Source: Protonemura montana
Lineage: Eukaryota; Arthropoda; Insecta; Plecoptera; Nemouridae
Length of the DNA stretch: 64,000 bases
NCBI GenBank assembly: GCA_947568835.1
Contig: OX387606.1
Coordinates: 310,001-374,000 of the forward strand
Direction: 5' to 3'
Every line of letters starts with the position of its first letter. Position 1 is the stretch's first letter. Positions 1 to 64,000 of this stretch are shown piece after piece. The translations under genes and the position numbers were made by a program. The notes beneath the pieces are model-generated. The model saw only the letters and a program-made list of their open reading frames with translations. It searched no databases and was not told the origin of the DNA.

Positions 1-1211
1 AGAGGTTCCGCTAAATATACAGCAGCATTTTTCAATATGTTAGGTGGAACCTCATCATAACCTGCTGTCCGTTTTTTTGTAATTTTTTCCATAATTTCGT
101 GGTATTCCTTTAGAGTCACAGGGTATAAGAAAAAGTTATTATTAGAAGCTATTGCGGTCTTCACCAATGGGATGGTGTTACTTGCGCTAGCGGCAGATAT
201 AATAAAGTGCTTATTAAACAAATTAGCCACTTTTCTTGGGGATGTTATTTCGACATCTTCATTTACAATTTTCAACTCCTTCTTCTCATTCATTTTTGAC
301 TTTTTAAATTTATTCCCATTATTTTTATCAATAATTGACCAAGCTGCCCTAGACTTGTTGCTAGAGTTTGTTATGATTTTACTATTATACTGTTTTATAG
401 TATTTTTAATTTCTAATGAGTACAATGCTTGAACTTTCGTATACATTAGTTTATCCATGAGACTGCCTGTAGCTCTTGACAATTGATACCGGGTTATTAC
501 CTCTTTACTTCTATTTAAAAGTTCAGGCGTGTACCACACTTTATTGTTAGACGACCTTACCCCTCTGTTCTTAGTTTGCCGGCAGGGAAACGCTGTGTCG
601 AAGCAGTGTTTAAACCTACGGCTGAATTGTTCAAATGCGTCGTTGACCTCTTTAGCTTTTAATGTTGATTCCCAATTGACCTCACTCAGTATAGATAAGA
701 ACATATCAACGTTGCTCGGTTTGAATGACCTTATGAGTACCTTTTTAGTTTCCTTGTTATTGTTTATAATTATAGGTTCATCTCTTTTTATATGTACCAG
801 TTGCCCAAGATGATCAGCAAGTCCAAGCTCTAAATTTTTAATAAACGAAACGTCTGCGCTATTTGTAACCACATTATCGATTACTGTTGATGAAGCGCCA
901 CTTTTAGTTTTCGTTATTCTAGTTGGTTCAATATTTAGTAAGTGGCAATTTGTTATAGCTACGGCATCTTTAAATGCATTTCCACCTGATACCTCGTTTA
1001 GATCAATGTTGAAATCACCAATTAACACAACTTCGCTATCCTTACAATTAACATATTCAAGCATTTCAATTATCCTGGTAAGAAATATATTTACATTAGA
1101 TTTGATGTCCCAAATTATTTCTGCCCTCCATTCCAAGCTCCATTGGAAGAAAAATGATTGTGGTAAGTTAATTTGAATTTTTCGTCCAAAATCTATGTTC
1201 GTACTATCTAT
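1..1211 (-). CDS. LINE (non-LTR retrotransposon) ORF2 fragment: endonuclease C-terminal part and start of reverse transcriptase; partial at both ends
   Basis: I translated the minus strand from 1211 down to base 1 and found one open frame without a stop, about 400 codons, leaving the window at base 1; a TAA at 1212-1214 closes it upstream. It contains the endonuclease motif GDFNIDL (about 1019-999), then STVIDNVVTN (about 885-856) and LADHLGQ (about 821-801), the TxxDxxxTN and DH motifs of the exonuclease-endonuclease-phosphatase fold. After a linker comes RTAGYDEVPPNILK (about 70-28), the entry to the reverse transcriptase domain. The endonuclease N-terminus is missing, so the copy is 5' truncated. 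The first translated residues (about 1200-1110) do not resemble the family and may be foreign. The family is of Jockey/CR1 type by these motifs; the exact clade is not resolved. Confidence 0.85.
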   Translation of the reverse strand, partial: MDSTNIDFGRKIQINLPQSFFFQWSLEWRAEIIWDIKSNVNIFLTRIIEMLEYVNCKDSEVVLIGDFNIDLNEVSGGNAFKDAVAITNCHLLNIEPTRITKTKSGASSTVIDNVVTNSADVSFIKNLELGLADHLGQLVHIKRDEPIIINNNKETKKVLIRSFKPSNVDMFLSILSEVNWESTLKAKEVNDAFEQFSRRFKHCFDTAFPCRQTKNRGVRSSNNKVWYTPELLNRSKEVITRYQLSRATGSLMDKLMYTKVQALYSLEIKNTIKQYNSKIITNSSNKSRAAWSIIDKNNGNKFKKSKMNEKKELKIVNEDVEITSPRKVANLFNKHFIISAASASNTIPLVKTAIASNNNFFLYPVTLKEYHEIMEKITKKRTAGYDEVPPNILKNAAVYLAEP

Positions 1212-1213
1212 TT

Positions 1214-1247
1214 AAATAATAATAATAATAATAATAATGTTTTTATT
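1214..1247 (-). repeat. (ATT)n microsatellite with AATAAA: probable 3' tail of a LINE
   Basis: On the minus strand the sequence reads AATAAA (1247-1242) and then about eight ATT units ending at 1214. A poly(A)-like signal followed by a short simple-repeat tail is how several LINE families end. It lies downstream of the reverse transcriptase remnant at 1373-1717 and directly against the truncated 5' edge of the LINE frame at 1-1211. I infer two LINE copies joined here. Confidence 0.55.
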
Positions 1248-1372
1248 TTCAAGAGAACATAGATGTTATATGACAGTCAGTAAAATTGTACAAGTTAAGA
1301 TAATTCCTCATAGAATTCATTTGTCGAGTAAAAACATTTCCTAATTAACAATCCTTTTAGTTGTTTTTTTAA

Positions 1373-1717
1373 TTAATAGAGATTTAAAGCTTTCATTTGT
1401 CTTGGTAACGCATTAAATAATTTACTTCCATTATAAATGGGGTCTATTTTGTAAATATTATGTTTTTGCGTACCCATTCTAAAATCGGTTTTGTGTCTAG
1501 TGTCATAATTATGGATCGATTCATTAGTACCTGCTAAATGGTTGTTTTCAATGACATAAAGAATTGTATGATAAATATACAAGCAGGGCACAGTCATTAA
1601 TTTAAAATTTATAAATAATTGTCTACACGAGTCCTTGTAGAAAACATCTGCACATGGGTCCATGCTAGCCCGAGCCATGTATCTCACAGCCCTCTTCGCA
1701 TATGTTTGTTAACATAT
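1373..1717 (-). pseudogene. LINE reverse transcriptase C-terminal remnant
   Basis: The minus strand is open from 1717 to the stop at 1373 and encodes the C-terminal tail typical of arthropod LINE ORF2 proteins. YAKRAVRYMARAS corresponds to the usual QKRAIR-type block, LMTVPCLYIYHTILYV to the L-x-VP-x-LYI helix, and HNYDTRHKTDFR followed by NGSKLFNALPRQMK to the YNTR and LYNxLP motifs. Upstream the frame is interrupted by a stop (1718-1720), and a neighbouring frame is open for a short way, so this copy is frameshifted or truncated. With the AATAAA/(ATT)n tail at 1214-1247 it forms a LINE 3' end. It is not the direct continuation of the fragment at 1-1211, which lies downstream of it on the same strand. 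Confidence 0.7.
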
Positions 1718-1740
1718 GCGATTTCTAAGACGCTAATTTT

Positions 1741-2529
1741 TTTAAAGTCTTTTAATGCAGTCTCATTGATTGATATTCCTCACGTAATATACAAGTATTC
1801 CAAAAAAACTGCTTGGTGGGCCCCTTTAACTGCTTTACCAACATTTTGTAACCTTTGCTAGTTGCTTTCTCAAGGTAAAATGTTTGATGGATTTGACAGC
1901 ATAAACAAAATATCAAGAAGAAATTATATTTTTGCCAAGGATTCCTAGAATCAAAATAGTTCTATAATTAATCCAGCTAAATGAGGCTTTTTGAATAAAA
2001 AATCCCAAAACCACAAACAATGGCATATCTAAATCCATTTACTTACCACCTCTGTTATTATTCTGTGATAGTACAACAAAAACAAATTTTTTTACTCTGT
2101 AAAATCAGTGATTCATTGAAAAAAAAGTATATCACAGATTTAAAAATTTTAGAAAACAGATGCTCTTATTTATTTGTTTTTGCTGTTGTTTGTCTGGCGA
2201 CAAAGCTTTTACACATTTACTTTTTTTTTTACAGATACAGTAAGACATCCTAATTGACAGAGGGTGCACTGCACTTCCTGGCCGGCTGTTACTCTCTTCT
2301 CTTCATGTTCATTAAGTACCTTGTTTGAATTTTGTGCTGATTTGAGCTGAGCTGTAGCTGTATCTTATTGATACGGCCGATATTTAAGCTTGACTACGTT
2401 CAACTACCGCGTAGGCACGTAGGTCAACTACCGTACTGACCATACTTCACATGCAAGAAACCATAAAATCATAAAAGATCTTCATCTGAGACGATTCAAC
2501 AAGTCAACAATAGGTACGTGTGCTAGTAA
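1741..2529. other. AT-rich intergenic DNA, nothing recognised
   Basis: There is no coding frame with recognisable motifs and no RNA gene. Short open frames are rich in Phe, Leu and Tyr, as expected by chance from AT-rich DNA. Confidence 0.5.
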
Positions 2530-2778
2530 AACGCCACTGTGTATTGTAAATGTTTCTCACGTGTAGTTCACATGCCGGGGGTTGGCTCCGTTGTTTGAGT
2601 GACATGTTCGCTTGTACCAGGACTGGAACCCTTGACGGAGTCATCAATGCTTGTGCTTGTTCAACGCCACTGTGTATTGTAAATGTTTCTCACATGTAGT
2701 TCACATGCCGGGGGTTGGCTCCGTTGTTTGAGTGACATGTTCGCTTGTACCAGGACTGGAACCCTGGACGGAGTCCTC
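2530..2778. repeat. Two direct copies of a ~115-bp block spaced 133 bp
   Basis: A block starting ACGCCACTGTGTATTG and ending near GGAACCC(T/G)GACGGAGTC occurs at about 2530-2645 and again at about 2663-2778 with only a few substitutions. The 18-bp spacer is unrelated. This is a recent local duplication with no coding potential that I can recognise. Confidence 0.85.
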
Positions 2779-4334
2779 GAAAATATGTCTGTTTTACGTC
2801 TCTCTTTATTTGGGTTGTGTTTTCATATCTAATTTACATGCTGAAGGACTTTACAGATTGGGATTTAAGTGTCATCTTGCGACATATATATTTTATTTTG
2901 GATTATTCTAATGACGAGTGCTAAAATCGCAGTCTCCTCTCACGCCTCCAATATTACCTCTGAATCTAGAGAATTATCTGAACTATTGAATAATAATAAA
3001 TCGCACTCCGTCCTGTGCTTCCTGTAGGCTGTGGGGGTTGTTACACATTTGCCGTTTTTCGTAATTTAGCATTGGTCTTATGGAGAGCAAATTCGTCCAT
3101 GCCTCCCTATATACTGCGCTACAAGACGTAGTCACGTCAACATGAGTAATATAAATTATATTTCCAACGTGGTCTAATTTTGTATAAAATATTTTGTTCT
3201 GTTATTTTCTTGGACTCTATGCAGGGAATTACAGAAAATAATTTAAATGAGTCGTTACATTAAAGAATGTATTTAATTTAATTATTGATTACTTACAAAA
3301 ATATCAGGCTGCCCATTATTTTATGTCAAATTTTTAAGTCTACAATGAGGTTGAAAACAAAGTTAGTGTTTAAATGCATTTAACTTTGCTATTTTTATTT
3401 ATTTTAAAATTCATTTAGTAAACTGTAATAGGTACGCTGCAATGTGCGGTTTTATAGATATTTTTTTGACAATTCATTTTTTAATCTCTCTATTGCTTGT
3501 TTGTTGCAAGTGCGTAACTGCTTCTGAGCAACTGCTTCAAGTGCTTCTGAGCTCATTTATGTTTAAGTACAGAATAATTACCTGTTGCCACTTTCTACGG
3601 AAGTTGAGGACTGTTGCCATAAAATATTAACCACGAGAAGTAGAATTACCAACAATGACAGTCAAACACAAACCCTGCTTTGTGAAAATCTAAATCTCGT
3701 TTAAAATATCAGCACATGTAAACAACGTCGTTTCATGTTTTGATAACAAGTTAACATCATATGGATTTTGTTGGTATTTTAAACACTGAACTTCCAGGAG
3801 TGACAACACATGAGTACAACCACCCGATGTAGTGGTCGGATCACAACACTTCAGGGATGAAGGGACGATACTGTTCCTGTTTAACTTGCAAGATGCTAAA
3901 TTTTACCCTCGCTACCGAAAGAGATAAACTTTAAATTGATGCTAATTGATTAAAAGGCAATGTTTAAAGACGCACTGTTTTGGTATTAAGTCCTCTGTCG
4001 CTGGTTTGATAGTGTGTGTAAATGGGAAGGTTATGATGAAGATAATGATTCTACTTAACTTGAAAGAGAATTGGGGAAAACCAGATGCTGGCACGTAGCC
4101 TTTTCCTGTCAAAAAGTGCCAAGGTTACCACCGGCTTAAAGTTCCTTCTGAAGGGCGGTACAAAATGAACAACAGGATTCCTCCACAAATCCTTGCTGTA
4201 GAAAGGTTCATAAGAATTGCGAGTGAAGTTGCTGTACTTACCATCCCTAAAACTTCTCCTTCGAACAGAACTGGTCATGTGCATCATGGTCACCCATCTA
4301 ATACCTGACCCAGCGCAGTGTTGCTTAACTTCGG
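2779..4334. other. AT-rich intergenic DNA, no gene recognised
   Basis: I see no protein motif or RNA gene. An 80-codon minus-strand open frame at 4051-4293 has a fairly protein-like composition. It contains GATG followed by GTAAGTAC, a good splice-donor match, but it matches no family I know. I do not call it a gene. Confidence 0.4.
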
Positions 4335-5060
4335 TGATCTGGCTAGAATCAGGGTTACGAATCGCCGCTCTAGGTCGGGGTTACTGCTTGGTGCTATGGT
4401 GGTGCTAGTTAGCACGGTGCTACTGACAGTAATATCAGGGTTACGAATCACAGATCTAAGCCAGGGTTACTGCTTGGTGCTATGGTGGTGCTAGTTAGCA
4501 CGGTGCTACTGACAGTAATATCAGGGTTACGAATCACTGATCTAAGCCAGGGTTACTGCTTGGTGCTATGGTGGTGCTAGTTAGCACGGTGCTACTGACA
4601 GTAATATCAGGGTTACGAATCACCGCTCTAGGTCAGGGTTACTGATTGGTGCTATGGTGTTGCTTGTTAGCAGGGTCCTACTGACAGTAATACCAGGGTT
4701 ACGAATCACCGCTCTAGGTCGGGATTACTGCTTGGTGCTATGGTGGTGATAGTTAGCACGGTGCTACTGACAGAAATACCAAGGTTACGAATCACTGCTC
4801 TAGGTCGGGGTCACTGATTGGTGCTATGGTGGTGCTAGTTAGCACAGTGCTACTGACAGAAATACCAGGGTTACGAATCACCGCTCTAGGTCAGGGTTAC
4901 TGCTTGGTGCTATGGTGGTGCTAGTAAGCACGATGCTACTGACAGTAATACCAGGGTTACGAATCACCACTCTAGCTCGGGGTTACTGCTTGGTGCTATG
5001 GTGGTGCTAGTAAGAACGGGGTTACTGACATTAATACCAAGGTTAAGAATCATCGGTTTT
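4335..5060. repeat. 86-bp tandem repeat, about 8 copies
   Basis: The phrase TTACTGCTTGGTGCTATGG recurs at 4381, 4467 and 4553, an exact 86-bp period, and continues with growing divergence to about 5060. Each monomer contains the perfect inverted repeat GTGCTA-GT-TAGCAC. The first copies differ mainly at one short variable stretch (CCGCTCTAGGTC versus CAGATCTAAGCC). A detached partial copy lies near 5700-5747, so the unit is also dispersed. Confidence 0.9.
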
Positions 5061-5194
5061 ACTGCTTGATTCTAGTTGGCAGTGTTAAATACCAAATACC
5101 AGTCAGGTCTCAAAACCGAATGCAATGGTGTGCGAAATCTTATTTAAATTACAAACGCTTGCAATGCGCGGGGTACTTTATTATTAGAAGCACT

Positions 5195-5354
5195 ATTAAC
5201 CTCTCAAAAATTGATGTCCAAACGGGGACTTGAACCCCGATATTCACCTGTCGCGGGTGTTGCTCTAACTAATTGAGCTACTTGGACATGTCATTTTTGA
5301 GAGGATTTTCATTTATTTGATGAGAATGACGGCATTAATTTTTGAGAGGTTATT
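5195..5354. mobile_element. 160-bp inverted-repeat (MITE-like) unit enclosing a tRNA-like sequence
   Basis: The 22-base ends are inverted repeats. The left arm at 5195-5216 (core AACCTCTCAAAAATT) matches the reverse complement of the right arm at 5333-5354 at 20 of 22 positions. A third copy of the CCTCTCAAAAAT motif, in right-arm orientation, lies at about 5292-5304, just outside the tRNA-like core. There is no transposase. It is either a small DNA-transposon derivative that captured a tRNA or a palindromic duplication around a tRNA gene. No clear target-site duplication is visible. Confidence 0.5.
5216..5287 (-). tRNA. tRNA-like sequence, probably a pseudogene (nominal anticodon CGA, but position 33 is not U)
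   Basis: The minus strand folds as a 72-base cloverleaf. The acceptor is GTCCAAG paired with TTTGGAC, the D arm GCTC-(9)-GAGC, the anticodon arm CACC/GGTG with loop CGCGACA, and the T arm CGGGG-TTCAAGT-CCCCG. The internal promoter boxes are good: TAGCTCAATTAGTTAGAGC (A box) and GGTTCAAGTCC (B box). Two things argue against a working tRNA: an A-A mismatch closes the anticodon stem, and position 33, nearly always U, is G. The nominal anticodon CGA would be Ser. It may be a tRNA-derived repeat rather than a gene. Confidence 0.55.
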
Positions 5355-6215
5355 TGTGTTCCTAAATACGAATGCAATGGTGTTCTTAAAATTGTCGAAC
5401 TAGCATTAGATCAATTTTTGAGTCTTAGATTAGTATTAGTATTGGTACTGTGATATTAGCGATTTTTGGACCATTTTATCGCAAATCGGCTGAGATATTT
5501 CAGGAGTGTTTCGTAAAATATCGCACCGCTCTTAGCCTCATGGCCTGACACCCACGTGATACAGTCCCGTTTTTCCGCGGTAGAAAATTTGTGGAAAGGC
5601 AAAATGTACACCGCGTCCCGTTTTACTTCCCCGTATACGTTTAATACTGCCCTCTATGCAAGTAATGAACTAATTATTTCAAGGCATACTTACCTTAACA
5701 TGGTGCTACTGACAGTAACACCATGGTTACGAAATGACTGCTACGGATTTGATACCGATTTATTTTTCAACGAGTCTATCATTAAAAACTCGTACCAATC
5801 ATGAATTGTTCCATCGAGTGGTTGTCTTCCTTTTGTATGAGTAAGAACGATATAATACAGGCTTTACTATTTCACGATCATTTTTTTGCAGGTCAGTCAA
5901 CAGTCGTCATTAAAAAGCCCCCCACTTTTTGTTCTGTTGGTGGTAACGAGGATCGCGTTGTAAATGGCAGCGTCGGGCTTTGCGACGGCGATCAAAGACT
6001 GAGTGCGGTCCCTCGCACGCGACGGTTTAGATCTGGTTGAACGAGTCGTCGAGGTGTGTGAATACTCTTTTCAAGATTTCAGCGTCGGTTCGCGGGGTAC
6101 GTCGCAAAAGTGCTGTGAATGGAAGAACGGAAGAATGCAGAGGTCCCCATCATTGTTGCTCCTTTTGTTTAGAATATAATTATTCTTTTCATAAAAAAGC
6201 CTAACTCAAACGGTA
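5355..6215. other. Left flank of the Helitron array; possible degraded exon at 5964-6174
   Basis: Most of this is unremarkable AT-rich sequence with a stray partial copy of the 86-bp repeat (about 5700-5747). A locally GC-richer stretch gives a plus-strand frame from ATG 5964 (MAASGFATAIKD, then TGA at 6000-6002, then VRSLARDGLDLVERVVEV and on to a stop near 6172). A pyrimidine-rich tract ending in TTTGCAG precedes it at about 5880-5891. It might be a broken exon; I do not recognise the protein. The flank ends in A at 6215, immediately before the first Helitron base. Confidence 0.35.
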
Positions 6216-6222
6216 TTAACCT

Positions 6223-6251
6223 TATATAAAAGCCTTAAATTGTGATGTTCA
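6223..6251 (+). promoter_or_regulatory. TATA box (6223-6230) and putative initiator (A at 6251), unit 1
   Basis: TATATAAA starts 7 bases inside the element terminus, and TTCAAC lies 28 bases downstream, the usual TATA-to-start spacing of an RNA polymerase II core promoter. The pair is kept in all ten units. Start-site use is inferred. Confidence 0.6.
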
Positions 6252-7550
6252 ACTTTTTAGTTTGTGGGTATATGGCTGGGTGGGTGGCTGGCTGGGATGT
6301 AACCGGCTGCTCTACTGGTAATGGAAATTGCGAAATGCGACTGAAAACGTATGGAAATGGGCTAGAATTTTTCAGAATTAACTTTTACATTGGCAGGCGA
6401 CATTTTCACAGTGATTTAAAATCGTTTTCATGGTGAAAAGTTGCTAAATATGACGGCAAGATATATCAGAGCCAGGCGATGCAGCTCGATTTTTATAACT
6501 CTTTTAATACTCAAGTTTTTCTAATCTCGGGCTTTTCGGTTATTTCACATGCATTCGTATTAAAGTTGTTGATGTAATTGAGCGAAAACACATTCAATTG
6601 CGATCGTTTTACGTGAAAAAGAATTAATTTTGCTAATAAACTGACATCTTTGATCAATTGTTTGCTTTTTTGACACCACGGCAAGGTGTACGAAATCGTG
6701 AATGTGTCTTTTCGGCAGTGGATCATCAGGCCAAATTAAATGTCAAAATGGGTTGAAATGTCAAACTATGTACTAAAACCCATTTGTTTCTGGCGAAAAT
6801 CGTTCAAAAACGACAGGAAATGGTTATAATTTGTACATGATTTTGAAGCATTATATGAAACGCGACATTTTTAAGGTGAGTTGATGGCATACGGCGATTT
6901 GACAGGATTCCAAATGCAACTTCATATGAAACAGGTAGGTAAGGAAATAGTTTGACTCTTTACAGGCGTAAAAATTGTATTTTTATTGCACATTTTGTGT
7001 TCAATTGAATTTATTTAGTTTAATTGTGTTTCATAAAGGTATAAATATCTTGCCGATTTAAGCCGAAATTGTTCAAATACGACGCATACTATTCAACCCC
7101 AGCCTAGACAAGATTCCACCACCAATTTCAAACGGAAATGATATTTCCGACTTTTATGCAAATCACCTGTGGGTTAACTTTCCATTGCTAGCAACCTAAG
7201 CATAGAATATGGATTTCTTAACAACCAAACTATACTAAACATGTTTTTTAGAGATTATTCCGACAAATCTTGATTTTGAGTGACAGATCGCAAAAACAGG
7301 TGAAAATTCTTTTGCATCGACGTAAGAAGCCGTGAAAAAAATTATAATTTTCAAGACTGCCGTGAATTAGCAACAGGTTTTCAAACGCAAAGTGTTTAGT
7401 GAGAAAATTTTTAATTAAATTTGTGTTTTTTTTACCGCGCAAATACGTAATTGGTACCTATATCAAGGTACCTATTAATTGTTTTGAATGCGAAAAACAA
7501 TGCATTCACAATTTCTTTGGCAATTTTAAAGGCTGTCCTGAACATTTGGC

Positions 7551-8455
7551 ATAGCATAGCACAGCAAAGCATAGCATAGCATAGCAAAGCATAGCATAGC
7601 ATAGCATAGCAAAGCATAGCATAGCATAGCATAGCTTATCAAAGCATAGCATAGCAAAGCAAAGCATATCATAGCAAAGCATAGCATAGCAAAGCAAAGC
7701 AAAGCAAAGCATAGCATAGCATAGCATAGCATACCAAAGCATTGCATAGCATAGCAAAGCATAGCATAGCATAGCATAGCAAAGCATAGCATAGCAAAGC
7801 AAAGCATAGCATAGCATAGCATAGCATAGCATAGCAAAGCATTGCATAGCATAGCAAAGCATAGCATAGCATAGCATAGCAAAGCATAGCATAGCATAGC
7901 AAAGCATAGCATAGCATAGCATAGCAAAGCATAGCATAGCATAGCATAGCAAAGCATAGCAAAGCATAGCATAGCAAAGCATAGCAAAGCATAGCATAGC
8001 ATAGCATAGCAAAGCATAGCAAAGCAAAGCAAAGCATAGCATAGCATAGCATAGCATAGCATAGCATAGCATAGCAAAGCATTGCATAGCATAGCAAAGC
8101 ATAGCATAGCAAAGCATAGCATAGCATAGCATAGCATAGCATAGCATAGCATAGCAAAGCATATCATAGCAAAGCATAGCATAGCAAAGCATAGCAAAGC
8201 ATAGCAAAGCAAAGCATAGAATAGCATAGCATAGCTTATCAAAGCATAGCATAGCAAAGCAAAGCACATCATAGCAAAGCATAGCATAGCAAAGCAAAGC
8301 AAAGCATAGCAAAGCATAGCATAGCATAGCATAGCATAGCAAAGCATAGCATAGCATAGCAAAGCATAGCAAAGCAAAGCAAAGCATAGCATAGCAAAGC
8401 ATAGCATAACATAACATAGCATAGCATAGCATAGCATAGAATAACAAAGCATAGC
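7551..8455. repeat. Pentamer array ATAGC/AAAGC, 181 units (unit 1)
   Basis: The 905 bp are built almost only from two pentamers differing at one base, ATAGC and AAAGC, with rare variants (TTATC, ATTGC, ATAAC, ATAGA). The register never shifts: every insertion or deletion has been a whole pentamer. The minus strand has no stop in any frame and would read as repeats of A-M-L-C-Y. This is a property of the repeat, not evidence of a gene. In the transcript model it lies in intron 1. Confidence 0.97.
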
Positions 8456-8548
8456 AATCTGACTTTAATGCAAATCACCTGTGGGTTTAATTTCTATTGC
8501 TAGCAACCTAAGCATGGAATACGGATTTTACAGGTTTTATATCTAGAG

Positions 8549-8944
8549 CTCTATTCAGGTTATTTGAGATCAGCTGGCTGGATCCTATGCTCTATCCAGG
8601 TTATTTGAGATCAGCTGGCTGGATCCTATGTTCTATCCAGGTTATTTGAGATCAGCTGGCTGGATCCTATGCTCTATCCAGGTTATTTGAGATCAGCTGG
8701 CTGGATCCTATGCTCTATCCAGGTTATTTGAGATCAGCTGACTGGATCCTATGCTCTATCCAGGTTATTTGAGATCAGCTGACTGGATCCTATGCTCTAT
8801 CCAGGTTATTTGAGATCAGCTGGCTGGATCCTATGGTCTATCCAGGTTATTTGAGATTAGCTGGCTGGATCCTATGCTCTATCCAGGTTATTTGAGATCA
8901 GCTGGCTGGATCCTATGCTCTATCCAGGTTATTTGAGATCAGCT
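8549..8944. repeat. 41-bp minisatellite, about 10 copies (unit 1)
   Basis: The monomer runs from ATCCAGGTTATTTGAGATC through AGCTGGCTGGATCCTATGCTCT. Each monomer contains the inverted repeat ATCCAG ... CTGGAT (19-base loop), plus CAGCTG and GGATCC palindromes. Copies differ by single substitutions. Confidence 0.95.
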
Positions 8945-9019
8945 GTTAGTATCTTTACATCTATTGGGCAATGGGCTTTAATAATGCCTTCTGAATGTAC
9001 ATTAAAAGATATATTTTAA

Positions 9020-9125
9020 AAAGAAATATATCCCAGGTCTGAGGACCTAGGTAATGGACTAGGGCCATATTTGAGTAATGATCTGGCCATCGGGCATGCC
9101 CGCAGAGCATAGGGTAGCTACTGGT
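9020..9125 (+). other. Tail-like block in the unit 1 leader with a 12-base palindrome
   Basis: The stretch CCCAGGTCTGAGGACCTAGG ... GGGCCATATTTGAGTAATGATC resembles the 3' tail of the same element at about 17738-17835. It holds the perfect palindrome CGGGCATGCCCG (9091-9102) and then GCATAGGGTA. It looks like a relic of an older 3' end inside the leader. Unit 3 has the same block near 24501-24590. Confidence 0.5.
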
Positions 9126-9256
9126 GAAGAGGCAAAATGCTTATTTAAATCGAAAAGGCCAAAAACTATATTTTCTTATTCATTTTCTTAGTTCTTTGGG
9201 TGGTGGTCCCATAAAAGGCTTTAAAAAGGCACAGGTGCATATTTTGTGTTCAATTG

Positions 9257-10128
9257 TGTTTCTTTAATGAGTTTTCAGATAAATTTAGTAGTGATTTAAC
9301 GCGTAATTAATTAGTTAACCTCTAAAGACACATTATTATGATCACTGACCACAATAATTTGACTTCTGGCTTCATTCATTTACAGCGTGTAGCATCGACA
9401 GCTTCTTATGGCACGTAATTTAAATCGTCGCGCGTGGTGTTCAAGTTTGAATTTACGTGACGTCATTTTACGTAGCGGGTTGTTGGTTACCGCTTTTTGA
9501 TCGGCATCTACGCTCGGCAATTAGTCACACTCCCAAAGCTCGCCAACCGCCATTTGCTAAAGCAGTTAGTCTAGCATGAGAGTGTGGATTACCTACACGG
9601 CGAAACACTCTTGTGGGGAAGAATTTCGTCGCTATTCAAGGTAATCTTATTTCAGATTTAATTTGCATGTCACAATATCCAGTAATAGTCAACCACTGAT
9701 ATCATCAAGTGATTCAATTATTTATAGTGATTTTATAGCGTTTAGCTTCTTAATTATTAAAATTATCGTTCATCATCAAGACTGGAAAGCATACATTTTG
9801 CCCGTCTTGTGGATATTTCCATGACGTCACTTTTACGTAGCATGATGCAATCGCTCGACGCGATTCTCATCCCCCTCCCCAACCCTCCCATTCCAACAAT
9901 TAGAAGTGTGTTCAACATGGCGTCCAAGCTCGCATTCGAAGCAAATTAGCATATTTCTTTGTAAAGAAACTGAAGTGATTGTTGTGCATATTAAAGCATG
10001 CATTTAGACTGGCATGATATTTGCGTGAGGTCATTTTTACAAAACATGGCGGTTGGGTCGTGCTCGGCCACGCTCCGCTTCAGCTCGGCGACGCTAGGCA
10101 CTACTAAAGCCTCGCTTTCTTCACACAG
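9257..10128 (+). promoter_or_regulatory. RepHel leader, unit 1: untranslated exon 9386-9640, intron 9641-10128, two CRE-type sites
   Basis: An acceptor-like TTCATTTACAG ends at 9385, and a donor CAAG/GTAATC lies at 9641. The next intron would end in TTCTTCACACAG, with the RepHel ATG at the first base of the following exon. Perfect TGACGTCA palindromes, the CREB/ATF consensus, stand at 9458-9465 and 9822-9829. A short upstream frame starts at ATG 9576 (MRVWITYTAKHS...) and would end soon after the splice. The splice sites recur at matching places in all four A units. Splicing itself is inferred. Confidence 0.6.
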
Positions 10129-13100
10129 ATGCCACCCAAGAAGCGTGTAAATCTGACGTCTCGGAAGGGCGGGAAAGGTGCAACGGCAAGAGCGGAGAGC
10201 GCGGCGGCGAAGAAAAGGGCTGCTGCTGACGAGAGAGCGAGGACGAGAGAGACGGCCGAGCACGCCGACCATCAGGCAACTGCTAGCCCGTCGACGTCGA
10301 CGCTCAACGAGCAGCGTCCTTTTCTTTCCGCTATTCTCGAAGAAGCCCCGGTGAGTGTCTTAAAGCATGATTCATTATTAGAACAGGCCGCCCCCGCTTC
10401 TCTTCCAGCTTTTTATGATCAACCCTCAACAAGCCGCTATCTGCATTCCTTTTCCGACAATGTGCCGTCTGTACTCCCATCCCTTGACCAGACTCAGATC
10501 CTGGAAAATTCAGTTGGCCAGCTCCAAGAGGACAAGAACGTGCAAGTAGCAGCAAACGAACGAAGTGCCCGACTAGCGGAAAAAGCTAGAAATGCTCGCC
10601 AGCGCAGAAAGGCTGAGGATGAGGCCCAGCGTCTTCTGCGTCTGGCCCAGGTTGCCGAGTTGAAGCGTCGACGACTAGACGAAGCTTCTGAGGGACGACG
10701 CCTACAGCTTCTTGCTGAAAAGGCCGAGTCTGAGCGCCTCCGCTTGGCAAAATGTACGGAAGAACAGCGCTTTCAGCGACTGGCCCTTAAGGCACAGGCA
10801 GAGCGTCGCCGCTTGAGTGACGAAGCTGACGAACAGCGCCTTCAGCGATTGGCCCTTAGGGCAGAGTCAAAGCGTCGCCGCATAAGTGACGAAGCTGACG
10901 AACAGCGTATTCAGCGATTGGCCCTTAAGGCAGAGGCAGAGCGTCATCGCTTGAGTGTAGAAGCCAACGAACAGCGCCTTCAGCGATTGGCCCTTAAGGC
11001 AGAGTCAGAGCGTCGCCGCTTGAGTGACGAAGCTGACGAACAGCGCCTTCAGCGACTAGCCCTTATGGCAGAGTCCAAGCGTCGCCGCTTGAGTGACGAA
11101 TCTGAGGAACAGCGCCTTCAGCGATTAAGCCAGAAGGCAGTTCAAACGCAGTCTGAAAGGCAGCATGAGACTCCAGAGGCGCGCGAGAGCCGTATAGTCG
11201 CCGCGCGGGAGCAATCTCAGCAGCGTCGAAATGCCGAGACCAGGGATAAGCTCGCGGCGTTAGAAGTGGAAGTCTCTCAGCGCGCTGAGGAGGAGGCGTC
11301 TCAACGCGCCCAAGAGGCTGAACTAGAGCAAAGCCAGCGAGTCGCGGTCGAGGCTATTGACGTGGCAGATGATCAGTTTGAACCTGATCTTGCTCCAGTG
11401 AACCTTCACCCTTTCCACTTGGAGGCTGCACGGCAAGACGTCACTGACGTCGCCCTCTTTCACTGCGGCAGCATGGACGAAGTATGCAGGGTGTGCGGCG
11501 CTCTGTACTTCGCAGGAGAGCGTCCATCTGACAAAATTTACAAACTCTGTTGTCACTCGGGCAACGTAATCCTCGAGCCTCTCCTCGCGTATCCCGATTT
11601 AATGCATGCGTTGCTGACCGGAGATCATTGCGAGTCTAAGAACTTCCGCAAAAACATCCGGTCGTACAACAGTTCGCTCTCCTTCGCTTCAGTCGGAGTT
11701 AAGACGGACATCCCCCAGGGCCGTGGCACATACTGTTTTCGTGTCCATGGCAACATCCAGCATAGGATCGGCCATATGGGGCAGGCGGTGCAGAAGCCCC
11801 TCTATTCGCACCTGTACTTTCTTGACGCGGAACAAGCGAAGACGCATCGAATGGACAGGCGCCAGAATGCTAATCTGCTACCCAACCTGCTTCATGAGCT
11901 GGACGCGCTGGTTCGCGAAATAAATCCATTCGCCCAAGGGCTTAAAACGTTAGGTCAGGTGGAGGCCGACGACAGGATCCGTGCAGCTGCCGAGGGGCGA
12001 CCCGAGGTCATGGCCGAACTGCGTTTCGTGGATGACCGACGGCGGCTGTACGAAAATCCTACGGCCCACGAGGTGGCCGTTGTCTATCAGAGCGTTGACG
12101 GTGGCATGCCTCCTCTAGGACGTGATATTCGTATCCATACTCGTGGCGGATTTATTGAGCAGCTGTCTGTCCTGTCGCCCAACACGGATCCGCTCAGCTA
12201 CGTGCTGTTGTTCCCGCGTGGAGAACCCGGCTGGCAACGAGGTATGCCGCACACCAGGCAATCTAAGCACAGCGTCGTCACTCTAATGGAGTTTTATAGC
12301 CATCGACTCCACGAGCGTGTCGGCGCCTTCCATCCAGTGCTGCACGCCGGCAAGCTGACGCAGCAGTTTATGGTAGACGCCTATATCAAGGTTGAGGGCA
12401 ATCGCCTTGAGTTCGTCATCAGGAACCAGAAAACGCTGCGCGCCGAACTCTACAGTGGGCTCATGGACCACTTGGCGAACCGTGCTGAGCGGCAGGGCTG
12501 CAATGTCGGGAAGATGGTGATTCTGCCTTCCAGTTTCATCGGAAGCCCCAGGCATTGCCAGCAGCTATATCAAGACGCTATGAGTATCGTCACCAAGTTT
12601 GGAAAACCCGATCTTTTCCTTACTATGACGTGTAATCCGAAGTGGCCTGAGATTCAGACGAGCCTAGCGGCGTACGAAAGGGCAGAAGACCGACCCGATC
12701 TCACCGCGCGAGTATTCCAACTTAAACTCAAGGAGCTCATGTCTGATCTCACCAAGAGGCACGTGCTGGGCGTTCCCATGGCTCACTTCCACGTGATCGA
12801 GTTCCAAAAACGTGGACTCCCTCACGCTCACATCCTGGTAATCCTTCGCGACGAGGACAAGATCCGCACTCCCGAGGAGGTAGACGCACTTATCTGTGCC
12901 GAGTTGCCCGATCCGGTGACCGAGGAGAGACTGCACAAGGTCATCGTGTCGTCGATGATCCACGGCCCGTGCGGCGCTCGGAACATGTCCTCTGTGTGCA
13001 TGGAGGACGGAAAGTGTAAGAAGAAGTTCCCCAAGTCGTTCACAGATGTGACTGTGGTCAACGAGGGGGGTTTCACCGTCTATCGCCGTCGAGAGAGCGG

Positions 13101-15741
13101 GCAGACGCATTCCATCTCAGGAAGAGTGGTCGACAACCGAGACGTAGTGCCTTACAACAAGTACTTAAGCTCCAAGTTTGACTGCCACCTGAACATCGAG
13201 CACTGTGGATCCGCGAAGACGGTCAAGTACCTGTGCAAGTACGTGTACAAAGGTCACGACTGTGCCAGGGTCCAGCTCCGCGTCTCTGTCCCCGCGGAGG
13301 GCGATCATGAGCCACGTCCAGCGCACGGTGCCCAGCAAGAGTTGGTGTGGGACGAGGTCTCACAGTTCATCGACTCTCGCTACGTGAGTCCCCAAGAGGC
13401 TGCGTGGAGAATTTTCGGATTTGAAATGCACGAAAAGTCGCACACTATCATCCGTTTGGCGATCCACCTCGAGGGTGACCACATGGTCACGTTCCGTCCT
13501 GGAGACGAGGAAGCCGCAGCAGAACGCGGCAGGGCTGCGCTGACTACGCTGACGGCATGGTTTGCGCTGAATAGTAGCAACCCGGCGGCACGGCAGTACA
13601 AGTACATCGACATCCCGTACCACTTCCGTTTCGAGGGCAAAGCGTGGAAGCCACGAAAGCGAGGTGCCGGCTCCATCATCAGCCGAATGTACTCCGTGAC
13701 GCCCCGGCAAATCGAGCGATACCATCTTCGTCTCCTTTTGCTACACGTCGCCGGCGCCACCTCATTCGAGGACGTTCGCACGTTCCAGGGTAGGGTTTAC
13801 GCGACCTTCAAGGAAGCTGCCATCGCACGCAACCTGCTAATGGACGACGACGAGTGGCAGAAATGTCTGCAGGAGGCGGTTGCTATAAAGATGCCAAACG
13901 AACTTCGTCAGCTGTTTGCCATCATTTGCGCGTTCTGTCAGCCTCTTGACCCGCTGTCTCTATGGGAGCGTTTCAAGGGCGATTTCTGCGAAGATTTCGC
14001 CCGAGAACACGACCCCATCGAGGCAGAACAGTTGGCCCTGAATTCCATCCAGTCCGTCCTTGCCCTACACCGCCTGACCAACGCCGAAATCGGTTTGCCG
14101 GCGCCTCGAGTGCCAGTCATCGTTGCTGTCGACGAGCAGTTCGACCAGACCGCCGAAAGGGAAGAGGCCGAGGAGAACTTGGTGAAGCTCAACGGCAGGC
14201 AGCGCGTGGCATTCGACGCGGTGATGGCAGCAATCGACGACCCGAACGCCGAGCAGAGGTGCTTCTACCTGGACGGCCCGGGCGGCAGCGGGAAGACCTT
14301 CCTATACAACACCCTCATCAGCACGCTGCGAGCCCGAGGCGAGCGAGCCGTGGCCGTCGCGTGGACGGGCATTGCGGCGACGTTACTGAAGGGAGGGAGG
14401 ACCTGCCACTCGCGATTTCGATTGCCTGTTCCGATTGTGGAAAACAGCACGTCTGGCGTGAAGCCCAACTCCGCCGAGGGCGCTTCGCTGAGGGCGGCCA
14501 AGGTCATCATCTTGGATGAAGGACCCATGGCGCCTCTGCTGGCCCTGAACGTGATCGAGCGGACGCTAAGAGACGTGACCAACGATGAGCGTCCGTTCGG
14601 CGGAAAGGTGATCGTTATCGGCGGGGATTTTAGGCAGTGCCTCCCAGTCGTTCGAAATGGCAACCGAACGACCATTGTCGAGCAATGCATTAAGCGTGGC
14701 GCGCTTTGGTCGTTGTTCCGCACCCTCGAGCTGCGCGCGAACATGCGCGCCAACCCAGGCGAAGTAGAGTTCGTCGAGTGGCTCTTGCGTGTCGGAAACG
14801 GCGAGATTTTGAATGACTGCCACCTCCCGGATGACACCATCGCATTACCTGTCCAATGCGTCGTGGACTGCGTCATTGACGCCGTCTTCGGCACGAGCAT
14901 TAGTGCTGCCGAGATGGCCGTGATGCAAGACCATGCCATCCTCTGCCCGAAGAACGTGGAGTCTTTGAACATCAATGACAACGTTCTTGAGCGCCTCGAA
15001 GGTGACGTGTTCGAATACTGCAGCGCCGACACTGTCGATGTCAGTGAAGGCGAAGATGGCGACGTTTTGGCTACCGATTATCCCGTAGAATATCTAAATT
15101 CATTAACGCCATCCGGGATGCCACCGCACAAGCTTCGTCTGAAAGTTCATGCAATCGTGATGCTCATGAGGAACGTCAACGTGAGAGCCGGCCTTTGCAA
15201 TGGGACTCGACTCAGCGTTGTTGCACTCCACGAGCACGTGATCGACTGCAGGATCATCGGAGGGCGCTGTGCGGGACGACGCACTTTCCTATGTAGAGTC
15301 AACCTAACTCCCTCGGACATTGGCATGCCCTTTACGATGACAAGGCGCCAGTTTCCGATCCGTCTGGCATTCGCCATGACCATCAATAAAGCCCAGGGTC
15401 AATCTTTAAAGAGGGTGGGAATTCATTTAGAAAAACCAGTATTCGGACACGGTCAGCTATACGTGGCGCTTTCTCGGGCTCGCTCTTTGGACTCGATCTT
15501 CGTGGCAGTCGCCGGTAACGAGGCGCAGGGCAAGTTGATCGTCTCGAGCAACACCACCTTCACCAAGAACATCGTGTACCAGGAGGTGCTCGAGATTCAT
15601 GCGCCGAACCACCAGGCAGCGGATCCTTCCTCGCGTAGTGGCTATCAAGAGGCTGACCAGCAGGCCCTTGAGCAGTCGCTTAGTCAACTCGCTGTATCGG
15701 ATGCGGATGAAGAAGTTCCAATGGACACCTCCTCCTCCTAA
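10129..15741 (+). CDS. Helitron Rep-helicase (RepHel), copy 1, 1870 aa, intact
   Basis: Rolling-circle transposase: the Rep part nicks and joins single-stranded DNA at the element ends and the helicase unwinds it, in the nucleus. Domains in order: basic N-terminus with PPKKRV (possible nuclear signal); a charged coiled-coil region (about 140-430) holding five 23-residue repeats of type QRLALKAESERRRLSDEADE; a Cys/His cluster (HCGSMDEVCRVCG, 445-457, and CCHSG near 474); Rep motif FLTMTCNPKW (from 829); HUH motif GLPHAHIL (H899, H901); two catalytic tyrosines in KYLCKY (Y1034, Y1038); a PIF1-type helicase with Walker A GPGGSGKT (1383-1390), Walker B DE (1463-1464), GGDFRQ (1498-1503), LRANMRA (1535) and the C-terminal INKAQGQS and VALSRARS motifs. 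All key residues are present. No apurinic endonuclease domain is seen, unlike Helentrons. The ATG lies directly after a splice acceptor. Confidence 0.95.
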   Translation: MPPKKRVNLTSRKGGKGATARAESAAAKKRAAADERARTRETAEHADHQATASPSTSTLNEQRPFLSAILEEAPVSVLKHDSLLEQAAPASLPAFYDQPSTSRYLHSFSDNVPSVLPSLDQTQILENSVGQLQEDKNVQVAANERSARLAEKARNARQRRKAEDEAQRLLRLAQVAELKRRRLDEASEGRRLQLLAEKAESERLRLAKCTEEQRFQRLALKAQAERRRLSDEADEQRLQRLALRAESKRRRISDEADEQRIQRLALKAEAERHRLSVEANEQRLQRLALKAESERRRLSDEADEQRLQRLALMAESKRRRLSDESEEQRLQRLSQKAVQTQSERQHETPEARESRIVAAREQSQQRRNAETRDKLAALEVEVSQRAEEEASQRAQEAELEQSQRVAVEAIDVADDQFEPDLAPVNLHPFHLEAARQDVTDVALFHCGSMDEVCRVCGALYFAGERPSDKIYKLCCHSGNVILEPLLAYPDLMHALLTGDHCESKNFRKNIRSYNSSLSFASVGVKTDIPQGRGTYCFRVHGNIQHRIGHMGQAVQKPLYSHLYFLDAEQAKTHRMDRRQNANLLPNLLHELDALVREINPFAQGLKTLGQVEADDRIRAAAEGRPEVMAELRFVDDRRRLYENPTAHEVAVVYQSVDGGMPPLGRDIRIHTRGGFIEQLSVLSPNTDPLSYVLLFPRGEPGWQRGMPHTRQSKHSVVTLMEFYSHRLHERVGAFHPVLHAGKLTQQFMVDAYIKVEGNRLEFVIRNQKTLRAELYSGLMDHLANRAERQGCNVGKMVILPSSFIGSPRHCQQLYQDAMSIVTKFGKPDLFLTMTCNPKWPEIQTSLAAYERAEDRPDLTARVFQLKLKELMSDLTKRHVLGVPMAHFHVIEFQKRGLPHAHILVILRDEDKIRTPEEVDALICAELPDPVTEERLHKVIVSSMIHGPCGARNMSSVCMEDGKCKKKFPKSFTDVTVVNEGGFTVYRRRESGQTHSISGRVVDNRDVVPYNKYLSSKFDCHLNIEHCGSAKTVKYLCKYVYKGHDCARVQLRVSVPAEGDHEPRPAHGAQQELVWDEVSQFIDSRYVSPQEAAWRIFGFEMHEKSHTIIRLAIHLEGDHMVTFRPGDEEAAAERGRAALTTLTAWFALNSSNPAARQYKYIDIPYHFRFEGKAWKPRKRGAGSIISRMYSVTPRQIERYHLRLLLLHVAGATSFEDVRTFQGRVYATFKEAAIARNLLMDDDEWQKCLQEAVAIKMPNELRQLFAIICAFCQPLDPLSLWERFKGDFCEDFAREHDPIEAEQLALNSIQSVLALHRLTNAEIGLPAPRVPVIVAVDEQFDQTAEREEAEENLVKLNGRQRVAFDAVMAAIDDPNAEQRCFYLDGPGGSGKTFLYNTLISTLRARGERAVAVAWTGIAATLLKGGRTCHSRFRLPVPIVENSTSGVKPNSAEGASLRAAKVIILDEGPMAPLLALNVIERTLRDVTNDERPFGGKVIVIGGDFRQCLPVVRNGNRTTIVEQCIKRGALWSLFRTLELRANMRANPGEVEFVEWLLRVGNGEILNDCHLPDDTIALPVQCVVDCVIDAVFGTSISAAEMAVMQDHAILCPKNVESLNINDNVLERLEGDVFEYCSADTVDVSEGEDGDVLATDYPVEYLNSLTPSGMPPHKLRLKVHAIVMLMRNVNVRAGLCNGTRLSVVALHEHVIDCRIIGGRCAGRRTFLCRVNLTPSDIGMPFTMTRRQFPIRLAFAMTINKAQGQSLKRVGIHLEKPVFGHGQLYVALSRARSLDSIFVAVAGNEAQGKLIVSSNTTFTKNIVYQEVLEIHAPNHQAADPSSRSGYQEADQQALEQSLSQLAVSDADEEVPMDTSSS

Positions 15742-16083
15742 ATCCTATCATTGTTCTATCCCTTACATTTGCAATAGCGGTAACATTTCCTAGATAAATT
15801 TAAATTCAGTAAGGCTAGGTAGGGCAGACCAGGAACCGTGACTAGCACGGCAGGTAGCAACCCAATTCCCATATATTTCACCATGCTGACACGCTTTTCT
15901 GCTGCAGGTATAAAGCACCGGACGCCGCATAGCCCTTTAACTTCACGACCATTGCGCTCGCATGTGGACACTCTAACGGAACTGCTCCTCCCAGAGCTAG
16001 ACAATTATGCATGTAAATTAATTGATAGATTATATTGTACATACATTTAGTAAAGTAGTTACTTCTAACTAATAGTATTAGAA

Positions 16084-16520
16084 ATGCAGCCTGCTGTTTT
16101 CCATCTGCATGTCATGCATGTTCCAAAAAAAATAAAAATAAAAATAAAAAACATATCGTAGATTTATTAAAGTAGTTACTAAGTAGTAAGTAGTAGTAGT
16201 TGGTAAGCAAGTAGTTTATAGTTATGCAACCTGCTGTTTTCCATCTGCATGTCATGCATGTTCAAAAAAACAAAAAAACAAAAAAAAAATCATAGATTTA
16301 GTAAAGTAGTTACTAAGTAGTAAGTAGTAGTAGTTGGTAAGTAAGTAGTAAATAGTTATGCAACCTGCTTTTTTCCATCTGCATGTCATGCATGTTCAAA
16401 AAAACCAAAAAACCAAAAAAAAATATCATAGATTTAGTAAAGTAGCTACTAAGTAGTAAGTTGTAGTAGTTGGTAAGTAAGTAGTTAATAGTTATGCAAC
16501 CTGCTGTTTTCTATCTGCAT
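16084..16520. repeat. ~136-bp tandem repeat, 4 copies (unit 1 tail)
   Basis: Each copy has GCAACCTGCTGTTTTCC and CTGCATGTCATGCATGTTC, then an A-rich stretch and a GTAGTAAGTAGTAGTAG run. Copies start at 16091, 16231, 16365 and 16501 (same phase point). The A-rich part contains AATAAA in the first copy. Confidence 0.9.
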
Positions 16521-16570
16521 GTTTGCAATTTTTTTAAGGTCACAATCTTACTTTCGTGTCGGTCTTTTTA

Positions 16571-16973
16571 CTGCATGTTTCTCTTTTCTTGATTCCATCT
16601 TGGAATGTCAAACCAACTAACCACCAAGCATGATAGCATTGCACCAGTCTAAAAACTGAACAATGCATCCTACCTATCCGACACAGTTGATCCTTGCATG
16701 AATCCTTGCATCTCTCTTCTTGATTCCATCTTGGAATGTCAAACCAACTAACCACCAAGCATGATAGCATTGCACCAGTCTAAAAACTGAACAATGCATC
16801 CTACCTATCCGACACAGTTGATCCTTGCATGAATCCTTGCATCTCTCTTCTTGATTCCATCTTGGAATGTCAAACCAACTAACCACCAAGCATGATAGCA
16901 TTGCATCAGTCTAAAAACTGAACAATGCATCCTACCTATCCGACACAGTTGATCCTTGCATGAATCCTTGCAT
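16571..16973. repeat. 131-bp tandem repeat, 3 copies (unit 1 tail)
   Basis: The phase point ACACAGTTGATCC recurs at 16681, 16812 and 16943. The monomer includes TTGATTCCATCTTGGAATG and GCATGATAGCATTGCA. Short minus-strand open frames here are repeat-made, not genes. Confidence 0.9.
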
Positions 16974-17067
16974 GTCCGCACATCAGAGATTCCTGTTGCT
17001 TGCAACGGGCTGCACAATCTTTGATAGTGTAAGGCAGAGGCGATGTAGTGTGCGACGATCGCCATGC

Positions 17068-17094
17068 TGCCGGGGCGGGATGGGGGCCCCGGCA
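17068..17094 (+). other. GC-rich stem-loop in unit 1 tail
   Basis: Eight perfect pairs, TGCCGGGG with CCCCGGCA, and an 11-base loop in otherwise AT-rich sequence; identical in the other two complete A units (32280-32306, 47731-47757). It has no CTRR after it, so it is not the terminus. An RNA structure in the 3' untranslated region is possible. Confidence 0.7.
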
Positions 17095-17412
17095 TAACAA
17101 ATATTTTTAAAATTCTCTCACTTAACAGCTTGAATACATTTAGAAACTTTTCATTTCTCCAAGAATGGTGCCTCTCTCTTGCCGTCTTTTTTATTTTGTT
17201 TTAGACCCCCCCTCCCCCTGCCAATCGCGGAGAAGGAACTTCTTCATGGCACCATTGCGGAGATTACTTTCAATTACGAATGAACAGTGGCGATACTGCG
17301 ACATGGCTGGTCTGCATTGACTGTTGCTTTCAAATGGTCAAAGTTTTCAACGCAAATCGTCGTAAACATGTGAATTTTTTTTATATTTGTAAGAATGATC
17401 ATAATATTGGCA

Positions 17413-17456
17413 AATAAAAATTACAATAATTAATAGGTACATTTTTTGTGTGTTTA
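17413..17456 (+). terminator. Poly(A) signal of RepHel transcript, unit 1
   Basis: AATAAA (17413-17418) followed after about 25 bases by TTTTTTGTGTGTTT, a GU-rich downstream element. Together with the 5' promoter it frames a transcript of nearly the whole unit. Confidence 0.6.
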
Positions 17457-17809
17457 ATCTTCAAAAAAAACCTTCGTCACTGAAACCAAACCAAAAATAT
17501 TAGTAATGATTCCTTTCTGTCCAAAAAGCACACCAAATGGTTGTGTCCTTATAAGCAATGCTGCTGGTTAGCCATCATCGTTGAAGGTACTGGCGGAAAT
17601 CAGGTATAGTATGGTATATCAAGTCGTAAGGGCATAATTCTTTGTTTTCTTGCCATTTTCTCAGTACTTTATTTTGTTGTCCCATAAAAGTTTCTTAAAT
17701 GTATGCGTAGAGGCTACATTAAGTGTAAAGTCTCAGTTCGGTCCCAGGGCTTAGGGACTAGATTTTGGCCTAGGCCCATATATTTTTGTCATGATTTACC
17801 CTATCGGCA

Positions 17810-17835
17810 TATGCCCTATGGGCATAGGGTACTAG
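17810..17835 (+). other. Internal terminus-like hairpin plus CTAG, unit 1 tail
   Basis: A 7-bp perfect stem TATGCCC/GGGCATA with loop TAT is followed by GGGTA and CTAG, 119 bases before the real terminus. GGCAT(A/C)GGGTACT is shared with the real end, so this looks like an older 3' end. Unit 6 keeps it (48471-48496). Confidence 0.6.
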
Positions 17836-17926
17836 AAAAATAGTAGTGAGCTATTTGAAATTGTTAATCCAAGTTCAAAGACAATACTAATGTACTAAAA
17901 TAAAACCACTAGGGATAAGAACAACA

Positions 17927-17954
17927 GGTGCCGTTAGGCATCGGGTACTGCTAG
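17927..17954 (+). other. Helitron 3' terminus of unit 1: hairpin plus CTAG
   Basis: A 6-bp stem GGTGCC/GGCATC (one G-T pair) with loop GTTA is followed by GGGTACTG and CTAG (17951-17954). Helitrons end in a short hairpin a few bases before CTRR, the rolling-circle termination signal. A-unit ends carry the GGCATC arm. Confidence 0.85.
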
Positions 17955-17961
17955 GTTACCT

Positions 17962-17991
17962 TATATAAAAGCCTTAATTTAGCGATGTTCA
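17962..17991 (+). promoter_or_regulatory. TATA box and initiator-like site, unit 2
   Basis: TATATAAA at 17962-17969 and TTCAAC with A at 17991. The spacing is one base longer than in unit 1. Confidence 0.55.
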
Positions 17992-19225
17992 ACTTTTTAG
18001 TTTGTATCTGGCTGGGATGTATGTGACATTAGCTCAAATGGTGATAGAAATTGCGAAATTTTGTCAAAAACGTGTGCAATTGGGTTATATTTGTTCGTAA
18101 TTCTGCTCTCCATTGCTGGATGACATTTTGACGGCGATTTGAGAGCGTTTTCATGGTGAAAAGTTGCTAAATATGACGGCAAGATATCTCAGAGCCAGGC
18201 GATGCAGCTCGATTTTATAACTCTTTTAAGACTCGAGTTTTTCTTGCCTAGAGCTCCACGGTGATTTTTCATGCATTCGTATTAAAGTTGTTGATGTAAT
18301 TGAGCGAAAACACATTCAATTGCGATCGTTTTACGTGAAAAAGAATTAATTTTGCTAATAAACTGACAGCTTTGGTCAATTGTTTGCTTTTTTGTCACCA
18401 CAGCAAGGTGTACGAAATCGTGAATGTATCTTCTCAGCAGTGCATTCAGGAAATTCAAACGTCAAATTTAAACGTCAAATTCAAACGTCAAAGTCAACGT
18501 CAATGTCAAATTATTTTCAAAATGTCCAGAACTGAAGGGAAAACGTGTGAAATTGGCTTATATTGGTTCTTTATTCAGAATTTAATCCCGCTACGTCTTT
18601 TTCACGGTGATTTTAAAGTGTTTTATCATAGTAAAGTATTAAAAATATTGTTAGTGTCTTGGCTAGCAAGATGAAAAATAGCCACTTGACAAGCCCGTGG
18701 CATTCTTGTGGAGGTTATTTACACGTCAAAAAGGTTTGGAAAGTTAAACAATCTATTAACACAACTATTGCAATCTTTTGTAAACATATTTAAAGATATT
18801 TATTGTAAATAGTATACGAAAGACAAGAAATTTCTTAAAATACGACAATTTTTCTCCATCTTTAGCCTAGACAAGATCACACAGTTGATTCCAAGCCATC
18901 AATGATATTTGTGACAATTATGTAAATCAATAACAATCCTAACTTTCTTTGCAGGTCTTTAAGACATTAAATAGGGTTTTTAAACAAACGAAATACACTT
19001 GATTAGTTTTTTATTGATGATTTTGCCAAAACTAGATTTAGAGTGACATTGACAGATCAAAGATAAACATTTGACAGATATCTTTCATCGAATCAGGACG
19101 CCGTTGATATTTATTTTATTTTCGAGAATGCCGTGATCATTCAACAGGTATTTAAATTCAAAACGTCATTAATGACAGAGTGCAGTTTTATCAAATCTAA
19201 TCCAAATACGCAATCTAAGTTTAAT

Positions 19226-20180
19226 ATGGTTTTCTATGGAATTGTATAATATTGTATAGTACTTTATGGTGTTATCTGGTAGTCTATGTTATTCTATGGT
19301 ATTCTATGGTATTCTATGGAGTTCAATGGTATTCTATGATATTGTATGGTATACTATGGTATACTATGGTATTCTATGGTATTCTATGATATTGTATGGT
19401 ATTCTATAGTATTCTATAGAGTTATATGGTATTCTATGGTATTCTATGATATTCTATTGAGTTATATGGTATTCTATGGTATTGTACGGAGTTCTTTGGT
19501 ATTCTATGGTATTGTTTGGTATTCTATGGTGTTCTGTGGTATTCTATGATATTGTATTGTATAAGATGGTATTCTTTGGTATTCTATGGAGTTATATGGT
19601 ATTCTATGGTATTCTATGGTATTCTATGATACTGTTTGGTATTCTATGGTATTCTATGGAGTTCTATGGAGTTCAATGGTATTCAATGGTATTATATGGT
19701 ATTCTATGGTATTCCAAGGTATTCCAAGGTATTCTATGGTATTCAATGGTATTCTATGATATTCTATGGTATTGTATGGTATTCTATAGAGTGGTTTGGT
19801 ATTCTATGGTATTGTTTGGTATTCTCTGGTATTTTATGAGTTTCAATGGATTTCTATGGTATTATAAGGTACTTTATGGTGTTGTTAGGAATTGAATGGT
19901 ATTCGATGATATAGTTTGGCATTTTTAGGTATTCTATGGTATTGTATGGTATTGTAAAATATTGTATGGTATTCTAGGTACTCTTTGGTATTGTATGATA
20001 TTGTTTGGTATTTTATGGGTTTGTTTGGTATTATATGGGTTCGTTTGGTATTCTATGGTATTTTATGGTATTGTATTGTATTGATTGGAATTTTATAGTT
20101 TTCTTAGGGTTTCTTTGGTATTGAATGGTTTTCTATGGTATTTTATGATATTCTATGGTATCGTATGATATTGCATGGCT
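19226..20180. repeat. Decamer array TATGGTATTC (unit 2)
   Basis: A 10-bp period is kept in register for about 750 bp, then the distal edge is degenerate. Because 10 is not a multiple of 3 and the unit has no stop, all three plus frames give the same peptide repeat (YGILWYSMVF). There is no reason to call it a gene. Confidence 0.95.
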
Positions 20181-20267
20181 GTAGTCCTTTTAAGAGGCTT
20201 TGGATAGGGCATCAAAGAAAACTCGAGACACGTTTAAACCAAAATGCCCACTCCCTCAAAATCGTAA

Positions 20268-20295
20268 GGTGCCGTTAGGCAGCGGGTACTGCTAG
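20268..20295 (+). other. Helitron 3' terminus of unit 2: hairpin plus CTAG
   Basis: Same signal with GGCAGC in the second arm, so the inner stem is TGCC/GGCA. CTAG at 20292-20295. Confidence 0.8.
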
Positions 20296-20302
20296 TTAAC
20301 CT

Positions 20303-20332
20303 TATATAAAAGCTTTAAAATTGTGATGTTCA
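20303..20332 (+). promoter_or_regulatory. TATA box and initiator-like site, unit 3
   Basis: TATATAAA at 20303-20310, with the A of TTCAAC at 20332. It would drive the second RepHel gene through a first intron of about 3.8 kb. Confidence 0.6.
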
Positions 20333-21615
20333 ACTTTTTAGTTTGTGGGTAGGTAGGTGGCTGGGATGTGACCGGCCGCTCTACTGTTTATAGAAATTGC
20401 GAAATTCGACTCAAAACGTACGAAAATGGGCTAGAATTTTTCAGAATTAACTTTTACATTGGCGTGCGACATTTTCACAGCGATTAAAAATCGTTTTCAT
20501 GGTGAAAAGTTGCTAAATATGACGGCAAGATATCTCAGAGCCAGGCGATGCAGCTCGATTTTATAACTATTTTAATACTCAAGTTTTTCTAGCCTCGAGC
20601 TTTGCGGTGATTTTTCATGCATTCGTAATAAAGTTGTTGATGTAATTGAGCGAAAACACATTCAATTGCGATCGTTTTACGTGAAAAAGAATTAATTTTG
20701 CTAATACACTGACAGCTTTAATCAATTGTTTGCTATTTTGACACCACAGCAAGGTGTACGAAATCGTGAATGTATCTTTTCAGCAGTGGATCATCAGGCC
20801 AAATTAAATGTCAAAATGGGTTGAAATGTCAAACTATCTACTAAAACCCCTTTGTTTTTGGCGAAAATCGGTCAAAAACGACAGGAAATGGTTATAATTT
20901 GTACATGATTTCGAAGCATGATATGAAACGCGACATTTTTAAGGTGAGTTGATGTCATACGGCGATTTGACAGGATTCCAAATGCCACTTCATATGAAAC
21001 AGGTAGGTAAGGAAAAAGTTTGACTCTTTACAGGCGTAAAAATTGTATTTTTATTGCACATTTTGTGTTCAATTGAATTTCTTTAGTTTAATTGTGTTTC
21101 ATAAAGGTATAAACATCTTGCCGATTTAAGCCGAAATTGTTCAAATACGACGCATACTATTCAACCCCAACCTAGACAAGATTCCACCACCAATTTCAAA
21201 CGGAAATGATATTTCCGACTTTTATGCAAATCACCTGTGGGTTAACTTTCCATTGCTAGCAACCTAAGCATGGAATATGGATTTCTTAACAACCAAACTA
21301 TACTAAACATGTTTTTTAGAGATTATTCCGACAAATCTTGATTTTGAGTGACAGATCGCAAAAACAGGTGACAATTCTTTTGCATCGACGTAAGAAGCCG
21401 TAAAAAAAATTATAATTTTCAAGACTGCCGTGAATTAGCAACAGGTTTTCAAACGCAAAGTGTTTAGTGAGAACATTTTTATTTAAAATTTTTTTTTTAC
21501 CGCGCAAATACGTAATTGGTACCTATATCAAGGTACCTATTAATTGTTTTGAATGCGAAAAACAATGCATTCACAATTTCTTTGGCAATTTTAAAGGCTG
21601 TCCTGAACATTTGGC

Positions 21616-23225
21616 ATAGCATAGCACAGCAAAGCATAGCATAGCATAGCAAAGCATAGCATAGCATAGCAAAGCATAGCATAGCATAGCAAAGCATAGC
21701 ATAGCATAGCATAGCATAGCATAGCAAAGCATAGCATAGCATAGCATAGCAAAGCATAGCAAAGCATAGCATAGCATAGCATAGCAAAGCATAGCATAGC
21801 ATTGCAAAGCATAGCATAGCATAGCATAGCATAGCATTGCATAGCATAGCATATCATAGCAAAGCATAGCATAGCATAGCAAAGCATAGCATAGCAAAGC
21901 ATAGAATAGCAAAGCATAGCATAGCTTATCAAAGCATAGCATAGCAAAGCATAGCATAGCATAGCATAGCAAAGCAAAGCAAAGCATAGCATAGCTTATC
22001 AAAGCATAGCATAGCAGAGCATATCATAGCATAGCATAGCATAGCATAGCATAGCATAGAAAAGCAAAGCATAGCATAACATAACATAGCATAGCATAGC
22101 ATAGCATAGCAAAGCATAGCATAGCAAAGCATAGCAAAGCATAGCATAGCAAAGCATAGCAAAGCATAGCAAAGCATAGCATAGCAAAGCATAGCAAAGC
22201 ATAGCATAGCAAAGCATAGCAAAGCATAGCATAGCAAAGCATAGCAAAGCATAGCAAAGCATAGCATAGAATAGCAAAGCATAGCTTATCAAAGCATAGC
22301 AAAGCATAGCATAGCATTGCATAGCATAGCATAGCATATCATAGCAAAGCATAGCATAGCATAGCAAAGCATAGCATAGCAAAGCATAGAATAGCAAAGC
22401 ATAGCATAGCTTATCAAAGCATAGCATAGCAAAGCATAGCATAGCATAGCATAGCAAAGCAAAGCAAAGCATAGCATAGCTTATCAAAGCATAGCATAGC
22501 AGAGCATATCATAGCATAGCATAGCATAGCATAGCATAGCATAGAAAAGCAAAGCATAGCATAACATAACATAGCATAGCATAGCATAGCATAGCAAAGC
22601 ATAGCATAGCAAAGCATAGCAAAGCATAGCATAGCAAAGCATAGCAAAGCATAGCAAAGCATAGCATAGCAAAGCATAGCAAAGCATAGCATAGCAAAGC
22701 ATAGCAAAGCATAGCATAGCAAAGCATAGCAAAGCATAGCAAAGCATAGCATAGAATAGCAAAGCATAGCTTATCAAAGCATAGCAAAGCATAGCAAAGC
22801 ATAGCATAGCATAGCATAGCATAGCATAGCATAGCATAGCATAGCATAGCATAGCATAGCAAAGCATAGCATAGCATAGCAAAGCATAGCAAAGCATAGC
22901 AAAGCATTGCATAGCAAAGCATAGCAAAGCATTGCATAGCAAAGCATAGCAAAGCATAGCATAGAATAGCATAGCATAGCTTATCAAAGCATAGCATAGC
23001 ATAGCAAAGCATAGCAAAGCATAGCATAGCAAAGCATAGCAAAGCATAGCATAACATAACATAGCATAGCATAGCATAGCATAGAATAACAAAGCATAGC
23101 ATAGCAAAGCAAAGCATAGCATAGCATAGCAAAGCATAGCAAAGCAAAGCAAAGCATAGCATAGCAAAGCATAGCATAACATAACATAGCATAGCAAAGC
23201 ATAGCATAGAATAACAAAGCATAGC
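21616..23225. repeat. Pentamer array ATAGC/AAAGC, 322 units, with a 485-bp higher-order duplication (unit 3)
   Basis: Same composition and unbroken 5-bp register over 1610 bp. A segment of about 477 bp at 21834-22310 is repeated in tandem at 22319-22795 (offset 485 bp, 97 pentamers) with almost no differences, so part of the extra length comes from one block duplication. Confidence 0.95.
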
Positions 23226-23306
23226 AATCTGACTTTAATGCAAATCACCTGTGGGTTTAATTTCTATTGCTAGCAACCTCAGCATGGAATACGGATTTTA
23301 CAGGTT

Positions 23307-24412
23307 TTATATCTAGAGCTCTATTCATGTTATTTGAGATCAGCTGGCTGGATCCTATGCTCTATCCAGGTTATTTGAGATCAGCTGGCTGGATCCTATG
23401 CTCTATCCAGGTTATTTGAGATCAGCTGGCTGGATCCTATGCTCTATCCAGGTTATTTGAGATCAGCTGGCTGGATCCTAGGCTCTATCCAGGTTATTTG
23501 AGATCAGCTGGCTGGATCCTATGGTCTATCCAGGTTATTTGAGATCAGCTGGCTGGATCCTATGCTCTATCCAGGTTATTTGAGATCAGCTGGCTGGATC
23601 CTATGCTCTATCCAGGTTATTTGAGATCAGCTGGCTGGATCCTAGGCTCTATCCAGGTTATTTGAGATCAGCTGGCTGGATCCTATGGTCTATCCAGGTT
23701 ATTTGAGATTAGCTGGCTGGATCCTATGCTCTATCCAGGTTATTTGAGATCAGCTGGCTGGATCCTATGCTCTATCCAGGTTATTTGAGATTAGCTGGCT
23801 GGATCCTATGCTCTATCCAGGTTATTTGAGATCAGCTGGCTGGATCCTATGCTCTATCCAGGTTATTTGAGATCAGCTAGCTGGATCCTATGCTCTATCC
23901 AGGTTATTTGAGATTAGCTGGCTGGATCCTATGCTCTATCCAGGTTATTTGAGATCAGCTGGCTGGATCCTATGTTCTATCCAGGTTATTTGAGATCAGC
24001 TGACTGGATCCTATACTCTATCCAGGTTATTTGAGATCAGTTGGCTGGATCCTATGCTCTATCCAGGTTATTTGAGATCAGCTAGCTGGATCCTATGCTC
24101 TATCCAGGTTATTTGAGATCAGCTGACTGGATTCTATGCTCTTTTCAGGTTATTTGAGATCAGCTGGGTGGATCCTATGTTCTATTCAGGTTATTTGAGA
24201 TCAGCTGGCTGGATCCTATGCTCTATCCATGTTATTTGAGATCAGCTGGCTGGATCCTATGCTCTATCCAGGTTATTTGAGATCAGCTGGCTGGATCCTA
24301 TGCTCTATCCAGGTTATTTGAGATCAGCTGGCTGGATCCTATGCTCTATCCATGTTATTTGAGATCAGCTGGCTGGATCCTATGCTCTATCCAGATTATT
24401 TTAAATCAGCAG
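23307..24412. repeat. 41-bp minisatellite, about 27 copies (unit 3)
   Basis: Same monomer as in unit 1. Variants such as GATTAGCTGG, CTAGGCTC and CCATGTTATT recur at intervals, so blocks of several monomers were duplicated together. Confidence 0.95.
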
Positions 24413-24723
24413 TTTGTATCTTTACATCTTTTGGGCAATGGGCTTTAATAATGCCTTCTGAATGTACATTAAAAGATATATTTTAAAAAGAAATATATCC
24501 CAGGTCTGAAGACCTAGGTAATGGACTAGGGCCATATTTGAGTAATGATCTGGCCATCGGGCATGCCCGCAGAGCATAGGGTAGCTACTGGTGAAGAGGC
24601 AAAATTCTTATTTAAATCGAAAGGGCCAAAAACTATATTTTCTTATTCATTTTCTTAGTTCTTTGGGTGGTGGTTCCATAAAAGGCTTTAAAAAGGCACA
24701 GGTGCATATTTTGTGTTCAATTG

Positions 24724-25603
24724 TGTTTCTTTAATGAGTTTTCAGATAAATTTAGTAGTGATTTAACGCGTAATTAATTAGTTAACCTCTTAAGACACAT
24801 TATTATGATCACTGACCGCAATAATTTGACTTCTGGCTTCATTCATTTACAGCGTGTAGCATCGACAGCTTCTTATGGCACGTAATTTAAATCGTCGCGC
24901 GTGGTGTTCAAGTTTGAATTTGCGTGACGTCATTTTACGTAGCGGGTTGTTGGTTACCGCTTTTTGATCGGCATCCACGCTCGGCAATTAGTCACACTCC
25001 CAACGCCCGCCAACCGCCATTTGCTAAAGCAGTTAGTCTAGCATGAGAGTGCGGATTACCTACACGGCGAAACACTCTTGTGAGGAAGAATTTCGTCGCT
25101 ATTCAAGGTAATCTTATTTCAGATTTAATTTGCATGTCACAATATCCAGTAATAGTCAACCACTGATATCATCAAGTGATTCAATTATTTATAGTGATTT
25201 TATAGCGTTTAGCTTCTTAATTATTAAAATTATCGTTCATCATCAAGACTGGAAAGCATACATTTTGCCCGTCTTGTGGATATTTCCATGACGTCATTTT
25301 TACGTAACATGATGCAATCGCTCGACGCGATTCTCATCCCCCTCCCCAATCCTCCCATGCCCACCGTTCCAACAATTAGAAGTGTGTTCAACATGGCGTC
25401 CAAGCTCGCATTCGAAGCAAATTAGCATATTTCTTTGTAAAGAAACTGAAGTGATTGTTGTGCATATTAAAGCATACATTTAGCCTGGCATGATATTTGC
25501 GTGAGGTCATTTTTATTGAACATGGCGGTCGGTTCGTGCTCAGCCATTCCCGCGTCAGCTCGGCTACGCTAGGCATTACTAAAGCCTCGCTTTCTTTACA
25601 CAG
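24724..25603 (+). promoter_or_regulatory. RepHel leader, unit 3: exon 24853-25107, intron 25108-25603, CRE-type sites
   Basis: TGACGTCA at 24925-24932 and 25289-25296. The predicted untranslated exon is 255 bases, the same as in unit 1. Candidate first-intron donors are at 20944 (AAG/GTGAGT) and 21003 (CAG/GTAGGT). Confidence 0.6.
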
Positions 25604-28600
25604 ATGCCACCCAAGAAGCGTGTAAATCTGACGTCTCGGAAGGGCGGGAAAGGTGCAACGGCAAGAGCGGAGAGCGCGGCGGCGAGGAAAAGGGCTGCTG
25701 CTGACGAGAGAGCGAGGACGAGAGAGACGGCCGAGCACGCCGACCATCAGGCGACTGCAAGCCCGTCGACGTCGACGCTCGACGAGCAGCGTCCTTTTCT
25801 TTCCGCTGTTCTTAGAGAAGCCCCGGTGAGTGTCTTAAAGCATGATTCATTATTAGAACAGGCCGCCCCCGCTTCTCTTCCAGCTTTTTATGATCAACCC
25901 TCTACAAGCCGCTATATGCATTCCTTTTCCGACAATTTGCCGTCTATACTCCCATCCCTTGACCAGACTCAGATCCTGGAAAATTCAGTTGGCCAGCTCC
26001 AAGAGGATAAGAACGTGCAAGTAGCAGCAAACGAACGGAGTGCCCGACTAGCGGAAAAAGCTAGAAATGCTCGCCAGCGCAGAAAGGCTGAGGATGAGGC
26101 CCAGCGTCTTCTGCGTCTGGCTCAGGTTGCCGAGTCGAAGCGTCGACGACTAGACGAAGCTTCTGAGGGACGACGCCTACAGCTTCTTGCTAAAAAGGCC
26201 GAGTCTGAGCGCCTCCGCTTGGCAAAATGTACGGAAGAACAGCGCCTTCAGCGACTAGCCCTTAAGGCAGAGTCAAAGCGTTGCCGCTTGAGTGACGAAG
26301 CTGACGAACAGCGCCTTCAGCGACTAGCCCTTATGGCAGAGTCAAAGCGTCGCCGCTTGAGTAACGAAGCTGACGAACAGCGCCTTCAGCGACTAGCCCT
26401 TATGGCAGAGTTCAAGCGTCGCCGCTTGAGCGACGAAGCTGAGGAACAGCGCCTTCAGCGATTAAGCCAGAAGGCAGTTCAAACGCAGTGTGAAAGGCAG
26501 CATGAGACTACAGAGGCGCGCGAGAGCCGATTAGTCGCCGCGCGGGAGCGATCTCAGCAGCGTCGAAATATAGAGACCAGGGATAAGCTCGCGGCGTTCG
26601 AAGTGGAAGTCTCTCAGCGCGCTGAGGAGGAGGCGTCTCAACGCGCCCAAGAGGCTGAACTAGAGCAAAGCCAGCGAGTCGCGGTCGAGGCTATTGACGT
26701 GGCAGACGATCAGTTCGAACCTGATCTTGCTCCAGTGAACCTTCATCCTTTCCACTTGGAGGCTGCACGGCAAGACGTCGCTGACGTCGCCCTTTTTCAC
26801 TGCGGCAGAATGGACGAAGTATGCAGGGTGTGCGGCGCTCTGTACTTCGCAGGAGAGCGTCCTTCTGACAAAATTTACAAACTCTGTTGTCACTCGGGCA
26901 ACGTAATCCTCGAGCCTCTCCTCGCGTATCCCGATTTAATGCATGCGTTGCTGACCGGAGATCATTGCGAGTCTAAGAACTTCCGCAAAAACATCCGGTC
27001 GTACAACAGTTCGCTCTCCTTCGCTTCAGTCGGAGTTAAGACGGACATCCCCCAGGGCCGTGGCACATACTGTTTTCGTGTCCATGGCAACATCCAGCAT
27101 AGGATCGGCCATATGGGGCAGGCGGTGCAGAAGCCCCTCTATTCGCACCTGTACTTTCTTGACGCGGAACAAGCGAAGACGCATCGAATGGACAGGCGCC
27201 AGAATGCTAATCTGCTACCCAACCTGCTTCATGAGCTGGACGCGCTGGTTCGCGAAATAAATCCTTTTGCCCAAGGGCTTAAAACGTTAGGTCAGGTGGA
27301 GGCCGACGACAGGATCCGTGCAGCTGCCGAGGGGCGACCCGAGGTCATGGCCGAACTGCGTTTCGTGGATGACCGACGGCGGCTGTACGAAAATCCTACG
27401 GCCCACGAGGTGGCCGTTGTTTATCAGAGCGTTGACGGTGGCATGCCTCCTCTAGGACGTGATATTCGTATCCATACTCGTGGCGGATTTATTGAGCAGC
27501 TGTCTGTCCTGTCGCCCAACACGGATCCGCTCAGCTACGTGCTGTTGTTCCCACGTGGAGAACCCGGCTGGCAACGAGGTATGCCGCACACCAGGCAATC
27601 TAAGCACAGCGTCGTCACTCTAATGGAGTTTTATAGCCATCGACTCCACGAGCGTGTCGGCGCCTTCCATCCAGTGCTGCACGCCGGCAAGCTGACGCAG
27701 CAGTTTATGGTAGACGCCTATATCAAGGTTGAGGGCAATCGCCTTGAGTTCGTCATCAGGAACCAGAAAACGCTGCGCGCCGAACTCTACAGTGGGCTCA
27801 TGGACCACTTGGCGAACCGTGCTGAGCGGCAGGGCTGCAATGTCGGGAAGATGGTGATTCTGCCTTCCAGTTTCATCGGAAGCCCCAGGCATTGCCAGCA
27901 GCTATATCAAGACGCTATGAGTATCGTCACCAAGTTTGGAAAACCCGATCTTTTCCTTACTATGACGTGTAATCCGAAGTGGCCTGAGATTCAGACGAGC
28001 CTAGCGGCGTACGAAAGGGCAGAAGACCGACCCGATCTCACCGCGCGAGTATTCCAACTTAAACTCAAGGAGCTCATGTCTGATCTCACCAAGAGGCACG
28101 TGCTGGGCGTTCCCATGGCTCACTTCCACGTGATCGAGTTCCAAAAACGTGGACTCCCTCACGCTCACATCCTGGTAATCCTTCGCGACGAGGACAAGAT
28201 CCGCACTCCCGAGGAGGTAGACGCACTTATCTGTGCCGAGTTGCCCGATCCGGTGACCGAGGAGAGACTGCACAAGGTCATCGTGTCGTCGATGATCCAC
28301 GGCCCGTGCGGCGCTCGGAACATGTCCTCTGTGTGCATGGAGGACGGAAAGTGTAAGAAGAAGTTCCCCAAGTCGTTCACAGATGTGACTGTGGTCAACG
28401 AGGGGGGTTTCACCGTCTATCGCCGTCGAGAGAGCGGGCAGACGCATTCCATCTCAGGAAGAGTGGTCGACAACCGAGACGTAGTGCCTTACAACAAGTA
28501 CTTAAGCTCCAAGTTTGACTGCCACCTGAACATCGAGCACTGTGGATCCGCGAAGACGGTCAAGTACCTGTGCAAGTACGTGTACAAAGGTCACGACTGT

Positions 28601-31081
28601 GCCAGGGTCCAGCTCCGCGTCTCTGTCCCCGCGGAGGGCGATCATGAGCCACGTCCAGCGCACGGTGCCCAGCAAGAGTTGGTGTGGGACGAGGTCTCAC
28701 AGTTCATCGACTCTCGCTACGTGAGTCCCCAAGAGGCTGCGTGGAGAATTTTCGGATTTGAAATGCACGAAAAGTCGCACACTATCATCCGTTTGGCGAT
28801 CCACCTCGAGGGTGACCACATGGTCACGTTCCGTCCTGGAGACGAGGAAGCCGCAGCAGAACGCGGCAGGGCTGCGCTGACTACGCTGACGGCATGGTTT
28901 GCGCTGAATAGTAGCAACCCGGCGGCACGGCAGTACAAGTACATCGACATCCCGTACCACTTCCGTTTCGAGGGCAAAGCGTGGAAGCCACGAAAGCGAG
29001 GTGCCGGCTCCATCATCAGCCGAATGTACTCCGTGACGCCCCGGCAGATCGAGCGATACCATCTTCGTCTCCTTTTGCTACACGTCGCCGGCGCCACCTC
29101 ATTCGAGGACGTGCGCACGTTCCAGGGTAGGGTTTACGCTACCTTCAAGGAAGCTGCCATCGCACGCAACCTGCTAATGGACGACGACGAGTGGCAGAAA
29201 TGTCTGCAGGAGGCGGTTGCTATAAAGATGCCAAACGAACTTCGTCAGCTGTTTGCTATCATTTGCGCGTTCTGTCAGCCTCTTGACCCGCTGTCTCTAT
29301 GGGAGCGTTTCAAGGGCGATTTCTGCGAAGATTTCGCCCGAGAACACGACCCCATCGAGGCAGAACAGTTGGCCCTGAATTCCATCCAGTCCGTCCTTGC
29401 CCTACACCGCCTGACCAACGCCGAAATCGGTTTGCCGGCGCCTCGAGTGCCAGTCATCGTTGCTGTCGACGAGCAGTTCGACCAGACCGCCGAAAGGGAA
29501 GAGGCCGAGGAGAACGTGGTGAAGCTCAACGGCAGGCAGCGCGTGGCATTCGACGCGGTGATGGCAGCAATCGACGACCCGAACGCCGAGCAGAGGTGCT
29601 GCTACCTGGACGGCCCGGGCGGCAGCGGGAAGACCTTCCTATACAACACCCTCATCAGCACGCTGCGAGCCCGAGGCGAGCGAGCCGTGGCCGTCGCGTG
29701 GACGGGCATTGCGGCGACGTTACTGAAGGGAGGGAGGACCTGCCACTCGCGATTTCGATTGCCTGTTCCGATTGTGGAAAACAGCACGTCTGGCGTGAAG
29801 CCCAACTCCGCCGAGGGCGCTTCGCTGAGGGCGGCCAAGGTCATCATCTTGGATGAAGGACCCATGGCGCCTCTGCTGGCCCTGAACGTGATCGAGCGGA
29901 CGCTAAGAGACGTGACAAACGATGAGCGTCCGTTCGGCGGAAAGGTGATCGTTATCGGCGGGGATTTTAGGCAGTGCCTCCCAGTCGTTCGAAATGGCAA
30001 CCGAACGACCATTGTCGAGCAATGCATTAAGCGTGGCGCGCTTTGGTCGTTGTTCCGCACCCTCGAGCTGCGCGCGAACATGCGCGCCAACCCAGGCGAA
30101 GTAGAGTTCGTCGAGTGGCTCTTGCGTGTCGGAAACGGCGAGATTTTGAATGACTGCCATCTCCCGGATGACACCATCGCATTACCTGTCCAATGCGTCG
30201 TGGACTGCGTCATTGACGCCGTCTTCGGCACGAGCATTAGTGCTGCCGAGATGGCCGTGATGCAAGACCATGCCATCCTCTGCCCGAAGAACGTGGAGTC
30301 TTTGAACATCAATGACAACGTTCTTGAGCGCCTCGAAGGTGACGTGTTCGAATACTGCAGCGCCGACACTGTCGATGTCAGTGAAGGCGAAGATGGCGAC
30401 GTTTTGGCTACCGATTATCCCGTAGAATATCTAAATTCATTAACGCCATCCGGGATGCCACCGCACAAGCTTCGTCTGAAAGTTCATGCAATCGTGATGC
30501 TCATGAGGAACGTCGACGTGAGAGCCGGCCTATGCAATGGGACTCGACTCAGCGTTGTTGCACTCCACGAGCACGTGATCGACTGCAGGATCATCGGAGG
30601 GCGCTGTGCGGGACGACGCACTTTCCTATGTAGAGTCAACCTAACTCCCTCGGACATTGGCATGCCCTTTACGATGACAAGGCGCCAGTTTCCGATCCGT
30701 CTGGCATTCGCCATGACCATCAATAAAGCCCAGGGTCAATCTTTAAAGAGGGTGGGAATTCATTTAGAAAAACCAGTATTCGGACACGGTCAGCTATACG
30801 TGGCGCTTTCTCGGGCTCGCTCTTTGGACTCAATCTTCGTGGCAGTCACCGGTAACGAGGCGCAGGGCAAGTTGATCGTCTCGAGCAACACCACCTTCAC
30901 CAAGAACATCGTGTACCAGGAGGTGCTCGAGATTCATGCGCCGGACCACCAGGCAGCGGATCCTTCCTCGCGTAGTGGCTATCAAGAGGCTGACCAGCAG
31001 GCCCTTGAGCAGTCGCTTAGTCAACTCGCTGTTTCGGATGCGGATGAAGAAGTTCCAATGGACGCCTCCTCCTCCTCCTAA
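25604..31081 (+). CDS. Helitron Rep-helicase (RepHel), copy 2, 1825 aa, intact
   Basis: Same domain order as copy 1. It is shorter because the coiled-coil region has three 23-residue repeats instead of five; one extra Ser ends the protein. Rep and helicase motifs are unchanged and shifted by 46 residues (HUH histidines 853 and 855, tyrosines 988 and 992, Walker A 1337-1344). Rare changes include Ser to Arg in the Cys/His cluster (HCGRMDEVC) and Phe to Cys just before Walker A (RCCYLDGPGG). A conserved fold with open frame suggests it is functional. It is probably transcribed from the TATA box at 20303 through a long first intron. Confidence 0.95.
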   Translation: MPPKKRVNLTSRKGGKGATARAESAAARKRAAADERARTRETAEHADHQATASPSTSTLDEQRPFLSAVLREAPVSVLKHDSLLEQAAPASLPAFYDQPSTSRYMHSFSDNLPSILPSLDQTQILENSVGQLQEDKNVQVAANERSARLAEKARNARQRRKAEDEAQRLLRLAQVAESKRRRLDEASEGRRLQLLAKKAESERLRLAKCTEEQRLQRLALKAESKRCRLSDEADEQRLQRLALMAESKRRRLSNEADEQRLQRLALMAEFKRRRLSDEAEEQRLQRLSQKAVQTQCERQHETTEARESRLVAARERSQQRRNIETRDKLAAFEVEVSQRAEEEASQRAQEAELEQSQRVAVEAIDVADDQFEPDLAPVNLHPFHLEAARQDVADVALFHCGRMDEVCRVCGALYFAGERPSDKIYKLCCHSGNVILEPLLAYPDLMHALLTGDHCESKNFRKNIRSYNSSLSFASVGVKTDIPQGRGTYCFRVHGNIQHRIGHMGQAVQKPLYSHLYFLDAEQAKTHRMDRRQNANLLPNLLHELDALVREINPFAQGLKTLGQVEADDRIRAAAEGRPEVMAELRFVDDRRRLYENPTAHEVAVVYQSVDGGMPPLGRDIRIHTRGGFIEQLSVLSPNTDPLSYVLLFPRGEPGWQRGMPHTRQSKHSVVTLMEFYSHRLHERVGAFHPVLHAGKLTQQFMVDAYIKVEGNRLEFVIRNQKTLRAELYSGLMDHLANRAERQGCNVGKMVILPSSFIGSPRHCQQLYQDAMSIVTKFGKPDLFLTMTCNPKWPEIQTSLAAYERAEDRPDLTARVFQLKLKELMSDLTKRHVLGVPMAHFHVIEFQKRGLPHAHILVILRDEDKIRTPEEVDALICAELPDPVTEERLHKVIVSSMIHGPCGARNMSSVCMEDGKCKKKFPKSFTDVTVVNEGGFTVYRRRESGQTHSISGRVVDNRDVVPYNKYLSSKFDCHLNIEHCGSAKTVKYLCKYVYKGHDCARVQLRVSVPAEGDHEPRPAHGAQQELVWDEVSQFIDSRYVSPQEAAWRIFGFEMHEKSHTIIRLAIHLEGDHMVTFRPGDEEAAAERGRAALTTLTAWFALNSSNPAARQYKYIDIPYHFRFEGKAWKPRKRGAGSIISRMYSVTPRQIERYHLRLLLLHVAGATSFEDVRTFQGRVYATFKEAAIARNLLMDDDEWQKCLQEAVAIKMPNELRQLFAIICAFCQPLDPLSLWERFKGDFCEDFAREHDPIEAEQLALNSIQSVLALHRLTNAEIGLPAPRVPVIVAVDEQFDQTAEREEAEENVVKLNGRQRVAFDAVMAAIDDPNAEQRCCYLDGPGGSGKTFLYNTLISTLRARGERAVAVAWTGIAATLLKGGRTCHSRFRLPVPIVENSTSGVKPNSAEGASLRAAKVIILDEGPMAPLLALNVIERTLRDVTNDERPFGGKVIVIGGDFRQCLPVVRNGNRTTIVEQCIKRGALWSLFRTLELRANMRANPGEVEFVEWLLRVGNGEILNDCHLPDDTIALPVQCVVDCVIDAVFGTSISAAEMAVMQDHAILCPKNVESLNINDNVLERLEGDVFEYCSADTVDVSEGEDGDVLATDYPVEYLNSLTPSGMPPHKLRLKVHAIVMLMRNVDVRAGLCNGTRLSVVALHEHVIDCRIIGGRCAGRRTFLCRVNLTPSDIGMPFTMTRRQFPIRLAFAMTINKAQGQSLKRVGIHLEKPVFGHGQLYVALSRARSLDSIFVAVTGNEAQGKLIVSSNTTFTKNIVYQEVLEIHAPDHQAADPSSRSGYQEADQQALEQSLSQLAVSDADEEVPMDASSSS

Positions 31082-31423
31082 ATCCTATCATTGTTCTATC
31101 CCTTACATTTGCAATAGCGGTAACATTTCCTAGATAAATTTAAATTCAGTAAGGCTAGGTAGGGCAGACCAGGAACCGTGACTAGCACGGCAGGTAGCAA
31201 CCCAATTCTTATATATTTCACCATGCTGACACGCTTTTCTGCTGCAGGTATCAAGCACCGGACGCCGCATAGCCCTTTAACTTCACGACCATTGCGCTCG
31301 CATGTGGACACTCTAACGGAACTGCTCCTCCCAGAGCTAGACAATTATGCATGTACATTAATTGATAGATTATATTGTACATACATTTAGTAAAGTAGTT
31401 ACTTCTAACTAATAGTATTAGAA

Positions 31424-31863
31424 ATGCAGCCTGCTGTTTTCCATTTGCATGTCATGCATGTTCCAAAAAAAAAAAATAAATAAATAAAAAAACATATCGT
31501 AGATTTAGTAAAGTAGTTACTAAGTAGTAAGTAGTAGTAGTTGGTAAGCAAGTAGTTTATAGTTATGCAACCTGCTGTTTTCCATCTGCATGTCATGCAT
31601 GTTCAAAAAAACAAAAAAACAAAAAAAAATATCATAGATTTAGTAAAGTAGTTACTAAGTAGTAAGTAGTAGTAGTTGGTTAGTAAGTAGTTAAGAGTTA
31701 TGCAACCTGCTGTTTTCCATCTGCATGTCATGCATGTTCAAAAAAACAAAAAAACAAAAAAAAATACCATAGATTTAGTAAAGTAGTTACTTAGTAGTAA
31801 GTAGTAGTAGTCGGTATAAGTAAGTAGTTAATAGTTATGCAACCTGCTGTTTTCTATCTGCAT
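31424..31863. repeat. ~136-bp tandem repeat, 4 copies (unit 3 tail)
   Basis: Same monomer as in unit 1, with phase points at 31431, 31572, 31707 and 31844. Length differences come from the A-rich stretch. Confidence 0.9.
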
Positions 31864-31919
31864 GTTTGCAATTTTTTTAAGGTCACAATCTTACTTTCGT
31901 GTCGGTCTTTTTACTGCAT

Positions 31920-32187
31920 GTTTCTCTTTTCTTGATTCTATCTTGGAATGTCAAACCAACTAACCACCAAGCATGATAGCATTGCACCAGTCTAAAAACT
32001 GAACAATGCATCCTACCTATCCGACACAGTTGATCCTTGCATGAATCCTTGCATCTCTCTTCTTGATTCCATCTTGGAATGTCAAACCAACTAACCACCA
32101 AGCATGATAGCATTGCATCAGTCTAAAAACTGAACAATGCATCCTACCTCTCCGACACAGTTGATCCTTGCATGAATCCTTGCATGT
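31920..32187. repeat. 131-bp tandem repeat, 2 copies (unit 3 tail)
   Basis: One copy fewer than in unit 1. The second copy has CTACCTCTCCG where the others have CTACCTATCCG. Confidence 0.9.
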
Positions 32188-32624
32188 CCGCACATCAGAG
32201 ATTCCTGTTGCTTGCAACGGGCTGCACAATCTTTGATAGTGTAAGGCAGAGGCGATGTAGTGTGCGACGATCGCCATGCTGCCGGGGCGGGATGGGGGCC
32301 CCGGCATAACAATTATTTTTAAAATTCTCTCACTTAACAGCTTGAATACAATTAGAAACTTTTCATTTCTCCAAGAATGGTGCCTCTCTCTTGCCGTCTT
32401 TTTTATTTTGTTTTAGACCCCCCCTCCCCCTGCCAATCGTGGAGAAGGAACTTCTTCATGGCACCATTGCGGAGATTACTTTCAATTACGAATGAACAGT
32501 GGCGATACTGCGACATGGCTGGTCTGCATTGACTGTTGCTTTCAAATGGTCAAAGTTTTCAACGCAAATCGTCGTAACCATGTGAATATTTCTTATATTT
32601 GTAAAAATGATCATAATATTGGCA

Positions 32625-32668
32625 AATAAAAATTACAGTAATGAATAGGTACATTTTTTGTGTGTTTA
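32625..32668 (+). terminator. Poly(A) signal of RepHel transcript, unit 3
   Basis: AATAAA at 32625-32630 and the same GU-rich element about 25 bases on. Confidence 0.6.
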
Positions 32669-33137
32669 ATCTTCAAAAAAAAACCTTCGTCACTGAAACC
32701 AAACCAAAAATATTTGTAATGATTCCTTTCTGTCCAAAAAGCACACCAAATGGTTGTGTCCTTATAAGCAATGCTGCTGGTTAGCCATCATCGTTGAAGG
32801 TACTGGCGGAAATCAGGTATAGTATGGTACATCAAGTCGTAAGGGCACAATACTTTGTTTTCTTGCCATTTTTTCAGTACTTTATTTTGTTGTCCCATAA
32901 AAGTTTCTTAAATGTATGCGTAGAGGCTACATTAAGTGTTAAGTCTCAGTTCGGTCCCAGGGCTTAGGGACTAGATTTTGGCTTAGGCCCATATATTTTT
33001 GTCACGACTTATCCTATCGGCACATCCCCTTTGGGCATAGGGTACTAGAAAAATAGTAGTGAGCTATTTGTCATTGTTAATCAAAGTTCAAAGACAATAC
33101 TAATACTAAAATAAAACCACTAGGGATAAGAACAACA

Positions 33138-33165
33138 GGTGCCGTTAGGCATCGGGTACTGCTAG
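33138..33165 (+). other. Helitron 3' terminus of unit 3: hairpin plus CTAG
   Basis: GGTGCC-GTTA-GGCATC form with CTAG at 33162-33165, then TTAACC of unit 4. Confidence 0.85.
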
Positions 33166-33172
33166 TTAACCT

Positions 33173-33201
33173 TATATAAAAGCTTTAAATTGCGATGTTC
33201 A
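33173..33201 (+). promoter_or_regulatory. TATA box and initiator-like site, unit 4
   Basis: TATATAAA at 33173-33180, with the A of TTCAAC at 33201. It would transcribe the decamer array. Confidence 0.5.
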
Positions 33202-34448
33202 ACTTTTTAGTTTGTGGCTGGGTGGCTGGCTGGGTGGATGGGTGGCTGGGATGTAACCGGCCGCTCTACTGGTTATGGAAATTGCGAAATGCGACTGAAA
33301 ACGTACGAAAATGGGCTAGAATTTTTCAGTATTAACTTTTCCATTGGCAGGCGACATTTACACAGCGATTTAAAATCGTTTTCATGGTGAAAAGTTGCTA
33401 AATATGACGGCAAGATATCTCAGAGCCAGGCGATACAGCTCGATTTTTAAAACTCTTTTAATACTCAAGTTTTTCTAGCCTGGATCTCCACGGTGATTTT
33501 CCATGCATTCGTTTTAAAGTTGTTGATGTAATTGAGCGAAAACACATTCAATTTCGATCGTTTTACGTGCAAAAATAATTAATTTTGCTAATAAACTGAC
33601 AGCTTTGATCAATTGTTTGCTTTTTTGACACCACGGCAAGGTGTACGAAATCGTGAATGTATCTTTTCGGCAGTGAACCTAGGCTATTCAAACGTCAAAG
33701 TCAACGTCAAAGTCAACGTCAATGTCAAATTATTTTCAAAATCTCCAGAACTAAATAAAAAACGTGTGAAATTGGCTTATATTGGTTCATAATTCAGGAT
33801 ATAATCCCGCTACGTCTTTTTCACGGTAATTTAAAGTGTATTATTATTATTATAGTAAAGTATCAAAAATATTGTTGGTGTCTTGGCTAGCAAGATGAAA
33901 AATAGTCACTTGACAAGCCCGTGGCATTCTTGTGGAGGTTATTTACACGTCAAAAAGGTTTGGAAAGTTAAATAATCTATTAACACATTTATTGGAATCT
34001 TTTGTAAACATATTTAAATAGATTTATTGTAAATAGTATACGAAAGACGAGAAATGTCGTGAAAATACGACGATTTTTCTTCATCCCCAGCCTAGACAAG
34101 ATCACACAGTTGATTCCAAGCCATCAATGATATTTGTGACAATTATGTAAATCAATAGCAATCCTTACTTTCTTTGCAGGTTTTTAAGACATTAAACAGG
34201 GTTTTTAAACAAACAAAACACACTTAATTAGTTTTTTATTGATAATTTTGCCAAAACTATATTAAAAGTGACATTGACAGATCAAAGATAAACATTTGAC
34301 AGATATCTTTCATCGAATCAGGACGCCGTGGATATTTATTTTATTTTCGAGGATGCCGTGATCATTCAACAGGTATTAGAATTCAAAACGTCATTAATGA
34401 CAGAGTGCAGTTTTATCAAATCTAATCCAAATACGCAATCTAAGTTTA

Positions 34449-35995
34449 ATATGGTTTTCTATGGAATTGTATGGTATTGTATAGTACTTTATGGTGTTAT
34501 ATGGTAGTCTATGTTATTCTATGGTATTCTATGGTAATCTATGGAGTTATATGGTATTCTATGGTAATCTTTGGTATTATATGGTATTCTATAATATTCT
34601 ATGGTATTATTTGGTATCCTATGGAGTTCTATGGTATTCTATGGAATTCTATGGTATTCTATGGTATTCTATGGTATTCTATGAATATTCTATTGTGTTC
34701 TATGGTATTCTATGATATTCTTTGGTATTCTATGATATTGTATAGTATTGTAAGGTATTCTAGGAATTCTATAATATTCTATGGTATTATATGGTATTCC
34801 ATGGTATTCTATGATATTCTATGTTATACTATGAAGATTCTATGGTATTTTATGGTATTCTAGTGAGTTCTATGGTATTCTATGGTATTATATGGTGTTC
34901 TATGATATTGTTTGGTATTCTATGGTATGGTATGGTACTCTTTGGTATTCTATGATATTGTATGGTATTGTAAGGTATTATATGGTATTCTATAATATTA
35001 TATGGTATTATATGGTATTATATGGAGTTCTCTGGTATTCTATGGTATTCTTTGGTATTCTATGGTATTATATGAATATTCTATGGTATTCCATGGTGTT
35101 TTATGGTATCATATGGTATTCTATAGAGTTCTATGGTATTCTATGATTTTGTTTGGTATTCTATGATATTTATGGTATTTTATTGTATGGTATGGTATTC
35201 TATGGTATTCTATGGATTCCTATGGTCTTCTATGATATTTTATGGTATTCTATGGTATTCTATCGAGTTCTATGTTATTCCATGATATTTTATGGTATTC
35301 TATGATATTCTATGGTGTTCTATGGTATTCTATATTGTTTGGTATTCTATGGTATTCTTTGGTATTCTATGGTATTCTATCGTATATTATGGTATTCTAT
35401 GGTATGCTATGGTATTATATGGAGTTCTATGGTATTCTATGGTATTGTTTGGTGTTCTATGGTATTGTTTGATATTGTTTGGTATTCTATGGTATTCTAT
35501 GATATTGTTTGGTATTCTATTATATTCTTTTAAGTTCTATGGTATTCTATGGTATTCTTTGGTATTCTTTGGAGTTCTTTGGTATTCTATGATTTTGTTT
35601 GGTATTCTTTGGTATTCTATGGAGTTCTATGGTATTCGATGGTATTGTTTGGTATTCTATGGTATTCTATGGTATTCTATTGTATTCTATGGAGTTCTTT
35701 GGTATCCAATGATATTGGTTGGTTTTCTATGGTATTCTTTGGAGTTCTATGGTATTCTATGATACTGTTTGGTATTCTTTGAAATTCTATTGAGTTATAT
35801 GGTATTCTATGGTATTCTATGGTATTCTATGGTGTTCTATGGTATTCTATGATATTGTATGGTATTCTATGGTATTCTATGGTATTCAATGGAGTTATAT
35901 GGTATTCTATGATATAGTTTGGTATTCTATGGTGTTCTATGGTATTCTATGGTATTCTATTGTATTGTATGGAATTGTATGGTATTTAACAATAT
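34449..35995. repeat. Decamer array TATGGTATTC (unit 4)
   Basis: About 1.55 kb with frequent single-base variants (TATGGTATTA, TATGATATTC, TTTGGTATTC). A few register shifts are visible, for example near 34683 and 34767. Confidence 0.95.
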
Positions 35996-36137
35996 TATTA
36001 TGTGTTGTTTGGCACTTTTGGTTGTGGCTCTATTTAAAACTTTTGGAACGGCATCTGACAAATTTCGAAAACTTTTTAAAATAAGCTTCAAGTCAAGTAA
36101 AATATAAATCAAAATGCCCACTCCCTAAAAATCTTAA

Positions 36138-36165
36138 GGTGCCGTTAGGCAGCGGGTACTGCTAG
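36138..36165 (+). other. Helitron 3' terminus of unit 4: hairpin plus CTAG
   Basis: GGCAGC-arm form, CTAG at 36162-36165. Confidence 0.8.
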
Positions 36166-36172
36166 TTAACCT

Positions 36173-36201
36173 TATATAAAAGCTTTAAAATGCGATGTTC
36201 A
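36173..36201 (+). promoter_or_regulatory. TATA box and initiator-like site, unit 5
   Basis: TATATAAA at 36173-36180, with the A of TTCAAC at 36201. Confidence 0.5.
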
Positions 36202-37458
36202 ACTTTTTAGTTTGTGGGTATATGGGTGGGTGGATGGCTGGCTGGCTGGGATGTAACCGGCCGCTCTACTGGTTATGGAAATTGCGAAATGCGACTGAAA
36301 ACGTACGGAAATGGGCTAGAATTTTTCAGAATTAACTTTTCCATTGGCAGGCGACATTTTCACAGCGATTTAAAATCGTTTTCATGGTGAAAAGTTGCTT
36401 AATATGACGGCAAGATATCTCAGAGCCAGGCGATGCAGCTCGATTTTATAATTCTTTTAATACTCAAGTTTTTCTAGCCTCGAGCTCCACGGTGATTTTT
36501 CATGCATTCGTATTAAAGTTGTTGATGTAATTGAGCGAAAACACATTCAATTGCGAACGTTTTAAGTGCAAAAAGAATTAATTTTGCTAATAAACTGACA
36601 GCTTTGATCAATTGTTTGCTATTTTGACACCACGGCAAGGTGTACGAAATCGTGAATGTATCTTTTCGGCAGTGAACCTAGGCTATTCAAACGTCAAAGT
36701 CAACGTCAAAATAAACGTCAAAGTCAACGTCAATGTCAAATTATTTTCGAAATCTCCAGAACTGAAGGGAAAACGTTTGAAATTGGCTCATATTGGTTCA
36801 TAATTCAGGTTTACATCCTGCTACGTCTTTTTCACGGTAATTTAAGGTGTTTTATTATTATTATAGTAAAGTATCAAAAATATTGTTGATGTCTTGGCTA
36901 GCAAGATGAAAAATAGCCACTTGACAAGCCCGTGGACTTCTTGAGGAGGTTATTTACACGTCAAAAAGGTTTGGAAAGTTAAACAATCTATTAACACAAC
37001 TATTGGAATCTTTTGTAAATATATATAAATATATTTATTGTAAAAAATATACGAAAGACGAGAAATTTCTTAAAATACAACGATTTTTTTCCATCCCCAG
37101 CCTAGACAAGATCACACAGTTGATTCCAAGCCAGCAATGATATTTGTGACAATTATGTAAATCAATAGCAATCCTAACTTTCTTTGCAGGTCTTTAAGAT
37201 TTTGAATAGGGTTTTTAAACAAACAAAACACACTTGATTAGTTTTTTATTCGTGATTTTGCCAAAACTAGATTAAGAGTGACATTGACAGATCAAAGATA
37301 AACATTTGACAGATATCTTTCATCGAATCAGGACGCCGTGGATATTAATTTTATTTTCGAGGATGCCGTGATCATTCAACAGGTATTTAAATTTAAAACG
37401 TCATTAATGACAGAGTGCAGTTTTATCAAATCTAATCCAAATACGCAATCTAAGTTTA

Positions 37459-39064
37459 ATATAGTTTTCTATGGAATTATCTAATATTGTGTAGTACTTT
37501 ATGGTGTTATATGGTAGCCTATGGTATTCAATGGTATTCTATGGTATTCTATAGTATTCTATGGTATTCTATGATATTCTATGGTATTCTATGGTATGCT
37601 AGGGTATTCTATTGTATTCAATGTAATTATATGGTATTCTATGATATTCTATGGTATTCTATGGTATGCTATGGTATTCTATGGTATGCTATTGTATTCT
37701 ATGGAGTGCTATGGTATTCTATGGTATTCTATGGTATGCTATGGTATTCTATGGAGTGCTATGGTATTCTATGGTATTCTATGATATTCTATGGTATTCT
37801 ATGGTATTCTATGGTATTCTATGGTTTGCTTTAGTATTCTATGGTATGTTTTGGTATTCTATGGTATTCTATTGTATTCTATGGTATTCTATGGTATGCT
37901 TTGGTATTCTATGGTATTCTATTGAATTCCATGGTTTTGTTTTGTTTGTTTAGTATTGTATAAGTATTCTTTGGTATTATTTAGTATTCTATGGTATTGT
38001 ATGGCATTTTTTGGTCTCTTTTGGCAGTGTTTGGTGTTGTATGTAATTGTATGGTATTCTCTGGGATTTTATGGGATTTTATGGTACTCTATAGTGTTGT
38101 ATGGAATTTTATGGTATTCTACGGAATTCAATAGTATTTTATGGTGTTCTATGGTATTCTATGGTGTTGTATGGAATTGTATGGTATTACATAGTATTTT
38201 ATGGGTTTCTATGGTATTGTATGGTAATGTATGATGTTGTTTGATATTGTATGTTATTGTATATTATTGTATGGTACTGTATGGTAATGTATGGTATTTT
38301 ATGGGTTTCTATGGTATTGTATGTTATTCTATAGTATTCTTTATTTTTCTATGGTATTCTATGGTATTCTATTGGTTTCTATGGTATTGTATGGTGTTTA
38401 TGGTATTCGATGGTATTCTATGGTGTTGTATTGAATTGAATGGTATTCTATGGTGTTGTATGGAACTTTATAGTATTCTATGGTATTTTATGGGTAACTT
38501 TTGTAGTGTATGGTATTGTATGGTATTGTATGGTATTGTATGGTATTGTATGGCTTTGTATGGTATTCTATGGGTTTCTTTGGTATTGTATGGTTCTCTA
38601 TGGTATTGTATGGTATTGTTTAATATTTTATGGAAGTGTATGGTATTTTTTGGTTTTTTATGGCATTCTATGGTATTCTATGAGTTTTTTTGGTATTGTA
38701 TGGTATTATTTCATATTATATAAGTGCGTTTGATATTGAATGGTTTTGTGTGGTATTCTATGGTATTGTATGGTAATGTAAGGTATTCAATGGGTTTCAA
38801 TGGTATTTTTTAGTATTCAATTGTTTTGTATGGAAATATATGGTATGCTATGGTATTGTATGGTATTGTTTGGTATTGTTTGCTTTTCTTTGGTATTTTT
38901 GGTATTCTATGATGTTGTATGGAAATTTATGGTATTCTAAGGTATTGAATGGTATTCTATGGTATTTTATGCGTTTCTTTGGGTTTCTATAGTATTATAT
39001 GGAATTTTATGGTGTTGTTAGGAATTGAATTGTATTCGATGGTATTGTATGGTATTGCATGGTT
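37459..39064. repeat. Decamer array TATGGTATTC (unit 5)
   Basis: The proximal half is regular, with TATGCTATGG variants. The distal half (from about 37935) is degenerate, rich in TATTGTATGG and TTTTATGG. Confidence 0.95.
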
Positions 39065-39160
39065 CATTTGAACGTGGTCCTTTTTAGAGGCTTTGGATAG
39101 GGCATCAAAGAAAACTCGACAAACGTTTTAACTAAAATGCCCACTCCCTCAAAATCGTAA

Positions 39161-39188
39161 GGTGCCGTTAGGCAGCGGGTACTGCTAG
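39161..39188 (+). other. Helitron 3' terminus of unit 5: hairpin plus CTAG
   Basis: GGCAGC-arm form, CTAG at 39185-39188. Confidence 0.8.
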
Positions 39189-39195
39189 TTAACCT

Positions 39196-39224
39196 TATAT
39201 AAAAGCTTTAAAATGCGATGTTCA
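39196..39224 (+). promoter_or_regulatory. TATA box and initiator-like site, unit 6
   Basis: TATATAAA at 39196-39203, with the A of TTCAAC at 39224. Candidate promoter of the third RepHel gene. Confidence 0.6.
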
Positions 39225-39969
39225 ACTTTTTAGTTTGTGGGTATATGGGTGGATGGCTGGGATGTAACCGGCCGCTCTACTGGTTATGGAAATGGCGAAA
39301 TGCGACTCAAAACGTACGGAAATGGGCTAGAATTTTTCAGAATTAACTTTTCCATTGGCAGGCGACATTTTCACAGCGATTTAAAATCGTTTTCATGGTG
39401 AAAAGTTGCTAAATATGACGGCAAGATATCTCAGAGCCAGGCGATACAGCTCGATTTTTAAAACTCTTTTAAAACTCAAGTTTTTCTAGCCTTGAGCTCC
39501 ACGGTGATTTTTCATGCATTCATATTAAATTTGTTGATGTAATTGAGCGAAAACACATTCAATTGCGATCGTTTTACGTGCAAAAATAATTAATTTTGCT
39601 AATAAACTGACATCTTTGATCAATTGTTTGCTTTTATGTCACCACGGCAAGGTGTACGAAATCGTGAATGTATCTTTTCAGCAGTGGATCATCAGGCCAA
39701 ATTAAACGTCAAAATGGGTTGAAATGTCAAACTATCTACTAACTATCCCTTTGTTTCTGGCGAAAATCGGTCAAAAACGACAGGAAATGGTTATAATTTG
39801 GACATGATTTCAAAGCACTATATGAAACGCGACATTTTTAAGGTGAGTTGATGGGATACGGCGATTTAAACAGGATTTTAAAAGCAACTTCATATGAAAC
39901 AGGTAGGTAAAGAAAAAGTTTGACTAAAATACAGACGTGAAATTGTATTTATATTGCACATATTGTGTT

Positions 39970-40856
39970 CAATTGTGTTTCTTTAATGAGTTTTCAGATA
40001 TATTTAGTAGTTATTTAACCCGTAATTAATTACCTAACCTCTTAAGACACATTATTATGATCACTGTTCGCAATAATTTGACTTCTGACTTCATTCATTT
40101 ACAGCGTGTAGCATCGACAGCTTCTAATGGCACGTAATTTAAATTGTCGCGCGTGGTGTAAAGTTTGAATTTGCCTGACGTCATTTTACGTAGCGGGATG
40201 TTGGCTTAGCGCTTTTTGATCGGCATCTACGCTCGGCAATTAGTCACACTCCCAACGCCCGCCAACCGCCATTTGCTATAGCAGTTAGTATAGCATGAGA
40301 GTGCGGATTACCTACACGGCGAAACACTCTTGTGGGGAAGAATTTCGTCGCTATTCAAGGTAATCTTATTTCAGATTTAATTTGCATGTCACAATATCCA
40401 CTAATAGTCCACCCCTAATGTCATCAAGTGATTCAATTATTTATAGTGATTTTATAGCGTTTAGCTTCTAAATTATTATTAAAATGATCGTTCATCATCA
40501 AGACTGGAAAGCATACATTTTGCCCGTCTTGTGGATATTTCCATGACGTCACTTTTACGTAGCACGATGCAATCGCTCGACGCGATTCTCATCCCCCTCC
40601 CCAACCCTCCCATGCCCACCGTTCCAACAATTAGAAGTGTGTTCAACATGGCGTCCAAGCTCGCATTCGAAGCAAATTAGCATATTTCTTTGTAAAGAAA
40701 CTGAATTGATTGTTGTGCATATTAAAGCATACATTTAGCCTGGCATGATATTTGAGTTAGGTCATTTTTACAAAACATGGCGGTTGGTTCGTGCTCAGCC
40801 ACGCTCCGCTTCAGCTCGGCGACGCTAGGCACTAAAACCTCCCTTTCTTCACACAG
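39970..40856 (+). promoter_or_regulatory. RepHel leader, unit 6: exon 40105-40359, intron 40360-40856, CRE-type sites
   Basis: TGACGTCA at 40176-40183 and 40544-40551. Candidate first-intron donors at 39843 and 39903 make intron 1 only about 200-260 bases, because the arrays are absent. Confidence 0.6.
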
Positions 40857-43800
40857 ATGCCACCTAAGAAGCGTGTAAATCTGACGTCTCGGAAAGGCGG
40901 GAAAGGTGCAACGGCAAGAGCGGAGAGCGCGGCGGCGAAGAAAAGGGCTGCTGCTGACGAGAGAGCGAGGACGAGAGAGACGGCCGAGCACGCCGACCAT
41001 CAGGCGACTGCTAGCCCGTCGACTTCGACGCTCGACGAGCAGCGTCCTTTTCTTTCCGCTGTTCTTAGAGAAGCCCCGGTGAGTGTCTTAAAGCATGATT
41101 CATTATTAGAACAGGCCGCCCCCGCTTCTCTTCCAGCTTTTTATGATCAACCCTCTACAAGCCGCTATATGCATTCCTTTTCCGACAATGTGCCATCTGT
41201 ACACCCATCCCTTGACCAGACTCAGATCCTAGAAAATTCAGTTGGCCAGCTCCAAGAGGACAAGAACGTTCAAGTAGCAGCAAACGAACGAAGTGCCCGA
41301 CTAGCGGAAAAAGCTAGAAATGCTCGCCAGCGCAGAAAGGCTGAGGATGAGGCCCAGCGTCTTCTGCGTCTGGCTCAGGTTGCCGAGTCGAAGCGTCGAC
41401 GACTAGACGAAGCTTCTGAGGGACGACGCCTACAGCTTCTTGCTGAAAAGGCCGAGTCTGAGCGCCTCCGCTTGGCAAAATGTACGGAAGAACAGCGCCT
41501 TCAGCGACTGGCCCTTAAGGCAGAGTCAGAGCGTCGCCGCTTGAGTGACGAAGCTGACCAACAGCGCCTTCAGCGACTAGCCCTTAAGGCAGAGTCAAAG
41601 CGTCGCCGCTTGAGTGACGAAGCTGACGAACAGCGCCTTCAGCGACTAGCCCTTAAGGCAGAGTCAGAGCGTTGCCGCTTGAGTGACGAAGCTGACAAAC
41701 AGCGCCTTCAGCGACTAGCCCTTATGGCAGAGTCGAAGCGTCGCCGCTTGAGTGACGAATCTGAGGAACAGCGCCTTCAGCGATTAAGCCAGAAGGCAGT
41801 CCAAACGCAGTCTGAAAGGCAGCATGAGACTCCAGAGGCGCGCGAGAACCGATTAGTCGCCGCGCGGGAGCGATCTCAGCAGCGTCGAAATGCCGAGACC
41901 AGGGATAAGCTCGCTGCGTTCGAAGTGGAAGTCTCTCAGCGCGCTGAGGAGGAGGCGTCTCAACGCGCCCAAGAGGCTGAACTAGAGCAAAGCCAGCGAG
42001 TCGCGGTCGAGGCTATTGACGTGGTAGACGATCAGTTCGAACCTGATCTTGCTCCAGTGAACCTTCACCCTTTCCACTTGGAAGCTGCCCGGCAAGACGT
42101 CGCTGACGTCGCCCTCTTTCACTGCGGCAGCATGGACGAAGTATGCAGGGTGTGCGGCGCTCTGTACTTCGCAGGAGAGCGTCCATCTGACAAAATTTAC
42201 AAACTCTGTTGTCACTCGGGCAACGTAATCCTCGAGCCTCTCCTCGCGTATCCCGATTTAATGCATGCGTTGCTGACCGGAGATCATTGCGAGTCTAAGA
42301 ACTTCCGCAAAAACATCCGGTCGTACAACAGTTCGCTCTCCTTCGCTTCAGTCGGAGTTAAGACGGACATCCCCCAGGGCCGTGGCACATACTGTTTTCG
42401 TGTCCATGGCAACATCCAGCATAGGATCGGCCATATGGGGCAGGCGGTGCAGAAGCCCCTCTATTCGCACCTGTACTTTCTTGACGCGGAACAAGCGAAG
42501 ACGCATCGAATGGACAGGCGCCAGAATGCTAATCTGCTACCCAACCTGCTTCATGAGCTGGACGCGCTGGTTCGCGAAATAAATCCTTTTGCCCAAGGGC
42601 TTAAAACGTTAGGTCAGGTGGAGGCCGACGACAGGATCCGTGCAGCTGCCGAGGGGCGACCCGAGGTCATGGCCGAACTGCGTTTCGTGGATGACCGACG
42701 GCGGCTGTACGAAAATCCTACGGCCCACGAGGTGGCCGTTGTTTATCAGAGCGTTGACGGTGGCATGCCTCCTCTAGGACGTGATATTCGTATCCATACT
42801 CGTGGCGGATTTATTGAGCAGCTGTCTGTCCTGTCGCCCAACACGGATCCGCTCAGCTACGTGCTGTTGTTCCCGCGTGGAGAACCCGGCTGGCAACGAG
42901 GTATGCCGCACACCAGGCAATCTAAGCACAGCGTCGTCACTCTAATGGAGTTTTATAGCCATCGACTCCACGAGCGTGTCGGCGCCTTCCATCCAGTGCT
43001 GCACGCCGGCAAGCTGACGCAGCAGTTTATGGTAGACGCCTATATCAAGGTTGAGGGCAATCGCCTTGAGTTCGTCATCAGGAACCAGAAAACGCTGCGC
43101 GCCGAACTCTACAGTGGGCTCATGGACCACTTGGCGAACCGTGCTGAGCGGCAGGGCTGCAATGTCGGGAAGATGGTGATTCTGCCTTCCAGTTTCATCG
43201 GAAGCCCCAGGCATTGCCAGCAGCTATATCAAGACGCCATGAGTATCGTCACCAAGTTTGGAAAACCCGATCTTTTCCTTACTATGACGTGTAATCCGAA
43301 GTGGCCTGAGATTCAGACGAGCCTAGCGGCGTACGAAAGGGCAGAAGACCGACCCGATCTCACCGCGCGAGTATTCCAACTTAAACTCAAGGAGCTCATG
43401 TCTGATCTCACCAAGAGGCACGTGCTGGGCGTTCCCATGGCTCACTTCCACGTGATCGAGTTCCAAAAACGTGGACTCCCTCACGCCCACATCCTGGTAA
43501 TCCTTCGCGACGAGGACAAGATCCGCACTCCCGAGGAGGTAGACGCACTTATCTGTGCCGAGTTGCCCGATCCGGTGACCGAGGAGAGACTGCACAAGGT
43601 CATCGTGTCGTCGATGATCCACGGCCCGTGCGGCGCTCGGAACATGTCCTCTGTGTGCATGGAGGACGGAAAGTGTAAGAAGAAGTTCCCCAAGTCGTTC
43701 ACAGATGTGACTGTGGTCAACGAGGGGGGTTTCACCGTCTATCGCCGTCGAGAGAGCGGGCAGACGCATTCCATCTCAGGAAGAGTGGTCGACAACCGAG

Positions 43801-46400
43801 ACGTAGTGCCTTACAACAAGTACTTAAGCTCCAAGTTTGACTGCCACCTGAACATCGAGCACTGTGGATCCGCGAAGACGGTCAAGTACCTGTGCAAGTA
43901 CGTGTACAAAGGTCACGACTGTGCCAGGGTCCAGCTCCGCGTCTCTGTCCCCGCGGAGGGCGATCATGAGCCACGTCCAGCGCACGGTGCCCAGCAAGAG
44001 TTGGTGTGGGACGAGGTCTCACAGTTCATCGACTCTCGCTACGTGAGTCCCCAAGAGGCTGCGTGGAGAATTTTCGGATTCGAAATGCACGAAAAGTCGC
44101 ACACTATCATCCGTTTGGCGATCCACCTCGAGGGTGACCACATGGTCACGTTCCGTCCTGGAGACGAGGAAGCCGCAGCAGAACGCGGCAGGGCTGCGCT
44201 GACTACGCTGACGGCATGGTTTGTGCTGAATAGTAGCAACCCGGCGGCACGGCAGTACAAGTACATCGACATCCCGTACCACTTCCGTTTCGAGGGCAAA
44301 GCGTGGAAGCCACGTAAGCGAGGTGCCGGCTCCATCATCAGCCGAATGTACTCCGTGACGCCCCGGCAGATCGAGCGATACCATCTTCGTCTCCTTTTGC
44401 TACACGTCGCCGGCGCCACCTCATTCGAGGACGTGCGCACGTTCCAGGGTAGGGTTTACGCTACCTTCAAGGAAGCTGCCATCGCACGCAACCTGCTAAT
44501 GGACGACGACGAGTGGCAGAAATGTCTGCAGGAGGCGGTTGCTATAAAGATGCCAAACGAACTTCGTCAGCTGTTTGCCATCATTTGCGCGTTCTGTCAG
44601 CCTCTTGACCCGCTGTCTCTATGGGAGCGTTTCAAGGGCGATTTCTGCGAAGATTTCGCCCGAGAACACGACCCCATCGAGGCAGAACAGTTGGCCCTGA
44701 ATTCCATCCAGTCCGTCCTTGCCCTACACCGCCTGACCAACGCCGAAATCGGTTTGCCGGCGCCTCGAGTGCCAGTCATCGTTGCTGTCGACGAGCAGTT
44801 CGACCAGACCGCCGAAAGGGAAGAGGCCGAGGAGAACTTGGTGAAGCTTAACGGCAGACAGCGCGTGGCATTCGACGCGGTGATGGCAGCAATCGACGAC
44901 CCGAACGCCGAGCAGAGGTGCTTCTACCTGGACGGCCCGGGCGGCAGCGGGAAGACCTTCCTATACAACACCCTCATCAGCACGCTGCGAGCCCGAGGCG
45001 AGCGAGCCGTGGCCGTCGCGTGGACGGGCATTGCGGCGACGTTACTGAAGGGAGGGAGGACCTGCCACTCGCGATTTCGATTGCCTGTTCCGATTGTGGA
45101 AAACAGCACGTCTGGCGTGAAGCCCAACTCCGCCGAGGGCGCTTCGCTGAGGGCGGCCAAGGTCATCATCTTGGATGAAGGACCCATGGCGCCTCTGCTG
45201 GCCCTGAACGTGATCGAGCGGACGCTAAGAGACGTGACAAACGATGAGCGTCCGTTCGGCGGAAAGGTGATCGTTATCGGCGGGGATTTTAGGCAGTGCC
45301 TCCCAGTCGTTCGAAATGGCAACCGAACGACCATTGTCGAGCAATGCATTAAGCGTGGCGCGCTTTGGTCGTTGTTCCGCACCCTCGAGCTGCGCGCGAA
45401 CATGCGCGCCAACCCAGGCGAAGTAGAGTTCGTCGAGTGGCTCTTGCGTGTCGGAAACGGCGAGATTTTGAATGACTGCCACCTCCCGGATGACACCATC
45501 GCATTACCTGTCCAATGCGTCGTGGACTGCGTCATTGACGCCGTCTTCGGCACGAGCATTAGTGCTGCCGAGATGGCCGTGATGCAAGACCATGCCATCC
45601 TCTGCCCGAAGAACGTGGAGTCTTTGAACATCAATGACAACGTTCTTGAGCGCCTCGAAGGTGACGTGTTCGAATACTGCAGCGCCGACACTGTCGATGT
45701 CAGTGAAGGCGAAGATGGCGACGTTTTGGCTACCGATTATCCCGTAGAATATCTAAATTCATTAACGCCATCCGGGATGCCACCGCACAAGCTTCGTCTG
45801 AAAGTTCATGCAATCGTGATGCTCATGAGGAACGTCGACGTGAGAGCCGGCCTATGCAATGGGACTCGACTCAGCGTTGTTGCACTCCACGAGCACGTGA
45901 TCGACTGCAGGATCATCGGAGGGCGCTGTGCGGGACGACGCACTTTCCTATGTAGAGTCAATTTAACTCCCTCGGACATTGGCATGCCCTTTACGATGAC
46001 AAGGCGCCAGTTTCCGATCCGTCTGGCATTCGCCATGACCATCAATAAAGCCCAGGGTCAATCTTTAAAGAGGGTGGGAATTCATTTAGAAAAACCAGTA
46101 TTCGGACACGGTCAGCTATACGTGGCGCTTTCTCGGGCTCGCTCTTTGGACTCGATCTTCGTGGCAGTCGCCGGTAACGAGGCGCAGGGCAAGTTGATCG
46201 TCTCGAGCAACACCACCTTCACCAAGAACATCGTGTACCAGGAGGTGCTCGAGATTCATGCGCCGGACCACCAGGCAGCGGATCCTTCCTCGCGTAGTGG
46301 CTATCAAGAGGCTGACCAGCAGGCCCTTGAGCAGTCGCTTAGTCAACTCGCTGTATCGGATGCGGATGAAGAAGTTCCAATGGACGCCTCCTCCTCCTAA
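40857..46400 (+). CDS. Helitron Rep-helicase (RepHel), copy 3, 1847 aa, intact
   Basis: Four 23-residue coiled-coil repeats, so motifs lie 23 residues earlier than in copy 1 (HUH histidines 876 and 878, tyrosines 1011 and 1015, Walker A 1360-1367). From the Cys/His cluster to the stop it differs from copy 1 at only a handful of residues, for example Ala to Val in WFVLNSSNP, while many third-position bases differ. It sits in the compact A unit without leader arrays, so its promoter is only about 1.6 kb upstream. GC content is clearly higher than in the flanking non-coding parts of the unit. Confidence 0.95.
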   Translation: MPPKKRVNLTSRKGGKGATARAESAAAKKRAAADERARTRETAEHADHQATASPSTSTLDEQRPFLSAVLREAPVSVLKHDSLLEQAAPASLPAFYDQPSTSRYMHSFSDNVPSVHPSLDQTQILENSVGQLQEDKNVQVAANERSARLAEKARNARQRRKAEDEAQRLLRLAQVAESKRRRLDEASEGRRLQLLAEKAESERLRLAKCTEEQRLQRLALKAESERRRLSDEADQQRLQRLALKAESKRRRLSDEADEQRLQRLALKAESERCRLSDEADKQRLQRLALMAESKRRRLSDESEEQRLQRLSQKAVQTQSERQHETPEARENRLVAARERSQQRRNAETRDKLAAFEVEVSQRAEEEASQRAQEAELEQSQRVAVEAIDVVDDQFEPDLAPVNLHPFHLEAARQDVADVALFHCGSMDEVCRVCGALYFAGERPSDKIYKLCCHSGNVILEPLLAYPDLMHALLTGDHCESKNFRKNIRSYNSSLSFASVGVKTDIPQGRGTYCFRVHGNIQHRIGHMGQAVQKPLYSHLYFLDAEQAKTHRMDRRQNANLLPNLLHELDALVREINPFAQGLKTLGQVEADDRIRAAAEGRPEVMAELRFVDDRRRLYENPTAHEVAVVYQSVDGGMPPLGRDIRIHTRGGFIEQLSVLSPNTDPLSYVLLFPRGEPGWQRGMPHTRQSKHSVVTLMEFYSHRLHERVGAFHPVLHAGKLTQQFMVDAYIKVEGNRLEFVIRNQKTLRAELYSGLMDHLANRAERQGCNVGKMVILPSSFIGSPRHCQQLYQDAMSIVTKFGKPDLFLTMTCNPKWPEIQTSLAAYERAEDRPDLTARVFQLKLKELMSDLTKRHVLGVPMAHFHVIEFQKRGLPHAHILVILRDEDKIRTPEEVDALICAELPDPVTEERLHKVIVSSMIHGPCGARNMSSVCMEDGKCKKKFPKSFTDVTVVNEGGFTVYRRRESGQTHSISGRVVDNRDVVPYNKYLSSKFDCHLNIEHCGSAKTVKYLCKYVYKGHDCARVQLRVSVPAEGDHEPRPAHGAQQELVWDEVSQFIDSRYVSPQEAAWRIFGFEMHEKSHTIIRLAIHLEGDHMVTFRPGDEEAAAERGRAALTTLTAWFVLNSSNPAARQYKYIDIPYHFRFEGKAWKPRKRGAGSIISRMYSVTPRQIERYHLRLLLLHVAGATSFEDVRTFQGRVYATFKEAAIARNLLMDDDEWQKCLQEAVAIKMPNELRQLFAIICAFCQPLDPLSLWERFKGDFCEDFAREHDPIEAEQLALNSIQSVLALHRLTNAEIGLPAPRVPVIVAVDEQFDQTAEREEAEENLVKLNGRQRVAFDAVMAAIDDPNAEQRCFYLDGPGGSGKTFLYNTLISTLRARGERAVAVAWTGIAATLLKGGRTCHSRFRLPVPIVENSTSGVKPNSAEGASLRAAKVIILDEGPMAPLLALNVIERTLRDVTNDERPFGGKVIVIGGDFRQCLPVVRNGNRTTIVEQCIKRGALWSLFRTLELRANMRANPGEVEFVEWLLRVGNGEILNDCHLPDDTIALPVQCVVDCVIDAVFGTSISAAEMAVMQDHAILCPKNVESLNINDNVLERLEGDVFEYCSADTVDVSEGEDGDVLATDYPVEYLNSLTPSGMPPHKLRLKVHAIVMLMRNVDVRAGLCNGTRLSVVALHEHVIDCRIIGGRCAGRRTFLCRVNLTPSDIGMPFTMTRRQFPIRLAFAMTINKAQGQSLKRVGIHLEKPVFGHGQLYVALSRARSLDSIFVAVAGNEAQGKLIVSSNTTFTKNIVYQEVLEIHAPDHQAADPSSRSGYQEADQQALEQSLSQLAVSDADEEVPMDASSS

Positions 46401-46742
46401 ATCCTATCATTGTACTTTCCCTTACATTTGCAATAGCGGTAACATTTCCTAGATAAATTTAAATTCAGTAAGGCTAGGTAGGGCAGACCAGGAACCGTGA
46501 CTAGCACGGCAGGTAGCAACCCAATTCCCATATATTTCACCATGCTGACACGCTTTTCTGCTGCAGGTATAAAGCACCGGACGCCGCATAGCCCTTTAAC
46601 TTCACGACCATTGCGCTCGCATGTGGACACTCTAACGGAACTGCTCCTCCCAGAGCTAGACAATTATGCATGTACATTAATTGATAGATTTTATTGTACA
46701 TACATTTAGTAAAGTAGTTACTTCTAACTAATAGTATTAGAA

Positions 46743-47315
46743 ATGCAGCCTGCTGTTTTCCATCTGCATGTCATGCATGTTCCAAAAAAATTAAAATAAA
46801 ATAAAAAAAACATATCGTAGATTTAGTAAAGTAGTGATTAAGTAGTAAGTAGTAGTAGTTGGTAAGCAAGTAGTTTATAGTTATGCAACCTGCTGTTTTC
46901 CATTTGCATGTCATGCATGTTCAAAAAAACAAAAAAAAAAAAAAAATCATAGATTTAGTAAAGTAGTTACTAAGTAGTAAGTAGTAGTAGTTGGTAAGTA
47001 AGTAGTTAATAGTTATGCAACCTGCTGTTTTCCATCTGCATGTCATGCATGTTCAAAAAAACAAAAAAACAAAAAAAATATCATAGATTTAGTAAAGTAG
47101 TTACTAAGTAGTAAGTAGTAGTAGTTGGTAAGTAAGTAGTTAATAGTTATGCAACCTGCTGTTTTCCATCTGCATGTCATGCATGTTCAAAAAAACAAAA
47201 AAACACAAAAAAAATATCATAGATTTAGTAAAGTAGTTACTAAGTAGTAAGTAGTAGTAGTAGTTGGTAAGTAAGTAGTTAATAGTTATGCAACCTACTG
47301 TTTTCTATCTGCATG
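46743..47315. repeat. ~136-bp tandem repeat, 5 copies (unit 6 tail)
   Basis: Phase points at 46750, 46890, 47022, 47156 and 47295, so one copy more than in units 1 and 3. Confidence 0.9.
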
Positions 47316-47368
47316 TTTGCAATTTTTTTAAGGTCACAATCTTACTTTCGTGTCGGTCTTTTTACTGC

Positions 47369-47634
47369 ATGTTTCTCTCTTCTTGATTCTATCTTGAAAT
47401 GTCAAACCAACTAACCACCAAGCATGATAGCATTGCACCAGCCGAAAAGCTGAACAATGCATCCTACCTATCCGACACAGTTGATCCTTGCATGAATCTC
47501 TGCATCTCTCTTCTCGATTCCATCTTAGAATGTCAAACCAACTAACCACCAAGCATGATAGCATTGCACCAGTCTAAAAACTGAACAATGCATCCTACCT
47601 ATCCGACACAGTTGATCCTTGCATGAATCCTTGC
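47369..47634. repeat. 131-bp tandem repeat, 2 copies (unit 6 tail)
   Basis: Two copies. The first has CAGCCGAAAAGCTG where other copies have CAGTCTAAAAACTG, keeping a small inverted repeat. Confidence 0.9.
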
Positions 47635-48073
47635 ATGTCCGCACATCAGAGATTCCTGTTGCTTGCAACGGGCTGCACAATCTTTGATAGTGTAAGGCAG
47701 AGGCGATGTAGTGTGCGACGATCGCCATGCTGCCGGGGCGGGATGGGGGCCCCGGCATAACAAATATTTTTAAAATTCTCTCACTTAACAGCTTGAATAC
47801 ATTTAGAAACTTTTCATTTCTCCAAGAATGGTGCCTCTCTCTTGCCGTCTTTTTTATTTTGTTTTAGACCCCCTCCCCCTGCCAATCGTGGAGAAGGAAC
47901 TTCTTCATGGCACCATTGCGGAGATTACTTTCAATTACGAATGAACAGTGGCGATACTGCGACATGGCTGGTCTGCATTGACTGTTGCTTTCAAATGGTC
48001 AAAGTTTTCAACGCAAATCGTCGTAAACATGTGAATATTTCTTATATTTGTAAGAATGATCATAATATTGGCA

Positions 48074-48116
48074 AATAAAAATTACAATAATTAATAGGTA
48101 CATTTTTTTTTGTTTA
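48074..48116 (+). terminator. Poly(A) signal of RepHel transcript, unit 6
   Basis: AATAAA at 48074-48079. The downstream element is a T-run followed by GTTT, less GU-rich than in units 1 and 3. Confidence 0.55.
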
Positions 48117-48585
48117 ATCTTCAAAAAAAAACCTTCGTCACTGAAACCAAACCAAAAATATTTGTAATGATTCCTTTCTGTCCAAAAAGCACACCAAATG
48201 GTTGTGTCCTTATAAGCAATGCTGCTGGTTAGCCATCATCGTTGAAGGTACTGGCGGAAATCAGGTATAGTATGGTACATCAAGTCGTAATGGCATAATA
48301 CTTTGTTTTCTTTACATTTTCTCAGTACTTTATTTTGTTGTCCCATAAAAGTTTCTTAAATGTATGCGTAGAGGCTACATTAAGTGTAAAGTCTCAGTTC
48401 GATCCCAGGGCTTAGGGACTAGATTTTGGCCTAGGCCCATATATTTTTGTCATGATCTATCCTATCGGCATATGCCCTATGGGCATAGGGTACTAGAAAA
48501 ATAGTAGTGAGCTATTTGTAATTGTTAATCCAAGTTCAAAGACAATACTAATACTAAAATAAAACCACTAGGGATAAGAACAACA

Positions 48586-48613
48586 GGTGCCGTTAGGCAT
48601 CGGGTACTGCTAG
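48586..48613 (+). other. Helitron 3' terminus of unit 6: hairpin plus CTAG
   Basis: GGCATC-arm form as at the other RepHel unit ends, CTAG at 48610-48613. Confidence 0.85.
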
Positions 48614-48620
48614 TTAACCT

Positions 48621-48650
48621 TATATAAAAGCTTTAAAATGGCGATGTTCA
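48621..48650 (+). promoter_or_regulatory. TATA box and initiator-like site, unit 7
   Basis: TATATAAA at 48621-48628, with the A of TTCAAC at 48650. Confidence 0.5.
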
Positions 48651-49876
48651 ACTTTTTAGTTTGTGGCTGGGTATGTAGCTGGCTGGGATGTAACCGGCCG
48701 CTTTACTGTTTATGGAAATTGCGAAATGCGACTGAAAACGTACGGAAATGGGCTTGAATTTTTCAGAATTAACTTTTACATTTCCAGGCGACATTTTTGC
48801 AGCGATTTAAAATCGTTTTCATGGTGAAAAGTTGCCAAATATGACGGCAAGATATCTCAGAGCCAGGCGATGCAGCTCGATTTTTATAATTCTTTTAAAA
48901 CTCAAATTTTTCTAGCCTCGAGCTTCGCGGTGATTTCATGCATTCGTATTAAAGTTGTTGATGTTATTGAGCGAAAACACATTCAATTGCGATCGTTGTA
49001 CGTGAAAAAGAATTAATTTTGCTAATAAACTGACAGCTGTGATCAATTGTTTGCTTTTTTGACACCACGGCAAGGTGTACGAAATCGTGAATGTATCGTT
49101 TCGGCAGTGAACCTAGGCTATTCAAACGTCAAAGTCAACGTCAAAGTCAACGTCAATGTCAAATTATTTTTGAAATCTCCAGAACTGAAGGAAAAACGTG
49201 TGAAATTGGCTTATATTGGTTCAAATTCAGGTTTACATTCCGCTACGTCTTTTTCACGGTGATTTTTAAGTGCATTATTATAGTAAAGTATCAAAAATAT
49301 TGTTGATGTCTTGGCTAGCAAGATGAAAAATAGCCACTTGACAAGCCCGTGGCATTCTTGTGGAGGTTATTTACACGTCAAAAAGGTTTGGAAAGTTAAA
49401 CAATCTATTAACACAACTATTGGAATCTTTTGTAAATATATTTAAAGATATTTATAGTAAATAGCATACGAAAGACAAGAAATTTCTTAAAATACGACGA
49501 TTTTTCTCCATCCCCAGCCTAGGCAAGATCACACAGTTGATTCCAAGCCATCAATGATATTTGTGACAATGATGTAAATCAATAACAATCCCAACTTTCT
49601 TTGCAGGTCTTTAAGACATAAAATAGGGTTTTTAAACAAACAAAACATACTTTATTAGTTTTTTATTGATGATTTTGCCAAAACTAGGTTTAGAGTGACA
49701 TTGACAGATCAAAGATAAACATTTGACAGATATCTTTCATCGAATCAGGACGCCGTGAATATTTATTTAATTTTCGAGGATGCCGTGATCATTCAACAGG
49801 TATTTAAATTTAAAACGTCATTAATGACAGAGTGCAGTTTTATCAAATCTAATCCAAATACGCAATCTAAGTTTAA

Positions 49877-52477
49877 TATGGTTTTCTATGGAATTGTATA
49901 ATATTATATAGTACTTTATGGTGTTATATGGTAGTCTATGTTATTCTATGGTATTCTATGGTATTCTATGGTATTCTATGGTATTCTATGGTATTCTATG
50001 GAGTTCTATGGTATTCTCTGATATTGTATGGTACACTATGGTTTTCTATGGTATACTATGGTATACTATGGTATTCTATGGTATTCTATGGTATTCTTTT
50101 GAGTTCTATGGTATTCTACGATATTGTGTGGTATTCTATGGTATTCTTTGGTATTCTATGGAGTTCTATGGTATACTATGGTATGCTATGGTATTTTATG
50201 GTATTCTATGGTATTCTATAGTATTCTATGGTATTCTATGGTATTCTATGGAGTGCTATGGTACGCTATGGTATTCTATAGAGTGCTATGGTATTCTATG
50301 ATATTCTATGGTATTCTATGGAATGCTATGGTATTCTATGATATTCTATGGTATTCTATGGTATTCTATGGTATTCTATGGAGTGCTATGGTATTCTATG
50401 GTATTCTAGGGTATTCTATTGATTTCTATTGTATTCTTTGAAATTGTATGGTATTGTATGGTATTGTATGGTATTGTATGGTATTGTATAGAGTTCTGTA
50501 GTATTCTATGGTATTCTATGGTATTCTTTAGAATTCTATGGCATTCTATGGTATTCTATGGTATTCTATGGAGTTCTATGGTATTCTATGATATTCTTTG
50601 GTATTGGATGGTATTCTATGGTATTCGAAGGAGTTTTCTGGTATTATATGGTATTCTATGGTATTCTATGGTATTCTATGGAGTTCTATGGTATTCTATG
50701 ATATTGTATGGTATACTATAGTATTCTATGGTATACTATGGTTTTATATTGTATTCTATGGTATTTTATGGTATTCTATGGTATTCTATAGTATTCTATG
50801 GTATTCTATGGTATTCTATGGTATTCTATGAAGTGCTATGGTACTCTATGGTATTCTATGGAGTGCTATGGTAATCTATGATATTCTATGGTATTCTATG
50901 GTATTCTATGGTATTCTATGAAGTGCTATGGCAATCTATGGTATTCTATGATCTTCTATGGTATTCTATGGAGTGCTATGGTATTCTATGGAGTTATATG
51001 GTATTCTATGGTAGTGTATGGTATTGTATGCTATTGTATGGTATTGTATGGTATTGTATGGTATTCTATGGAGTTCTATGGTATTCTATGGTATTGTTTG
51101 GTATTCTATGGTGTTCTATGGTATTGTATGGTATTGTATTGTATTATATGGTATTCTATGGAGTTTAATGCTATTCTATGGTATTCCATCATATTCTATG
51201 GTATATTATGGTATTCTATGGTATTCTATGGTATTATATGGTATTCTATGGTATTTTATGGTATTCTATGGTATTCTATGGTATTCTATGGTATTATATG
51301 GTATTCTATAGTTTTCTATGGCATTCTATGGTATTCTTTAGTATTCTATAGTATTCTATGGCATTCTATGGTATTCTATGATATTGTATGGTATTCTATG
51401 GAGTGCTATGGTATTCTATGGAGTGATATGGTATTCTATGATATTGTATGGTATTGTATGCTATTGTATGGTATTGTTTAGTATTGTATGGTATTGTATG
51501 GAATTCTATGGTATTCTATGGTATTGTTTGGTATTCTATGGTGTTCTATGGTATTGCATGGTATTGGTTTGTATTATATGGTATTCTATGGAGTTTAATG
51601 GTATTCTATGGTATTCTATGGTATTCTATGGTATATTATGGTATTCTATGGTATTCTATGGTATTTTATGGTATTCTATGGTATTCTTTGGTATTCTATG
51701 GTATGCTATGGTATTTTTTGGTATTCTAATGTATTGTATGGTATTGTATGGTATTCTATCGTATTGTTTGGTATTCTTTTGTGTTCTTTTGTATGCTATG
51801 ATAGTTTTTGGTATTCTATGGTATTCTATGGAGTTCTATGATATTTAATGGTATTCTATGGTATTCTATGGTATTCTATGGTATTCCTTGGTATTATATG
51901 GTATTGTATGGTATTCAATGGTATTCTATGGTATTATTTGGTTTTGTTTGAAAGTGTATGGTATTAAATGTTTTTGGATGGTATTCTATAAAATTTTATG
52001 GGTTTCTTTGATATAATATGCTCTCTTTGGTATTTGGAGGTATTCGATAGTATTATTTGCTATCCTATGATGTTGTATGGTATGGTATTGTATTCCATAT
52101 GTTCTTATGGGTTTCTTTATTATTTTATGGAATTTTTTGGTATCCTCTGGTATTTTATGAGTTTTAATGGATTTCTATGGTATAAGAAGATACTTTATGG
52201 TGTTGCTAGTAATTGAATGGTATTCGATGATATAGTTTGACATTCTTAGGTATTCTATGGTATTGTATGGTATTCTATTGTATTGTATGGTATTGTATGG
52301 TATTGTATGGTATTCTAGGTACTCTTTGGTATTGTATGATATTGTTTGGTATTTTATGGGTTTGTTAGGTATTATATGGGTTCGTTTGGTATTTTATGGC
52401 ATTTTATGGTATTGTATTGTATTGAATGGAATTTTATGGTTTTCTTAGGGTTTCTTTGGTATTGAATGGTTTTCTAT
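49877..52477. repeat. Decamer array TATGGTATTC (unit 7)
   Basis: About 2.6 kb. Blocks near 51000-51180 and 51400-51590 are near copies of each other, including the stretch GTTTAATG(C/G)TATTC, showing duplication of about 420 bp within the array. Confidence 0.95.
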
Positions 52478-52532
52478 CAAAGAAAACTCGAGACACGTTT
52501 AAACCAAAATGCCCACTCCCTCAAAACCGTAA

Positions 52533-52560
52533 GGTGCCGTTAGGCAGCGGGTACTGCTAG
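52533..52560 (+). other. Helitron 3' terminus of unit 7: hairpin plus CTAG
   Basis: GGCAGC-arm form, CTAG at 52557-52560. Confidence 0.8.
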
Positions 52561-52567
52561 TTAACCT

Positions 52568-52597
52568 TATATAAAAGCCTTATTTTAGCGATGTTCA
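52568..52597 (+). promoter_or_regulatory. TATA box and initiator-like site, unit 8
   Basis: TATATAAA at 52568-52575, with the A of TTCAAC at 52597. It is retained even in the 917-bp derivative. Confidence 0.5.
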
Positions 52598-53450
52598 ACT
52601 TTTTAGTTTGTGGTTGTCTGGGATGTATGTGACATTGAGCTCAAATGTTGATAGAAATTGCGAAATTTGGTCAAAAACGTGTGCAATTGGGTTATATTTG
52701 TTCGTAATTCTGCTCTCCATTGTTGGATGACATTTTGACGGCGATTTGAGAGCGTTTTCATGGTGAAAAGTTGCTAAATATGACGGCAAGATATCTCAGA
52801 GCCAGGCGATGCAGCTCGATTTTTATCACTCTTTTAATACTCAAGTTTTTCTAGCCTCGGGCTTTTCGGTTATTTCACATGCATTCGTATTAAAGTTGTT
52901 GATGTAATTGAGCGAAAACACATTCAATTGCGATCGTTTTACGTGAAAAAGAATTAATTTTGCCAATAAACTGACAGCTTTGATCAATTGTTTGCTTTTT
53001 TGTCACCACGGCAAGGTGTACGAAATCGTGAATGTATCTTTTCGGCAGTGAACTTAGGATATTCAAACGTCAAATTCAAACGTCAAAGTCAATGTCAAAT
53101 TCTTTTCAAAATCTCTAGAACTGAAGGGAAATAATTGACAGAACTGAAATATTGTTGGTGTCTTGGCTAGCAAGATTGGCGAGCCCAGATTGTAAAAGGT
53201 ATTTCACAAGTTTCACTCTTTAAGAAATATTTCAAGAAATCATACACGGAAATCTTTTGACAGCCAACGTCGTTTGTTTTCGAAATTGTCGTCGTGGTCA
53301 CTTTAGAATACCGCAGAGTTTCCACAATGCAGTGACCCCGAGTGACATAAGCGGCAAATTTCAAATTCAATTCATGGGGGTACTTTTGGTTGTGGTCCCA
53401 TTAAAGGCTTTACAATTGAAATCAAAATGCCCACTTCCTCAAAATAGAAA

Positions 53451-53477
53451 GCGGCCGTAGGCAGCGGGTTCTGCTAG
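53451..53477 (+). other. Degenerate Helitron 3' terminus of unit 8
   Basis: The hairpin is reduced to about GCC-GTA-GGC, one loop base is lost, and GGGTTCTG replaces GGGTACTG. CTAG (53474-53477) is kept. This terminus may no longer work. Confidence 0.7.
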
Positions 53478-53484
53478 TTAACCT

Positions 53485-53513
53485 TATATAAAAGCTTTAA
53501 ATTGCGATGTTCA
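53485..53513 (+). promoter_or_regulatory. TATA box and initiator-like site, unit 9
   Basis: TATATAAA at 53485-53492, with the A of TTCAAC at 53513. Confidence 0.5.
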
Positions 53514-54746
53514 ACTTTTTAGTTTGTGGGTAGGTAGGTGGGTCTCTGGGATGTAACCGGCCGCTCTACTGGTTATGGAAATTGTGAAATGAGACTCAAA
53601 ACGTATGGAAATGGGCTAGAATTTTTCAGAATTAACTTTTACATTGGCAGGCGACATTTTCACAGCGATTTAAAATCGTTTTCATGGTGAAAAGTTGCTA
53701 AATATGACGGCAAGATATCTCAGAGCCAGGCGATGCAGCTCGATTTGATAATTATTTTAATACTCAAGTTTTTCTAGCCTGGAGCTCCACGGCGCATTTT
53801 CATGCATTCGTATTAAAGTTGTTGATGTAAGTGAGCGAAAACATATTCAATTGCGATCGTTTCACGTGAAAAAGAATTAATTTTGCTAATAAACTGACAG
53901 CTTTGTTCAAATGTTTGCTATTTTGTCACCTCGGCAAGGTGTACGAAATCGTGAATGTATCTTCTCAGCAGTGGATTATCAGGCCAAATTAAACGTCAAA
54001 TTCAAACGTCAAAGTCAACGTCAATGTCAAATTATTTTCGAAATCTCCAGAACTGAAGGAAAAACGTGTGAAATTGGCTTACATTGGTTCATAATTCAGG
54101 TTTACATCCCGCTACGTCTTTTTCACGGTAATTTCAAAGTGCATTATTATAGTAAAGTATCAAAAATATTGTTAGTGTCTTGGCAAGCAAGATGAAAAAT
54201 AGCCACTTGACAAGCCCGTGGCATTCTTGTGGAGATTATTTACACGTCAAAAAGGTTTGTAAAGTTAAACAATCTATTAACACAACTATTGGAATCTTTT
54301 GTAAACATATTTAAAGATATTTATTGTAAATAGTATACGAATGACGAGAAATGTCGTGAAAATACGACGATTTTTCTTCATCCCCTGCCTAGACAAGATC
54401 ACACAGTTGATTCCAAGCCATCAATGATATTTGTGACAATTATGTAAATCAATAACAATCCTAACTTTCTTTGCAGGTCTTTAAGACATTAAATAGGGTT
54501 TTTAAACAAACAAAACACACTTAATTAGTTTTTTATTGATAATTTAGCCAAAACTAGATTTAGAGTGACCTTGACAGATTAAAGATAAACATTTGACAGA
54601 TATCTTTCATCGAATCAGGACGCCGTGGATTTTTATTTTATTTTCGAGAATGCCGTGATCATTCAACAGGTATTTAAATTCAAAACGTCATTAATGACAG
54701 ATTGCAGTTTTATCAAATCTAATCCAAATACGCAATCTTAGTTTCA

Positions 54747-57716
54747 TATGGTTTTCTATGGAATTGTATAATATTGTACAGCACTTTATGGTGTTCTTTG
54801 GAAGTCTATGGTACAAGGTGTTATTGTATGATATTGTATGGCATTCTATGTTATTCTATGGTATTCTATGGTGTTCTATGGTATACATTGATATTCTAAG
54901 GTATTCTATGGTATTCTATGGTATTCAATGGAGTTCTATGGAGTTCTATGGTATTCTATGGAGTTCTATGATATTCTATGGAGTTATATGATATTCTATG
55001 GTGTTCTATGGTATTCTTTGGTATTCTATGTATTCTATTGTATTCTATGGTATTCTATGGTATTCAATGGTGTTCTATGGTATTGTATGGTATTGTATGG
55101 AGTTTTATGGTAATCTATGGTATTCTTTTGAGTTCTATGGTATTCTATGGTATTCAATGGTATTCTATGGTATTCTATGGGGTGCTATGGTATTCTATGG
55201 TATTCTATAGAGTGCTATGGTATTCTATGGTATTGTTTGGTATTCTATGGTATTCTATCGATATCTTTTGTATGATATGATATTGTATGGTATTGTATGG
55301 AGTTCTATGGTATTCTATGGTATTGTTTGGTATTCTATGGTGTTCTATGGTATTGTATGGTATTCTATGGTATTCTATCGTATTCTATGGTATTCTATGG
55401 AGTGCCCTGGTATGTTATGATATTCTATGGTATACTATGGTATTCTATGGTGTTCTATGGTGTTCTTGGGTGTGCTATGGTATTCTATGGTATTCTATTG
55501 TGTTCTATAGTACTCTTTGGTGTTCTATGGTATTCTATGGTATTCTATGATATTTTATGGTATTCTATGGTATTCTATGGTATTTTATGGTATTCTATGG
55601 TATTCTATGGAGTTCGAAGGTATTCTATGATATTATATGGTATTCTATGAAGTGCTATGGTATTCTATGATATTCTATGGTATTGTATGGTATTTTATGG
55701 TATGGTATGGTATTTAATGGTATTCTATGGTATTCTTTAGAGTTATATGGTATTCTATGGTATTCAATGGTATTCTATGGTATATTATAATATTCTACTG
55801 AGTTCTATGGTATTATATGGAGTGAATAGTATTCTATGGTGTTCTATGGTGTTCTATGGTGTTTTATGGTATTCTATGGTATTCTATGGTGTTTTATGGT
55901 GTTCTTTGGTGTGCTTTGGTATTCTATGGTATTCTATTGTATTCTATGGTTTTCTTTGGTGTTCTATGGTATTCTATGGTATTCTATGGTATGTTATGGT
56001 ATTCTATGGTATTCTATGGTATTTTATGGTATTCTATGGTATTCTATGGAGTTCTATGATATTCTATGATATTGTATGGTATTCTATGGTATTCTTTGGT
56101 ATTTTATGGTATTCTATGGTATTCTATGGTATTCTATGGTATTCTATGGAGTTCTATGGTATTCTATGATATTGTATGGTATTCTATGGTATTCTATGGT
56201 ATTCTTTGGTATTCTATGGAGTTCTATAGTATTCTATTATATACTATGGTATTCTATAGAGTTCTTTGGTATTCTATGATATTCTATGGTATTCTATGGT
56301 GTTCTATGGTATTCAATGGAGTTCTTTAATATTATATGGAGTTAATGGTATTCTATGGTGTTCTATGGTGTTCTATGGTGTTTTATGGTATTCTATTGTG
56401 TTCTATAATGTTCTATGGTATTCTATGGTATTCTATGGTATTCTATGTTATTCTATAATATTCTATGAAGTTCTATGGTATTCTATGATATTGTATGGTA
56501 TTGTATGGAACTGTATGGTATTTTATGGTATTATATGGTATTATATGGTATTTAATGGTATTATATGGAGTTATATGGTATTCTATGATATTGTATGGTA
56601 TTCTATGGTCTTCTACGGTATTCTATGGTATTCTATGGTATTATTTTGTATTATATTATATTATATGGTATTCTATGGTATTCTATGGTATTCAATGGTA
56701 TTCTATGGTAATTTATAATATTCTACGGAATTCTATGGTATTTTATGGAGTTAATGGTATTCTATGGTGTTCTATGGTGTTCTATGGTGTTTTATGGTAT
56801 TCTATTGTGTTCTATGGTATTCTTTGGTATACTATGGTATTCTATGGTGTTCCATGGTGTTCTTTGGTGTTCTATGGTATTCTATGGTATTCTATGGTAT
56901 TGTATGGTATTCGATGGTATTCTATGGTATTTTATGGTATTCTATGGTATTCTATGGAGTTCTATGGTGTTCTATGATATTATATGGTATTCTATGGTAT
57001 TCTATGGTATTCTATGTTGTCCTATGGTATTCTATGGAGTTCTATAGTATTATATGATATAGTATGGTATTCTTTGATATTGTATGGTATTCTATGGTAG
57101 TGTATGGTATTCTATGGTATTCTTTGGTATTCTATGGTATTCTTTGATATGCTTTGGTATTTTATGGTATTGTTTGGTTTTGTTTGGAAGTGTATGGTAT
57201 TAAATGTTTTTGGATGGTATTCTATAAAATTTTGAGGGTTTCTCTGAAATAATATGGTTCTCTATGGTATTTGGAGGTGTTCGATTGTATTATTTGGTAG
57301 TCTATGATGTTGTATGGAATGGTATGGTATTCCATGGGTTCCATGGGTTTCTATATTATTTTATGGTATTGTTTGGTATCCTCTGGTATTTTATGAGTTT
57401 CTATGGATTACAATGGTATTATAAGGTACTTTATGGTGTTGTTAGGAATTGAATTGTATTCGATGATATAGTTTGCCATTCTTAGGTTTTCTATGGTATT
57501 GTATGGTATTGTATGGTATTGTATGGTATTTTAGGTACTCTTTGGTATTGTATGATATTGTTTAGTATTTAACGGGTTTGTTTGGTATTCTATGGTATTT
57601 TATGGTATTGTATTGTATTGAATGGAATTTTATAGTTTTCTTAGGGTTTCTTTGGTTTTGAATGGTTTTTTATGGTATTTTATGATATTCTATGGTATTG
57701 CATGGTATTGCATGGC
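54747..57716. repeat. Decamer array TATGGTATTC (unit 9), about 3 kb
   Basis: The largest array in the window. The sub-block with GAGTTAATGG or GAGTGAATAG followed by TATTCTATGGTGTTC appears near 55812, 56338 and 56747, marking higher-order repeats of roughly 400-530 bp. Confidence 0.95.
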
Positions 57717-57804
57717 TGTGGTCCTTTTAAGAGGCTTTAGATAGGGCATCAAAGAAAACTCGAGACACGTTTAAACCAAAATGCCCACTCCCTCAAAATC
57801 GTAA

Positions 57805-57832
57805 GGTGCCGTTAGGCATCGGGTACTGCTAG
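57805..57832 (+). other. Helitron 3' terminus of unit 9: hairpin plus CTAG
   Basis: GGCATC-arm form although this is a B unit, CTAG at 57829-57832. Confidence 0.8.
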
Positions 57833-57839
57833 TTAACCT

Positions 57840-57868
57840 TATATAAAAGCTTTAAATCGCGATGTTCA
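57840..57868 (+). promoter_or_regulatory. TATA box and initiator-like site, unit 10
   Basis: TATATAAA at 57840-57847, with the A of TTCAAC at 57868. Candidate promoter of the fourth RepHel gene. Confidence 0.6.
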
Positions 57869-58616
57869 ACTTTTTAGTTTGTGGGTAGGTAGGTGGATGG
57901 CTGGGATGTAACCGACCGCTCTACTGGTTATGGAAATTGTGAAATGCGACTCAAAACGTACGGAAATGGGCTAGAATTTTTCAGTATTAACTTTTCCATT
58001 GGCAGGCGACATTTTCACAGCGATTTAAAATCGTTTTCATGGTGAAAAGCTGCTAAATATGACGGCAAGATATCTCAGAGCCAGGTGATGCAGCTCGATT
58101 TTTATAACTCTTTTAATACTCAAGTTTTTCTAGCCTGGAGCTCCATGGTGAGTTTTCATGCATTCATATTAAATTTGTTGATGTAATTGAGCGAAAACAC
58201 ATTTAATTTCGATCGTTTTACGTGAAAAAGAATTAATTTTGCTAATAAACTGACAGCTTTGATCAATTGTTTGCTTTTTTGTCACCACCGCAAGGTGTAC
58301 GAAATCGTGAATGTATCTTTTCAGCAGTGAATCTTTAGGCCAAATTAAACGTCAAAATGGGTTGAAATGTCAAACTATCTATTAAAACCCCTTTGTTTCA
58401 TGCGAAAATCGGTCAAAAATGACAGGAAATGGTTATAATTTGTACATGATTTCAAAGCACTATATGAAACGCGACATTTTTAAGGTGAGTTGATGGGATA
58501 CGGCGATTTGAACAGGATTTTAAATTTAACTTTATATGAAACAGGTGAGTAAGGAAAAAGTTTGACTCTTTACAGGCGTAAAAATTGTATTTTTATTGCA
58601 CATTTTGCGTTCAATT

Positions 58617-59499
58617 GTGTTTCTTTAATGAGTTTGCAGATATATTTAGTAATGATTTAACCCGTAATTAATTAGCTAACCTCTAAAGACACATTATTAT
58701 GATCAATGACCGCAATAATTTGACTTCTGGCTTCATTCATTTACAGCGTGTAGCATCGACAGATTCCTATGGCACGTAATTTAAATCGTCGCGCGTGGTG
58801 TAAAAGTTTGAATTTCCGTGACGTCATTTTACGTAGCGGGATGTTGGCTTAGCGCTTTTTGATCGGCATCCACGCTCGGCAATTAGTCACACTCCCAACG
58901 CTCGCCAACCGCCATTTGCTAAAGCAGTTAGTCTAGCATGAGAGTGCGGATTACCTACACGGCGAAACACTCTTGTGGGGAAGAATTCTGTCGCTATTCA
59001 AGGTAATCTACTTTCATATTTAATTTGCATGTCACAATATCCACTGATAGTCAACCCCTAATATCATCAAGTGATTCAATTATTTATAGTGATTTTATAG
59101 CGTTTAGCTTCTAAATTATTATTAAAATTATCGTTCATCATCAAGACTGGAAAGCATACATTTTGCCCGTCTTGTGGATATTTCCATGACGTCACTTTTA
59201 CGTAACATGATGCAATCGCTCGACGCGATTCTCATCCCCCTCCCCAACCCTCCCATGCCCACCGTTCCAACAATTAGAAGTGTGTTCAGCATGGCATCCA
59301 AGCTCGCAATCGAAGCAAATTAGCATATTTCTTTGTAAAGAAACTGAAGTGATTGTTGCGCATATTAAAGCATACATTTAGCCTGGCATGATATTTGCAT
59401 GAGGTCATTTTTACAAAACATGGCGGTTGGTTCGTGCTCAGCCACGCTCCGCTTCAGCTCGGCGACGCTAGGCACTAAAACCTCGCTTTCTTCACACAG
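58617..59499 (+). promoter_or_regulatory. RepHel leader, unit 10: exon 58747-59002, intron 59003-59499, CRE-type sites
   Basis: TGACGTCA at 58819-58826 and 59187-59194. First-intron donors at 58485 and 58545 both read GTGAGT. The second untranslated exon is 256 bases. Confidence 0.6.
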
Positions 59500-62400
59500 A
59501 TGCCACCTAAGAAGCGTGCAAATCTGACGTCTCGGAAAGGCGGGAAAGGTGCAACGGCACGAGCAGAGAGCGCGGCGGCGAAGAAAAGGGCTGCTGCTGA
59601 CGAGAGAGCGAGGACGAGAGAGACGGCCGAGCACGCCGACCATCAGGCGACTGCTAGCCCGTCGACGTCGACGCTCGATGAGCAGCGTCCTTTTCTTTCC
59701 GCTGTTCTCAGAGAAGCCCCGGTAAGTGTCTTTCAGCATGATTTATTATTAGAACAGGCCGCCCCCGCTTTTCTTCCAGCTTTTTATGATCAACCCTCTA
59801 CAAGCCACTATATGCATTCCTTTCCCGTCAATGTGCCATCGTTACTCCCATCCCTTGACCAAACTCAGATCCTGGAAAATTCAGTTGGCCAGCTCCAAGA
59901 GGACAAGAACGTGCAAGTAACAGCAAACGAACGGAGTGCCCGACTAGCGGAAAAAGCTAGAAATGCTCGCCAGCGCAGAAAGGCTGAGGATGAGGCCCAA
60001 CGTCTTCTGCGTCTGGCTCAGGTTGCCGAGTCGAAGCGTCGACGACTAGACGAAGCTTCTGAGGGACGACGCCTACAGCTTCTTGCTGAAAAGGCCGAGT
60101 CTGAGCGCCTCCGCTTGGCAAAATGTACGGAAGATCAGCGCCTTCAGCGACTGGCCCTTAAGGCAGAGGCAGAGCGTCGCCGCTTGAGTGACGAAGCTGA
60201 CCAACAGCGCCTTCAGCGACTGGCCCTTAAGGCAGAGTCAAAGCGTCGCCACTTGAGTGACGAAGCTGACGAACAGCGCCTTCAGCGACTAGCCCTTATG
60301 GCAGAGTCCAAGCGTCGCCGCTTGAGTGACGAAGCTGACAAACAGCGCCTTCAGCGACTAGCCCTTATGGCAGAGTTCAAGCGTCGCCACTTGAGTGACG
60401 AATCTGAGGAACAGCGCCTTCAGCGATTAAGCCAGAAGGCAGTTCAAACGCAGTGTGAAAGGCAGCATGAGACTCCAGAGGCGCGCGAGAGCCGATTAGT
60501 CGCCGCGCGGGAGCGATCTCAGCAGCGTCGAAATGCCGAGACCAGGGATAAGCTCGCGGCGTTCGAAGTGGAAGTCTCTCAGCGCGCTGAGGAGGAGGCA
60601 TCTCAACGCGCCCAAGAGGCTGAACTAGAGCAAAGCCAGCGAGTCGCGGTCGAGGCTATTGACGTGGCAGACGATCAGTTCGAACCTGATCTTGCTCCAG
60701 TAAACCTTCATCCTTTCCACTTGGAGGCTGCACGGCAAGACGTCGCTGACGTCGCCCTCTTTCACTGCGGCAGCATGGACGAAGTATGCAGGGTGTGCGG
60801 CGCTCTGTACTTCGCAGGAGAGCGTCCTTCTGACAAAATTTATAAACTCTGTTGTCACTCGGGCAACGTAATCATTGAGCCTCTCCTCGCGTATCCCGAT
60901 TTAATGCATGCGTTGCTGACCGGAGATCATTGCGAGTCTAAGAACTTCCGCAAAAACATCCGGTCGTACAACAGTTCGCTCTCCTTCGCTTCAGTCGGAG
61001 TTAAGACGGACATCCCCCAGGGCCGAGGCACATACTGTTTTCGTGTCCATGGCAACATCCAGCATAGGATCGGCCATATGGGGCAGGCGGTGCAGAAGCC
61101 CCTCTATTCGCACCTGTACTTTCTTGACGCGGAACAAGCGAAGACGCATCGAATGGACAGGCGCCAGAATGCTAATCTGCCACCCAACCTGCTTCATGAG
61201 CTGGACGCGCTGGTTCGCGAAATAAATCCTTTTGCCCAAGGGCTTAAAACGTTAGGTCAGGTGGAGGCCGACGACAGGATCCGTGCAGCTGCCGAGGGGC
61301 GACCCGAGGTCATGGCCGAACTGCGTTTCGTGGATGATCGACGGCGGCTGTACGAAAATCCTACGGCCCACGAGGTGGCCGTTGTCTATCAGAGCGTTGA
61401 CGGTGGCATGCCTCCTCTAGGACGTGATATTCGTATCCATACTCGCGGCGGATTTATTGAGCAGCTGTCTGTCCTGTCGCCCAACACGGATCCGCTCAGC
61501 TACGTGCTGTTGTTCCCGCGTGGAGAACCCGGCTGGCAACGAGGTATGCCGCACACCAGGCAATCTAAGCACAGCGTCGTCACTCTAATGGAGTTTTATA
61601 GCCATCGACTCCACGAGCGTGTCGGCGCCTTCCATCCAGTGCTGCACGCCGGCAAGCTGACGCAGCAGTTTATGGTAGACGCCTATATCAAGGTTGAGGG
61701 CAATCGCCTTGAGTTCGTCATCAGGAACCAGAAAACGCTGCGCGCCGAACTCTACAGTGGGCTCATGGACCACTTGGCGAACCGTGCTGAGCGGCAGGGC
61801 TGCAATGTCGGGAAGATGGTGATTCTGCCTTCCAGTTTCATCGGAAGCCCCAGGCATTGCCAGCAGCTATATCAAGACGCTATGAGTATCGTCACCAAGT
61901 TTGGAAAACCCGATCTTTTCCTTACTATGACGTGTAATCCGAAGTGGCCTGAGATTCAGACGAGCCTAGCGGCGTACGAAAGGGCAGAAGACCGACCCGA
62001 TCTCACCGCGCGAGTATTCCAACTTAAACTCAAGGAGCTCATGTCTGATCTCACCAAGAGGCACGTGCTGGGCGTTCCCATGGCTCACTTCCACGTGATC
62101 GAGTTCCAAAAACGTGGACTCCCTCACGCTCACATCCTGGTAATCCTTCGCGACGAGGACAAGATCCGCACTCCCGAGGAGGTAGACGCACTTATCTGTG
62201 CCGAGTTGCCCGATCCGGTGACCGAGGAGAGACTGCACAAGGTCATCGTGTCGTCGATGATCCACGGCCCGTGCGGCGCTCGGAACATGCGCTCTGTGTG
62301 CATGGAGGACGGAAAGTGTAAGAAGAAGTTCCCCAAGTCGTTCACAGATGTGACTGTGGTCAACGAGGGGGGTTTCACCGTCTATCGCCGTCGAGAGAGC

Positions 62401-64000
62401 GGGCAGACGCATACCATCTCAGGAAGAGTGGTCGACAACCGAGACGTAGTGCCTTACAACAAGTACTTAAGCTCCAAGTTTGACTGCCACCTGAACATCG
62501 AGCACTGTGGATCCGCGAAGACGGTCAAGTACCTGTGCAAGTACGTGTACAAAGGTCACGACTGTGCCAGGGTCCAGCTCCGCGTCTCTGTCCCCGCGGA
62601 GGGCGATCATGAGCCACGTCCAGCGCACGGTGCCCAGCAAGAGTTGGTGTGGGACGAGGTCTCACAGTTCATCGACTCTCGCTACGTGAGTCCCCAAGAG
62701 GCTGCGTGGAGAATTTTCGGATTTGAAATGCACGAAAAGTCGCACACTATCATCCGTTTGGCGATCCACCTCGAGGGTGACCACATGGTCACGTTCCGTC
62801 CTGGAGACGAGGAAGCCGCAGCAGAACGCGGCAGGGCTGCGCTGACTACGCTGACGGCATGGTTTGCGCTGAATAGTAGCAACCCGGCGGCACGGCAGTA
62901 CAAGTACATCGACATCCCGTACCACTTCCGTTTCGAGGGCAAAGCGTGGAAGCCACGAAAGCGAGGTGCCGGCTCCATCATCAGCCGAATGTACTCCGTG
63001 ACGCCCCGGCAGATCGAGCGATACCATCTTCGTCTCCTTTTGCTACACGTCGCCGGCGCCACCTCATTCGAGGACGTGCGCACGTTCCAGGGTAGGGTTT
63101 ACGCTACCTTCAAGGAAGCTGCCATCGCACGCAACCTGCTAATGGACGACGACGAGTGGCAGAAATGTCTGCAGGAGGCGGTTGCTATAAAGATGCCAAA
63201 CGAACTTCGTCAGCTGTTTGCCATCATTTGCGCGTTCTGTCAGCCTCTTGACCCGCTGTCTCTATGGGAGCGTTTCAAGGGCGATTTCTGCGAAGATTTC
63301 GCCCGAGAACACGACCCCATCGAGGCAGAACAGTTGGCCCTGAATTCCATCCAGTCCGTCCTTGCCCTACACCGCCTGACCAACGCCGAAATCGGTTTGC
63401 CGGCGCCTCGAGTGCCAATCATCGTTGCTGTCGACGAGCAGTTCGACCAGACCGCCGAAAGGGAAGAGGCCGAGGAGAACTTGGTGAAGCTCAACGGCAG
63501 ACAGCGCGTGGCATTCGACGCGGTGATGGCAGCAATCGACGACCCGAACGCCGAGCAGAGGTGCTTCTACCTGGACGGCCCGGGCGGCAGCGGGAAGACC
63601 TTCCTATACAACACCCTCATCAGCACGCTGCGAGCCCGAGGCGAGCGAGCCGTGGCCGTCGCGTGGACGGGCATTGCGGCGACGTTACTGAAGGGAGGGA
63701 GGACCTGCCACTCGCGATTTCGATTGCCTGTTCCGATTGTGGAAAACAGCACGTCTGGCGTGAAGCCCAACTCCGCCGAGGGCGCTTCGCTGAGGGCGGC
63801 CAAGGTCATCATCTTGGATGAAGGACCCATGGCGCCTCTGCTGGCCCTGAACGTGATCGAGCGGACGCTAAGAGACGTGACAAACGATGAGCGTCCGTTC
63901 GGCGGAAAGGTGATCGTTATCGGCGGGGATTTTAGGCAGTGCCTCCCAGTCGTTCGAAATGGCAACCGAACGACCATAGTCGAGCAATGCATTAAGCGTG
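59500..64000 (+). CDS. Helitron Rep-helicase (RepHel), copy 4, C-terminus beyond the window (at least 1500 aa)
   Basis: The frame opens at ATG 59500 and runs to the last base. Its length to that point equals that of copy 3 exactly, so there is no net insertion or deletion. Four 23-residue repeats are present, with their own variants (KRRHLSDE twice). The Rep motifs, both tyrosines, Walker A and B and GGDFRQC are all encoded before the edge; the last helicase motifs are outside. Private changes include Leu to Pro in NANLPPNLL and Ser to Arg in RNMRSVCM. The N-terminal segment is the most diverged part (for example VSVFQHDL, YMHSFPVNVPS). I followed the N-terminal and repeat regions codon by codon and the rest by comparison with copy 3. 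Confidence 0.9.
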   Translation, partial: MPPKKRANLTSRKGGKGATARAESAAAKKRAAADERARTRETAEHADHQATASPSTSTLDEQRPFLSAVLREAPVSVFQHDLLLEQAAPAFLPAFYDQPSTSHYMHSFPVNVPSLLPSLDQTQILENSVGQLQEDKNVQVTANERSARLAEKARNARQRRKAEDEAQRLLRLAQVAESKRRRLDEASEGRRLQLLAEKAESERLRLAKCTEDQRLQRLALKAEAERRRLSDEADQQRLQRLALKAESKRRHLSDEADEQRLQRLALMAESKRRRLSDEADKQRLQRLALMAEFKRRHLSDESEEQRLQRLSQKAVQTQCERQHETPEARESRLVAARERSQQRRNAETRDKLAAFEVEVSQRAEEEASQRAQEAELEQSQRVAVEAIDVADDQFEPDLAPVNLHPFHLEAARQDVADVALFHCGSMDEVCRVCGALYFAGERPSDKIYKLCCHSGNVIIEPLLAYPDLMHALLTGDHCESKNFRKNIRSYNSSLSFASVGVKTDIPQGRGTYCFRVHGNIQHRIGHMGQAVQKPLYSHLYFLDAEQAKTHRMDRRQNANLPPNLLHELDALVREINPFAQGLKTLGQVEADDRIRAAAEGRPEVMAELRFVDDRRRLYENPTAHEVAVVYQSVDGGMPPLGRDIRIHTRGGFIEQLSVLSPNTDPLSYVLLFPRGEPGWQRGMPHTRQSKHSVVTLMEFYSHRLHERVGAFHPVLHAGKLTQQFMVDAYIKVEGNRLEFVIRNQKTLRAELYSGLMDHLANRAERQGCNVGKMVILPSSFIGSPRHCQQLYQDAMSIVTKFGKPDLFLTMTCNPKWPEIQTSLAAYERAEDRPDLTARVFQLKLKELMSDLTKRHVLGVPMAHFHVIEFQKRGLPHAHILVILRDEDKIRTPEEVDALICAELPDPVTEERLHKVIVSSMIHGPCGARNMRSVCMEDGKCKKKFPKSFTDVTVVNEGGFTVYRRRESGQTHTISGRVVDNRDVVPYNKYLSSKFDCHLNIEHCGSAKTVKYLCKYVYKGHDCARVQLRVSVPAEGDHEPRPAHGAQQELVWDEVSQFIDSRYVSPQEAAWRIFGFEMHEKSHTIIRLAIHLEGDHMVTFRPGDEEAAAERGRAALTTLTAWFALNSSNPAARQYKYIDIPYHFRFEGKAWKPRKRGAGSIISRMYSVTPRQIERYHLRLLLLHVAGATSFEDVRTFQGRVYATFKEAAIARNLLMDDDEWQKCLQEAVAIKMPNELRQLFAIICAFCQPLDPLSLWERFKGDFCEDFAREHDPIEAEQLALNSIQSVLALHRLTNAEIGLPAPRVPIIVAVDEQFDQTAEREEAEENLVKLNGRQRVAFDAVMAAIDDPNAEQRCFYLDGPGGSGKTFLYNTLISTLRARGERAVAVAWTGIAATLLKGGRTCHSRFRLPVPIVENSTSGVKPNSAEGASLRAAKVIILDEGPMAPLLALNVIERTLRDVTNDERPFGGKVIVIGGDFRQCLPVVRNGNRTTIVEQCIKR

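What the first reader, a model, noticed from the sequence alone, without database searches (positions are those of the whole stretch)
6216..64000. Ten Helitron units fused head to tail with no spacer, mixing autonomous and non-autonomous types
All nine junctions read hairpin, CTAG, then immediately the 5' terminus (TTAACC; GTTACC once). All units point the same way, and units with and without RepHel alternate as A B A B B A B C B A. Helitrons are rolling-circle elements, and failure to stop at the 3' hairpin is known to give tandem copies. A chain joining different subfamilies is harder to explain by simple read-through: it needs either template switching between related circles, repeated insertion at a unit's terminus, or later unequal exchange. 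This is the main structural discovery in the window.
Basis: partly seen in the sequence, partly recalled or inferred. Interest (0 to 1): 0.92.

Follow-up and report, generated by a model that had tools for sequence, protein, structure and literature searches.

The report
Mixed head-to-tail Helitron transposon chains
In this genome many copies of one family of rolling-circle transposons sit fused end to end in chains that mix copies with and without the transposase gene, probably because single elements are preferentially joined onto the ends of copies already present.

Summary
All nine junctions read CTAG directly followed by TTAACC (GTTACC once), same orientation. Past the window edge the chain ends at window coordinate 69304: 11 units in one A|T host site. 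The four RepHel units keep 1825-1870 aa ORFs (dN/dS 0.20-0.34).

It is not an isolated oddity. The genome has 644 exact CTAG|TTAACC... junctions, against 296 free 5' ends preceded by A and 14 preceded by T. About 170 of 183 RepHel-type 3' ends run straight into another unit; a 925-kb contig holds 56 of them.

In a sample of 119 units, neighbours are no more alike than shuffled units, and near-identical units sit beside different neighbours. That argues against simple read-through. I favour joining of single elements onto the left terminus of resident copies, with later recombination and block duplication. A directional 5'/3' signal (outer ends of a chain recurring together elsewhere) keeps recombination-based joining alive, and pre-assembled mixed circles are possible. 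Where chains grow is unresolved.

Tandem Helitrons, and unlike Helitrons directly side by side, are known; the scale and the intact autonomous members make this a new variant of a known kind.

The parts
6216..17954 (+). U1, autonomous (A) unit, 11739 bp; preceded by host A
   Evidence: ends; ORF
10129..15741 (+). U1 RepHel ORF, 1870 aa: STPR repeats, Helitron_like_N (HUH), PIF1 helicase
7549..8456 (.). (GCATA)n satellite inside U1
8548..8945 (.). 41-bp tandem repeat inside U1
17942..17972 (+). junction U1|U2, the variant CTAG|GTTACC
17955..20295 (+). U2, non-autonomous, C-type 5' region with B satellite body, 2341 bp
20296..33165 (+). U3, autonomous unit, 12870 bp
25604..31081 (+). U3 RepHel ORF, 1825 aa
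33166..36165 (+). U4, non-autonomous B unit, 3000 bp; 2997/3000 identical, no gaps, to a unit of another array at G000:C4:401106-404105
36166..39188 (+). U5, non-autonomous B unit, 3023 bp
39189..48613 (+). U6, autonomous unit, 9425 bp
40857..46400 (+). U6 RepHel ORF, 1847 aa
48614..52560 (+). U7, non-autonomous B unit, 3947 bp
52561..53477 (+). U8, short non-autonomous C unit, 917 bp
53478..57832 (+). U9, non-autonomous B unit, 4355 bp
57833..64000 (+). U10, autonomous unit, cut by the window edge; true end 66869; RepHel ORF 59500-65043, 1847 aa

Best explanation
This is a family of A|T-targeting Helitrons with one RepHel-coding form and several non-autonomous forms that share its 5' terminal region of about 500 bp and nearly the last 28 bases. 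The family lives largely as heterotypic head-to-tail chains. Most likely each unit arrives singly, as a transposon circle (inferred), and is joined precisely to the left terminus of a copy already present. At a free end the A|T in front of TTAACC is the target. At an internal junction, CTAG|TTAACC has the form of the joint of a transposon circle, which the HUH transposase must cut anyway. Transposase bound at resident left ends would thus make them integration hotspots. Secondarily, copies recombine and blocks are duplicated, notably in the long chains of C7 and C8. Shown: exact junctions, A|T host sites around the sampled chains, heterotypic neighbours, intact RepHel genes in the window's four A units. 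Inferred: circles, transposase-directed targeting, and the site of growth.
For: 644 exact junctions against 296 A-preceded and 14 T-preceded free ends. Insertions at random A|T sites would give almost no such hits (my estimate from base composition, about 0.02 expected). Only 2 of 4 matches fit insertion at the two inner A|T sites of the left end, and the reversed control string also gave 4 matches, so the joint is at the terminus itself. Of 46 sampled first ends, 43 follow A; two others follow CTAG where the preceding unit lies outside the fetched stretch. T follows 29 of 29 located last 3' ends. The closest relative (first 500 bp) of 85 of 102 units in arrays is in another array, 13 elsewhere in the same array, 4 next door. 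Near-identical units have different neighbours: U4 and C4:401106-404105 (2997/3000), an isolated 940-bp unit and the last unit of a pair (1 mismatch), and a 1088-bp unit at position 3 of 6 and another at 1 of 2 (1 mismatch). A unit's own 5'/3' combination recurs elsewhere in 15 of 92 array units at 0.6%, against 2.4% of random pairs. RepHel is intact in 4 of 4 and under purifying selection.
Against: Growth at the 5' end predicts older units toward the 3' end. The gradient is weak with the first 500 bp (tau 0.175, p 0.049) and absent with full-length identity (tau 0.057, p 0.36). Units at least 99.5% identical to a unit of another array are not enriched at the first position (3 of 29 first, 6 of 44 middle, 2 of 20 last, 2 of 9 single). 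A directional signal is not predicted: the 5' part of an upstream unit with the 3' part of a downstream unit of the same array recurs elsewhere more often than the reverse (34 against 17 of 173 pairs at 1.5%, shuffle p 0.02; 17 against 6 at 1%, p 0.029; 7 against 2 at 0.6%, p 0.125), and first 5' with last 3' recurs for 8 of 19 complete arrays at 1.5% against 3.6 in shuffled orders (p 0.002; 4 of 19 at 1%, p 0.116; 1 of 19 at 0.6%, p 0.318). Units are mosaics, which insertion alone does not produce. C7 and C8 share duplicated blocks. No circle, read or second haplotype was seen.
Confidence: 0.45

Rival explanations
1. Mixed chains are assembled before integration. Circles of different elements are joined at their CTAG|T joints into composite circles, which insert once into one A|T site.
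For: A before and T after the sampled chains; no age gradient with full-length identity.
Against: Composite donors should leave an excess of the same neighbour pair at unrelated loci. None was shared at 0.6% or 1%, though shuffled orders also gave only 0.12 and 0.57 on average, so this has little power; at 2% there were 17 against a shuffled mean of 28.2. Only 73 adjacent pairs were examined, of at least 644 junctions.
Confidence: 0.18
2. Homologous recombination builds or reshapes the chains: transposon circles integrate into resident copies through shared sequence, giving exact tandem copies without transposase targeting, or units of a chain recombine with one another.
For: It explains same orientation, exact joints and preference for existing copies. 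In 68 short units mean r2 falls from 0.56 within 25 bp to 0.02 beyond 700 bp (rho -0.47 against -0.003 +/- 0.023 shuffled), and the nearest 5' and nearest 3' relatives overlap for only 40 of 101 units. First 5' with last 3' of an array recurs elsewhere (8 of 19 at 1.5%, p 0.002), as expected if a resident's outer ends are kept.
Against: Circle integration should also make 3' of the upstream unit recur with 5' of the next one; that is at the random level (1, 4 and 9 of 63 pairs at 0.6, 1 and 1.5%, random pairs 2.4, 6.2 and 13.2%; shuffle p 0.92, 0.91, 0.96). A unit's own combination is commoner (15, 21 and 28 of 92). The first-last signal is significant only at the loosest threshold. Crossovers inside the first 400 or last 350 bp would escape these tests.
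Confidence: 0.22
3. Rolling-circle read-through: replication fails to stop at the weak 3' hairpin and lays down several copies.
For: The hairpin is weak. A few neighbours are near-identical: two 1080-bp units with identical 5' ends in C1:3720047, and a duplicated 1055/1083 pair in C2:6432700.
Against: 4 of 73 adjacent pairs under 2%; adjacency no better than shuffled. Sampled chain ends captured no host sequence: 29 of 29 end at CTAG|T.
Confidence: 0.05
4. Unequal exchange and segmental duplication of older pairs built the chains.
For: A block with a 375-bp spacer is repeated in C1:281380-297000; C3:1523100 and C3:1549830 have the same 12-base flank and identical unit 5' ends; equal-scoring blocks in C7 and C8.
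Against: It cannot create the first heterotypic junctions, and the other sampled chains have their own host flanks with no excess of shared neighbour pairs.
Confidence: 0.1

Closest known systems
Two adjacent head-to-tail maize Helitrons, Du et al. 2008 (PMC2267711, passages seen)
   Same: CTAG joined directly to the next 5' terminus; dissimilar neighbours; the authors propose consecutive insertion, either at the A|T made by host A and element T or at the GT behind the 3' end.
   Different: One pair of gene-fragment carriers. Here hundreds of junctions, a confirmed chain of 11 units, with intact RepHel members.
Tandem and adjacent Helitrons in bat, silkworm and maize, as summarised in PMC4067079 (passages seen; the underlying papers not seen)
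   Same: Tandem arrays in Myotis lucifugus and Bombyx mori; [quoted passage not shown]
   Different: Arrays are attributed there to bypass of the termination signal. Here sampled neighbours are mostly not each other's closest copies.
CentHel arrays of rice (Xiong et al. 2016; seen only as cited in PMC10095026 and PMC5148889)
   Same: Many tandem Helitron-derived copies.
   Different: Described in those passages as truncated, tandemly arrayed elements; here complete units with both termini, autonomous ones included.
Non-canonical Helitrons of Fusarium and Metarhizium (PMC5148889, passages seen)
   Same: Three copies in tandem in M. acridum, read as insertion into another Helitron's 5' end twice or as rolling-circle product; self-insertion is discussed.
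   Different: A single small case.
Helraiser circles (PMC4778049, passages seen)
   Same: The circle joint is CTAG directly on the 5' TC; circles are transposition-competent; A|T strongly preferred.
   Different: Reconstructed bat element in cultured cells; 5' end is TC, not TT.

Membership tests
Helitron (canonical) | RepHel protein: HUH nuclease with two tyrosines plus PIF1-type helicase | tested here: met
   PF14214 (E 5e-61 to 6e-61) and PF05970 (E 1.4e-55 to 1.9e-56) in the three ORFs scanned. HFH in the Helitron_like_N region, YLCKYVYKGHD and GPGGSGKT in all four ORFs; the meaning of these motifs is recalled.
Helitron (canonical) | Insertion between A and T | tested here: met
   43 of 46 first ends after A, 29 of 29 last ends before T; 296 A against 14 T and 0 C genome-wide.
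Helitron (canonical) | 3' end CTRR | tested here: met
   CTAG at the nine window junctions and the 644 matched by pattern.
Helitron (canonical) | 5' end TC | tested here: not met
   The 5' end is TTAACC. A departure from the canonical terminus; placement rests on RepHel, CTAG and A|T.
[quoted passage not shown]
   4-6 bp stem in three of four ends, none clearly better than shuffles (z -0.48 to -1.07).
Helentron / Helitron2 | TT insertion site and an endonuclease domain in the ORF | tested here: not met
   A|T sites; no endonuclease domain in the Pfam tables of three ORFs. Defining features from PMC4067079 passages and recall.
Rolling-circle read-through concatemers | Neighbouring units near-identical | tested here: not met
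   4 of 73 sampled pairs under 2%; shuffle p 0.50.

The most novel reading that the evidence does not exclude
The left terminus of a resident Helitron is the dominant integration hotspot for its own family, through the same transposase chemistry that opens the circle joint. Elements therefore accumulate as growing mixed chains, up to hundreds of kilobases, in which most autonomous copies are held, and a chain behaves as a transposon-built satellite array.
Probability: 0.37. Interest if true: 0.75.

Novelty: new variant of a known kind. Interest (0 to 1): 0.6.

Why it matters
How tandem Helitrons arise has been argued from few cases: consecutive insertion or replication past the 3' end. This genome offers hundreds of junctions, and the sampled ones join dissimilar neighbours, so the models can be separated statistically; the sample already speaks against simple read-through. 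If resident left ends are preferred targets, Helitrons have an insertion habit that concentrates them in arrays. It would also be a route to composite elements and new satellites.

Tried and rejected
Read-through of one circle as the main cause was rejected for most sampled junctions. Random A|T insertion was rejected by numbers. Circle integration by homologous recombination was tested by 5'/3' swap combinations. A first version gave 1 of 63 and 7 of 63 in the two directions and 6 of 220 non-adjacent pairs; the fuller tests gave mixed results, told under the rivals. Moving of whole blocks was tested by shared neighbour pairs (low power at tight thresholds) and by a search with U8 and its two junctions: the best full-length match elsewhere is 93% (which scored 40 of 1430 candidates). 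Helentron membership was rejected. An attempt to name the host failed: in the 120 listed of 767 RepHel matches identity is 42-52% and the species named are animals; the organism is not identified. A telomere link for the C7 chain was considered and not pursued; the first 8 kb of C7 hold no unit ends and one match (267 bp, 87%) to the fetched C4 region, outside the chains.

Caveats. The 119 units (46 arrays) come from contigs C1-C4, taken from the first-listed places and partly chosen for arrays. One search uses all 119, of which 17 have no located 3' end. Adjacent pairs have a lower median distance (4.5%) than non-adjacent ones in the same array (5.8%) or between arrays (7.0%), but the adjacent mean equals that of shuffled orders. 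The '85 of 102' includes up to 14 units in apparent segmental duplications (arrays 5-8, 30, 31). One search dropped 12 divergent of 80 short units; searches used the 101 complete units of at least 800 bp. One search is an earlier run on 66 units. 1140 left ends were found at up to one mismatch; 954 exact ones are classified by the preceding base, and G other than CTAG was not counted.

Full report
What is there. The window holds a head-to-tail chain of Helitron units from 6216 onward. The nine junctions given are exact. Following the contig, the chain ends at window coordinate 69304 after 11 units: U1 11739 bp, U2 2341, U3 12870, U4 3000, U5 3023, U6 9425, U7 3947, U8 917, U9 4355, U10 9037, U11 2435. 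Host sequence before it ends in A and host sequence after it begins with T, so the chain occupies one A|T site.

The parts. The four long units carry single ORFs of 1870, 1825, 1847 and 1847 aa. The first three, scanned against Pfam, hold STPR repeats, Helitron_like_N and PIF1 helicase. Pairwise dS is 0.025-0.031 and dN/dS 0.20-0.34 over the six pairs, so the genes have been kept by selection. Tandem repeats: (GCATA)n and 41-bp arrays in U1 and U3, a 69-bp repeat in the coding region of the four long units overlapping the STPR part, and a 10-bp satellite in U2, U4, U5, U7 and U9; none of that kind was found in U8, and U11 lies outside that scan but aligns with U2. Against U1, the other kinds of unit match over about the first 500 bp at 82-94% identity, and the 3' ends agree nearly base for base over the last 28 or so. 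U2 and U11 join a C-type 5' region to a B body.

Genome-wide. The 5' terminus occurs 1140 times at up to one mismatch in 258 Mb. With exact matching, 644 are preceded by CTAG, 296 by A, 14 by T and none by C. Insertion at the two inner A|T sites of the terminus fits 2 of 4 pattern matches, with 4 matches to the control. A-type 3' ends number 183 and 170 are found followed by TTAACC. Of the 100 exact A-type ends listed, 56 are on contig C7 (925,000 bp), from 18.7 to 919.9 kb, in +, -, + blocks of 22, 20 and 14; the others listed are on C4 (20), C2 (8), C8 (8), C5 (7) and C3 (1). On C7, 51 of the 56 run exactly into a next unit; one of these was read directly. C7 and C8 share equal-scoring blocks, which may be duplications or alternative haplotypes.

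Sample. I assembled 119 units in 46 arrays from C1-C4. Of 46 first ends, 43 follow A; two follow CTAG where the previous unit lies outside the fetched stretch, and one degenerate copy follows another G. Of 29 located last 3' ends, 29 precede T.

Tests of mechanism. (a) Adjacent units differ by a median 4.5% in their first 500 bp (73 pairs; 4 under 2%); non-adjacent units of the same array 5.8%, units of different arrays 7.0%. The adjacent mean, 0.0650, equals that of shuffled orders, 0.0649 (p 0.50). (b) The nearest relative is the neighbour for 4, elsewhere in the same array for 13, and in another array for 85 of 102 units. (c) Neighbour pairs shared between unrelated arrays: 0 at 0.6%, 0 at 1%, 17 at 2%, against shuffled means of 0.12, 0.57 and 28.2; there is no excess, but little power at the tight thresholds. 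(d) The same unit recurs with different neighbours: U4 against C4:401106-404105, 2997 of 3000; 1 mismatch in 1088 and 1 in 940 for two further pairs. (e) Age order: tau 0.175, p 0.049 with 500 bp; tau 0.057, p 0.36 with full length. (f) Recombination: in 68 short units r2 decays from 0.56 to 0.02 within the element. A unit's own 5' and 3' parts are found together elsewhere in 15 of 92 array units at 0.6%, random pairs 2.4%, neighbour swaps 1 and 2 of 63. (g) Direction: an upstream 5' part with a downstream 3' part of the same array recurs elsewhere for 34 of 173 pairs at 1.5%, the reverse for 17 (p 0.02 for the difference); first 5' with last 3' for 8 of 19 complete arrays, shuffled mean 3.6 (p 0.002), weaker at 1% (p 0.116) and 0.6% (p 0.318).

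Reading. (a), (b) and (d) fit units that arrive one by one from a common pool, and contradict read-through as the rule; (c) agrees but is weak. The extreme excess at the terminus needs targeting or homology. The simplest target is the transposase-bound left end: in Helraiser the circle joint CTAG|TC is made and re-used (PMC4778049, passages), and a chain junction has the same form. (e) leaves open whether growth is at the outer 5' end, as in one of the two orders proposed by Du et al. (PMC2267711, passages), or at any junction. (f) shows that copies also recombine. (g) points to recombination that spans chains, either joining by homology that keeps a resident's outer ends, or collapse of chains into single units that then spread; the missing rise of the opposite neighbour swap speaks against the first form. 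Probabilities are in the fields above.

Novelty. Searches listed papers; I saw passages of PMC2267711, PMC4067079, PMC4778049, PMC5876387, PMC5148889, PMC13286980, PMC7492417 and PMC10095026. Where these speak of tandem Helitrons they mention pairs, a triple, arrays ascribed to bypassed termination, truncated centromeric arrays, and distantly related Helitrons side by side. I saw no account of chains mixing intact autonomous and several non-autonomous forms on this scale. Xiong 2016, Pritham and Feschotte 2007 and Thomas 2014 (bat) were not seen, so this is not proof of absence.

Noticed in passing
G000:C7, 18.7-920 kb; C8, about 158-804 kb: Long stretches with RepHel-type unit ends or unit matches throughout, with orientation blocks on C7 and blocks shared between C7 and C8; 56 of the 100 listed A-type 3' ends (183 in all) are on C7 alone.
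   Followed up: partly
10762-11140, 26237-26461, 41490-41783, 60136-60426: A 69-bp tandem repeat in the RepHel coding region, overlapping the STPR repeats; copy number differs between units, as does protein length.
   Followed up: partly
L001 (C1:282880 region): The chain's left flank ends TTAACCTTATA directly before TTAACC: an 11-base repeat of the terminus, either slippage or the trace of an insertion at an inner A|T.
   Followed up: no
C1:281380-297000: A two-unit block with a 375-bp spacer is repeated, which looks like segmental duplication of a chain.
   Followed up: partly
17955: U2 alone among the window's units begins GTTACC instead of TTAACC; it cannot be told whether this arose before or after U1 was joined.
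   Followed up: no
4350-5052: 86-bp tandem repeat, about 8 copies, in the host flank left of the chain.
   Followed up: no
1-6215 and L034-L038: Reverse-transcriptase-like and other retrotransposon-like reading frames around the chains, judged by eye.
   Followed up: no
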